From: Arbacia lixula | Taxonomy: Eukaryota; Echinodermata; Echinoidea; Arbacioida; Arbaciidae | NCBI GenBank assembly: GCA_963669155.1 | Contig: OZ022588.1 | Location: 641,501-705,500, forward strand | DNA length: 64,000 nucleotides | Reading direction: 5' to 3' | Shown: positions 1 through 64,000 of the stretch, one piece after another | Layout: each line of letters starts with the position of its first letter | How positions within the stretch are numbered: the stretch's first letter is position 1 | Position numbers and translations under genes: made by a program | Notes under the pieces: model-generated | What the model was told of the DNA's origin: nothing | The model's database searches: none | The model's input: the letters and a program-made list of their open reading frames with translations, nothing else

Positions 1-1
1 T

Positions 2-2143
2 CTTCTTGGCTACTACAGGAAATTCATACCAAATCTGACAAAGGAGATTGCCCCACTCACAACACTGTTGAAGGCAGAGTACGCTTCAGAGCCAAAGAAG
101 CGTGGAGGTCGGAACAAGCCAGATCCAAAGCTTAGGTGGGGAAGAGACCAAGAACGAGCCTTCCAGAGATCGAAGGAACTTGTCCAGAGCGACACAGTTT
201 TGACGCACTATGACCCAAGCAAGCCGTTATTGTTGCAATGTGATGCAAGCCCCTACGGTCTAGGTGTAGTCATCAGCCATGTTGGACCAGACGGTCTAGA
301 GCAGCCCATTTCCTTCGCCTCGCGTACCCTTTCCAAGAGTGAAGCAAATTATGCTCAATATGAAAAGGAAGGACTCTCAATCATTTTCGGTCTCAAGAAA
401 TTTCATAAGTACTTGTACGGACGACGATTTACGATCGTAACAGACCACAAGCCGCTGTTAGGAATATTCGGTGACAGTAAGCCCGCAAGTCCGATGGCCT
501 CTGCACGGTTAGCCAGATGGCACATGATCCTATCAGCATACGAGTACGACATCATGCACAAGGAAGGTAAACAGCACCAGAATGCTGACGCCCTGTCACG
601 CCTACCCTTGACAGATGATCAAACAGTGTGGTCGCACCAGAGCCTTTCAGACTTGGATGAGCAGCTTCCAGTTCAAATCAATATGCTTGATATTGACACT
701 AGACCCGTAGAAGCAGATGAGGTCAAGAGATGTACCAAAAGAGATCCTGTTCTCTCAAGAGTGATGGCAAACATCATGAATGGATGGCCAAACCCCAAGA
801 ACGTTCCACCAGAGCTCAAAGTCTATGCTCAAAAGAAAGAAGAACTGTCAATTGAGGACGACATAGTACTTTGGGGACATAGAGTGGTCATTCCAGACAA
901 CCAGGAAATGAGACAAAGGATCATTGATGAGCTTCATGGGACTCATCCAGGCATTGTCAAGATGAAAGCACTAGCAAGATCCTATGTATGGTGGCCAGGC
1001 ATTGACAAGAATTTGGAGGAGAAGGTGAAGACCTGCCCAACCTGTCAGGAGCACCAACGCAGCCCACCGCCTGCACCAATACACCCATGGGAATTCCCAG
1101 AACGACCCTGGAGTAGGATTCACATCGATTATGCCTACATCGATAACCAGAACGTGCTGATTGTTGTTGACGCCTATACCAAGTGGATAGAAGCTGTCAG
1201 AGTAGCCAATGCCACTGCAGCTGCCACAGTCACTGCCATGCGACGCCTCTTCGCAACATATGGTATTCCAGAGACGGTCGTAAGTGACAACGGCACCCAG
1301 TTTGTCTCGGAAGAATTCACAAGCTTCCTGTTCAGCAACAATGTAGAGCATGTTCAGACAGCTCCCAAACACCCTGCCAGCAATGGCCTGGCTGAGAGAG
1401 CTGTACAAACTGTGAAATGTGGAGTGAAGAAAACCAGTGGAACATCTTTGGAGATGCGCATCCAGGTTTTTCTGATGACCTATCGGATAACTCCTCAAGG
1501 AACTACCATGAAAACCCCAAGTGAACTGATGTTCAAAAGGAGGATCAGAAGTAGAATGGACCATGTCCGTCCAAACCTGCACAAGTCTGTTCAGAAACAA
1601 CAATCTGCAATGAAACGATCAGCAGACAAGCACTCGAAGATGAGACAGTTCAGGTTAAATGACACTGTCCTGGTAAAGAACTTTGCAGCAGGACCTACAT
1701 GGCTCAGAGGGAAAGTGACCGAAACACTCAATGAGGTCATGTACATAATAGAGCTACAGGATGGTAGAGAGGTACGCCGCCACGTGGATCACATACGACA
1801 TTACACTCCATCGGGTGAAGATGATCGTTCCAGACAAGAAATGCTGCATCAGGATACCAATCCACAACCAGAGATTTTGACTCGACAGGCACGGTATCCA
1901 AGCCAAATAGAAAATCCTATAGCGGTACCTACAACTAGTGAACCCCTGAGCTCAAATACTGAACAATCTAGCACTGATACTGCAATAATATCAGAACCTG
2001 CCCAATCAGAGTCATTGAATGACTCTAGAGGAGCTGTTGCTCCAGACATAGTAAATCCTGAGAATGTCATGTCAGGGAAGAGAGTGTCAACTCGGAAGTC
2101 AACGACACCCTCAAAGTTCAAGGATTTCATTGTGTATCATTAA
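2..2143 (+). CDS. pol: Gypsy pol polyprotein, C-terminal part (RT end, RNase H, integrase)
   Basis: The frame is open from the window edge to a TAA at 2141. It starts with the RT-end motif YYRKFIPN. RNase H follows (CDASPYGLGVVISH near 238-280 and TDHKPLL near 440), then the HHCC zinc-binding region (HGTHPGI to CPTCQEH, about 935-1053). The integrase core carries the acidic residues in HIDYAY (about 1121), VVSDNGTQF (about 1280) and SNGLAERAVQT (about 1380). A GPTWLRGK segment near 1690 resembles the GPY/F module. The last 100 residues are S/T/P-rich and probably unstructured. The products would copy and integrate the element; this is a retroelement gene, not a host gene. Confidence 0.95.
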   Translation, partial: LLGYYRKFIPNLTKEIAPLTTLLKAEYASEPKKRGGRNKPDPKLRWGRDQERAFQRSKELVQSDTVLTHYDPSKPLLLQCDASPYGLGVVISHVGPDGLEQPISFASRTLSKSEANYAQYEKEGLSIIFGLKKFHKYLYGRRFTIVTDHKPLLGIFGDSKPASPMASARLARWHMILSAYEYDIMHKEGKQHQNADALSRLPLTDDQTVWSHQSLSDLDEQLPVQINMLDIDTRPVEADEVKRCTKRDPVLSRVMANIMNGWPNPKNVPPELKVYAQKKEELSIEDDIVLWGHRVVIPDNQEMRQRIIDELHGTHPGIVKMKALARSYVWWPGIDKNLEEKVKTCPTCQEHQRSPPPAPIHPWEFPERPWSRIHIDYAYIDNQNVLIVVDAYTKWIEAVRVANATAAATVTAMRRLFATYGIPETVVSDNGTQFVSEEFTSFLFSNNVEHVQTAPKHPASNGLAERAVQTVKCGVKKTSGTSLEMRIQVFLMTYRITPQGTTMKTPSELMFKRRIRSRMDHVRPNLHKSVQKQQSAMKRSADKHSKMRQFRLNDTVLVKNFAAGPTWLRGKVTETLNEVMYIIELQDGREVRRHVDHIRHYTPSGEDDRSRQEMLHQDTNPQPEILTRQARYPSQIENPIAVPTTSEPLSSNTEQSSTDTAIISEPAQSESLNDSRGAVAPDIVNPENVMSGKRVSTRKSTTPSKFKDFIVYH

Positions 2144-3203
2144 AATGCAAACACATAAACAACTACCTATTGATAGTTATATAGGAAAACATGAGATTTT
2201 AGGCAAAAGTCATAATTGGGCGATAGTGTTATATTGGATACACAGCCAAGTTAAAGGCTGTATGGTTTAAAGAAAAAAGTGATTACGTAAGCAGTGTTAC
2301 AAGTATACAATGGTAACTGAATTAAGATTAACAATTATGAGTTGTAAGTGAATTACTACATGACTGAATAGTAATTCATGTTCATTGGTATACATGTATT
2401 TAGTTTAAAAAAAAAAAAAAAAAGAAGAAAGAAGGAAATACATTAGGTATGCATTTAACAGATTAGACAAGTGTCTTTAAGTAAAACTTACAATTGAGTG
2501 GAAGATAGAAAATAGGATTAAGTTTTACACAGGCAGATAGAAATACAGTTTAATCGGTTGAGAAGGACACTAAGAATGACACATTCACAAAGTGTTATAT
2601 TGTTGAAGCTTGTTTATTAGAGTTAAATGAATAGGAAACAACTGTTGCACTGAATTATACATAAGTCTGAGATTGGTTACAATTGTCAGTCAAGGTATAG
2701 AATTACAGCCACATTATATGAGTTGTGATCACTATTAATTGAAGAAGTGTATACTCGTTTGATAGCATGATAAAGTGCATATTAACGGTTTAATTTGCTA
2801 CAGCTGAATTAAGGTTTTGTAAGAATTGCTCAGCTTGAAACTTCAATATAAGTGTGAAGCTTGCAATTGAATTTAAAGTGGTTACAGAATAGTTGTGTTA
2901 GAGGATAACATTACAATTACAGCCATATGAGAAAACAGAATATGTAAACTCCAGCCAATTGATAGTTTACCGGTGTAACAAAATGAGAAGTTATTTGTAA
3001 ATAGCCACAAGGTTAAAATGGTTTTGATGATTTAACCAAATAAATTGTTATGTAAGGTTTTGCCTATTACAATAGCTACATAAGGATAATTGTAATTTGC
3101 ATGCAGTGTTCTTGTTTTAACATGCATTACTTTGGTAGTGTAAATGGCTAATTTTAGAGCAGTATAATTTAGCAGAGCGTGCTCCCAATTAAAGGGGGAG
3201 GAA
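2144..3203 (+). other. Untranslated spacer of the Gypsy element between pol and the 3' LTR
   Basis: About 1.06 kb of AT-rich sequence without a credible reading frame on either strand. It includes an A-run near 2407-2423 and ends in the purine-rich stretch AAAGGGGGAGGAA just before the LTR, as expected for a plus-strand priming site. No envelope-like or accessory gene is seen. Confidence 0.7.
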
Positions 3204-3796
3204 TGTTAAGTATTGAATGAAGACTACAGGCTGTAGCTTCAAGGCACCTTGTACGCATGCGCGACAGAGTTCAAACATGGCGTTTATTAAACCAGACACT
3301 ACTTAAGATCTCTGTGCAGATTATCTCATTATTATGTTGTCCACACAAGAACTCATAACATAAGAACATAACATAGTTGTTAACAGACTGGGTTGTGTCC
3401 ATGCCCCTTACAGCCTATTACCTAGGCTTAAAGGGAATTCACAGTTGCAATGTGCGCATGAGGAGATTATTACTGGTGCGAATGACCTCGGGCCAATTGT
3501 ACCACTCACAGAGTAAAATGGAAATTTCCTAGATAGTAGACCACTTTATACCCATTATAATGCAGATATGACAACAGCGATTCAGCTCTAAGAAGGTAGT
3601 GAAAGAACATTCCACCATATGCACCTGCTTCTATTGTTGGTATGGGCACGCTGTAAAATAAAACCTACACATCTTGATCAGATCCCTAGTCGTTCTTGAT
3701 TCAGTGGAGTGTCCTACCCTGGTCTGACCATGATGTAACTATGAACTGGCTCATTGTTTCATGGCGTGATTGTGAAGATTGGCGGGTCACGTTACA
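3204..3796 (+). repeat. Probable 3' LTR of the Gypsy element
   Basis: It begins TGTTAAG directly after the polypurine tract. I place the end at CGTTACA near 3796, because these ends are near-inverted copies of each other and an AATAAA at about 3656 would then sit in the LTR as its polyadenylation signal. An alternative, shorter end is TGTTAACA at 3385. The boundary cannot be confirmed because the 5' LTR is outside the window. Confidence 0.6.
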
Positions 3797-5528
3797 CAGC
3801 TACTGGTTAATACCAGAGAGGTGTAAGGAATGGAGTCCGCACGAAGTGTAATTTATTCCTACAGCAGTCGTGTGCATTGATGTCACAATGGAATATTTTA
3901 CGCGTTTGGCTCTTTGATCGAGGGAGATCCGCCGCCAAACAAGCATGACAAAATGTAGGATGCATTTTGAGGAATATATATTCTGTATGCGCAGAAGATT
4001 TCAGAACCACTACATGAACTTAAGTGCATGTGCAGTAGTATTACATCTTATAAAGATACGATTCTGTGAATTTCAGATTATATTGTTGCTTCGTTTTTGT
4101 GATAAAATGAGAATACTGTAGAAAATATGCCAGAGAAATGCCTCCATATCACACATTTCCAAATCATATTTCCTTAAAAATATCTTGTAAATCGTTTATT
4201 GAGTGTTTCATCTTTCATGGAAACAACCTCAATTTCGTGTGCGGAGGTGTCCGAAAAAGTTACGGACCAAATTCTTTCTATAATTTTTTCAAAGTTTCCC
4301 TTCGCTTACCCCAAAACTAATTCACAGTATGTGTAAAAAGATCAGCAACGAGCTCCCAGCGAAGGCTGAACGGTTGGCATACTTCTCAAAACAGATTTTC
4401 TTTTGTTATTCAGAGGAAGGCACTACCTAATTAGAAATACAGCTAGTTGTTTAAAACACCTGAATGTCTTGGATTTTTATGAGGCGGCGGACCTCATAGA
4501 TCAAAGGAAGTCAATCCGAGCGCAGTCCATCCATGATAGGTCCATGTTAATACAAGTGCTTTGCCGGTAACCTAAAGCGTGTAGTGATCGAGGCAGCACG
4601 CCAGATGTACCAGGGAAACCCGCATATTGCTCGTGAAGGCGCGGGGTCGAAAGCTTCAATAAAGCTGCGATACTATCATATTCATATCACAGCCTTCATA
4701 CATGCCTTCATTGAAGAGTTTGGATTAGAAACTAGAAACACACTGGATATCAGGTAATGGAAGCTGGGTATGCGCAAAAGTGAACGGAACGTATTCAGAA
4801 AAAAATATAAATTCATTTTGGACATAATCATAAACGAAGGATAGACTTGATAGTTATAATAGTGCACTTTCAACTTTGGAATTCAGGGAGCAATTCATGA
4901 ACGAAAACAATAAAATCAAAAAGTTCATTCATATGTCATAAAAACATTTCTGTTGTTGGTAGAAGTGAAATAATCTCATTGCGATAGATGCTGTCCGTAC
5001 ATTACACTTTCATTTCGTTTTATTTTTTGTTTGTTTTAACTTCGAGGCTTGAATGGTAATGGGTTTTAGTTACAGTTTCAGCTGTGACGAGGAAGACATA
5101 TAGAAAAATGAGAGGAAGAGATGTAGATAGAGGAAGGAACAGGAGAGAAATAAAAAGATCAAAATAGAAACATAGAGAGAGAGAGAGAGAGAGGAAGACA
5201 GAAAGAGGGGGGGGGGGCGCACACATACACACGCACACACACACACACACACACATACACACTATATATATATATAGGAATATATATACTTCTTATGTAT
5301 CATACAAAACGGAAAAAAGGTAAATAAACAAAACGAAAGGGGCAAATAGACAAAGACATAAGGAGAGAGAGAGGAGGAAAAATACAAAGGCCTGTATAAT
5401 ATATATGTATACAACGAGGGAGAGAAATGAAAAGCGTGTGAGTGTGTGTGTGTGTGTGGGGGGGGGGGGGTGGGGGTAGGGGTAGGCGAGTGATCATTCC
5501 AAGGACTAGGTCAAGTTGATGTACTCAC
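3797..5528. other. Stretch without a recognisable gene; simple repeats near 5175-5275 and 5431-5473
   Basis: AT-rich intergenic or intronic DNA. It contains (GA)n, poly-G and (CA)n runs around 5175-5275 and a GT/poly-G run near 5431-5473. A short open frame at 4551-4757 on the plus strand is discussed in the findings. If the minus-strand exon at 5529-5677 is real, this stretch is probably part of its following intron; I found no convincing next exon here. Confidence 0.6.
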
Positions 5529-5672
5529 TTCGATCATGGGTGCAATCCCCTCTATCGTCGTTCTAAAGTAGGGCAGACATCCTCCTTTGAACCAGTTCAG
5601 CCACAAGCCGCTGAGAACCACGCCGATGATTAGAAAGAGATTGAGGAAGAGGAAGGCCCCTTTGCACGACAT
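5529..5672 (-). CDS. First coding exon of an unrecognised membrane protein (partial gene)
   Basis: Read on the minus strand, a good acceptor (CCATTTTCAG) is followed by five bases and an ATG at 5672. The next 48 codons are open and end exactly at a strong donor, GAA|GTGAGT, in phase 0. The peptide starts MSCKGAFLFLNLFLIIG and continues through about 21 hydrophobic residues ending near LSGLWLNW. This looks like a signal anchor or the first segment of a multi-span protein. Residues after it (FKGGCLPYFRTT) include one cysteine. The N-terminal-TM layout could fit tetraspanin-like or claudin-like families, but no diagnostic motif lies in this exon, so I do not name it. The ATG right after an acceptor implies a 5' untranslated exon upstream; the rest of the gene lies to the left or beyond the window. 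Confidence 0.6.
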
Positions 5673-5677
5673 CGCGC

Positions 5678-7381
5678 CTGAAAATGGACAAGATTTAGAA
5701 ATGAATTCTGATCTAGGTTAATCTATACCATTTAACTACATTACGTTTGTGACAGTACTGTTATTATATCTCCTCGAAAGATCTCAGACGTTGAAGGGAC
5801 AGGGTAAAATCCCACGAATCGGTCTACTTATGTTTTTTTAATCAACCAAAGTGATACCACTTATGTACAGATATTATTCTAACATCGTAAGGAATAACAG
5901 GGAAAGAAAAGAAATACCTCTACAATATGAAGGTGAGCCAACTTAAACTATATTTCCCTCAAAGATCTCTCTCTCTCACTCACTCTCTCTCTCTCTATAT
6001 ATAGGCTGTTATACATACTGTCTACAGCAACTCTTAAATAGCGTTGATTTCAAACACAGTTGTTATATTTCACAAGAAGAATTACATTTACGGTCATTTA
6101 CAGTGAATGTGCATTCATGTGTTATTTAATTGGCTCCTTTGTTTTGAAGCAAGATCACCGTTAATATATCTTCATTTGTACCAACACCATATCCCCCTCA
6201 AACGTATAATTTCATGCTTTATTTTTTACTGGTCAGCTTAAACCAGGGAAACAATAGAAGCATGGGTTATGGGTTGTGAATGGTCCTTTGACCTCATTGA
6301 GAAGCGCAGACCGGGCTCATTGTTCTTGCTTTCCTTATTTAACCCCTTTGTGTTATTATACCTCATTTAATCACGTTATCAGCACTTCCCGCCCCGTCCC
6401 GCACCCTCTTTGGTGCTAATCGACACATTCATAAATCGGAGCAATGCTGAGAGGAAGTACTTATTTTCTTCTTTTTGTCTTTGTAATATATTTTGACCGT
6501 TTGACTTGTGCAAACGGTAGCGGAAATGTCAATCGGTCAGAGAAAGGTAGGGGTAGACTTTGTCCAGATTAGCGTTATTTCCTTTCTTGGCAGGGAGGGT
6601 ATCATGAAAACATAACTCTCCCAATGCCTTATGGCATCACTATGGACTAGGCCTATGTTATCGTATGGATGTATAGGTCAATGTGTAGAAAATCTAGCTT
6701 TTTCAGAATTACCCTTCTCATTTGTCCTCTAGTTTCTCATTCACTTTCCTTTCTTTCTCTTTGGTCCTTCTTTTATGTTCCATGCGTGGCATTGGTATAA
6801 CATTAATGCTACGAAGCAAAGGAGATTGTACAAATGTTGAATTCTTTATGCGCCATTTGTGCATTTTGACAACAGTAAATACACAAAAACTCATAGAGCA
6901 GTAGTTTTTTTTTGGCGCACAAGGGAATTAGTTAGAAGAAAATACTTGTGAATACTTTGATTTTCACGAATTCATATCTTAGTTTATAACACGATGATAA
7001 GTTCCATGTGCCATACTAACTTAAACATAAATGTCTACGTTAAAGAAAGAGGGGGAAAACAAAGCAATGTCCCGGGGTCGTTAAGCATGACTTGTCCGTC
7101 CAGATGCTATTACCCTGCTGGTAGTAACAAGAGGAGTGAAAAGGCCGATCATTTCGCAGGAGTAGCGGCTTGATAACAGTTTATCACTTTCCGATGAGGG
7201 TTATTTACATATAACGTGCACTGATAAAGTTTAATAGGTATATATTATTTCTACATAGCCCCACTTACTTCCTTTTACGCTAGTGCAGCGGTCAATAGGC
7301 TTTACGCATTTTGTTGAACAAGTTTCGCAGTCGTGCACAAATTTCACTTTTAGATCAAAATAATACTTTAAACTACTTACG
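5678..7381 (-). other. Probable 5' intron of the small membrane-protein gene; nothing else seen
   Basis: It is bounded by the acceptor at 5678-5679 and a consensus donor GTAAGT (minus, 7380-7375). It contains a CT tract near 5969-5997 and otherwise unremarkable AT-rich sequence with no frame I would call coding. Confidence 0.35.
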
Positions 7382-7690
7382 TTTTAGTGTGATCTAAATG
7401 TGTTCCAATAGATTCCAGTGTGTTCCAGTCCAATCGAATGAAAACAACTATACAACTCAGTGTTCCTCCCCGATGTTCCTCGTGACCATTGAGAAATACG
7501 TGTGACGTTGGAACTAAGATGTTCGCGAACTTCTGGCTATTAAGTGTGTGTTCCTTATTCGCCGGATGTTGGTATTCGTCATAGACATACGCGATGCGCA
7601 TGTCTCGCTGCCAGAGTATTGTATTGTGCGCTAGTGCCCGGGATTTCCGTTCACATCCTTGGAGTTTTGATGGTGTGTGATTGACCAAAG
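7382..7690 (-). other. Candidate 5' untranslated exon of the small membrane-protein gene
   Basis: On the minus strand an AAAAC|GTAAGT donor ends at 7381/7380. The roughly 300 bases before it have higher complexity than their surroundings. A 103-codon frame runs through it but has no recognisable features and reads out of the donor, so I treat the stretch as untranslated. The upstream limit is a guess. It could equally be unrelated DNA with a chance donor. Confidence 0.25.
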
Positions 7691-7918
7691 ATGTTGTCAG
7701 TTACATGAAGTACCATCAGCCGTTTAAAATGCAGATTAATTGTACTCTTCCTCGAGTAAAAAAAAATGTTTATAAAGATTTTTTCCTTGATCGCATTATG
7801 TTCACATCCACCGATTCTCTGGATAATTTCTGCCTGGACCTGACGTACATGTATAAACAAAAAAGGATGCGCGGAAGAATTTTTGGAATATCCTCACCCC
7901 ATATCGTCGGTGAGCTGT

Positions 7919-7939
7919 TAAAACCTCGTATCTCAAAAA
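7919..7939 (-). repeat. Inverted copy of the TGAGATACGAGGTTTT motif
   Basis: AAAACCTCGTATCTCA on the plus strand is the exact complement of the motif found in direct orientation at 8088-8197 and 10231-10416. Confidence 0.7.
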
Positions 7940-8087
7940 AACAAAATGTTCAGGAGAGCGAAAAAACATTCTTATTTCTACAAATTATGTGCATAGGAGT
8001 TGCTATGTTAACTAAAGACTATGTTTGATTATCAATTCAATATGAAATGGTTGAAATGCAAGAAAGATAATTTAAATGGCGGGAATT

Positions 8088-8197
8088 TGAGTTACGAGGT
8101 TTTCACACTAAGTCCTAAATTGAGATACGAGGTTTTCTCGTTTCAAATTGAGTTACGAGGTTTTCCTACTTGATCTAAAATGAGATACGTGGTTTTC
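8088..8197 (+). repeat. Four spaced copies of the TGAGATACGAGGTTTTC motif
   Basis: Copies begin at 8088, 8121, 8149 and 8181, 28-33 bases apart. They differ only at the A/T in GAGWTACG and in one CGTGG variant. The sequences between copies are not similar, so this is motif reiteration rather than a plain tandem satellite. Confidence 0.75.
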
Positions 8198-8225
8198 GCA
8201 CTGTGTCGTACACAGTATCCCATGC

Positions 8226-8879
8226 TAATAAAGTGCAATATGTGCACTTGCGCGCACATACATTCTCAAACACACACACATACACACATACACACATACC
8301 CATATACTGTACATACACGCACGTACACACACACACACACACACAAACAGACATACACACGCAGGCCAAAAGACGTAACAAATACATACATATCCATGCA
8401 TGTGACACACGTACATAAACACTATAAATGAACGTTAATCTTATAATCTATGCGCGCGCACACACACATGCGCGCACACGTACACACATACACGTCCATA
8501 CGCCGGCCAAAAGACGCAAAAATACATACATAGCCATGCATGTGACACACATCAACGTACGCAAACACTATGTCTATACATTAACGGTCATGTTATGATC
8601 TATGCACACGCACACACACATGGGCGCGCATGTATATTTACACACATACCAATGCACATAGTATACGCACACATACACACATACACACATACACACATCA
8701 CATACATTCAAAAACCGGACCACACACAAACACGTGCACACGCCAGGCCAAAAAGACGCAAAAAGTACATGTACATACAAACCTAGCAAAACACATTAAC
8801 GTTCATGTGATCTACGCGCGCACACAGACACACACGTGCATGCTCACATATATTCACACACATACCCATTCATTTATAT

Positions 8880-8927
<48 letters not shown>

Positions 8928-9050
8928 ACAAACAAACAAACATACATGGGTACACGCCGGCACAAAAGACGCAAATAATACATACGAACTCTAGCATGTG
9001 ACACACGTTGACGCACAAAAACACTACCTCACATTAACACCCATACTTCA
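8226..9050 (+). repeat. CA-rich compound minisatellite with GCCAAAAGACGCAAA boxes
   Basis: Long (CA)n and CACATA tracts alternate with a recurring box, GCCAAAAGACG, near 8365, 8506, 8747 and 8960. Each box is followed by ATACATAC and CATGTGACACAC-like segments and by a CATTAACG segment. Spacings are about 141, 241 and 213 bases, the length differences lying in the CA tracts. It looks like an old, expanding compound satellite. Confidence 0.8.
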
Positions 9051-9205
9051 GTCAAACACATTGAAACATGCATCAGAATTGCGTTTTGAAACGTGCTTAC
9101 AAACACATAATAATCAATTTAAATTATGCAGAAAAAGTATGTACAATATATACAATAAAACATCGCAAAACGATGTCCCTCCAAATTCAGTATTCATTAT
9201 GTCTG

Positions 9206-9600
9206 TGGGGGGGGGGGGGGGGGGGGGTTCGTTCTCGCGGCGTAGGACATACGGGAATATGCTGCTCTAATAGAACTATTTTGAGAAAAATCCCTAAACA
9301 AAGAGCATGAACCTCAAAATCATTGGACATATCCCCCACTTTTTTATTTTTTTTCTTTAAATACTAAATATTTGCGCCCATTTTGTCGCTCAAGCAAACG
9401 AAACATCGTTTTCTTGACTACCCCCAACCCCCCCCCCCCCCCCCCCAAAAAAAAAAAAAAATAAAATAAAAAAAAAAAAATAAAAAAAAATAATTGGTAC
9501 CCTTTTCTGCCAAAATGATAGGTACGGGTTTGGTGGCTTCAGCGGCACACCCCCGTGGGGAACAACTGTGAGTAGCTCCCCCCCCCCCCCCCGGGTCAAA
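9206..9600. repeat. Poly-G, poly-C and poly-A tracts
   Basis: A run of about 20 G near 9207-9226, a run of about 20 C followed directly by a long A-rich run near 9430-9490, and a second C run near 9580-9593. The G/C-run-plus-A-run pattern resembles that inside the TIR element at 10658-10991, so degraded relatives of that element may lie here. No gene is seen. Confidence 0.5.
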
Positions 9601-10230
9601 ATAATCCTAGAGATATTGCATGCTTTAACAAGTTGTACGTCGAACACTTCATATTTTGACTTGTTTGCCCTCTAGATCTACTCCACATACACGTACACAT
9701 TGTATTTATGATGACTATATAGGCTAAATTTTGAAAGTGAAAAATTTCACAAGCATTTTGCCTTTTTTAACACAGGACAAAATAGACATCGACTATCTAG
9801 GGTTATGCACTACGTACAGCTAGCCTCATCTACTGACTCGGCCTGGCCTATGCGCGTAGCTTTGGCCACAGGCCACGGCTTGTAATTCAAGTTATATAGC
9901 GCCGAGCCTCTTCAGTGTATCGAAGAGAGTTGGGCAAAATGTTTGTATCTTCGTGTTGATTAATTATCAAAATGTCGTTAGAGATATTACTCACAAATAA
10001 CTGAGCATCTCATTTTAATTAGCCGTATTAAACGTTAATGCAGGACGAAATCTAATATATCTAATTGATCCCGGCCATGAATACATTAAGCGTAGGTTTA
10101 GGTAAGAGATCGATGCGCGCAACTAGCCGTGCGGGCGCGCGCGCGCTACAAATTTTTGTTGCGCGCACGCTTGCGCGCTGCAGCTGTGCGCACCAGCTCT
10201 TAGCTGCGCGCATAATTGCGCTATGTATCT

Positions 10231-10416
10231 TGACTTACGAGGTTTTATCATACCACTATTTGAAGAGGCAAGAGATACGAGGTTTTCAAATGGATGAATT
10301 TTGACATTTTCTTTTCAGATTTTCAACTCCAGAGTTTATTACAAGATGTATTACATCTTAAACTTGACATTTATCCAAAAAAGTGAATTTCATAAAAATT
10401 TGAGATACGAGGTTTT
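10231..10416 (+). repeat. Three more copies of the TACGAGGTTTT motif
   Basis: Copies begin at 10231, 10271 and 10401 in the same orientation as the cluster at 8088. They follow a GC-rich alternating purine-pyrimidine stretch (10130-10222, with GCGCGCGC runs). Confidence 0.7.
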
Positions 10417-10657
10417 ATCAGCCCACCGACGATATGTTGTGATATGTCATATCTACAACGCATCAATAAAGATACAATCGAGGAATATTGTTGAAATAAA
10501 GTAAAAAAGGCTCTAAACGTGATATCCAATTGCAGCACAAAAGTTTCGCATTATTTGGCATTATTTTTCGTAAAAAAGTTGCTGGAAACATTATTTTAAG
10601 ATGCTTTCCTGTCGGACAAGTAGCATGGAAAACGTGTCCAGCCGCGCCCAAGCTAAT

Positions 10658-10991
10658 CAGGGCCGTCGCCAGGGAGGTTGCGGAGGGTGCGAACGCACCC
10701 CCTTGAGAACAAAAAAAAAAAAAAAAAAAAAAAACGGAGGGGGGGGGGGGGTAGGGATCCGACGAGCTATATAACTGCATGAAATTGAGTTAATCATGGA
10801 CTATTTTCGTTCGTGTACAAAAATTGAGAAATTGTTAGGAAAACGTCATAACACCCCCCCCCCCCCCCCTCCCCCCTCTAAGAGCATTTTCAGAGACTGG
10901 GCGGAAAAACAAAAAATGTGCTCTTGTGTTTTTGTGTTTTTTTTTTTTCATAAAAAGCACCCCCCCTAGAAAAAAGCTGGTGACGGCCCTG
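10658..10991. mobile_element. Non-autonomous DNA transposon (MITE-like) with CAGGGCCGTC terminal inverted repeats
   Basis: The left end CAGGGCCGTCGCCAG (10658-10672) matches the complement of the right end CTGGTGACGGCCCTG (10977-10991) at 14 of 15 positions. Both ends are flanked by CTAAT (10653-10657 and 10992-10996), a likely target-site duplication of 5 bp. The inside has a run of A next to a run of G, and later a run of C, with no coding capacity. The CAGGG start is reminiscent of hAT-type ends, but hAT duplications are usually 8 bp, so I leave the superfamily open. Confidence 0.75.
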
Positions 10992-10999
10992 CTAATATT

Positions 11000-11716
11000 T
11001 TCACCTCGAAATGTATCCATTTTTTCGCTTGTCCTTATTAACTACATAACAATCAATTTGTAAAAAAAAAGAGAAGAGTTCGTGTTTAGGAATATGCAGG
11101 ACATATTGTAAAATCCAGGTAGACATGACGCAATCGGGTATGCATGATACTGTTATAGAGCAGCTGCCAGTCATGAATATTGAGTGGCGGATTCAAACCT
11201 TGTTCAAAGGGCTAGAATCCATTTCCATAATCATCTGTGGACGCTTAAGCCTCTAGGTCAAAACCAGGATTCATAACGGCGCATGAACCACTGCACAGGA
11301 ACAGAATATACATGTACTAATAAGATTTAATCTCTGTGCGATCCTTCTAAAAGTTCATTTAAAATGAGATATTGATCAAAGTCCACCTTATTACAGTTCT
11401 CTCTCTTCCCCTCTCCCTCGTCATACTATAAGTTTTCTCGCTCATTTTTTTGTAGTTTAAAACATTAAATTTTATTCAAATTTTACAAGGTGCGCGGGCA
11501 ATGCGGGTCCTGACCTTTTCAATATACTTTGTCTGATTTGCCCACAAAGAAATATGCAAGAAAAATTGTTTGAACAAAAATAAAACATGAATCACAGCCA
11601 ATAAATAACACTAATAATAATATATTGTGCTTATGTAGCGCATTATATGTATCGTGACATCTATATGCGCTTTACATGTGAATACATCATCAAATATATT
11701 ACTACAAGAAAAATTA
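11000..11716. other. No gene; possible SINE/LINE tail at about 11605-11680
   Basis: AT-rich DNA. Near 11605-11680 an AATAATAATA run is followed by TAGCGCATTATA and then GCGCTTTACATG. That order is common in dispersed repeat tails of marine animals. This is weak evidence, and its boundaries are unclear. Confidence 0.35.
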
Positions 11717-12281
11717 TACTAATAAATACTATTTAGAAAATAGCAAAACTTTCGGTAACACCATGTGGTTGTATTCTTTCGGATAATTGGCCCACTTATG
11801 GGGTGAAGAAAGGAAAGTAAAGTGAAAAGTGAAAAAAAAGGAGAGGTGAATTTTAATATTTTTTTATAACACTTACACAAGACTATTTTTAGCTTTAGTT
11901 TTCGGTGTTTTAAACCGAAAATAAATGGGATGGAATGGAGGTAGAAGAAGAGGGTGGGTGTTGATGAAAGTTGTGAACTAGTCACAAAGTAGTGATAAAG
12001 AGAAAAGAAAGAAAAGAAAATGAAAAAAGTGTAGAAAAGTTATAGTCAGTTCTGCAACTAACTATAGGTTTCTTTCAAAATCTGAAAGAGGGAGTATCAG
12101 TCTCGACGTTTCGGGCAGTGTGCTCTGTCCGTCATCCGGAGAATAACTCGAAGAAACTAACGAGCGCGCCGGGTATTTATGCGATCCGAAGGGATCCGAA
12201 ATAACCCGAGAGTGTCCGAAAGAATACAACCACATGGTGTTACCGAAAGTTTTGCTATTTTCTAAATAGTATTTATTAGTA
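11717..12281 (-). mobile_element. Penelope-like element fragment bounded by a 67-bp perfect inverted repeat
   Basis: The arms 11717-11783 and 12215-12281 are perfect reverse complements over 67 bases, with 431 bases between them. Inside, on the minus strand, lies the CCCGAAACGTCGAGAC sequence typical of Penelope-like element terminal repeats (pLTRs), together with a hammerhead-like fold (separate entry). Inverted and partial pLTRs are known for this group. No reverse transcriptase or GIY-YIG coding sequence is present, so this is an end fragment. The right arm abuts the 3' tail of a LINE fragment. Confidence 0.6.
12092..12149 (-). ncRNA. Hammerhead-like ribozyme motif of a Penelope-like element
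   Basis: On the minus strand the sequence folds as a type I hammerhead. Stem I pairs GAGT...TCTC (5' side) with GAGA...ACTC (3' side) around an internal loop. The core CGGATGA is near the CUGAUGA consensus. Stem II pairs CGGACAG with CTGCCCG across one A-C mismatch, closed by AGCACA. GAAACGTC then supplies the second core strand, a minimal stem III and the expected cleavage triplet GTC. Such minimal-stem-III hammerheads are described from Penelope-like elements and are thought to act best as dimers. The core departs slightly from consensus, so activity is doubtful. Confidence 0.6.
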
Positions 12282-13190
12282 CACTCTCACCATGGAAACA
12301 TTCAAAGAACATTTAAGAAAAATTATGTACTACAGGAACTATAATTAAGCATGGTATACATAGAACATATTACTAGGGACATATTACGAATAAATCGTAC
12401 AATTAAGTACCAGTACAACATAACTATATAACTTAAATACAATCAAAATAGTTATTTCACAAACAAATATGTTTTAAGGCAGTTCTTGAATAGGTCAGTT
12501 GTGGCAGCAGTTCGGAGAGAAACGGGAAGCTGATTAAAAAGGGTTGGTGCAATACTGCTGAAAGATCGTTCACCATAGTACTGCATGCGGGACCTTGGGA
12601 CGTGCAGGAGATATTGTTGTTGTGAACGTAATGTACGGGCTGGTATGTGCGGTTGAAGAAATGATGAAAGGTATGATGGTGCAGAGGTGTTCAGAGCTTT
12701 GAAGGTAAGGAAGAGGATCTTAAACAGAATGCGTTTGTCAATCGGTAACCAATGCAATTTTTTAGGTAATGGGGTGATTGGAGTTGAAGATGAGGCTCTT
12801 TCAATTATCCGGACGGTAATATTTTGTATGCGTTGAAGTTTCCTTACGTCAGACACGGGCAAGTTGGCGAGAAGAGCATTACATGAATCTAGCCTGGATG
12901 TTTCAAAGGCATGCACTAGGGTGAGTGTCGATTTCCTGTCGAGAAATGATCGGATGTGGCCTATATTCCTGACAGCACACATTGCAGCCCGACAAACATT
13001 AGCGACGTGTGTTCTCATTGTCAAGTGATTATCAAATAAAACACCCAAGTTTCTAGCTTCCTCTTTCGGGGTGATAGAGGAATCACCATCTGTTAACGTT
13101 ATAGGCCCTGGGGCTGTAGGAAGGAACTTTGATGTGAAGTGCAAGCATAGCCGAAATCGGAAAGTTCGCCTTTTAGTCACGGGTTCATGC
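12282..13190 (-). pseudogene. CR1/L2-type LINE fragment: C-terminal end of reverse transcriptase plus 3' UTR
   Basis: A minus-strand frame (13180-12452, about 240 residues) encodes the region after the RT catalytic core. It contains RNLGVLFDNHLT, SRLDSCNALLANLP, LHWLPIDKRILFKI, SAPSYLSSFL, RTLRSQQQYLLHVPRS and a terminal NCLKTYLFVK. These blocks are the familiar tail of CR1-clade LINEs (non-LTR retrotransposons). The catalytic RT motifs and endonuclease are absent: the copy is 5'-truncated near 13.18 kb, as is usual for LINEs. The remaining frame is unbroken, so insertion may be fairly recent. About 170 bases of 3' UTR follow before the inverted-repeat arm at 12281. Confidence 0.85.
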
Positions 13191-13670
13191 CGCGTTAAAA
13201 TTGATTTACAAATGTTGAATATTAGGAATGGAGAGAAAAATAAATTGAAGAAGCTACGGACTCACATTGCTCGCACCTTATAAAATTTGAATCTCATAAC
13301 ATGTTTTTGAGCTACAAACTGTGAAAAAGTGTAATAGAACATTTTACGATCTTTACACGTTTTAATTTTCAATTAAATGATCTTGTCACTGTTTATAATC
13401 GACCAATTTTAGAATATTGTACCCCACTATTCCATTTTATATTCCACATACTAAGAATGTTGTTATATGATTGGTCAGGAGTTGATCACGTGATGAGGCG
13501 TAGTTTTTCCTATCAGATCATCTGAGAAGAAAAGTTCGTTACACTCTAGGTGATAGTACTTTTTGGTTTCGCTGATCTCTTCACTCCTCATAGTCCTAAC
13601 GCGTGATCAATATTTTGAGTACGCGCGAAATAAGAGTGCGTTACACTCGGACTATCACTTGACATTGAAC

Positions 13671-13742
13671 GCGTCCTAATTCGCGTCCTAATGCGCGTCC
13701 TAATGCGCGTCCTAATGCGCGTCCTAATGCGCGTCCTAACGC
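13671..13742 (+). repeat. 12-bp minisatellite, six units of GCGTCCTAATGC
   Basis: Six tandem units begin at 13671, 13683, 13695, 13707, 13719 and 13731. The inner four are identical; the outer two differ at one or two positions. A related GTCCTAACGCGTG lies about 80 bases upstream. Confidence 0.95.
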
Positions 13743-13880
13743 GTGTTCCTCATGGCAGCGGCTCGAGATGATGTAGTGATGTAAACATTACTTTTTTACG
13801 TCAAATTGTCATTTTTGGTATAGATAATTGGTCTCAGATGTGGAATATAATGCAAATAATCAACTTTTGGTTTCAGGCAA

Positions 13881-13991
13881 TGAGACGAACTATCACTTCC
13901 TCGGCGATCTGAATGTATACGCTGTCTTTCCTCAGCTGCGCTTCGGCATGATAGCTACATCCATATCGCCTCAGAAGTGATAGTTCGTCCC
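13881..13991. repeat. Inverted repeat, about 25-bp arms
   Basis: GACGAACTATCACTTC...GCGAT near 13882 is mirrored by ATCGC...GAAGTGATAGTTCGTC near 13990, with about four mismatched positions in the middle of the arms and about 60 bases of loop. It could be a small foldback element or part of one together with the 12-bp minisatellite nearby. Confidence 0.6.
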
Positions 13992-14615
13992 ATCACCTTC
14001 ACCAACGATGATTATTTGCTTACTAGCCTCACTCTCAACTTCTCAAGCATTCTGACAATATTGAATTACAATAAAGAATTACAACACGAGCATAGTAAAT
14101 TATTTTCGATAGGGATATTATATCGTACAGTGACGATTTAATTACATTTGATGATTAAGGTTTAGCCTCCTTCTTATGAAGAGTGAGAAGAATAGACCTG
14201 AGGAGGAGGAAAGATAATGAAGAGATAGAGAAAGGAGTGGGACAAGACATATTAGAAGAAACAGATCAAAGAAGGAGAAGAATAAATGTCAATGAAGAAG
14301 AAGACACAGAGGTGGGAGAATGGAGCAAGGCCAAGAAAGACAAAGGACTAATACTAATACAAATTAAATGACTCTTGCTTTCGATTCCTCTTTGAACATG
14401 TCAAATAATCTAACTAACCATTACAAGACAATGATAACCTTTTAGATACGTGGTTGAGGCTGTAAATTCAGGAACGCAGAGGGCAGCATTTAAGCCGAGG
14501 TAATGTCGCACAAAGGGGAGATCAGTGACCTGACCCCAAGGGCGTTTCTATGACTGAGCATAATTATGTACCATCAATCATTGTCCATTCAGCAGGGGAC
14601 CCAGAGGCAATATCC

Positions 14616-15735
<1,120 letters not shown>

Positions 15736-17770
15736 CCCCTGATAAACTTATTCTAACTTAATCGCAATCCAGTTTTCAACTCAAATTATACGTGACCTGT
15801 TATTGCTCTAATGCTTTTCATACGACAGAATCAGTCAATATAACGCACGCATAAACACGCCAGTTACTCTATTAATGCATAGCAATATTTAATAAGCAGC
15901 CATACAAACGCCTCCAAAATGAGTACTGGAACAAAATAAGCACTATTATAGAAAATCATCCAACTGTTAACACATTGTTACACATGAACCTTATACATCT
16001 GATTCCAGCGATAAAACCATTGTACATATTCATTTATAATTATTAGGTTTTTTTTGTTAAATATCTTTTATAGATGTATATTTTCCTATGTTACTGTTAT
16101 TCTACAAACAGACGCACGGGCGTCCATTAGCTTATGCTCTCCAGATTTGTTTGTTTTTTTCTTTTCTAAGAGTGCATTTGTTAGAAAGCATATTTGATAC
16201 TGTACTAGAATAAACATGGTTAATACATGGAAGAGTATGATTTTTGTGCAAGGATACCATTTCCTCGAAGTCATTATTTTTCGCTTAGGATATTTTTTCT
16301 GCGATGTTTACTAGTACTGTTAAGATACATATGTATACATTCATACTATCAGGTAAGCCATATATTACTTTTACACATTAATGCTAGTTACTAGTCTCGA
16401 TATAAACTGTCCAACCCGTAATATATACATTTGTTAATAATTTAACAATATGGGAAATGGGTCTTCTGCTTTTCAATCTTCGTAATATACATGTTGAATT
16501 CTTTTTCATATCGAATCTAAATAAAGTGCATATTGTACAATATGGAATAAGAGTGCGGCAATACAACAATTTGTATTGTTTTCTGTAGCATTTGCTGACT
16601 TTTCCTTTAACATCGAGAATTCTTTTTACATTTGAAAAGTTGCAACCAATTTGTGATATCAGGATGTGTTTGTTAAAACAACTCACTGACATCTATTTAT
16701 GCACAAAGATGAATTGATAGCTTACATTTCTTTTCATTTGCATTAATCATGATGAATATGTTATCATGACGAATATGAATAAATATACTACATTGTAATA
16801 TCATTATAGATTATACAGCACTATAAAGATTATACACGTATCCTCGATATGATACTACAATCATACGAACAACAGGTTAGAATATAACCCAGCTAAATAT
16901 ATCCCTATTTACAAGATTTAGACTGCGAAAAAGGAAACATTTTTGACAATGGCCGCTCTTCAAAACAACGCGAAATATATATCTGTCAGCACACTGTGAA
17001 TTACACCTGTTTTCAAAACTTAGTGACCTAAATCGACAATACACTACATGACTTATCTCCAATCTCTTCGCAAATAGATCAAACGCACATTATTCCAGCT
17101 GTAACATTTCAAGCGTTCTACCTCATTGAGACTCCTACAGTAATCGATTTCGTGATATTCTTGTTGGTATCCATATAAAAAATAATGAACTGATGCAAGA
17201 TATTACATACAAAACAAATATAACAAGACGTATATTTAAATAAAATAATGTATATAAAAGCTAAATAATTTCCTCTATATTAGAATTCCAAACAAATATT
17301 TACAGTGTTCCATATATTTGGTAGACAAGTCTTAATTAATGCTAAGTTGCGTAATGCGTGAAACTTAAACAATGCAGCCGTCATATGCTGGCGTACAATT
17401 TGTCAGTTCTCAGCCTTATCTAATGACGGATGTTCATGAATCAAGTGATATCATCATTTTCATATTAGGAGGAAATCTTATCAACATGTAAACTAGATTT
17501 CTAACCATGATCATGTCATGTTTAGAAAAACGGAACAATGTTAATGGTTCAAAATATTGTTCTGAATGAGCCAAATGCGTACCTTAGTTTGGATCCTACA
17601 ACGATGCCTATACGATATGACAATATATCAAATAGAGAACCCGTTCTTTTTCGTATGTAGCATGACGTTTTCTTCAATGAGTTGAAATTGAACCTTTCAT
17701 GGTGCAAGTAGATAGATATATATAGAAAGTAGATGTTGCTGTTCCAGAGTTTCAAGGAAGAACAACGTTA
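15736..17770. other. AT-rich stretch with no recognisable gene
   Basis: About 2 kb of low-GC sequence with only short random frames. It lies downstream of the giant minus-strand gene and may include its distal 3' UTR. Confidence 0.6.
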
Positions 17771-17776
17771 TTTATT
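17771..17776 (-). promoter_or_regulatory. Candidate polyadenylation signal AATAAA of the giant gene
   Basis: TTTATT on the plus strand is AATAAA on the coding strand, about 430 bases after the TAA stop at 18205. It is the first such hexamer I noticed downstream of that stop. AT-rich DNA yields this motif often, so support is only positional. Confidence 0.25.
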
Positions 17777-18204
17777 ATACTGATACACAGACTTAAACGG
17801 TGCTGCATATGACTTTGCTACATCCTTATTCTGCCTAATAACTTACAAAAGAAATCAATATATACACGGATTCAAATATTTGAATATTATAATTAGCAAG
17901 CACATAGTAAGTCACCGACAGTGTGCAAAGCATACGCTAACATCACACTATTACGTATCAATTATATCATTTCAAATTATGTGCGATCAGAAGCATGTTT
18001 TCATATTTTGTAGAAGATACGTAAGTAGTGACATAATGATCATATTTACATATACGTTTGTTTTAACTTCACCTGAAATGTAATAATTTAAACAAATGCA
18101 TTATTTTGCAAAGAAATGAAAACGATGGCAAGATACCACCATACATAGTTAAGGAGACAGGAAAATACCGTCACATGTGCGTAAGTGCAGATGACATCAT
18201 CTGC

Positions 18205-18400
18205 TTAGATCTTTCCCATCTCGTGCAGCAGTGACGCCCGCTGGGATAAGTCGCTCTCTGACGTTGACAGTCGTGAATAACGACCCCAAGATGGCCGACC
18301 GTCGCGCACTCTCTGCACGACACGCGCGTACCGTGCGTCGGGTGGGGTCAGACGAGCGCGCGTCATCCCGCTGCGACTGCTCTCAGACGGAGTTGAGAAC
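18205..18400 (-). CDS. Terminal coding exon of the giant gene (64 residues plus stop)
   Basis: The big exon would run into TGA at 18972-18970, but that TGA lies inside an excellent donor, CTCAG|GTGAGA. The acceptor TTAATGCAG|G at 18401 takes up phase 2 exactly (AG+G, Arg) and opens 64 codons ending in TAA at 18207-18205. The peptide starts FSTPSESSRSGMTRARL and ends SLLHEMGKI. It contains YSRLSTSESDLSQRAS, which echoes SKSEADLR at the end of the preceding exon. GC content is far above the flanks. A short palindrome (GCAGATGA/TCATCTGC, 18187-18204) follows the stop in the 3' UTR. The alternative is termination at the TGA without splicing. Confidence 0.75.
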
Positions 18401-21400
18401 CTGCATTAAGATGATATTGGATCGAAAAGAAGTAAGATTGAAGGTTAATACTGAAGGTTGTGTATAATGTCAAACTTGTAACAATCCACATTTTCAAGTA
18501 CATGTATATCGCGGTAGTTACTAACTTAATTCTCATTTGTGATCCTATTGTAATTTTAACTTGTACTCGGCGCAAAAAAGAGAGTCTCATATTCAAATCT
18601 TATTTTCGGGGGTGGATACGGAGCCGTATTGCTGTTGATACTATATATTTTTTTCATCTTTATCATTATTGAACCGTTACTCTGACATTGCTGTTATGGT
18701 CAATTGTACTACGACTTTATTTCAGCTTATCGAACGCCACATGAAACGTGTGATGAAACCTGGCAAAATTTAATATCTTAAATGCATGTGTCATGGGTAA
18801 AGCCACCCTGTTAATCTGCAGTCATGAAATATTACATGATTCGTAAGTTTGTAGATAACTGGTCTTTGAATTTTTTTACCACCATAAAACTGGGCTCTTC
18901 TATTGAATGTTTGTCAAAGAGAAAATGAGCTTGATACAGGATGAAGAGATTTAGTTTCGAATGAAATTCTCACCTGAGGTCTGCCTCAGACTTGCTTCGT
19001 CGGTAAGCTAAGGGGCTCTCTCCATCCGGTCTCGACTGGTACCTTGTTAGTTTAGTAGAACTCTTTGGTGGAATGACTCCAGATAGAGTGAGTTCCTTCC
19101 TCAGGAGACTGCTCTTCAGCTTCGTCGATGGCCGCCTTCTCCTTACGGTGTCCCCTGGATGAACGCGCACTTCCTCGTCAGAGGAGGAGTCCAGACTTCT
19201 CAGAGTGGACAGGTCAATTTCACCGCACACCGTCTGGTTGTCGTCGTCCGAATCGTAGATCTCGGAGTCAGAGCTTGGTTCACCCGGTGTCTTGCGAGGA
19301 CTAGTGTATGGCCAGAATCGAGGATCCTCGTGGAGGTAGGGGCTCTGGAAGTCCATGACTGCTTGCCAGGACTCAGAATCTGTTTCCGAGTCTGTGGTAC
19401 AGATTTCAGACTCAACATCACTTGGAGACTCGTCTGCCGGTCGGCCTGGAGGTCCGTCCTTTGGCTTGGCATATCGCGACCGGATCTTCTCCACCGATGG
19501 CAGCGCGTACTCATCGGTTCTTGGCTTGTCAGGTTCCTTTTCCATCAGCCAACCATAGTCAACGTAGGATGTTGGTCTCGACTTGCGGAATAGTTCATCA
19601 AATCGAGTGACCATTGGGAACGAGTCTGTTGAAGACCGGCGTGGTTTCCTGTACATGATGTGAGTGGGCTTCATTCCAGATGCACCTGATGATGTGGGTT
19701 CGGTCGAAGTCATTCCACTGGTTGTGGCCAAGGCTTCTCTTGGTGAGCTTTTCTGGTCGTAAGGCAGACCTGTTTGAGGAACGTCTCCAGGTGTTTGACC
19801 CACCTTTGTGACCGGTCGTTTCCCATACAAAAGTTCCCTTGTGGATTTTGGCCTTGCTCCATATGAAGCAATCCGATGTGGCGTTCTTCGTGGAGTTTGC
19901 TTCTCGTCAACTAAATATTTGACCAGGGTGGTTTGGTCATCGGACATGATGACCTTTGATAATCTCAAGTCACGTCGAATTCTCTCCAGCTCATCAACAT
20001 TGATGGATCCACTCCCAGTGAGAGAATCTGGCTCGGATAGTTCTGAAGAGTCGTCATCGTCGTCATGGGATTTCGGCGGACTGTAAAGAGCGAGTGGTTG
20101 TTGACTCATCTGTGTTCTGGTGGTACTCTTCGTAGTAAGCGAGGTCCTGGAGATGGATTCCGTCAGCATAGCAGTCGTGTATGTAGTACCAGCGGTCGTC
20201 CGTTGAAGAAGCACCACTCGGCAGTTTGGTGGCATGTTGTCCTGAATTACCTGACTCAAAGAGGAGTGTGTTTCGTCGATCTGGGTAGATGAATAGAAGC
20301 TACTACGAGGCTTGTATGGAGTGACACGCTGCTCAAAGGACAAGTCACGAGTTGGTTCGAGCTTATCGATGGCATGGACGCCCATGTGCACATCTGAATC
20401 AAGGAGGCGAGATGCTGATTGTTGCGTTTGGTCTGTTAACCTGAACTGAGGTTGGCTTGTCCTCTGAGGGTTTGGCGGAGTGATGCTGGTCAAGCGTAAC
20501 GGAGTTTGCTCCCTGGAAGGAAGGTCTATTGTCACTTTCTTTGGAGATTTCATAGAAGACGGAGTTGGGGTTTGTTGAACAGGTTGGAATGTGCGTGGTG
20601 ACAATGATTCCAGGCCTGGTGGCGTGGCTTCCACGTCTGGCTTTTGATAGTAGAAAAGGACTGGTGAAAGTGCACGGTCATGGGTTGGCGTCTTCTGCTC
20701 AGGGAAGTAGAAGGGAGAGCCCGCTCCTTCCCTCGTCACTGGTTCAACCTGCACAATGTGATCAATGGCGTCAGTCCTCTTTTCAGGTTGCGATCCTCTC
20801 GTCACATAGCCAATACTTCTGTCAGGTTCTACGGATGAGTGGCGGATGTTTGGTGAAAATGATTGCACTGAGGTAGTTGTGCGACGTACAGGTGTGGACA
20901 TTGTCTCACTGTCCACAGTGTTCGGCACCACTTGCATCCCAGAGTGAGATAGTTGCTGTCCTCGTTGAATGCCAAAGTCCTTTTGTGACCTTGAAGTCTG
21001 CGTGACTTGATTTCCCAGTGATCTGCTTGTTTGAGTATGTGCTGGACCAAACTTTCTTGGTGTCATAGATGTCTCCTTCGATGTTGAAATCGACCTTGCC
21101 TCTGCTGTCTGGTGTGTTTGCAGTGGTCGTATGAGAACTTGCAAAGACTGATGAATACGCTCTGGAGAGTAGGCACTTTGGCTTTCATGGTGTCGCACTT
21201 GGGTAATATCGGTTTGAGACGATGCCTGTTTGTTGGCTGGTTTTGCTGGCGTCGTGCCTCGGTCACTTGTCATGGGATGAACCTGGGTCTTTGAATCTTT
21301 TGTATGTGATCTATCTGTAGATGTTCCTCTGGTTGCATTCCGAGCCTGTGTCTGGCAAACTTCGTCGATTTTCACTGGTTTCGTTTCCTCCATTTGTACA

Positions 21401-24400
21401 GCTACGTCTGTTCTTTGTACCAACATTTGGGTCGAGTTGTCGCTTGGCTTGGTTTGATGAGGAAACGTTCCCCGTTGGACCATTACAGGCTTAGCTGGAA
21501 TATCCTGTTCCTTTGGCAACTCAAATCGAAGCGTCTCAACGAGCAATTCTTTCACACGATCTTGGATGTATTCCTCTTTTATCTCCTCTCGGATTCGCGG
21601 CTCGAGCTCCTTTCTGATGGTGACTTCTAGGTCATCCCGAACTTCTTCTTCTATCTCGTGCCTTATACGAGGAGCAAACTCAACTCTATAGTCTTCGCGA
21701 TATTCACTGTATAACTCTTCTCGAACCTCTTCCATTACCGTTTCCCTGATTTCTTCCTTGAATTCTTCTTTCAATTCGAGACTCAATTGGTCGCGAATAC
21801 TTGTAGTCAATTCTGCTGACAACTCGTCAATAACCTCTTCTCTGATCTCATGTTTTATCTCCGTGACAAGCTCCTCACTGGGCGGAAGACGTGATGCAGT
21901 GTCAGGTAGGATAACTTCTGGCAGAACACTCTTCTTCTCTGGTACTTTGTGTTGGGTGCTGAAATGTTTCTTCCGAACATCTGCTTGCTGGATCTCATCG
22001 AAGACAGGGGGTTTAGCCTGGACGTTTTCATCTTGTGCTCTATGATAGGTTGGAGATGTTGAGTCGGATACCATCAGAGGCTTGAGCTTTGGCTCATGCA
22101 TTGACTTGACAAATTCATCCCTAATTTCTTGTCTGACTTCATTGATGATTTCTTCCCTAATTTCTTCTATCAGTTCCTCTTTGATTTCACGTCGCAGGTC
22201 TTCCTTCGCTTCTAGTCTTATCGTATCTCTCAGTCGCAGCCTTTCCTCAAAACTGATCTTAGGTTCGGGGAACGAAATTGGGGTAGATTGTACGGGCTGT
22301 GCTGTTGTCGGACGAATTACTTCAGTGACTTTCTCCACTTCTGGAATATCACTACCAACTTGGACTGACCCATCCTTCATCTCTCGTTTCGACAGGATTT
22401 GGTTTGCCGAATCTACGTTTACTGGACTCACTTGCGCTCCTCGGTCAGTGTGATCAATTACCACTGGAGAAGATGTAACCTCTTTCATTTCAAGAGTATT
22501 TTGGACACTAACATCAGTACGAACTGACAGGTATTGTGAAGACTCGTTCCGATTTTCCGGTTGAACTTGCAAATACCTGTCCGAGAAGTCAACTTTAGCC
22601 ATGCCTGTACCCTCGTCAGCCGTAGTTGGTTCTGCGTGTGATAACACGTCTTGAGTCTTCCTAGTCATGACAGGAGAGCTTGCAGTATCATGGAGAACAC
22701 GCTCCAGCGAATACGTCGAGGTCTCCTCGGTTGTTGGCTTTGCCTGGGTGGTGAAATCTTTGCCTTCAATCGCAATCGTATTCGTTATTCCATCAGCTGA
22801 CAACCATCTTGCTTGAGACGGGACATCAATACCGGTTGCAGTTGCTTGAGTGTTGAAGTCTTTGTACTCTGTGATGAACATCATTGTACTTTCATCTACA
22901 GCAGTTTTCCTTTGAAGTACTGGTGAACTAGTCTTATCTGCAATCAAGTGTGTAGACTGTGCTGAGCCATCTGTCGTCGTTGGGGTTGCTTGTGTGGTGA
23001 AGTCCTTTGCTTCTGCGGCAGGTGGTTGGATCATGCTGCTCTCATCAGATGTGATCTTCCTTTGCATGATAGGTGAACTGAGCTTGCTAAGAAGTGTAGA
23101 TACTTCCACTGCAGTAGTTTCATCCACAACAACCTTTCTAGCAACGATAGGCGAGCTGGGCCTGTCCATAATCGGCTTGGCAAATTGGGCCGAACTCTCA
23201 GTAGTTGTTGGTGTTGCTTGTGTGGTGAAGTCTTTCCAGTCCGAAGGAGGTGGCTGAATCATATTGCTCTCATCAGCTGTGATCTTCCTCTGCATGATAG
23301 GTGAACTGAGCTTGCTAAGAAGTGTAGAAAGCTCCATAGCAGTAGATTCGTCTACGACAAGCTTCCTTTCAGCGACTGGGGAGCTCGGCTTGTCAACATT
23401 CATCTTCGTAGACTGTGCTGAGCCATCTGTCGTCGTTGGGGTTGCTTGTGTGGTAAAGTCCTTTGCTTCTGTGGCAGGTGGTTGGATCATATTGCTCTCA
23501 TCAGCTGTGATCTTCCTCTGCATGATAGGTGAACTGAGCTTGCTAAGAAGTGTAGATACTTCCACTGCAGTAGTTTCATCCACAACAACCTTTCTAGCAA
23601 CGATAGGCGAGTTGGGCTTGTCTGTAGTTGTTGGTGTTGCTTGTGTGGTGAAGTCTTTCAAGTCCGAAGTAGGTGGCTGAATCATATTGCTCTCATCAGA
23701 AGTGATCTTCCTCTGCATGATAGGTGAACTGAGCTTGCTAAGTAGTGTAGAAAGCTCCATCGCAGTAGATTCGTCTACGACAAGCTTCCTTTCAGCGACT
23801 GGGGAGCTCGGCTTGTCAACATTCATCTTCCTAGACTGTGCTGAACCATCTGTCGTCGTTGGGGTTGCTTGTGTGGTAAAGTCCTTTGCTTCTGTGGCAG
23901 GTGGTTGGATCATGCTGCTCTCATCAGCTGTGATCTTCCTCTGCATGATAGGTGAACTGAGCTTGCTAAGAAGTGTAGATACTTCCACTGCAGTAGTTTC
24001 ATCCACAACAACCTTTCTAGCAACGATAGGCGAGCTGGGCTTGTCCATAATCAGCTTGACAAATTGGGCCGAACTCTCTGTAGTTGTTGGCGTTGCTTGC
24101 GTGGTGAAGTCCTTCAAGTCCGAAGGAGGTGGCTGAATCATGCTGCTCTCATCAGCTGTGATCTTCCTCTGCATGATTGGTGAGCTATGCTTGTTAAGTA
24201 GGGTAGATAGCTCTATAGCAGTAGATTCGTCTACAACAAGCTTCCTTACAGCGACTGGCGAGCTAAGTTTGTCCACAATCGGCTTGACAAATTGGGCCGA
24301 ACTCTCTGTAGTTGTTGGTGTTGCTTGCGTGGTGAAGTCCTTCGAGTCAGATGGAGGCGGTTCAAACATATTGCTTTCATCAACAACAAACTTCCTGAAA

Positions 24401-27400
24401 TCTATGGGGGAGCTAGGCTTGTCTGCAATCACTCTTGTATACTGTGCTGAACCATCTGTGATCGTTGGTGTTGCTTGTGTTGTAAAATCTTTAGATTCTG
24501 CTGGCAGTTGCTCGATCATAGTGCTTTCATCGGCAAGTGTCTTTCGAATTAGCACAGGAGAGCTCAATTTGTCAACTGTAGATTGCTTGAGAGATTGCGA
24601 AATGCTGTCAGACGTTGTGGGCGTGGCCTGTGTAATGAAATCCCTTGATTCGGCTGACATAAATTCGCTTCCTTTGTCGATAGCCGCCTTCCGTACAAAT
24701 ACAGGAGAAGTGGGTGTCTCCAGGGCAGTTGGTATTACCTGAGCAACAAAGTCCTTCGATTCTTGCTGGAACATCATTGTGCCTTCATCAGTTGTTACTC
24801 GATCTGGTTGAGATACCATCGTGCTTTCATGTGCTTTCCGTGTAAGCATGGGTGAGTTGATTTGCTCTGTAGTCTGTGGGGACATCTGAGTTGTGAAATC
24901 CTTTGATTCCGATTGAAGAGGAACAATCATTGTGCTTTCGTCAGTTGCAATTCTCCTCACAGGCACGGGAGAGCTGAGCCTATCGACCATTACACTTCTG
25001 AGAGATTGTGATGTCACATCAGCACTCACAGGAGTTGCCTGGGTGGTGAAATCTTTAGCAACTACACGAATCACCAGCGTGCCTTCCTCAACAGTGACCT
25101 TTCGCTGCAAGACCGGAGAATTGATCTTTTCATGGGTTGTTGGACTTGCTTGTGTATTTAAGTCCTTTCCTTCCCTCGATTGCATCATAGTACTTCCATC
25201 AACGACCATTTTCCTCTGTACAACCGGGGAAGTGACCTGATCAGTGTAAGCTAATTTCATGGATTGAGTTGTGAAATCTTTCGATACAGTTTGAGGTGTG
25301 AAGGTGGCTCCATGCGTGACTGGTACTACAACCTGAGACGATACGTCTGCTATCAAGGGCTTTGCTGTTGTAATAGACTGCTCTCCTGTCGATAACAGTT
25401 GCTGTGCCGTTTGATCACGGGTTTCCGGTTTGATTTGGAATGATCCTTCAACTACATCAATCTTTCTCGTTGACGTTGCACCTTCCAACGTATCTGGTTG
25501 AACCTGAGCTTGCGCACTCCCACTGGTAGGTTTGGCCTGGGTTGTAAAGTCTTTAGCCATTGAAGGAGGCGGCATAGATGTCCCACCGTCTGTCATTTGC
25601 ACACTCTTTCTCTCGAACACAGGAGAGCTCATCTTATCATCTGATTTAGCCACAGTAGGCTGTGAAGCACCATCCACCGTTGCTGGAGTTGATTGGGTAG
25701 TAGAATTCTTGGCATTCGTTGTTGTCGCGGTGCTTTCATCTGCCGTGAGTTTTCTTACCAATACAGGTGAGGTGTTCTTGAAAGAAGTAAGTGATTGAGG
25801 ATATTGAGAAGTACTGTCCGTTTTGTCAATAGCCGTCTGGCCCAGGAAATCCTTTGCTTCAATACTCGTCGTACTGCTTTGTTCAGACGTAGCCTTTCTC
25901 TCCAGAACAGGAGAAACCATTTTATCGGATATGGGAGGGGTGGCTTGAGAATTGACATCTGTTCTTGCAGCTACCATTATTCCAGTACTGCTGTCGACAC
26001 TGGGTACCAAGTGCTGAGAGGGTTGATCCGATACTCGTGGCTCCACTTGGGCACCTGCCTCCTCAGTTTTCCTCTTAAACACTGGGGAGCAGGCCATATC
26101 TGCCATCACTGGTCTTCTCTGGACAATTTCATGCTGCACGGAGTTGTCTTGCCAATTCATAGTATGTTGAGTTGACGAATTCACGAAGACTCGTGTTGTT
26201 AGATCACTCTGTGTGGTTTGCGATGATAGAACACTATGGATTTGTGTCCCTCTTTCGTGTATCCATGCACCGGTAGTACCCACACTTGTCTCGTTCATTG
26301 TTGGTTGAACCTGTTGGGAAGCATCAACACCGATTGAACGAGGAATCTCCGCAAAGTCTTGGATGAAGTTGATCTGCTGAATCGGGGCTTCGTACGTTGG
26401 TGCAACTGAATGATCCATTGTTTCCGCCAAATTATCGACAAATGTATCCCACGTGAATTCTTCAAGGGAAATGCGATCTGACTGCATATCGGGGTATTCC
26501 TCATCGCCGTACACATCACTGAAATCGGCAAACAGTGGATCTGTTTGCGTGGAAGTCATATGAACCTCTCTCCTTGGGAACATCGGAGAATTCGCCAGGT
26601 CTGCGCAGGTGGGCATCACTTGAACAGATATGTCAGCAGATTCCGTCATTTCGTATTGACTCATCGACTCTGCTACGTCAGTTCTGCATTGTACGGAACT
26701 TTCGCTTTGATCAGCCTTCGCCCAGGAGTTTGCATCAGCACTATCAGGTTTCGTTACCGTGCCGTGGTCTGCGCTCTGTGGAGCAATGTGTGCAAGTGAC
26801 TCCTGGCTTCTCATTGAAGGCTTAGCCTGGGCTGATGAATCAAGTTGTGTGAGGCGGGTTGTTTGTGAGTCAGTAGTCTGACGATACTTGGCCATAGTAC
26901 TTGTCTCAGCATGCACCATTGCCTTCCGCATTTGCTTCGGTGAGGGTGTTGCCGAAGCAGGAGGGCTATACTGTGCACTGGTTGTGCTCTGGTATACAGG
27001 CATGGTGAATATTCCTTCATCCACCATCATAGGTTCAGCCTGCATATATGTCTCAGTCTTACTTGTGATATGCTGCGAAGCTGTGTCGGTCTTTGGTCTA
27101 ACTGTGGGTTCCATCTTAACTTGTACTCCACTGGAAACAGGTGCGTCTGAGCGTGTCCCAGTACCCTGTTCAATCGTCCGGGGTTGCGACTGCATTGCCA
27201 TGTCAATTCCCATAGCCACAGTTTCTGTTACACCATCTGCTGTGTCAGGGACAGTCTGTTGGTAAGCATCATTAACGATGGATTCTGTCTGAATGGGCGC
27301 ATGCTCGTATTTTTCAATGACGGTTTCAGTGTGTCTTTCTCTTCCATCAAGCACGTAGGTTGCAGTGCCGATATACATTGGACCAAAATCTGGCTCATCC

Positions 27401-30400
27401 ACCTGTACGCCAATTGACACCTGAGATGGAGGCATAGTCTGAGTTGTAGTGTCGTCAATGTCTTCCTCAACGGGAGATGACGCTCTGTCAAACCCACCGA
27501 GATATTCGGTTTCTGTCGCATTATCATGCGTTCTCGAATCACGGAAAGAAATTGGAGCCAATTCCTCGATTTCAGTCACCGCAGACAAGATAGGCTCTAT
27601 CACCATTGCCGAATGCTCTTCCACCTGAAAGTCTTGAATGATATCCTCCTCAATGAGATCATCAGTTTGACACATTGCCCCTCTGATGATTGCGGGCTCA
27701 GTTGACGTTCCTTCGCTTGCTGACACTGTTGTAGACTGTGTGACGACATCTTTAGAATCAGTCTTGAACACCGTTTGGGTAGGTTTCGTCGACACGTGGG
27801 TGACAGATGCTGCTGTGGCCTGACTTGCTATTCTTGGTCTTACGTCAGTCTGTTTGCTTGTCAACTCACGTTGCTTCTCTTGATGTTGAACGGCGTAATG
27901 CGAAGTGGCAGGCTTTACCAAGTGGGCCTGTGTACTGTCCGATCTCATCTCCAAACGTTTGGCCTCTGTCGACCGTTCTGATGTGCGTTTGACTGACGCT
28001 GCCTGTACCGATGTACTCTGTCGTAGTTTCTCCACTTGAGATGATTTTGTGGTTGTTGCTTTGACAGCTGTCTGGGCATCTCTATCGAGTCCACGAGACA
28101 GAACGGGTGATGACGCTTTTTGAGACGTATTAGGTGAGAACTGAACTTGGCCCTCATTTCTCTTGATTTGGGACTGCGTCGTTTTCGCAGATCTTTCAAT
28201 CACGTTCGGCTTATCTGTTTGCAGCTCTTTGTGAGATGATTGCAGTTTAATGATTTGTGATGTCTGATGTAGAACCTTGACTTGAGTTTGTGTTTCGAAC
28301 GCTTGGCGTCTGATTTCTGACTGCGTCGTGATATCAGACTTGGCGATTGGCTTCTCCATTGCAGTTTGTGACTCGCTGCTCTTTGCTCGTGTGAGGATGG
28401 GAGAAGATGATTGGTGCTGCGCTAGTGTAGACGTTTGGCTCACAATGTCATGTAGGTTGGTTTCAGACTGCGTCGACCCATCCTTGATATCCATTGCCAT
28501 TTGTGTTGTTTGTTGCTGCTGTTTGATTTCAAATTGCGCACTTGCATCAGCTGAAGCAACATCCTGGACTGGGGTTTGTGACGCCTGACTTTCTAGAGTA
28601 CGAAGGAGAGGGGATGCTGCCCGTTGCACAGTAGCCTGTACAGTCTGTACTTCCGAATCAGCTTCTCTCACGATGCGTTGAGAGGACGTATCAGCCAGTG
28701 TCATAACATGTTGAGTCATCTTTTCTTGGCCCTCTACGCTGTACTGATCACCACTATGGAAGAGAACTTTCCTCTCATCAATGGTTTGAGCTCCTGCCTC
28801 GAGCGATCGGACATCAAACTGGGTGGAAACTGCTGACTGGATCACCACTTCTTCGGGTACGGTTTGTGACCCAAATTGTGCAGTGTGAGTAGCTTCTGGT
28901 GCTGTTGCCTGGTGGATTGTACCCATATCTGTTTGACTCTGACTATCACCCATTGCGCTCTCATACTGGGTTACCATGTCCTTCTGGTCTTGACTTGATT
29001 GTGTTTCTCGAGGGAGTGCCTGCAGTGTGGTGGTATTTGAGGCATTCTCGCGCAGCTTTCGCTCATGCTGCGTCGCCGATTCGTGTACACGTGACTGATA
29101 CTGCGTGCTCATGCTTGTTGTTTTCTTTTCCTCTTCGGTTGCTGTTTGCGATGATCCACTGGTGAATTGTGGCAAGATTGTTGATGTCATCCTACTTTCA
29201 GCATTCCTACTAAACTGTGATTGAGCGTCTTGCCTTGCCAGGAGATATTGGGTAGAACTTTCCTGACTCTGTCGTTTGTATTGCGTCTTCATGTCTTTCT
29301 TCGTGGTAACCTTTTCTGTGGCAGTTTGTGAAGCTTGGTGGGCAGAACTAAACGGCAGAGGCGAACTTCCCTTTTCACTGACTGCAGACCCATGTTGTGC
29401 TTCTGCATCACTGACGAGTGAATCGTATTGTGTAGTGCTCGTATTCTGCGTGATACCATACTGACTTCCGACATGTTGCGCCACTGTCTCATACTGCGTC
29501 ACACTGTGTTCGGAAATTGCCTCGTGTTGCATTGCAGACTCCACGACCAAAGTCGTTGTCTGCATGATGTGGTCTTCGTATGATTGGTGTATTGGAGATG
29601 TTGCTCTTTGCTGATGCTCAACACCTGACTGGTCCATTGCATCTTTGCTGTCCGGCGCAAATTGAGTAGAGGACTCCTCGATATCTCCTTCATACTGAGT
29701 GAACTCGGTCATATTTGCATAAACCGACTGAGTCGTAATATCCTGTTGCACGGACTCATATTGTGTTGTAGCTTCGTTCCCAACAATGTCATACTGGGAT
29801 GCTTGTTCTTCACCTGCTCTGTCATGCTGGGTTGTACTTGCTTCAAGTTTCACCTCATGTTGAGAGGACACTTCTGTTACAGACCTCAAAGTTTGCTGAC
29901 CCGCACTGGCATACTTTGTAGAAACAGGAGATGTTCCCTGTTGCAGCGTGTCTGGGTCAAATCTAGCTTGCAAGTTCATGTCCAGTTGCTTCAGTTCGTG
30001 TTGAGTGGAGCTGTCTCCACTCTTCCTGTCATACTGCGTTGTAGAATGGTTTTGAGGGATTCCGGATTGTGTGGTACCGTCACTGGTCTGAATGTCTGGT
30101 TCAGCAATGGTTTGGAGGGACTGCGTATTGTATTCTTTGATATCAGACTGGCATGTTGTGTCTTGGAGTGCTAGCTCATATTGTGAAAAGCCATCTCCAC
30201 TAGTCACGTCGTGCTGCGTGAGACTGTCTTCCATCTTCCTTGCGATATGCGTAGCGACTTCGGTGACTGGTCGTTGAGTCTGTGTGTCTCGCTGAGAAGC
30301 TCGCGGTAATATTGGAGAAGTTGTTTGTTGTGTACGAAGCTGAGTTGTTTGGCTAAACGTGTCTCCGGTAGGTATAGCAGACTGAGTAACGTGATCTGCA

Positions 30401-33400
30401 GTTGTCGTCTGTTTGGGAGCAGGGGTTTGCATTTGTTTAACGCTAGTTTCATACAAGATGGGAGATGTTGCCTGCTGCATGGAAGCTATCATAGATTGAG
30501 TAGGTGCATCTTGACGTACAATACCAATTTCAGTCGTAGCATTCTGGCCCTTGTAATCCTTCTGCGCCGATCGATCACTCACTGTCCTCTCAGACTGTGT
30601 TATTCCATCCCTCTGCGCCATAATGTCTTGTGTTGCAGAGTCCCGCGTCTCAGTGAATTTCTTGGGTGGTGTTTGGGACGCATAACTAGCTAGGGTCACA
30701 GCAACTGGAGAAATACCACCGTCTTTGAAAACTACAGATGTAGTTTGACTTACGGAATTCTCCAACTTCTTCTCTGTAACTCGAATATCCGTACTCCTGT
30801 CTACGACTGCTGGTTCGTGTTGTGTTGTACCATGTGTCATATCCCTGCCAGACTGGGAACTCATTTCTTTGACGCTCCTCTCATAATGAGTAGAGCCATC
30901 ACGTGATGTAACTGCAGACTGAGTCGTGCGCTCCACCTGCTTCATGTCATGTTGGGTTACACTGTCACTCGCAAGGTAGGTCATTTCTGTTGCTAGACTT
31001 TGAAGGGCCGCAGATCTTGGTGATAATTGCTGATCAACCTTTGCAAACGATGTCTGACTTTGTTGATCTGTATGCTTGCCTTCTTTCTGTGTTGCCGAGT
31101 CCTGCAGTTGTGTAATGTTTTGACTGCTAGTGTCAGAGAAAATCCTTTTCTCGGGCTCAGGTGTTTGTAGAACTTGATGAGACACTCGTTGCAGAATTGG
31201 TGACGTAGCGTGTTGATTCGTTGACAACGTAGGTTGGATTGCAGATTCGTCCAGTTTCACCTCATGTTGGGTTGAGGATTCATGCATTTTTGCATCGTAC
31301 TCAGTGACACTGTCAGCCATCTTCGTTGCAGCATGCGTAGAAGCATGGGTTGTAACCGAAGTGTACTGGGTAATCACTTCCTTTTGCTCGTGCTTGGACT
31401 GAGTTGTCTTCTCGCTACGACTGAACTCGGACTGAGTTTCCCCGTCACGCGTTTCACTTGTAGGTTCAGGCGCTGATTGTGTTGCAATGGTCTCTAAAGC
31501 AATGCGAAGAGGTGATGCCATTGTACTCTGCTGATGATATGTTTTAACAGAGGTTTGAGACACGGAATCCTGTACTTGAGTCTCAAATGTAGTCCCTGCT
31601 TCCTGCTTCGTCAGTTGGTATTGGGAAGAACCCTCTACGCTTTTGACTACGGCGTACTGAGAGGATGTGCTACGTACGTTGCTTGCATACTGTGTTTGCA
31701 TTCCTATCTTCTTCGCAGGCTGCTCTGCAACAGTTTGTGATACGCGATCGTTCATGGTTGGCGCTTCGATTGCAGAGCCGCGTTCATCAGTGTGGACCTG
31801 TATTTGACTGCGGGAGTCCTTCATCATTTGTTCTACTTGTGTTGGTACTTCCGATGTTTCTTGTGTCTCGTACTGACTACTTCCGTGCACCAACTCCCTT
31901 GTGTCTTGGGTGACAATGCTCTGCGTCTTTGTTTCGTACTGTGTATTGTTGTCACGCATAGCGATTGGAGCTGGCTGTAGTGTCTGCAACAGTTGATCAC
32001 TCATCTTCAAAGGCTGGTATTGTGTTGAAGAATCCTTCCCCACTATGACATACTGGTTAGCACTGTCTTGACCTGTCAGCGTGTATTGTGTTGGGGTTGT
32101 GCCGAACATCACATCTCGCTGACTTGCAGCCTCTATATTTCTAGGCTCGTGTTGTGTATGCGCTTCACTCCTCCTCTGTTCGTATTGGATCAGGCCATCG
32201 CTCGTCTTCAAAGGCTGGTATTGAGTTGACGAGTCCTTCCCAACTGTGACATACTGGCTGGCATTTTCTTGACCTGTCAATGTATGTTGCGTGTACACTT
32301 CATTCTTTGCCAGCTCGTATTGGGTCAACCCATCAGTCGTCTTCAAAGGTTGGTATTGAGTTGAAGAGTCCTCCCCAACGGCTTCATACTGGCTAGCAGT
32401 ATCTTGACCTGTCAATGTGTACTGAGTTGGAGTTGTGCCGAATGCTACATCTCGCTGACTTCCGGCCTCTGCATTTCTAGGCTCGTGTTGTGTATGCACC
32501 TCACTCTTCTTCAGTTCGTATTGGGTCACTCCATCAGTCGTCTTCAAAGGCTGGTATTGAGTTGAAGAGTCCTCCCCAACGGCTTCATACTGGCTAGCAC
32601 TATCTTGACCTGTCAATGTGTACTGAGTTGGAGTTGTGCCGAATGCTACATCTCGCTGACTTCCGGCCTCTGCATTTCTAGGCTCGTGTTGTGTATGCAC
32701 TTCACTCTTCTTCAGTTCGTATTGGGTCAACCCATCAGTCGTCTTCAAAGGCTGGTATTGAGTTGACGAGTCCTTCCCAACTGTGACATACTGGCTAGCA
32801 TTTTCTTGACCTGTCAATGTATGTTGCGTGTACACTTCATTCTGCGCCAGCTCGTATTGGGTCAATCCATCAGTCGTCTTCAAAGGCTGGTATTGAGTTG
32901 AAGAGTCCTTCCCGACCATGGAATACTGGCTAGCACTATCTTGACCTGTCAGCGTGCACTGTGTTGTAGTTGTGCCGAATGCCACATCTCGCTGACTGGC
33001 GGTCTCGTGTTGTTTCAGCTCGTGTTGTGTATGCATTTCGCTACTCTTCAGTTCGTATTGGGTCAATCCATCACTCGTCTTCAAAGGTTGGTATTGAGTT
33101 GAAGAGTCCTCCCCAACGGCTTCATGCTGGCTAGCACTATCTTGACCTGTCAATGTGTACTGAGTTGGAGTTGTGCCGAATGCTACATCTCGCTGACTTC
33201 CGGCCTCTGCATTTCTAGGCTCGTGTTGTGTATGCACTTCACTCTTCTTCAGTTCGTATTGGGTCAATTCATCAGTCGTCTTCAAAGGCTGGTATTGAGT
33301 TGACGAGTTCTCTCCAACGGCTGCGTACTGGTTAGCACTATCTTGACCTGTCAGTGTGTATTGAGTATACACTTCATTCTTTGCCAGCTCGTATTGGATC

Positions 33401-36400
33401 AATCCATCAGTCGTCTTCAAAGGCTGGTATTGAGTTGAAGAGTCCTTTCCAACTATGATATACTGACTTGCACTGTCTCGTCCTGTCAGTGTGTATTGTG
33501 TTGGAGTAGTGCCAAGTTTCACATCTCGCTGACTTGCGGCCTCGTTCTGTTTTAGCTCATGCTGCGTATGCATTTCGTTCCTCTTCAGTTCGTGTTGGGT
33601 AAGTCCGTCAGTTGTCTCCACTCTCGGAGCAGTGGGTGTCTGGAGGGCCGAAGAGGTCATACGGCGAAGAATAGGGGAAGAAGTCTGGTGCGCTGTCGCA
33701 TGTGTAGTTTGGCTGGCATATTCTTGTGTATCCATTTCATGCTGAGCAGCGGAATGCAATGAATGCCTCTCATACTGTGTTTGCACCGTTGACCTTGTTA
33801 CGTGATACTGAGTTGCCATTTCTGCATCTTGTCGTTCGTATTGCGTCAGTGCGTCACCGACCTTTGGTTCATACTGACTAGCACTATCTGCTCCCATGGG
33901 TATATACTGGGTCGATACGCTATCCTGTTTCAACTCGTACTGGGTCAACACATCACTCTTCGTCACGCCTGGTTGTACAGGGGTCTGAAGTGTCTGATCG
34001 GTGACGCGACGCGTAACAGGGGAAGAAGACTGGTGCACCGGTGTCTTGATTGCTGTTTGACTGGCAGATTCATGTATTTCCGTGTCGTACTGCGAAGGAG
34101 TGTGACTTACACTTGGGAGATGGTGTATTCCTGCATCTGTATCAACCCTTTCATATTGTACAGCACTCTCTTGACCTTTCACGCCAAGCTGGGTACCTGC
34201 GTTTTCTAGATGTTGGTCCGACTGGCTGGCACTGTCTTGGCCTGCAAACGTATATTGGGTTGGAGTTGTGCCGAACATGACATTTCGCTGACTTGCGGCC
34301 TCGTGTTGTTTAAGCTCGTGTTGAGTATGCATTTCACTCCTCTTCAGTTCGTGTTGGGTCAACCCATCAGTCATCTTCAAAGGCTGGTATTGAGTCGAAG
34401 AGTCGCTTCCAGCCGTGATATACTGACTAGCACTGTCTAGACCGGTCAGCGTGTATTGCGTTTGCATTTCACTTATTTCCGGTTCGTGTTGTATCAATCC
34501 ATCAGTCGTCTTCAAAGGCTGGTATTGAGTTGACGAGTCCTTTCCAACTGACGCATACTGACTAGCATTGTCTTGACCTGTCAGCGTGTACTGAGTTGGA
34601 GTTGTGCCGAATTCCACATCTCGCTGACTTGCGGCCTCGTTTTGCTTTAGCTCATGCTGCGTATGCATTTCGTTCCTCTTCAGTTCGTGTTGGGTAAGTC
34701 CATCAGTTGTCTCCACTCTCGGAGCAGTGGGTGTCTGGAGGGCGGAAGAGGTCATACGGCGAAGAATAGGGGAAGAAGTCTGGTGCGCTGTTTCATGAGT
34801 AGTTTGACTGGCAGCAGATGGAAGCTGGTGGCGTTCATATTGAGTCGGCACGGTTGCCTTCAAAGGCTGGTATTGACATGCAGAGTCCTTTCCAACCGTG
34901 ACGTACTGACTAGCGCTATCTTGACCTGTCAACGTGTATTGTGTTTGCATGTCATTGCTCGCCAACTCATGTTGGGTCAGGCCATCAGTTGTCTTCAAAG
35001 GATGGTATTGAGTGGAAGAGTCCTCCCCAAATGTTGCATGCTGGCTAGCACTATCTTGACCTGTCAATGTGAATTGAGTATGCGTTTCGCTTCTCACCAG
35101 CTCGTATTGGGTCAAGCCATCAGTCGTCTTGAAAGGCTGGTATTGAGTTGATGAGTCCTTCCCAACTGTGACACACTGGCTAGCAGTTTCGTGACCTGTC
35201 AATGTATGTTGCGTTTGCACTTCATTCTTTGTCAGCTCGTATTGGGTCAAGCCATCAGTCGTCTTCAAAGGTTGGTATTGAGTTGAAGAGTCCTTCCCGA
35301 CCATGGAATACTGGCTAGCACTATCTTGACCTGTCAGCGTGCACTGTGTTGGAGTTGTGCCGAATGCCACATCTCGCTGACTGGCGGTCTCGTGTTGTTT
35401 CAGCTCGTGTTGTGTATGCATTTCGCTACTCTTCAGTTCAGGTTGGGTCAACCCATCACTCGTCTTCAAAGGCTGGTATTGAGTTGAAGAGTCCTTTCCA
35501 ACTGACGCATACTGACTAGCATTGTCTTGACCTGTCAGCGTGTACTGCGTTGGAGTTGTGCCGAATTCCACATCTCGCTGACTTGCGGCCTCGTTCTGTT
35601 TTAGCTCATGCTGCGTATGCATTTCGTTCCTCTTCAGTTCGTGTTGGGTAAGTCCGTCAGTTGTCTCCACTCTCGGAGCAGTGGGTGTCTGGAGGGCCGA
35701 AGAGGTCATACGGCGAAGAATAGGGGAAGAAGTCTGGTGCGCTGTTTCATGTGTAGTTTGGCTGGTTGCAGATGGAAGCTGATGGCGTTCATACTGCGTC
35801 GGCACGGTTGCCTTCGTTACACGATACTGAGTTGCCATTTCTACATCTTGTCGTTCGTATTGCGTCAGTGCGTCACCCACCTTTGTTTCATACTGACTAG
35901 CACTATCTGCTCCCATGGGTATATACTGGGTAGATACGCTATCCTGTTTCAACTCGTACTGGGTCAACACATCACTCTTCGGCACGCCTGGTTGTACAGG
36001 GGTCTGAAGTGTCTGATCGGTGACGAGACGCACGTATTGACTGGAACCGTCGATACCACTTCTTTCATACTGAGTGAATACATCATCAGACTTTGAGCTA
36101 AGCTGACTGAATCCATCCTGAGAACCAATCTTATGTTGGGTGACAATGCTGGAACTCCTAACCGTTGATTCTGTAAAGGAGTCTTTGACTGATTTTTGTG
36201 GTGTTTGCAAGACCTGGCTGGCTGTTCTTGGCATTATTGGAGAAGCTGCTTGATGTACAGTTACACGCGGGTCGTATTGTGTTGCTTCTTCTTGTCCCAG
36301 AACGTCATATTGTGCAAATGTACTGCCCACATTTGCCTTTTGCTGAGTGGTGATATCGTGGCCTTTGCTAGTGTACTGGGTGGCACTCTCAAGCCCCTTC

Positions 36401-39400
36401 ACGCCATATTGAGTTGGGATGTCCCTGGCGGTACTCTCGTACTGACTTGACCCATCACTCAGCTTCAAGTCATAATCTGTAGATAGGTCGACCTGCTTCA
36501 ATTCATGCTGTGTCAGTGTGTCACTCTTCTTGACTCTTTCCTCCTCAGCAGTTTGAAGTCCTACGCCCTGACTTTCTCGCTCATACTGGGTAGACCCGTC
36601 ACTGCGCTCGGTAGCGTACTGACTCGAGCCGTCCTGCATTCCTCGCTCGTACTGGAGTGCTATGGTCCCTTGCTTCAAAATGGTTTGGCTGAAGTCATCT
36701 TTCACCTGCGTTACATCCTGCTTTGGTGTTTGCATGAGTTTGCTATCCTTCTTCGCAACAAGAGGAGACCCTGAGCGATGCACGGCAGCGACAGCAGTTT
36801 GAGACGGGAAATCTGCATGCGGGACTGTGCGTTGTGAAGACTTTTCTCCAAGTCTGATGTCATGCTGGGTAGTACCATCAAATAGTGCAGCACCTGCCTG
36901 ACTGGAGCTATGAGTACTGTCCCATTCGTAGTGAGTACTTCCGTCTTTCTGGGTTGTCGCATGTTGCATCATAGATTCCTGCATTTTAACGTCATATTCG
37001 GTAGTTGCATTCTTGTAAGCCACCTCATACTGACTACTGCTTTCAGACTGGCTACTCTCGTGTTGCGTTACTGCATGATCACGTTCGTGAACCATTTGAG
37101 TTGACATGTCCACAAGTGCAGGTGGAAGTTGCGGAGCGGCAAAGACAACTGGAGCCGAAAGTACGGGAATGATGGGAATCTCTGGTTCAGCAGCCGGCGT
37201 CTGCGTATGACCGCTTTGTACTTTCGTATAGAATTGAGTGGATGTTTCCTTCTTCTGGAAAGTATATTGTGTTGCGTTCTCTGCAAGGCGGGACTCGTAT
37301 TGTGTTGGCGTTTCCTTTACAAGAGTGCCACGCTGAGTGGACATGTGCACACTTGATTTCTCGTACTGAGTTGTGTGGTGATCGTATCTTGATGCGTGCT
37401 GCAACGCCCTGTCACTCCTGTTCACTGGGGTATCTCCCTTTGTTTGAAGAGATCGTGTGGCAGTCCTCTTGAGAATAGGTGATGAAGATTGATGTGAAGA
37501 ATCTATCATGGTTTGCTGTCCCGACTCTCCAATTTGTACATCAATCTGCGTTACCATATCCAGGCCTTTTACGTGATATTGGGTTGAACTTTCCTGCTCA
37601 TGTCTCTCGTACTGACTTGATACTTCTGGTAGCATCCTGTCGTACTGCGATGCCATGTCTTCAGTTCGGCGTTCGGACTGAGTAGTAAGGTCCTGCAGGG
37701 TGAACATTTGTTGCGATGAGTAATCCTTGACCCGTTTGGCTACCTCAGGCGGGGTCTGCTGATGTTGATGTGCGAGACGACGAGGTAGAGGCGAAGAGGC
37801 TTGGTGCAACGTCTCGAACTCTGTTTGCGAAGGTGATTCTGCGACTTTCATTTCATATTCTGTGGAACTTTCCTTCACGTTGCTTTCGTAACCAGTTGCG
37901 ATGCTACTGTATACACCTTGGTGTTGAGTCTCACTCTCATTCGTTGTGCGTACAACTTCGGTTTCGACATTCTCCTGTTTGAGTTGATGTTGAGTAACAC
38001 GTTCGTGAGTCGGCATGACTGGAGGAATAGACTGTGTTGATACATGGCCTTGTTTTCGTTCGTATTGAGTAACGCCTTCCTTCGTCTTCCTCTGAGGCAC
38101 GTGTGGTGTCTGTATTGCCATACTTGATATCTGGATACGGATGGGTGATGATCCTCTATGCGTTGTAGGCTGGATTGTCTGACTGTCTTTGAAAGACGAC
38201 ACTTTCTTGGCAGTCTGAGATTGCATCTCACTTGACCGACTCAAACGAGGTGACACTGCTTGATGTGAAGTTTCCAGAGACGTCTGACTCTGCAAATCTT
38301 TTTGTGTAACCTCATGTTGCGCCACTCCATCTTGTAGCTTGAGTTCATAGATGGTTCCCTCAGTCTTCTCACTCTTTTCGTGCTGGGAAGTACCATCGCG
38401 AGTTGGACGTGAAAGTGGTGAGGAAGGCCTATGTGTATAGGTCTGGGTCTGGGTCTGGGTGTTGGATTCCAAATACTTGGTATCGTATTGAGTTGAAACC
38501 TGGGTGGTAGTAAGTTTCGGCACCGCTGATTCAAATGTGACTGTTTGAGGTACAATTGGTGCAAACTCTTCTACAACAGGAGCCATCAAAATTGGCTCTT
38601 CGTGTGCTGTCTGAGTCACTATCGAAGATAATTTTGACATTCTAGGAGCAGTAGCTTGCTCAGTCATTTCAACAGTAGTCTGGCTTCCTGAAGATTCTGT
38701 GTCAACTTCATGCTGTCCGACCTGTTCCCGATATGCTACTGAGACTTGTGTTGGACTATCTTTCATCGATGTCTCATATGAGGTGCTGCTGTCTTTTTCT
38801 CTAACCTCAATCTGGGATGAAATGTCTTCGTTCTTCCTTTGGGTCTGAGTAGCGTCATCCTGTTTCCGAGCTTGGGTTGTTTGAAATGGAGAGTCAACCT
38901 TTGACAACTGCACAGAAGATGATGATTTGTGCTCCGTATGGATGTTGGTTTGGCTGACAGAGTGACTCACAGCTAATTCATACTGCGTAAGCGTGTCTGA
39001 AGAAGACTTCGTCGGTTCCTGAGGAGTTTGTGCTTCCGCACCTTTAAACCTTGGAAGGATTGGTGAAGTCGCATTATCCCCTCTTGAATAGACTGACTGT
39101 GAGCTAGACTCTACACGCTTTGCTTCAGATTGAGTTACCTTGTGCCCGAACAGAAGTTTTGGTTTCTTCGGAGTTTGTGCTTCCTTGTTTGCTGATCTCG
39201 GTAAAATTGGTGACAGGGCTTTCATCACGGTCTTCAAAGCAGTTTGTGTAATCGACTCCCTTACTTCTGACTCGTGTTGACTTTCAGACTCTTTCACAAG
39301 CTTTTCTTTCTGTACTGGTGTTTGTGATACCTGGCTTTCTGTCTTCAGGTCAGTTGATGCAGCTTTAGCCACATGATCTATTGAGGTCTGGTTGTTTGAG

Positions 39401-42400
39401 TCCAACTGAGGAGTGAGAGCTTGGGAAGAACCGTCTTTGAGTTTAGAAGGGGTTTGAGTAGCCATATCTCCTTCATCATGCGCAGTGTTGACTTCAAAGT
39501 CTACAAATTCACTTTCGGTTTGGCAGGTGGAATCGGCGGTTTCCTGTACGATGAAGAATGGTTCGTTCTCTGCATCCACCGTTGAAACCACCACAATCTC
39601 TTCAAATGGAAGTTCTTCAAAGTCTGTCTGGCAGAAAGATTCATCCATCGTCGGTAATTCACTGTCAAACTGATTACTTGCATCTGATGAAGGGACTTTC
39701 ATTGGAATGACTTCCAGCTTTGCTTCAAAAGATTGAGGCTTTGCTTGTGTCACTGCACTCGTCATATCAAATTTGATTTGCGCATGGATGCTACTGGTGT
39801 TTGGTGTAGCTTGAACAGGTGCACTCTTCCTCTCAATTAGAGCCGTCTGTTCTGCACTCTCAAGAAGTGCTGTTTGCAACGTGCTCACGAACCTGTCTTC
39901 TGTCACCTTGGGCACAATATCATGCTGCGAGGTTTTCTCAGAGGTAGTTACAGGGCTCGTAGCTGACTGGCGGTCAGATGTTGTCACAGGGCTTGTTGCA
40001 GACTGACGATCCGATGTAGTCAAAGGACTCGTCGCTGATTGACGTTCTGATGTTGTAATAGGGCTTGTTCCTGATTTACGTTCAGCGGTTGTTACAGGGC
40101 TAGTGGCTGCTTGTCTGTCTGATACATCCACGCGTACGGTCTGCGATGAAGCGTCCTCAACTTGTGGCTTTAACGCAGACAGTAATGGAATTGAACGCAC
40201 TGGTTTGACTTCAACAGGTTTGACAGCTTCTTCTACTATGGTGACAAATGGGATCTCCGTCTGCATCGACATGTCTTCCATCGCCTTCGCGGTCGTTGTA
40301 TCCTTAGCATGGTATTGCTTATGTGGAGTTTGCGCACTTGTATTTGCATTCTCACTTAGCCTTTGCACGCTCTTCTCCTCTACCCGGGGTTGGGTAAAGA
40401 TTGGACTAGAGCCTCTACTCTGCAATTGTACATGGGACGTCTGGTTCTGTGCGATGTCCATTCTTAGCGAGTGTTGAGCAGGTACGTCAGTAGTTTTGGC
40501 AACAGCCAGCATGCCTGTATCATGGACGTCCGGTGTTGAGGCTTCGGTAGCATGGTCTGATCGCATTTGTTCTTCTGTTTGATAAGCGAGGGACAGGACA
40601 TCGGCATCGTCCGTCTGGACTTGACTGTCAGTCAATGAAACTTCTGGCAAGAAATCAGCAGGGGAGAATGAAACAGGCTCAACAGGTTGCAGGTGAATTA
40701 CTTCTTCCAAAACTTCAGCCAACTCTTGCTCTGTTTGTGTCTCTGAATCTGAACATGGCAGGTCATCAGTCGCTGAAACTGTGTCTTTGATTTCTTGTCC
40801 TCGTGTCTGTGAAAGACGGCTATTGATCTCTTTCATAATGGTGATAGTACTTGCTGATGACACTTCTGTCTTCGATGTCTGGGCAAGGACATTTTTGCCA
40901 GGAGTGCGATACTGTATATCACGGTGCGCCGTATGTTTGACATCGGTCTGTGATTCATTGTACGTAACAGCAACCTTCGAAGAAAGCGTACCACTGTCTG
41001 CGGTAGCTGTCTTTTGTGTTTGAGTGACTTCACTGGTGAAAGGCGTAGAACTTGGTGATGTTGCCTTAGTACTGAAACGTTCCTTCATTGTTTGCATGAC
41101 ACGATCTGAGTGCTCAATTCCAGTGGTAAACACAGCCTGACTGACTGTAGGATCTGTCTGCTGAAGATGAGACTCATGAGTGATAGGTTGCATTGCAGTA
41201 GAGACTTCTTCCAGTCTCAACAAGGTCTGTGTTCGCTTCATACTTGTCTTGGACTCATACTGGGTATTGACATCAGAAATATGCGTTCCTCTTGTTTGGG
41301 TTGACTGGAGGGCGAGAGCTGTCTCTTTGGTCATTGTACTTCCCGTTTTCAGATTTGCTTTCTCTGTTTGGGTAAGCTCCACCGAGGTCGGCGTTGCAAA
41401 CTGGTTCATGAATGGTCGCCTCAGGATTGGTGAAGTTTGTGACGAGTACTCGTCTTGCTCAGGTCTAGAAAGAAGATCTTCGTACTCTTCCTCTGTAAGC
41501 ACAACCACTGGATCGGTTTGCATGTCAATTTCAATACCGCTATCAGCATCGGTCTCGGTCTCCATGTCGTCACTATCATCAAAATACTTGATGATAACAG
41601 GGTCAGTCTGAATCTCAGCGTTGATGCACTCGGGGGGCAAACTGAACTCGAAATGTTCTTCTTTTTGTTCCGTAAAGGTAATTGGCTCAATTATTGGCGT
41701 TTCATGTTCATCCGTCTGTAGGCTGCCATCAGTCATCTCCACCCCTGCTTGCGTGCCGTAAGGAGACTTATCCACATGATACTGAGTCCATTTAGGTGAC
41801 AGCTCCATGAAGGTTTGAGTCGAGCCTCTACCAAGTTGCTGCTTCCGAGGCATTGTTCCTGTGTCATCATTCACAGGTGCTACCTGAGCTTCGCTTGACA
41901 GCTGAGAAACGATGTTCTGGGTATTTCGGTCTGAAAACTCCTTTCGAGGGACAAATGTTGAAGCTTCTGAAACATCCAATTTGACTTGGGATGACGAGTC
42001 CTTCGACGCCAAATCGTACTGCGTGAGTATGGATGTTAGCTTCTGCCTAGCAGTTGATATGGCACGCTCAATTGTCTTAGGAACCACTGACAGTTCTTTG
42101 TCTCTCATTCTCAATGTCTCCTCGTATTGCATAGCTATGGTCTTCATCTCCTGCAAGATAGGGTCGGCACCACGGGATATCGTCTCCAGGTAAGATTGCA
42201 TGCTGGCATCGTTGGTGTCTACACTGAAGTCAGGTATCGTTTCTTCCGTTGTCACTTCAGTTGGCTGGATCACCTCCTCTTTGACTGTTTCAACAAGGTT
42301 CTTCTTGACAGCCTCAAGTAATTCTTCTATGTCTTCGAGTGACATTTCTGTCATTGAGGATTGTTCAATCACATCCGTTACAACTTGCGAGTCGATGTTT

Positions 42401-45400
42401 CGCACAGACACACTAGTATAACCTGTCGAGGCATCATTGCTTGAGGGTGAAAACTGATGCCCAGTATGCATTGTCTCTGTTCTCCATTGTGATGCTCGTT
42501 CCTCTACCTCTCTCCTGTGTCGGATAGATGTCATCTTCTCAAGTTGCTTGATGTGAGCCTGAATGACAGATTCGGAAGTTTCCGGACTAAACTGCTGAGA
42601 AGAGCTAGTGGATGATACATGTGGCATTGACGTCTGCCCCTCTGACAATTTAGGTGTAGACTGGTAGCTTCCGTCCCTCTTCTTTATGGAGATGGGATCA
42701 TGTGAGGAATCTTTGTACCGTTTGTCCTCGAATTCCATCTTCGTAGCCCCATCAGCAACGTCAGGTGAGAACTGGAAACCAGCCGTGTCTGTCTCAGAGT
42801 GGTACTGTGAATGCCTTTCTTCTGTGACCGTCTTAAATTCAGCAAATGTCATCTTCTCCATGTGTTCGGAAAGAGTCTGACTGGACATCTGAGTTGTTGG
42901 CGTCGGAACCGTGCCTGTAACCTCCGACTTACTGTCTACTGTCGCTGTGCTCCCGCGGTCTGCCGATGCAACAGTAGCCTGCACTGGCATGCCAGAAAAG
43001 AAGTATTGAGCTTCATACTGCACAGTGGAATCGACAGTTATCGGTACAAAGTCGATTATAGTAACCGGATTTGTCTGCGCTCCTGAATCAGATGTTTGGA
43101 CATGTCGTACACTTGATTCTGACTTTGTAGTTGGGCGAGCTGTAGATGAAACAGATGACAGCTCGGGTCTCACTTGCATTTCAAACTCTTTCGACTCCCT
43201 CTGTGGTGGTAGAGTGTTTGTTGCAGTGGCCCGGTATTCGTGAACAGACTCCCGTTGTTGAGTGAAATCTTTCCTCACAGTCGTTACATGAGTGGAAACT
43301 TCACTGACGTCGGGATGAATGCCAAGTGAAGATGTTGATACGGCTGGCCTGATCTGATATGTTGAATCTTTCATAGGTGGTGCCTCGAATGTGTTTGTCG
43401 AGAATGAGGTCACTGGAATATGTGACTGTGTTGGAAGACTGGTCATCTTCTTGGATAATGTGATGGAGCTTTTGTCGGATACAGCAGGGGAACTTTGCGC
43501 TTGAGCATCTTGTTGCTGGGTAGGCAGAACAGGTAGTGCATACTCCATAACCTGAGGAGCGGGTTGGAAAATCTCCTCGACTTCAATTGGAACGCTGGCT
43601 TCACACGCTTTGTCTACTTTCTTAACGATTTCCGTGTTGACCATTGCATTGCTCAATGATTTTGCCTCAATAAGTTGTGACTTATGGTACCTGATAGATG
43701 TGGTGGTGTTCGCATGTCGTACAAGTGGCTTCGCAGTCATGGATGCGGACTGCGTTCGAATCACCATTTGGGAGGCCGTATCAGCAGTTTGTGGCAACTC
43801 TTTGGTATTGACGGAGGTGGTCGACACAGACTTGGGAACAGTGTTGCTGCTGGTTTGTGCTGTAACAGGTGCCACTTGAAGCATAGTGTCACGCACTGTA
43901 CGATCAAATGTGTTTGTGCTTGTTTCCGCCACATCCCATAGGGTTTGTGTTTGTACATCAAACAATTCGGGCATGAAGACAACTGGAGGCAACTCTACTT
44001 CTTGGGCTTCTTCTTTGACTATCTCATCGGTTACCGGCGCAGGAATGTTGGCTTCGCTTGCTTGGTCCTTCTTCAATATGACATCAGTATTCACTGAGAT
44101 CTCTGATTGGTGAATATCGTATTGCGTTTGCTGAGTGGATTGCTTGACCAAGTTAGGAACAGTCGTTGATTCCCTTGTCGTCGGAAACACAGAACTGGAC
44201 ACATTCGATCTGTCAATTAGAATCTGCGACGAAGCATGGGTTGAGGTGTACTCGTACTGTGAAACAGAACTGTGCAAATCGTATCTACTGGTGTTCGTGC
44301 TGATTTCAGAGTTGTCCACTGTTCGTTGTGTTCCTTGACTCGGTTGTCTGATTCTGATGGGATCTATGTCCACAGTTTGCATCTTTGGCCCTGCAAGTAG
44401 AGAGAAATCCAGACTGGGAACAGTTGCTTCTAGATTGGCATCAGATGTCTTAATGGGTACATCAATCAGCGTCTGGGTCTGTTGAGTCAGCGTGTCCATT
44501 CGAGTAGTATTGCTAGAAGCTATGTTGACATTGGGCTGCGCTGTGGCATGCACTGACGCTGACATTGGTTTAACTTGCACAGTGAAATTGCTGTTGCTCT
44601 TGGGATCTGTATTTATCCCAACATTTTCCGTTTCTGGCTGTGGCGTTTCAATTACAGCTTGCTGGGTGAAGTCATTTTCACCCACTACTGCAGACGATGC
44701 AACAGTTTCGGTGAGAGGTTGAGCTTGTGCAGTTGAATCCCTGGTCTTCAGTTTGTCAAATTGTGAAGTAGAGTCCTTGGACGCCGCCATTCTAGTGTTC
44801 GTGCTTGTATCCATGTTAAGAGGTTCAATCTGCGCTGCACTATCCGCATGTTCTGGCTTAAATACAGGAGGAGCAAACTCAACAGGAACAACTTCGTGTT
44901 TGACTATCTCTTCACTCTTCATATCAGGTATGTTCGCATGTGTTGATTGGTCTGTCTTACGCGTCAAAATTGGTGATGTTGTGTCGTCCTTTGTTGAAAC
45001 ACCAATTTGAGCACCAATGTTGGCACGCACTGGAAGGGGTGACGTGTTACTTATTCCATCTTTCACATCCACAACGGTGGTATTAGAACCAGTGTCCATG
45101 TTATCTGGTTCGATGGCTGCTTGATGTGTGAAATCTTTCCCCGATACCGCAGCCAGAGTAGATGTCTCGCCCGTTGTCGGGAAGACGGACAGTAAGGTTG
45201 ACCTCGTATCCGGTTGAACTTGACTTATGACCTCCTTCGTCTTTCGTGTTTCTAACTGAGTGGTACTTTCCCTGACTTTGACAACCTCTGTGTTGCTACT
45301 TGTGTGTAACTGCATCAAGCGGACCTGCGTTAGGGATTCCTTGAGGACTGTTCTTTCAGACTGCGATGCAGAATCTCGCAACATCAGGTGTAGAGTGTTA

Positions 45401-48400
45401 GTACTTGATTCCGACTCGTCTTTCTCGATTTGCGATCCTTCATCCACAACCTCCGGCTTGAAAACAGGTGGTGCGAAGTGAACCTGTGGCGCCTCCTGTT
45501 TAACAACCTTTTCCTGTTGAATATCTGGTATGTTGACTTGCTGAGATTGGTCATGCTTTCTCTGCGCAATGGGAGATGTATTGGCAACCCTGACGCTTGG
45601 TTTAGTCATCATTGTTGAATTGGAGGTATCCACTGAAACTTGCGCAGCGGTGTTTGCTCGCCTCGGGAGAGGTGATGTGTTCGAGCCAGCATCCACGATC
45701 TCAGGAGCAGGATCTTCAATTTTGACTTGGTTCGAGAAGTCTTTAGTAGAAAGTGACATAAGTGTTGATGCACCTTTAGTTTGCGGAGTTATCATCGACA
45801 TCGTTGATGTACTTTGAGGTTGAACCTGAGCTTCAAGCTCACGTGTTCTCGTACGTTCGACTTGCATGAAGGAATCTTTAACACTGATGAAACTTGTATT
45901 ACTGCTTGAGTGAGTGTGATGAATTTCCATCTGTGTTACTGATTCTTTTGAATCTACTGCAAGCTGCAATGTAGCATCTTTCCTGTCAACAGACGTGTTC
46001 GTACTCGAGTCCATCTGGTCCGGTTCAATCTGTGCTTCTGCATCCGTGATCTCAGTTGTAAAGACGGGGGCAAATTCAACAACGGGGACTTCTTGTTTGA
46101 TTACTTCCTCGGTTTTCATGGATGGTATGTCTGCAAGAGTGGACTGGTCGTGCATTCTCGTCAGAACTGGTGACGTACTTCCGACTTGGACATCGGGCCT
46201 CATCATCATGGATGAATCCGATGTTGTAACGCTGACCTGGGCAGCAGAAGTCGCTCTCTTAGGCAGAGGAGAGGTGTTACTCGATCCATCTGTAACTGAC
46301 ACAACCGATGTGCTAGTTGCATAATCGTTAGCGGAGACCATTGTTGTATTAGAGGCTGTATCTGTGATATCTCTGTGAGTCTCTATAACGGCCTGTTGTG
46401 TGAAGTCCTCACCGTCCATTTTTACCAATACCGAGGCGTTTTCTGTTGTTGGGCGAATTGTTGACATCTGAGATGCAACAGTTGGTTTGACTTGTGCTGT
46501 CGAATCTGCCTGCTCAATTACAGTTGTGTTACTGCCTGAAGTACGCTTGTCGGCCTCCACCTGTGCCACGGAATCTTTAGTGATAGATGCAACCATCTGT
46601 GACGTAGAATCCGTCACCTTCACGACCTTTGTATTGGTGCTTGATTCTGTTTGATCTGGTTGGATCTGAGCTGCAGTGTCTGTAATTTCATTTGGCAAAG
46701 GTGGTGCGGCATATTCCACAGTAGGAACCTCCTGTCGAATTATTTGCTCCGGTTCAACAGCAACGGGCATAACCGCTAGAGAAGCTTGGCTTCTTTTCTC
46801 AGTAACAACTGTGTTCATAGACATGTTAACCACAGAACTTTCATACTGCGTTGTACTGGATAGGTTCTTTGCAACATAAGTCACCGTTCCACCTTCCGTA
46901 ATCTCCGGTGTAGCCATCATTGCCGTGCTGGAAGTGTCTGCAGCTATTTGAGCTCCAATGTGGGCGCGTGTGGGAAGAGGTGATGTGTTTGAAGCTCCAT
47001 CGGTCACATGAACCTCTCTTGTGTTTGAAGAGCTGTTGGTAACAGAGGGCTTTGTGATGGTTGTTCCTTCGGCCACGTGGGGTTTCGTCATGATGGATGC
47101 AGTTGATGTGTCTACAGCGATCTGAGATGCAATGTTTGCCCTAACGGGGAGCGGTGAGGTATTACTGCCTCCTTCCTTTGTCTTAGCCGATGTTGTATTG
47201 GATCCAATTGTTGCTCGCTTTGGAAGAGGGGAAGTGTTGCTGGAACTATCTTTAGAACTGACGACCGTAGTTGTTGTAGTCCCCTCTGACACATCTGGTT
47301 TAGCAGTCATGGATGCCACGGAAGTATCTGCCCCAATCTGAGATCCAATGTTTGCCCTGACGGGGAGAGGTGAGGTGTTACTGGTCCCTTCCTTTGTCTC
47401 TACTATAGGAGCGGAGAAAACGGGAGCAGAAAATTGAGCAGCTTGCACGTCTTCCCTGACAATCCTTTCAATCTCAGCAGCAACGGGTACATTGGCGAGA
47501 GATGACTCATCTTGTGTCTGAACTTTTTCTGTGTTGCTTGAGCTTGTGGTAGTTGAAGGCTTTGCGGTCATAGCTACCGCAGATGTGTCAGCTGTGATCT
47601 GTGCGCCAATGTTCGATCGTGTTGGAAGAGGGGAGGTGTTGCTGAACCCATCTTTAGAACTGATGACTGTAGTTGTAGTTGTTTCCTCGGCAAGTTCTGG
47701 TTTGGCAGTCATGGAAATAGCAGTTGTATCAACATCAACCTGTGAAGAGATGGTGGCTCTCTTCGGAAGAGGGGATGTGTTGCTTGAGCTTGTGGCAGTT
47801 GACGGCTTGGCAGTTGTGGCTACGACAGATGTGTCAGCAGCAATTTGTGCGCCAATGTTAGCTCGTCTTGGAAGAGGGGAGGTGTTGCTGAACCCATCTG
47901 TAGCACTGACTACATCAGTTGTTGTAGCTCCCTCAGACACTTCTGGTTTTGCACTCATAGACATCACAGATGTATCCGCAGCGACTTGTGACGCGATGGT
48001 CGCTCGCTTTGGAAGAGGAGAGGTGTTGCTAAATTCATCTTTAGCACTGACGACCGTAGTAGCAGTGGTTCCCTCAGCAACGTCTGGACCTATCTGAGAG
48101 CCAATGTTTGCTCTGACAGGCAAGGGAGATGTATTACTAGCCCCATCGGAAACCTTCGTCACTGTTGTGTTACTACCAGACTCCGTGTGATCTTTGCTGA
48201 CCTGGACTTGGGCGTCCGCTAGAGGAGGAGAAAACGTTGGTGCGGAAAACTGGACTTCCGGTGCCTGTTGAAGAATGATCTTCTCTGTCTCCACTGGCAT
48301 TGGCATATTCACAGTACATCCTTGGTCGAGCTGCTCAACCCTTTCTGTATTAACTGAAGTTGTTTTAGCAGAGCTTTCATACTGTGTCATTTGGCTGTCT

Positions 48401-51400
48401 TGTTTCAGAGGAGTCACGGTGGTCGTACCATCACGCAAGTTAGTCGTTGTCATCATTGATACAGTAGCGTGTTCTTTCACGATCTGAGAAGCAGTACTAC
48501 TCTGCTCTACAGGCACAACAGGAGACGTGTTGCTGAATCCATCTTTTGCGTTGACTACTGCAGTTAATGTAGCTCCCTCAGATACATCTGGTTTTGCCAT
48601 CATGGACCCAGCGGATGTTTCAACAGTGACCTGTGACTCAATGGTCGCTCGCTTTGGAAGAGGAGAGGTGTTGCTAGACCCATGTTTAGCACTGACGACC
48701 ATAGTAGATGTAGCACCCTCGGTCATGTCTGGCTTTGCAATAATGGACCCAATGGATGTATCGGCAGCTGCCTGTGACGCAGTGGTCGCTCGCTTTGGAA
48801 GAGGAGAGGTGTTGCTAGACCCATCTTTAGCACTGACGACCATAGTAGATGTAGCACCCTCGGTCATGTCTGGCTTTGCAATCATGGACCCAATGGATGT
48901 ATCGGCAGCTGCCTGTGACGCAGTGGTCGCTCGCTTTGGAAGAGGAGAGGTGTTGCTAGACCCATCTTTAGCACTGACGACCATAGTAGATGTAGCACCC
49001 TCGGTCATGTCTGGCTTTGCAATCATGGACCCAATGGATGTATCGGCAGCTGCCTGTGACGCAGTGGTCGCTCGCTTTGGAAGAGGAGAGGTGTTGCTAG
49101 ACCCATCTTTAGCACTGACGACCATAGTAGATGTAGCACCCTCGGTCATGTCTGGCTTTGCAATCATGGACCCAATAGATGTATCAGCAGCTACCTGTGA
49201 CGCAATGGTCGCTCGCTTTGGAAGAGGAGAGGTGTTGCTGGACCCATCTTTAGCACTGACGACCGTAGTAGCAGTGGTTCCCTCAGCAACGTCTGGACCT
49301 ATCTGAGAACCAATGTTTGCTCTGACAGGCAAGGGAGATGTATTACTAGCCCCATCGGAAGCCTTCGTCACTGTTGTGTTACTTCCAGACTCCGTGTGAT
49401 CTTTGCTGACCTGGACTTGGGCGTCCGCTAGAGGAGGAGAAAACGTCGGTGCGGAAAACTGGACTTCCGGTGCCTGTTGAAGAATGATCTTCTCTGTCTC
49501 CACTGGCATTGGCATATTCACAGTACATCCTTGGTCGAGCTGCTCAACCCTTTCTGTATTAACTGAAGTTGTTTTAGCAGAACTTTCATACTGTGTCATT
49601 TGGCTATCTTGTTTCAGAGGAGCCACGGTGGTCGTACCATCACGCAAGTTAGTCGTTGTCATCATTGATACAGTAGCGTGTTCTTTCACGATCTGAGAAG
49701 CAGTACTACTCTGCTCTACAGGCACAACAGGAGACGTGTTGCTGAATCCATCTTTTGCGTTGACTACTGCAGTTAAGGTAGCTCCCTCAGATACATCTGG
49801 TTTTGCCATCATGGACCCAGCGGATGTTTCAACAGTGACCTGTGACTCAATGGTCGCTCGCTTTGGAAGAGGAGAGGTGTTGCTAGACCCATCTTTAGCA
49901 CTGACGACCGTAGTAGATGTAGCACCCTCGGTCATGTCTGGCTTTGCAATCATGGACCCAATAGATGTATCAGCAGTGATCTGTGACGCAATGGTCGCTC
50001 GCTTTGGAAGAGGAGAGGTGTTGCTAGACCCATCTTTAGCACTGACGACCGTAGTAGCTGTAGTTCCCTCAGCAACGTCTGGTTTTGCGGTCATGGATGC
50101 AATCGAAGTATCAGGACCTATCTGAGAACCAATGTTTGCTCTGACAGGCAAGGGAGATGTATTACTAGCCCCGTCGGAAACCTTCGTCACTGTTGTGTTA
50201 CTACCAGACTCCGTGTGATCTTTGCTAACCTGGACTTGGGCGTCCGCTAGAGGAGGAGAAAATGTCGGTGCGGAAAACTGCACTTCCGGTGCCTGTTGAA
50301 GAATGATCTTCTCTGTCTCCACTGGCATTGGCATATTCACAGTACATCCTTGGTCGAGTTGCTCAACCCTTTCTGTATTAACTGAAGTTGTTTTAGCAGA
50401 GCTTTCATACTGTGTCATTTGGCTGTCTTGTTTCAGAGGAGTCACGGTGGTCGTACCATCACGCAAGTTAGTCGTTGTCATCATTGATACAGTGGCGTGT
50501 TCTGTCATGATCTGAGAAGCAGTACTACTCTGCTCTACAGGCACAACAGGAGACGTGTTGCTGAATCCATCTCTTGCGTTGACTACTGTAGTTAAGGTAG
50601 CTCCCTCAGATACATCTGGTTTTGCCATCATGGACCCAGCGGATGTATCAACAGTGACCTGTGACTCAATGGTCGCTCGCTTTGGAAGAGGAGACGTGTT
50701 GCTAGACCCATCTTTAGCACTGACGACCATAGTAGATGTAGCACCCTCGGTCATGTCTGGCTTTGCAATCATGGACCCAATAGATGTATCAGCAGCTGCC
50801 TGTGACGCAGTGGTCGCTCGCTTTGGAAGAGGAGAGGTGTTGCTAGACCCATCTTTAGCACTGACGACCATAGTAGATGTAGCACCCTCGGTCATGTCTG
50901 GCTTTGCAATCATGGACCCAATAGATGTATCAGCAGCTGCCTGTGACGCAATGGTCGCTCGCTTTGGAAGAGGAGAGGTGTTACTGGACCAATCTTTAGC
51001 ACTGACAACCGTAGTAGCTGTAGTTCCCTCAGCAACGTCTGGTTTTGCGGTCATGGATGCAATCGAAGTATCAGGACCTATCTGAGAGCCAATGTTTGCT
51101 CTGACAGGCAAGGGAGATGTATTACTAGCCCCATCGGAAACCTTCGTCACTGTTGTGTTACTACCAGACTCCGTGTGATCTTTGCTGACCTGGACTTGGG
51201 CGTCCGCTAGAGGAGGAGAAAACGTCGGTGCGGAAAACTGCACTTCCGGTGCCTGTTGAAGAATGATCTTCTCTGTCTCCACTGGCATTGGCATATTCAC
51301 AGTACATCCTTGGTCGAGCTGCTCAACCCTTTCTGTATTAACTGGAGTTGTTTTAGCAGAGCTTTCATACTGTGTCATTTGGCTGTCTTGTTTCAGAGGA

Positions 51401-54400
51401 GTCATGGTGGTCGTACCATCACGCAAGTTAGTCGTTGTCATCATTGATACAGTAGCGTGTTCTTTCACGACCTGAGAAGCAGTACTACTCTGCTCTACAG
51501 GCACAACAGGAGACGTGTTGCTGAATCCATCTTTTGCGTTGACTACTGCAGTTAATGTAGCTCCCTCAGATACATCTGGTTTTGCCATCATGGACCCAGC
51601 GGATGTTTCAACAGTGACCTGTGACTCAATGGTCGCTCGCTTTGGAAGAGGAGAGGTGTTGCTGAATCCATCTTTAACACTGACGACCATAGTAGATGTA
51701 GCACCCTCTGTCATGTCTGGCTTTGCAATCATGGACCCAATAGATGTATCAGCAGCTGCCTGTGACGCAATGGTCGCTCGCTTTGGAAGAGGAGAGGTGT
51801 TGCTAGACCCATCTTTAGCACTGACGACCGTAGTAGATGTAGCACCCTCGGTCATGTCTGGCTTTGCAATCATGGACCCAATAGATGTATCAGCAGCTGC
51901 CTGTGACGCAATGGTCGCTCGCTTTGGAAGAGGAGAGGTGTTGCTAGACCCATCTTTAGCACTGACGACCGTAGTAGATGTAGCACCCTCGGTCATGTCT
52001 GGCTTTGCAATCATGGACCCAATAGATGTATCAGCAGCTGCCTGTGACGCAGTGGTCGCTCGCTTTGGAAGAGGAGAGGTGTTGCTGGAACCATCTTTAG
52101 CACTGACGACCGTAGTAGCTGTAGTTCCCTCAGCAACGTCTGGTTTTGCGGTCATGGATGCAATCGAAGTATCAGGACCTATCTGAGAACCAATGTTTGC
52201 TCTGACAGGTAAAGGCGATGTATTAATAGCCCCGTCAGAAACCTCGGGGCGGACAGTCGACATGGTTGAACTCACAGAAGGTTTGATTTGTGCTCCTGAA
52301 TCCGCAACTTTCTTCACTGTTGTGTTACTACCAGATTCCTTTTGATCTTGGCAGACCTGGACTTGAGCGTTCGCTACGGGAGGAGAAAAGGTCGGAGCAG
52401 AAAACTGGACGTCGGGTGCTTGTTGTACGACTATCTTCTCTGTCTCCACTGGCATAGGCATATTCACAGTACATCCTTGATCGAGCTGTTCCACTTTGTC
52501 TGTATTAACTGAAGTTGAGTTAGTAGAACTTTCATACTGTGTCATTTGGCTGTCTTGCTTCAAAGGAGTCATGGTGGTGGTACCATCACGCAAGTCAGTC
52601 TTTGTCATCATTGACACAGTAGCGTGCTCTGCCACAATCTGAGTAGCAGTATATTTTCGCTCTGGAGGCGGCGATGTATTGACAGCCGTAATCTTTATCG
52701 ACGCATGCTCCGTATTCATTCCAGTATCACGGACCTCATCCTTGATATGGACTTGCTGTGTGAAGTCTTTGCCTTGGGCAAGTGCGGCTGCCTCTTTAGA
52801 CTGTACTTCCGGCTTAGCCATGACAGACATAACACTGCCAGCGGGCGTAATTTGTGAAGACATGTGCTTACCAGGCATCGGCTTATCAGTATTGGAGCTC
52901 GTTGTTTGCACCTTTGCAGTTGCTTGCATTTGTCCAACCGTTGTTTTAATCCGAATCGTCGACGTCGCAGCAGGTTGTGTTTCCGGTAAGACCATTACAT
53001 ACTCATCAGAACATTCAGGAGTAATCTGAGATCCAATTGTTGACGAAGTCAACTGCTCCGTATTCGTTGACGAGCTTGTCGTTTCAGGTGCTGTGAATGT
53101 AGGCGCCATCAAAACAGGTTGGATGATCTGTGGTTGAACCACTTCCTCGACAGGTCGCGGTATGTCTGCTTCATTCTGCTTGTCGGACGTTTGAACTGTT
53201 GTAGTGTTGGATGCACTGCTGCGGATGTCCTGGGCGATCTGTGTTTGCCGCGATGTCAATTCCACTGCTTTATCGGGTATTGTATTTGAAGCAGTATTTG
53301 CTACACTTGGTTTAGCTTGCATTGGCTTGGCAACTAATTTAGCTTGTTGTATTTGAACCCCTTGAGCGGAATAGACAGGGTTAACTTGCACGCTTGCATC
53401 CTTAGGAGTAGTGGGGTCGATGGTAGTGTAGTTATCAATAACAGATGTTATTATTTGTTGTCCAACAGTGATTGAAGGAGTTTGAAACTGCATCGCAAAT
53501 TGTTTGGTTGTTGCGGTCCATGTCTTTGTGTCCTTGTCTGCCGTTGAGATGCTCGTTATTGTAGTCTGGTCAGTCTTCGACACATCTTCACTCTGTGTTG
53601 TGGAGTCTTGTACCTCTGTTTCTATTGTTGACGTGTTGTCATCCTGGGTTTCTATTTCATCAGGTATATCTGTTTCCATTGTTGTGTCCTTGCTTGAAAT
53701 TCTCTCCGTGTTTGAGGCAGATTCCCTGGTGTCTTTCCTCTCAGTACTCTGTACTGGTTTCGAGGACATTCTCAACTTCTCAACAGATGTACTCTGGGCT
53801 TCATGTACAGGGGATACCTGCACTCCAGCAAAACTATGCGTGATGCTTTCCATTGCAGTCCCCTTGTCCACTATTGATACTGAGGTCTGTTGACTAACAG
53901 TCGCACGCTTGGCAATTGGTTCATCAAATTGGGTGATGAAGCTACGTGAAGTCGTTTTCCAAGCAGGAACAGCAACATCTCTGACGTTCGGAGTGACACC
54001 CGTTGCCCTCTCCTTTGTGGCTGGACTTGGTGTCGAGGTGGATGCATCTCTTGAGTCTGGGCGAGGAGCACTCATCTCAACCACTGGAGGAGCCTCGACA
54101 ACTATGGTCGGTTCAGGAGTGATAATGGGCAATGGATCTGTCTGGGAAGTTGACTCCCTATTTGACAACTTCACTGTGTTTGTCGTGGCCTGAGTGAATT
54201 TAATCCCAACTTGTACTCCTGCTGTATTCTTCCTGGTCATCTCATACTGGGTTTGTGATTCTGACACTGCTTGTTCTGTTTGGACGTGGGAATTATGGAC
54301 CTCCTTTGCATCTGAAACCTGCACGTTAAAGCTCGAAGAAGGCTGCTGATGTTGAATTTGCTTGGTACTCATTTCGGGGCTAAACTGATGAGCAACACTT

Positions 54401-57400
54401 CTGACCTCCGGCGTTTCTTCAATTGCTTCTGCTTGCGTTGTTTGCTCCTTTGATGCTGGTTGAACTTGAGAGGCTTTGTTTATCTTCTCTGGCTCCAGCA
54501 CGATGTTCTGAACAGCCATCTCGCGCATGCTGATTTGGTCGGGCGAATATTGATTTGTTACGTCCCTCACCAAGGCCTTAAGCGTCATTGTAGTTGCCTC
54601 ATCTGTGGACGGTGAGGCTTTTTGTCCAGCCTCAGTCGTATCCGGGCGCACCAGTGAAGCACGGTCATCTGTTGCTACCGCAGATGACTGTGTACTTGTT
54701 GTTTTTACGTCACGTTCGAACTGCGACGTACCGTCAGCTGTTGTTGTTGTTTGCTGGCTAGCTACATGTGCTGTCAACGGTGTGACCATCGTTCCTGTTG
54801 TAGTACGCCTTTCAAAAACAGGCGAGGAAGTGCTGTCAGCCATTTCAGGCTGGACCTGAGCTTCCGAGTCTTTTTGGTCGATTGGAGGAGGTGCAAGTAC
54901 TTCTTGAAGAACAGCCGGCACTACTTCCTCGCTTACGATGACAGGAGTTTGCGATTCTTTCTGTGAGATGTTGGGAGTCTTCACCCGTTTGGTGAGCCGT
55001 CGCTCGGTTTCTTCCTCAACCCTCATGATGAGTTCTGGCCATGATTGGTCCGACTGAGAAGACTTTTGAGAAATGGCAGGGGTGTAGGACTGAGTGTAAA
55101 TGTCCTTCACTCGTCGCTGCTCATTGGGGGATTTCAACGTGAAAACTCCCAGTGATTGGATGGTTGGTGCATAATCAGGTTCTTCCTCCTGTGATGCGAT
55201 ATGAGCCTCCAACTCCCGAATAGTCTTGACGTACTCACTTTCAAGTTCTTGTTTTAAGCCTCTGAGAAGATCTCGCCAAGATCTGTCTGGCTGCGTGTAG
55301 CTGTCGGAAAGATCTACCTCATCTGACTGAGTCGAAGTGTCAGCTTTGCGACTGATGTCCGGGGCCTTTAGTTTGATTATCCCCAGAGATGTTGGTATAG
55401 CTGGCTCTGGCTTTTGTTTTGTCTTCTTTTTCATCGTGATGATTGCGTTCTCCTCGATTCTGCTGATCAGTCTGTCCCACGAGGTTCGTGGATTGGTTCC
55501 TTGGTCTGTCGTTCTTACTTCTGGTCTTGACTGGACAGGGGTTTGTTCTTCCGCCTTCAGTTTGAAGATGCCAATGAGTGGTGGCTTTTCATCTTTTGTT
55601 TTTTTCTGTTGAGATGTTTTCTTGAACTGATGAATTGCAGTCTCCTCTATTACTCCAACCATTGTGTTCCAATCCTTGTCAGGGTTTGTTGCCTTGTCAG
55701 CTTTCGTCGTTGTATTTTTCTTCTTCAAAGCGTCTTCTACCTCTTGCTGGATAATTCTCACCAATAGCGGCCACGTCAGCTCTGGGTCAGTCCCAGAATC
55801 CTCTGTCTCGGTTTTAGCGGTTTCTTTCTTCGTAGATCTTCGTGTGATATCTTCTACCTCCGTCTGTACCATGCGAACCATCTCTCCCCAGGTGAACTCC
55901 GGTCCTGTGTTTTGATCTTGCTTCGGAACTGGTCGATCTTCAGAGCCGACCAACTTGAAAACTGCGAGAGGGATTTTTTCCGGCTTCTGTGGGGCTTTCT
56001 CGGTTGTCTTGGTTTCTTTCACCTGTTTGATAACCTCTTGCTGAACAAGCCGGATGATCTCTGGCCATTCCATTTCGGGTTGAACGCCTTTGTCATCGGT
56101 GGCAGTGGGCTGCGGTGCTGTGTCCACGCGATGCCTTTTGACCATTTCCTCCGTCTCTTCCTTGATGATACGTACCATCTGCCCCCAGGTTAGTTCAGGC
56201 TGTGTGGCGCCGTCAGAGGTAGGGCCCTTGGGTGCAGCTTTCAGCTGAAACGACCCCAGATTACTAGGTGCTTTCTGCTTCATGGATTGCTTTCGCATAA
56301 CAACCTCCTCGGTTTGATCTCGAACCATCTTGATCATTTGGCTCCATGGCATTTCTGGCTGCGTTCCAGTGCTTTCCGTTACAGGAGCACGCTGACTTGG
56401 GGCTTGCAATTTGACAACACTGACCATTCTTGGTTCAGTAGCTTCCGGCTTCTGTCGAGTTTTGCGGATGATGGATGATTCGATTTCTTCTTCCAGTTGT
56501 GTGACCAGGCGTTGCCATGACTGATCCGGGTTTGTTCCTTGAGTAACTGTGGTTCCCTTCTTTGGCTTCTCTTTTGTAGACTTCAGTTTGAAGACGCCTA
56601 GAAGAGGAGTCTTTTTGCTACCAGTGCGAGACGTTACTGCTCGCTCTTCTTCCACAAGGTCTCTCACTGTGCGGATAAGCTGAGGCCACGCAATAGCAGG
56701 CTCGGTCGAACTGTCTTGCATGCCACGTGACGGCTCTCTTGTCGGTGACGTTTGACGACGTGTAGTGCGTCTGATCACGTTGTCTTCTATCGTTTCTTCC
56801 AATTGTCTGACAAGCGTCGGCCACGAAACACTGCTCTGCGTTCCGACACTTCTTCCTCTTCCTGTAGTTGTGTCGGTGCGCTGGGTGTAGCTATTGAGTT
56901 CATCCCACCTGGACTGACGTAGAGAGTCTGGTTGGACTAACTTGATGACTCCAATGGTTGGGTAGTTGTCACGTGGTCCACCTGGGGATGGACTTCTGTC
57001 TCGTCGGGTGGTGCTTGTCCTGGTTGATGTCACCGTCTCGTCGAAGGAGCGACGAATACTTGACCGATTGAGAGGTGCTGCATCCGGTTGGTCAAAGTCC
57101 CTACCTGCCCAACTTACTCGCCTCTCAACTGGGTGCGGTTGCCGCTTATCCGACACTAGTCGCACGATCCCAATCGTGGGGATTTCCCCTGACCTGGGAC
57201 GATCAGGACGTCTTGAGGTCCGGGTGTGGAGAGGTTCATCTTCGTCCAGGAACTCTTGGGCGTACTGGTAGAGGGAGTCCGAGCGGCGGGTAGAAGAAAA
57301 GCGGCGAAACTGTGGCGTGGAGTCGACACTTATCCCGCTGCTTGAGTCGCGTTCTTCGTCTCCTCCCAACTGTGCTCCGGAGTCTCGAGAAATCAGACGA

Positions 57401-60400
57401 ATCACACCTATCGTGGGGATGTCATCCTAAAAGGAAAGAAGAAAAGTGAGAAAAATAGTGAGAAAGAAATTTGAGGAGACGAAGGGAAAGAGAGAGAGAG
57501 AATAATAGAGATGTAGCAAAGGAAATACAAGGGGGAATAGGAATGAAAGAATGGGGAGTATGAGGATATCACAAAGAAAGAGGAGGAAAACCAAGATGAC
57601 AAATCAGAGGTGGGGAAGATCATCCGGGAGTAAAAAATGTAATAATAGTATGTTGTAGCACTAGGTAATACAAGTAGAAATCGTAATGGGGAGATAATAA
57701 GTAAAGTTGGCAGAATACCCCTCCCCCACCTCCTTCCCATGAGGCAGAACATGCGAATATGAAGGAAAAGACATACAGAATCAGAAGAATGGAAAGAAGA
57801 TGAAGATAGATTACCAGAAGAATGAGAAGAAAGTTAGTATATGACAGAAAAAAATGCAAAGAAATAAGGGGTCATCGAAAAAGACGAAGAAATGAAAGCA
57901 ACCAGATAAGGAAATAAAGAACCTTGCTAATATAATATCCAAATTGCGAAGTGGTAGTATTATAAGAATATTGATAATTAAATGTAGTCTTCGACTTATT
58001 TCTATTTGCTGAAGCCATGGGAATCACAGCGGAAAGTATTGCTTGCATTTAAAAACAATTTATACTCCCTTACTGTAAACACACAGGCTGTACAATCGGG
58101 TATTATGTTTGTATTATTATCTTTATTCTCAAGTTAGCTGTCAAGCTTTAAACTTCAGACTTTAATCTTTTCTCATAATTGATAGACCTATAATATAAGA
58201 GAGCAAGTACAAAGTTATGATACAAACAGAATTTAGCAATATTGTTTATCATTGCTTGTATTACGATTGACAAACAAAATATACCGTTTAAAAATTAATT
58301 AAATTGATATAAACCTAACAATTTTCGAGCATCTGTATTAAGACAAACTTGGTTTGTTTGCTCTTTATTCGTTTCTTTTTGATAGAAACAAATAGTTTGA
58401 CATAAATAACTATCGGTAATGGGTTTAATATATTACAGCTTTCCATACCCCCATTACAGGTGATCGTAGATCCGGCGAGCGGCCTCTAGGAGACCGTCGC
58501 ACAGGCGAAGACGACCGTGATCGTCGCACGGGCGAATTCGACCTCGTTCTCCTCGGACGGCGCAATTTGTCGGTAGTCGACATCTTCTCCGTAAAGGAAG
58601 TTGTCCACGTTCTAGGAAGGCTTGAAGATCTGGAATGGCGGTCGTTTTCGTCGGAGCTCACTGAATCTCTGTCTGGACTTCGTGGTCGACGACCACGGAG
58701 TGAGTTTGGATTTACCAGCTTGATTATTCCTGCACAAAACACAAATCCACAAAAGCAAAATGGAACAGTGTGACGCATATATCCATCTATATTTTCGGAT
58801 TGATTTATTATCGTTGTGCTATTTACATGACTGCGAAATTGATTTTCACCCTTTGCCATTAGTTTCATTGCAATGGAGGTGGCAAGAACTTAGTGAAAGA
58901 TGATATTCTCCTCGTCTCTTCCGTGTTTCTAATGTTCTCCTTTTTCTTTTCCATTCGTTCCTCCAGTTATGAACTATCACCTCAGTCCACACATAGTCCA
59001 CCAAGCGAATCACTGTTCTATTTTCCGTACTTCCTTGTATCCTAAATGATTGATCGTAACGTGTGATTTATATAAATATATATACACGAGGTTTTTGTTG
59101 TATTCTATGTACTTATTTTCGAGTAGAAGGCTGATACGAAAACACACACTGGAAATCTGCATCACTAAACATAATATGACGAGATCATTTCCAATATGTA
59201 TAAGTCCTTAGCGATTTTGACTTTTGTCATAATTTGTTTGATTTTATGCAGAAATTGAAATTGGAACTGGCAATATTTGAGAATTGTCTATGGTTTTATG
59301 CTAATACTGCTAAAAAATGTTTTAAGGTGAGTGGATTTTAAAGCTACTGCATACTAACCAATTGTAGGTACTCCTGGATCTCTCCTAGATCGCCGTTCGG
59401 TTGTCATCTGTAGTTCTTTCTCAAAGGAGACGTTTGGACGAGGAGCCAAGATCTCACACTGACAGGCAGAATCTCGAACCACCTTCTTCGGATCATTCGG
59501 ATCCCGTCGCGTCCTGTGTGTAGACGACTGAGCCTCGTTGACGACGGAGTAAGTCGTACTTCCCACGTGTCTGTCCCTCTCCACAGAGTGAGGGCGTATC
59601 GTTTTGGAGGAGCCAAATGTCTTGTGCGGGACGGCGTATAAGGGGTTGTATTTCTGGCCAGTTTCGTCTGTTACCGGCTGGCCGATGCTTTTAGTGGAGA
59701 GGCCTGTGTGGAACCGGAAGCTTCTGGGACTCGTGGGAGATCCACCGTCGCGTCTGAAAGGGATACCACCCATATCGGCTCTGTACCGGCCAGCCCCGAT
59801 GTGGGTCACCCCTTGCCAGGAGTTCTCGCTCTCTCCGTAGTCGTACAGGTCCTCATCACTGCTGTCCGATCGCTGAGGATCCCGCAGGATGAAATTGTCG
59901 TCAAAGGCTCGACCTGGAATGGGCCTTGCGATGCCTCCGCGCCCCGTTCGTGGCCCACCGAGGTGATAGCTACCGTCGATCGTGATTCTAGCTTCGGTGG
60001 TGGACGAGTGAGGTTCCATTTGTACAACGGTGGAGTCTCTGAGGCCATGGGACGGACTGCCTGGACGGGAGCCGACGAAACCCTGGTTGTCGATACCCAA
60101 GGTTGGTGAAGAAGCCCGACGTTTTCCCCCCAAGCCAGTGTGATAGCGGTAGGTCATTATGTCGTCATCTGCTGTTGTTGCCATGCCGATGGTCCACTCC
60201 GGAGACAGAGGTGGCCGAACGATACTCTTGAACCGGGCAGAGGAGAAATCAACATCGACGTCAGAACCCTTGTGCAGACCTTTCAGTATCGGGAGTTCAT
60301 CCTTGCGTCCGCCGTACGTTTCGCTGTGCCTTCGGCCGCCGTGCCCGTCATCAGAGAACTGCCATCCGGTTGTGTAGTGGTACTCGTTGGTCATTTCAGA

Positions 60401-60889
60401 TTCGTAGGTGTGTCTTCCGTTCATAATGCCGTCTTCCGCTACCTTATCACTGGAGATTGGGTAGCGGTAGATCGCCGGACCATAGGGTGTGCTCTCGGAA
60501 TCGGTGTTATCCGAAATGGTGAAGACCTCCTGCGTTTTCTTTTTCCTCTCCTTCATCTCCATCCTCACGGCTTGCTCCTTCTTCGGGTTAACCGTCTGCT
60601 CTGTCGCACCTGATGTCGTCGGTATCGTCTCCCGTATCCGGACCTCGCTGCCATCAGTCGTTACGAAGGTGTGCTGCAGCTTGGGAGGCCGCTTCTTAAA
60701 GTAGTGTTTGTAACAGAGGATGGCGCTGGTCTCGAGGATGATGGCGACGATGAAAGCCGCCATGACGGACCCGATCAGGACTCCCGTGCTCACTACATTC
60801 GTGGGACACGGTCCTTGCGCCGACACTGGCGGCGCGGTGACGAGAAGGATAGATGAAGCGAGGAGGAATTTGATTGATGACTGATCCAT
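18205..60889 (-). CDS. Giant single-pass membrane protein with repetitive cytoplasmic tail, 13,486 aa, four coding exons
   Basis: The coding exons are 60889-59359, 58729-58449, 57426-18974 and 18400-18205; their summed length is 40,461 nt, divisible by three. Junction phases agree (1, 0 and 2) and all sites are GT-AG. Introns are 58730-59358, 57427-58448 and 18401-18973; none shows another gene. Domain order by residue: signal peptide 1-24, tiny ectodomain 25-35, membrane helix about 37-60, juxtamembrane region to 511, RS-rich exon 512-604, W/KLK modules about 605-1420, a huge S/T/Q-rich array about 1420-12300 with an 11-residue register, tetrad helices 12336-12383 and 12457-12560, and a unique charged C-terminus. 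I recognise no named family; automatic pipelines might call it mucin-like, which the topology contradicts because the repeats follow the membrane helix on the predicted cytoplasmic side. A cytoplasmic scaffold or tether at the membrane is my inference. Confidence 0.88.
18974..21558 (-). other. C-terminal part of the giant exon, final repeats then unique charged region
   Basis: After the helices, TQ-type repeats fade by about 20.6 kb. From about 20.1 kb the protein is non-repetitive: DDDDDSSELSEPDSLTGSG, then an amphipathic stretch (NVDELERIRRDLRLSK), basic segments (YRKPRRSSTD), RFDELFRKSRPTSYVDYGWL, an acidic STDSETDSESWQ-type cluster, EIYDSDDDNQTVCGEIDLS, and a basic end (SPLAYRRSKSEADLR). 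As complex sequence it is the best probe for homologues. Confidence 0.8.
18974..57426 (-). CDS. Giant 38,453-nt exon encoding about 12,817 residues
   Basis: A pyrimidine-rich acceptor (CTTTCCTTTTAG|GAT) at 57427 opens the exon in phase 0 with DDIPTIGVIRLIS. The frame is then uninterrupted for 38.45 kb to the donor at 18973. GC content is visibly higher than in the flanking AT-rich DNA, and repeat copies vary mostly as amino-acid-like substitutions while keeping frame, so it is under coding constraint. The exon is longer than the longest human coding exons I know of (MUC16, roughly 21.7 kb; titin, about 17.1 kb). Many opposite-strand open frames inside it are by-products of the repeats. Confidence 0.95.
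21559..22233 (-). other. Two charged helices with strict 4-residue hydrophobic period
   Basis: Residues 12336-12383 (22233-22090) and 12457-12560 (21870-21559) divide perfectly into tetrads whose first residue is hydrophobic. Examples from the first are LRRE, IKEE, LIEE, IREE; from the second IKHE, IREE, VIDE, LSAE. There are 12 tetrads in the first and 26 in the second, with no register break. Positions 2-4 are dominated by E, R and K. Composition strongly predicts helix, but a period of 4.0 does not match heptad (3.5) or hendecad (3.67) coiled coils. A linker of about 73 residues with a SDSTSPTYHRAQ segment separates them. Confidence 0.9.
22330..26150 (-). repeat. SSPVxxRK / KDFTTQATPT repeat block (residues about 11030-12300)
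   Basis: Units alternate SSPIMQRKITADES, a linker ending KDFTTQATPTTTD, and SSPVAERKLVVDES. Between about 23.05 and 24.4 kb cassettes repeat at about 228-230 bp (one at about 193 bp) with high DNA identity. The S-P-x-x-[RK]-K layout suits proline-directed kinases; that function is inference. Confidence 0.88.
26150..28300 (-). other. Transitional region between TQYE and SSPVxxRK blocks (residues about 10310-11030)
   Basis: Less repetitive. It has acidic-hydrophobic stretches (EEDIIQDFQVEEHSAMVIEP near 27.6 kb; IQQINFIQDFAEIPRSIG near 26.35 kb) with scattered VQV and TQ sites. It probably contains binding motifs distinct from the array. Confidence 0.6.
28300..38700 (-). repeat. TQYE block: strict 11-residue [S/T]-Q repeats (residues about 6850-10310)
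   Basis: Successive units start with [S/T]Q[Y/H]E and are 11 residues long, for example TQHESSQSESS, SQYEVAYKNAT, TEYDVKMQESM, MQHATTQKDGS and THYEWDSTHSS. Near 32.0-36.0 kb a 67-residue cassette (five 11-mers plus one 12-mer) and a shorter 45-residue version are tandemly amplified. A larger cassette beginning with the APRVETTDGLTQHEL sequence recurs near 33.62, 34.71 and 35.67 kb. Spacers of the type HQxSSPILRR and LQTP punctuate the array. Frequent Pro and Gly argue against long helices. Confidence 0.92.
38700..41400 (-). other. QTD-rich region with a 36-bp tandem repeat (residues about 5950-6850)
   Basis: Several QTD/QTE sites sit in acidic, hydrophobic context: SFCQTDFEELPFEE, DSTCQTESEF, DSQVQTDDADVLS and ETQTEQELAE. 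Near 39942-40117 five 36-bp units encode TSPVTTSDRQSA and variants. The QTD sites resemble dynein light chain LC8 ligands in form. Confidence 0.65.
41400..45000 (-). other. Mixed region: diverged repeats, helical segment and acidic patch (residues about 4750-5950)
   Basis: It includes a conventional helical stretch near 42.0-42.36 kb (EDIEELLEAVKKNLVETV; then QYEETLRMRDKELSVV) and an acidic patch near 41.45-41.62 kb (DSDDMETETDADSG; EEEYEDLLSR) framed by two IQTDPV/MQTDPV sites. Acidic-hydrophobic modules lie near 43.5 and 44.0 kb. It separates the SNTSPLP block from the TQYE block. Confidence 0.65.
45000..52250 (-). repeat. SNTSPLPxRA repeat block with 141-bp units and higher-order duplications (residues about 2330-4750)
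   Basis: The basic unit of 47 residues (141 bp) contains SNTSPLPKRAT, then SQ-, MIAKPDMTEGA and STTVVSAKDGS segments (13+11+11+12 residues). At 48644-49349 five units repeat at exactly 141 bp with almost no differences. A larger cassette starting at the VNMPMPVETEKI sequence recurs near 48265, 49474, 50293, 51253 and 52430. Its spacings (1209, 819, 960 and about 1177) differ by one or two 141-bp units and a 33-bp deletion. Proline-directed S/T-P sites followed by basic residues are abundant. Confidence 0.93.
52250..54980 (-). repeat. Degenerate S/T/Q repeat region (residues about 1420-2330)
   Basis: Older, diverged repeats with motifs such as VQVSPV, NTTVQTSD and ASNTE, and at least two acidic-hydrophobic modules (VPAVLQEVLAPPP near 54.9 kb; ADIPRPVEEVVQPQ near 53.1 kb). 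DNA-level similarity between copies is low, unlike the next block. Confidence 0.7.
54980..57420 (-). repeat. Twelve W/KLK modules (protein residues about 605-1420)
   Basis: Each module has a beta-like strand such as PTIGVIKLV, LLGVFKLKS or SLGIIKLKA, a variable linker, a TQPE-type turn, and a helix starting at Trp. Examples are TWGQMVRIIKEETEEMV, SWQRLVTQLEEEIESSI and PWSQMIKMVRDQTEEV. The helix consensus is W-x-x-hydrophobic-[VI]-x-x-[VIL]-x-x-E-x-E-E followed by basic residues. I count twelve Trp helices and about eleven strand motifs including the copy at the exon 1/2 junction. The Trp and the acidic end are nearly invariant while linkers vary, suggesting a folded or ligand-binding unit. 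Confidence 0.85.
58449..58729 (-). CDS. Second coding exon of the giant gene: RS-rich
   Basis: The acceptor TTTTGTGCAG|GA at 58730 completes the Gly split after PTI. The exon encodes IIKLVNPNSLRGRRPRSPDR, then S/R-rich sequence with SNSPVRRSRSSSPVRRSPRG, ending SPDLRSPVMG at the donor GGG|GTATGG (58448). It is 281 nt, phase 1 in and phase 0 out. The S-P-V-R-R and R-S-R runs resemble SR-type phosphorylation clusters, here next to the membrane side of the protein, so an RNA role need not be implied. Confidence 0.85.
59359..60889 (-). CDS. First coding exon: signal peptide, membrane helix and juxtamembrane region
   Basis: The start is ATG at 60889, the first in-frame ATG after an in-frame TGA, in good context (G at -3 and +4). 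MDQSSIKFLLASSILLVT begins a signal peptide, probably cut after VSA (residue 24). Residues QGPCPTNVVST form the whole ectodomain, then VLIGSVMAAFIVAIIL and following residues cross the membrane, with KHYFKKRPPK as stop-transfer. The cytoplasmic part has two similar blocks (MTYRYHTGLGGKR and RSFRFHTGLSTKS), an acidic SDSSDEDLYDYGES patch and many S/T phosphosite-like runs. It ends VPTI plus one base of a Gly codon at the donor G|GTTAGT (59358). A two-helix hairpin, with the signal peptide uncut, is the alternative topology. Confidence 0.88.
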
Positions 60890-60971
60890 GTCTGGGTGTA
60901 GGTAGACGATGAGAGGAATGTGCAGTCCTTTGAGGAGATCGTTGTCCTTTGGTACCAACGCGTGTCAGCAT
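60696..60971 (-). other. Upstream open reading frame overlapping the start of the giant gene
   Basis: Two bases after the acceptor at 60974/60975 an out-of-frame ATG (60971) opens 91 codons that overrun the main ATG by about 190 bases. Ribosomes using it could not initiate at the main start without leaky scanning. The peptide itself (begins MLTRVGTKGQ) has no recognisable features and is probably regulatory or neutral. Confidence 0.4.
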
Positions 60972-60973
60972 TC
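60890..60973 (-). other. 5' UTR part of the first coding exon
   Basis: A pyrimidine-rich acceptor (ATTTCTCTTCAG|GAATGC on the minus strand) marks the exon start at 60973. An upstream non-coding exon is therefore expected; I could not locate it with confidence in the remaining 3 kb. Confidence 0.6.
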
Positions 60974-61327
60974 CTGAAGAGAAATGGAAATAAAGTTAAT
61001 TTACTAAAAAAAAGTTTCAAAAATCACATTATAAGCAAATACTAAAACAATGCAGTGCAAGTTTACATATAAATACATGTACAATGAAAAGTTAAGTCAA
61101 CCAAACTTATACATATAAAAAGCCCACAGCTAACTGTTCCTCTGAATAACAATGTTCTATTAATTACTTTGAAAACAAACCAAACACTTTTTCATCAACG
61201 TGGCTGCCTTAGTTATGCGTTTTATCTCGATTATCATTACTTCAACCATTTTGGTGAAAATGAAAATTTCTGGAAAATGTCAGGTGTACTCCAAAGATGC
61301 CGAAATAATAAAACTAAACATCTTAAA

Positions 61328-61400
61328 TGGATAATAGCTCAAAGGGTAGCGCTCGAATAACTGCCGGCTGAAGTGTACAACTTGTGAGGTTGGAGGATGT
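61328..61400 (+). repeat. Weak tRNA-like segment, possible decayed SINE head
   Basis: GGATAATAGCTCAAAGGGTA followed by GCGCTCG resembles a pol III A box and D-arm region. GAGGTTGGAGG about 45 bases on is only a poor B box. No intact cloverleaf can be drawn, so it is not called a tRNA gene. Confidence 0.2.
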
Positions 61401-61603
61401 AAATGTCATGGAAAGTGATTTTGCGAATATTGTGTAATATTTCATTGAATATTCAATTATATTTTCACTTTTTAAAACTCACTATTGCAATACTATTAAT
61501 TCATAACATTTCCTTGCAGCGAACAGATTTCATCCTTTATCCAAGCTCTAACGTTTAAAGTATTATCAATGCAAGTGCCACATTCTTTTTCTTGAGGGCG
61601 CAT

Positions 61604-61645
61604 GGGGTGAGGGTTGGGGAGGGGAGGGGGGGTGGGGGGTGGGAA
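61604..61645 (+). promoter_or_regulatory. G-rich run capable of forming a G-quadruplex
   Basis: Successive runs GGGG, GGG, GGGG, GGGG, a run of seven G, GGGGGG and GGG are separated by one to two bases. It lies about 650 bp upstream of the giant gene's first coding exon, on the non-coding strand. Confidence 0.5.
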
Positions 61646-62604
61646 GGCATTACATCAATGCAGTTATATTTTCCGTCCGGTTCTGCCAGGGTGAACTTCC
61701 CACGTCTGCTAAACGGCACTGCGTTCCCAGTCGATAATCCTTGGGCGCAATATCTTACTCAGTGATAGTGAACATGGACGAGTGAAACTGGCAGTGTCAG
61801 ATTTTGTGGACAAGTGATAAAGAAATAACCACTGCCTACATTCGTTTGTTTCAAGGTTTTGTCTGATTTTATCTTGATCAATTTATTTCTCGTGGTCTTT
61901 TTTTTCTCCTTTACTTGTTTTCCCCAACATCATTTAAAAGTCGATATCTCCTTTTTCATGCGGTGGCATTTTCTGACACGCTGTAATGGAAGTTAATTTT
62001 TGAGCAAACATAATGTGGTTAAACGCTATAAATGATTATTTACCGTCATGCAAAATCCAACCGCACATGTTCAAATACCGACTCAGCTGACGTATATGGG
62101 TCATTCCATGGGGTTGGGGCATGTAATGTCCATGTAACAGAGGTATCAAACATTGCTGTTCACCATGAAGATCAATCGAATATACGTTAAATGATCATAT
62201 GAATTTAATATCTATTTCCTTTTACTGCACAACCTACTCCTTTAATGATTTTGTGTTACACTTTATGCAGATCCTGTATACTGTTGTACTTTATTACAAC
62301 AATTAATAGTATCTACGTATTATGTCAACACGTCTCACTATGACGTGCTTTTTGAAACATATGCCGAGCAGCTTGCAATGCTTAAGACACTGTCAAGGCT
62401 AGACTATATTTCTCTTGGCATGATGGAGTTGTAGCACTGAAAGTTGACAGGTTTGTGATTATTTCTGGCCTGTGTACGCGAACTCCGCATAGAAGGTTGA
62501 CTTGGAAAAAGCGTCACATGAAAACATCGAGCAGAAAGTATTTTGCCCTCACTATTGTGCGTGTTAAGCCGCAGGTCGCAAGAGTTAAGGAAAGCGAGAG
62601 AGGG

Positions 62605-62608
<4 letters not shown>

Positions 62609-62651
<43 letters not shown>

Positions 62652-62722
62652 TCTAAAGAGGGAGAAAAAAGGGGCATACAATAGAAAAGTCTGGTAGTAA
62701 AATAAAGAAAGAGAGAAAGAGC

Positions 62723-62755
<33 letters not shown>

Positions 62756-62756
62756 T
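62609..62756. repeat. Two (GA)n microsatellites
   Basis: Runs at 62609-62650 and 62706-62756 separated by a short unique segment. Confidence 0.95.
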
Positions 62757-64000
62757 CGTGACAATGTAAATTCCTGCTCTTGAAGTTTTTCATGTACTCT
62801 CTTTTCTGGGTTAAAGACGAATGATAACTTAATAACAAGTTTAATGGGATAAAATTAGACAAATCGTTATCTGTGTATGAAAAATCAGACACATATTAAG
62901 TTGTGACTTTGTGAAAAGCATGAGAAATAGCAGGTCTGCTATACACGAACTGCACCTCCTGTCTAATGGTTTTCGATTACCATGCGAAAATAAAACAAAA
63001 AGTACCTCGGATATGTGGGGCAAGATTAGAGGGTAAGTGTTTTTTTCATTAAAATTAAAACGCTTCATGAAATGTTTGAATTTACTTTTAAATATACAAT
63101 TCTTTCTTTCTAATTTTTCTGCTTTCATTCAATTAAAATAATCATCAGGGTTGTATTTTCCTTTAAAAGTTGATTCTCCAAACTCCAATCATGCAGTCTG
63201 TCTCGCTTTGATGCCGAAGTACAACGGCCTGGCCAGCACTCCCAGCTAACACACATTCCTGGCTGTCGCTGATGCTGGACAACTGCCAAAGCTACCTTGC
63301 CAAGCTTGCATGGCTTCACAGACCCCTATTTACATCGGCGATTTGACTTAGACTACTAGACGTAGACTTAGTTTATGGGGTGCAAAATCAATCATCTGAT
63401 GCTGTCAGAAAATCATTGGTTTGATTTTTCATCGCAGAGCCACAGAAAACAGTGGGCGACTTCAATTATTCGCTGTAAATATTGTGTGCGCATAAAGTTA
63501 TTCCATAAAGTTATTCCAGGTTTAGTACACTGTCTGCTTTAAACCTCCGTACAGAATACAGGCCATAATGGCAAGCCCTTAGGTTGGTTTCTCATTGGCT
63601 TAGAGACAACTTGGCGACCTATTGAAGACTGAGTCTCATGCAGAATAGAGCCATCTCTTATTTATGTTTAAACTAGAATTAGAACGTGTTCGACTTTGAG
63701 GGGGATTGCGAGAAGCGCAAAGTAAAAAGTAAAATGTTTTTCTCCTCGAAGATGACTGTATGTGAATGTATTTGGCGTTTCGTTTTATGAGCAGAGGGGT
63801 TCGGCCGAGGGATAAAACGTGTTTACTTCTGTTGAAATATCGGCACTTGGAACTTGGCAAATACTCAATTCCTCAATCACAAACATGACAAAATGATAGA
63901 GTTTCAACGGTTTTTCACAATGTCTTTTTTCTCTTTTTTCGTTATATATACATTGTAACTGGCACCACGGAAGACCAGCGGTAACATTATAGTTATTGCT

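Follow-up and report, generated by a model that had tools for sequence, protein, structure and literature searches.

A giant membrane protein predicted from a 38-kb coding exon in the sea urchin Arbacia lixula

Does an open reading frame of more than 38 kb in the Arbacia lixula genome belong to a single gene and, if so, what kind of protein would that gene encode? The window analysed is a stretch of 64,000 nt (contig OZ022588.1, positions 641,501 to 705,500), and all coordinates given here are positions within it. An earlier note on this DNA had proposed one gene with four exons joined in frame, and splicing bears this out: the minus-strand exons at 60889-59359, 58729-58458 (or 58449), 57426-18974 and 18400-18205, with lengths of 1531, 272, 38453 and 196 nt, join in phase to give 40,452 nt, stop codon counted, with no internal stop, that encode 13,483 amino acids. 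The mitochondrial code and mitochondrial gene order of this genome indicate an echinoderm. The computed mass is 1,475,108, so that the 1.45 MDa first estimated has to be replaced by 1.475 MDa, and the originally reported length of 13,486 residues is correct with an alternative exon-2 donor (GTATGG), 9 nt downstream and also in frame, but becomes 13,483 with the other donor. With a donor matrix based on human splice sites, the alternative donor scores 1.45 bits versus -1.62 bits; by the same human-derived matrix, the exon-1 donor scores just 0.54 and the exon-3 donor 6.58.

Exon 1 (59359..60889, minus strand), as defined by the spliced model and by relatives, starts with the ATG at 60889 and encodes residues 1-510 plus 1 nt, comprising a putative signal peptide, a short outside segment, a membrane helix and the first 450 residues of the tail. 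Exon 2 (58458..58729, minus strand; 281 nt if extended to 58449) encodes a basic, RS-rich segment and is required, as the frame between exons 1 and 3 is kept only when it is present. Exon 3 (18974..57426, minus strand) encodes residues 602 to 13,418 of the 13,483-residue version and carries two bases of the codon that follows, and exon 4 (18205..18400, minus strand) a 64-residue tail that ends with TAA. A PTIG-IIKLV motif is restored by the exon 1/exon 2 join and reappears in unspliced form where exon 3 begins. A related sequence, P0003, aligns without a break across the exon 3/exon 4 join.

The uninterrupted exon 3 described in the earlier note is present, with coding signals throughout. The stop-to-stop frame from 57426 to 18970 (minus strand) has 12,818 open codons, the runner-up in the window has 713, and with an intergenic stop frequency of 0.053 the chance of such a frame is ~10^-305; read in any of the other five frames, this stretch contains between 415 and 822 stops. 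The predicted frame is the top-scoring frame in all 255 windows of exon 3, the minimum exon score (0.17) exceeds the maximum intergenic score (0.11), and in 364 of 364 cases the offset between internal DNA repeats is a multiple of three. These frame scores and repeat offsets, together with relatives at both ends, establish exon 3 as coding. An artefactual model, in which an accidental open frame fuses at least two genes or conceals introns, can draw on the fact that the middle of the gene is known from DNA sequence alone, but it is extremely improbable given the support for the frame in every window, the absence of an in-frame stop and the existence of relatives for both ends. The locus is thus confirmed as a real single gene, with a predicted product of ~13,480 residues that comes mostly from one 38-kb coding block. 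As the earlier note had noticed, this exon is longer than the largest known human coding exons, which measure ~22 kb in MUC16 and ~17 kb in titin.

The search of both protein ends for relatives that the earlier note had called for was productive. Exon 1 is 62% identical to P0001, with the start methionines aligned, and 26% identical to the more distant P0002, which contains two motifs related to the [LIVM][GASV]x[FIV][KQRT]L motif described below. The C-terminal 480 residues encoded by exon 3 (18973..20412, minus strand) are 67% identical to P0003, and the match runs on unbroken into exon 4, in which 42 of 64 residues are identical. No relative was seen for the middle, between exon 1 and this conserved region, where a single junction-spanning protein query had no match. 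When used to search the A. lixula genome, queries from exon 1, the C-terminal region, the tryptophan-rich region and the KDFTTQ repeats each matched this locus alone among the best-scoring candidates (E up to 0.001), with 7 of 7 KDFTTQ matches inside exon 3, and P0002 likewise had this gene as its sole match at E up to 0.001; the gene is therefore probably present once in this genome. A transposon origin was rejected, as the four queries match this locus alone under the same limits.

As in the earlier note, no known family was recognised for the protein: searches of Pfam with exon 1 and with exon 3 in full, in four pieces, returned no family above the curated cut-off. Two matches below the cut-off in exon 3, to Agglutinin (E 0.015) and sCache_3_3 (E 1.4e-4, 22.6 of 28.8 bits), were deemed to be chance. 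Searches of the PDB gave nothing convincing for exon 1 (best E 0.1), residues 602-1,422 (best E 0.13) or a profile of the tryptophan modules (best E 0.68), and the C-terminal 1,152 residues of exon 3 had no match with an E of 0.1 or below, so that no enzyme or known domain was found above cut-off in these Pfam and PDB comparisons. Rfam and tRNA scans of the 64-kb window were empty, and no confirmed relative was found in viral and prokaryote contigs scanned with alignment A1. Searches of open-licence PMC papers on record exons, giant echinoderm proteins and this protein listed none that names it. The evidence establishes a single, structural-looking gene but not an undescribed system, for which the earlier note had named it the main candidate. 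In one survey of proteomes, two echinoderms, the bat star and the purple sea urchin, had the highest numbers of proteins with 5,000 or more amino acids, 250 and 234, respectively, and no protein like this one is named in the available part of that survey (PMC11573180); UniProt may contain an annotated orthologue. Annotation easily overlooks or fragments proteins of such length.

Only one strong membrane helix is apparent (60716..60796, minus strand; approximately residues 32-58), near the N-terminus and with nearly the whole product behind it, as originally predicted. Windows of 19 residues with a mean hydropathy above 2.0 occur only within residues 32-60, and past residue 80 the peak is 1.56, at 7351. 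A signal-like stretch of weaker hydrophobicity lies before the helix and a basic cluster, CYKHYFKKRPPK, after it, and, given these flanking features, the giant tail of ~13,420 residues is presumably cytoplasmic. We consider a giant type I membrane protein, encoded by an apparently single-copy gene and with a tail that acts in the cytoplasm as a multivalent tether or scaffold, to be the best reading of the sequence and give it a probability of about one half. Membrane mucins of the MUC16 type also combine one membrane helix with a giant Ser/Thr-rich repeat exon, and the protein might alternatively be a cell-surface mucin or adhesive, with glycosylated Ser/Thr-rich repeats outside the cell and the helix as a signal anchor. 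Ser plus Thr constitute 26% of the repeat core, and there are 98 N-glycosylation sequons where composition predicts 70. Such a protein is nevertheless unlikely, as the stretch before the helix and the basic residues after it should place the repeats inside, no mucin, SEA or EGF domain was matched in Pfam by exon 1 or the four pieces of exon 3, the core is only 5.7% Pro with 21% charged residues, and the C-terminal membrane helix of membrane mucins is absent, with all of the repeats located after the single N-terminal helix.

The tail has a modular organization. Ten copies of the [LIVM][GASV]x[FIV][KQRT]L motif, among them PTIGVIKL and LGVFKLK, are located at 55135..57411 (minus strand), and twelve tryptophan modules, with the consensus xDxGTQPxxxWxxLVRxxxEExE, at 54964..56853 (minus strand; residues 793-1,422); the modules were delimited around each Trp, and two nearby Trp that do not fit (707 and 775) were excluded. 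The repeat core (22270..54909, minus strand; residues 1,441-12,320) contains separate stretches of 47-residue (141 nt) tandem units with the sequence SNTSPLPKRAT (48520..52175, minus strand), the densest array of an 11-residue repeat, DxxTQ[YH]E (31930..38229, minus strand; residues ~7,001-9,100), and a tandem array of KDFTTQATP / SSPIMQRK units of 65-141 residues (22956..24348, minus strand). It is followed by a charged, EEIREE-rich stretch (21430..22272, minus strand) that is 20% Glu and possibly helical, with a weak heptad signal (hydrophobic fraction at a/d positions no higher than 0.50). By a charge-hydropathy rule, only 164 of 267 windows are disordered, and the protein is not enriched in SxIP (4 versus 3.9) or PxxP (55 versus 50.4). 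The whole protein contains 271 copies of the signature [DE]xx[TSVI]Q, most commonly at a spacing of 11 residues: of 270 spacings, 92 are exactly 11 and 18 are 12, and most others are longer, with 22 next commonest. Autocorrelation of identical residues in the core is 1.59 at lag 11 and, up to lag 59, is higher only at lag 47 (1.70), the length of one tandem unit. Signature density is uneven, from 0 to 66 sites per 1,000 residues, with only 3 and 2 across residues 2,001-4,000. Signatures followed by Tyr, His or Phe are concentrated in residues 7,001-9,000 (86 of 123), and their longest run has 13 sites (7973-8108).

This signature partly resembles the sites bound by the dynein light chain LC8. 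Published LC8 sites are eight residues long and favour Asp at -4, Thr at -1, Gln at position 0 and, at +2, Pro, Asp or Glu, and tight binders have a preference for a large side chain at -3 (PMC6607443). The units might then bind LC8 or a paralogue, with LC8 dimers stapling two parallel chains into a stiff, membrane-hung rod. Around the 418 [ST]Q dipeptides of the core, Asp (5.8-fold) and Glu (3.1-fold) are enriched at -4, and Glu (3.3-fold) and Asp (1.7-fold) at +2, where Pro is not among the five most enriched residues. An 8-residue site plus a 3-residue linker would also give the 11-residue beat, as for fly ASCIZ, in which the QT2-QT3 linker is 3 residues (PMC10046861). The pattern [DE]xx[TSVI]Q[TVICAS] occurs 95 times versus 22.2 expected and QT[DEP] 51 times versus 27.3. 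There are 13 Dynein_light matches in this genome, 11 within two clusters, but this is circumstantial as LC8 serves other roles too. The reading fails at +1, where the buried residue should be Thr- or Val-sized but is Tyr, His or Phe at 123 of 271 sites and Pro in 10 of the 12 tryptophan modules. At -3, Gly (2.7-fold) and Ser (1.5-fold) are enriched beside Phe, Ile and Met, the strict motif with a Thr/Val-Gln-Thr/Val anchor occurs 11 times versus 5.2 expected with shuffles reaching 16, and [KR]x[TVI]QT, a pattern of the LC8 type, shows no enrichment (5 versus 3.5). The GSYVTHE strand is intact in 11 of the 13 LC8 matches and so no remodelled pocket is evident. LC8 binding thus agrees with several motif positions and with the spacing, fails at the +1 residue, and is unlikely overall. 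ASCIZ and Nup159 are multivalent LC8 clients with disordered tandem Thr-Gln anchors and short linkers, but ASCIZ has 7 sites in the fly and 11 in humans, compared with 271 loose candidate sites here, often with a +1 residue that is not LC8-like (PMC5963919, PMC10046861). A complete ladder, in which two parallel 13,480-residue chains in register would be stapled approximately every 11 residues in the dense array by dimers from a multiplied set of LC8-like light chains that accept DxxTQY/H/A, is decidedly improbable; if true, no LC8-type duplex known to us would come near it in size, and it would be a new kind of membrane-attached cytoskeletal rod. The clustered LC8 genes of the same genome offer a link that can be tested.

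The preferred reading, a membrane-anchored cytoplasmic scaffold, assigns the parts of the tail more generally. The twelve tryptophan modules could form short amphipathic helices that dock one partner many times, the repeat core could flexibly present many short strands on which a cytoskeletal or adaptor protein docks, and the conserved C-terminus could provide a second anchoring point. The protein would then link a membrane patch to some cytoskeletal structure and concentrate one partner there in many copies. Against this reading count the lack of relatives seen for the middle, the uneven density of the signature, the limited share of windows scored as disordered, a shuffle comparison that overstates motifs multiplied by duplication, and the mirror-image control, Q[TSVI]xx[DE], which is itself enriched twofold (100 versus 50.8). 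AHNAK is a similar membrane scaffold, with an enormous coding exon between small exons and short degenerate repeats, and a giant repetitive coding exon, here of 38,453 nt, is a feature of the AHNAK type. Unlike AHNAK, the A. lixula protein itself carries a signal-like stretch and a membrane helix, and it has over twice the length; comparisons with Pfam (exon 1 and exon 3 in full) and the PDB (exon 1, residues 602-1,422 and the C-terminal 1,152 residues of exon 3) gave no convincing match.

The repeats suggest that the core grew by in-frame tandem duplication, and selection apparently acts on their protein sequence. For 339 repeat pairs, pooled pN/pS is 0.49 and pN is below pS in 326, a ratio biased downward as the pairs were picked by protein identity; for pairs picked by DNA identity, the third codon position accounts for 48-49% of the differences. 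Only the conserved N- and C-termini might be useful, with the middle mostly filler that expanded by unequal crossing over and does little more than add length. The close likeness of tandem units, as high as 97% (one copy pair in the KDFTTQATP / SSPIMQRK array), +1 residues that differ among sub-arrays, the widely varying signature density and the detection of relatives for the two ends only are consistent with such slack growth, but the signal of purifying selection inside the repeats and the lag-11 register across the core as a whole argue against it, and we regard it as possible but doubtful. The protein is intact, with a selection signal, conserved ends and a recognisable short signature, so that its partner can be sought directly with peptides. 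The gene also provides a model for exon growth past 38 kb without loss of frame. In the pairs picked by protein identity, codon positions 1 and 2 gave exactly equal counts of differences, and the repeat of the test with pairs picked by DNA identity was similar in outcome.

On the minus strand, 12,818 codons are open from 57426 to 18970, in line with the 38-kb stop-free exon described in the earlier note. The chance probability of this frame is ~10^-305, computed at the intergenic stop frequency, and each of the remaining five frames has from 415 to 822 stops over the same interval. The four joined exons (60889-59359, 58729-58458, 57426-18974 and 18400-18205) total 40,452 nt, one terminal stop included, and the spliced product has 13,483 residues, a mass of 1.475 MDa and a pI of 5.2. 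The 13,486 residues first predicted are obtained with an alternative exon-2 donor (58449) that adds three residues and outscores the other donor in a matrix derived from human sites. A likely 3′ splice site (TTCTCTTCAG, minus strand, within 60889-61000) ends at 60974, 85 bases ahead of the start codon, so that the gene may begin with a non-coding exon farther out.

Exon 3 has the properties of coding sequence throughout. Exon 3 itself, minus 3 kb on each side of the 300-nt window under test, served to train a codon model, which preferred the predicted frame in 255 of 255 windows; this test is not fully independent because far-off repeat copies remain in the training set. The lowest codon score in the exon (0.17) exceeds the highest in the intergenic control (0.11, best of six frames). 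Among non-overlapping 150-nt self-matches with identity of ≥72%, the offset is divisible by 3 in all 364, and so are the periods of all 22 tandem-repeat rows inside the exon. Third codon positions account for 48% of the differences among self-matches, or 49% when each 150-nt bin contributes a single pair (60 bins). The pN/pS pooled over 339 repeat pairs is 0.49, a value biased downwards as the pairs were chosen by protein identity.

Both ends of the protein have relatives. With exon 1, two proteins were found at E up to 0.001: P0001 (62% identity, 99% of the query covered, on a 2,120-nt contig) and P0002 (26%, 76%, on a 9,030-nt contig). The exon-1 tail contains conserved blocks, one of which, SDSSDEDLYDYG, is identical in all three proteins. 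TIG-K is present in P0001 at the position of the exon-1 end, and P0002 terminates in TIG-K; judged from the amino acids, this is what a phase-1 join followed by a GTAAG donor would give. P0002 also has two IKLVRPE motifs. A query with the C-terminal 480 residues encoded by exon 3 matched one protein, P0003 (67%, on a 2,948-nt contig), which runs unbroken into a tail in which 42 of 64 residues match exon 4 (score 196, against a maximum of 24 in 1,000 shuffles). This join in P0003 reflects either a spliced RNA or an intron-less gene, and each of these supports the frame. Among the 7,989 candidates with the most shared words, a search spanning exons 1-3 found no relative, so that outside support is confined to the two ends. 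In the 607-Mb A. lixula genome, where the window sits in contig 13 (23.6 Mb), queries from exon 1, the C-terminus, the tryptophan-repeat region and the KDFTTQ tandem array of exon 3 had this locus as their sole match among the best candidates scored, and P0002 has a single match, the giant gene. A 15,740-base contig of this genome encodes a COX1 with in-frame TGA, which reads as expected when AAA is translated as Asn and ATA as Ile, in agreement with table 9, a code common to echinoderms and flatworms, although the matched stretch has just two AAA codons. Immediately before COX1 is the large rRNA gene, and tRNA-Arg and tRNA-Lys follow it on the same strand, the arrangement of sea urchins rather than sea stars. 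These mitochondrial features indicate an echinoderm, probably a sea urchin.

We favour a role for the giant protein as a scaffold or tether that is anchored in the membrane and would act through a multivalent cytoplasmic tail. The sequence establishes the reading frame, the homology of the ends, the membrane helix and the repeat register; from these we infer the topology and docking role, together with a partner and a cell structure. A putative signal peptide occupies residues 1-25, and residues 32-58, followed by a basic run, form the only strong membrane helix, the single helix previously noted. Exon 3 has ten [LIVM][GASV]x[FIV][KQRT]L motifs, and residues 793-1,422 comprise twelve tryptophan (W) modules with the consensus xDxGTQPxxxWxxLVRxxxEExE, in which the invariance of the Trp is by construction, as the modules were cut around it and two nearby non-fitting Trp were excluded. 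The array-Gln position is Gln in 6 of the 12 modules and the following residue is Pro in 10. The protein ends in a Glu-rich stretch and the conserved C-terminus. It has no Pfam match above cut-off and no convincing PDB match, consistent with the initial view that no known family is represented. Huge proteins are already known from echinoderms (PMC11573180), and repetitive exons of giant size are known as well; new here is a membrane-anchored giant, presumably inside-facing, with an 11-residue signature.

The repeat core spans residues 1,441-12,320; its autocorrelation of identical residues reaches 1.59 for a lag of 11 and 1.70 for a lag of 47. The motif [DE]xx[TSVI]Q occurs at 271 sites in the whole protein, with successive sites 11 residues apart in 92 of 270 cases and 12 apart in 18. 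Its density ranges from 0 to 66 per 1,000 residues, with a core minimum at residues 2,001-4,000 (3 and 2), where there are SNTSPLP-type units instead. The residue after the Gln varies by sub-array, being Tyr or His in the middle and more often small distally. Relative to 200 shuffles within 500-residue blocks, which ignore duplication, [DE]xx[TSVI]Q[YHF] was observed 123 times (3.4 expected) and [DE]xx[TSVI]Q[TVICAS] 95 times (22.2 expected); as a mirror-image control motif was itself enriched twofold (100 versus 50.8), weight is given only to the larger excesses. A near-signature copy, RDSACQCE, is already present at the end of exon 1 (59453-59476), with RDSATQCE as its P0001 counterpart; KDISAQ in P0002 is at a different aligned position.

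The signature could be read as a series of docking sites for the dynein light chain LC8. The signature agrees with LC8 clients at positions -4, -1, 0 and +2, those covered by the published rules (PMC6607443), and in spacing when compared with multivalent clients (PMC10046861). In LC8 complexes, however, +1 is buried, whereas 123 of the 271 sites have Tyr, His or Phe there; position -3 is mixed, and over the whole protein the strict LC8 motif was not clearly enriched relative to shuffles. For these reasons, the giant protein is not classed as an LC8 client. The genome has 13 Dynein_light matches free of internal stops, 12 near full length: seven within 73 kb and a single one elsewhere on contig 8, four within 13 kb on contig 5, and a partial match (L015, profile positions 34-86 only) on contig 4. 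LC8 genes number two in human and few in fly, and by this standard the set here would count as multiplied. Divergence near the groove is greatest in L015 and, among the four copies on contig 5, in L011-L013; one example is FIYMNHSNS in L013 in place of FIYFYLGQ.

Elsewhere in the window, a partial Ty3/gypsy-type retrotransposon pol (2-2143, plus strand), truncated by the window edge, has Pfam RNase H, integrase zinc-binding and integrase core domains. An open stretch of 269 codons (12452-13261, minus strand), without a Pfam match, looks like the terminal part of a reverse transcriptase of non-LTR type. Intergenic repeats include 6.2 tandem copies of the 12-base CGCGTCCTAATG (13670-13743) and AG arrays (14618-15127).
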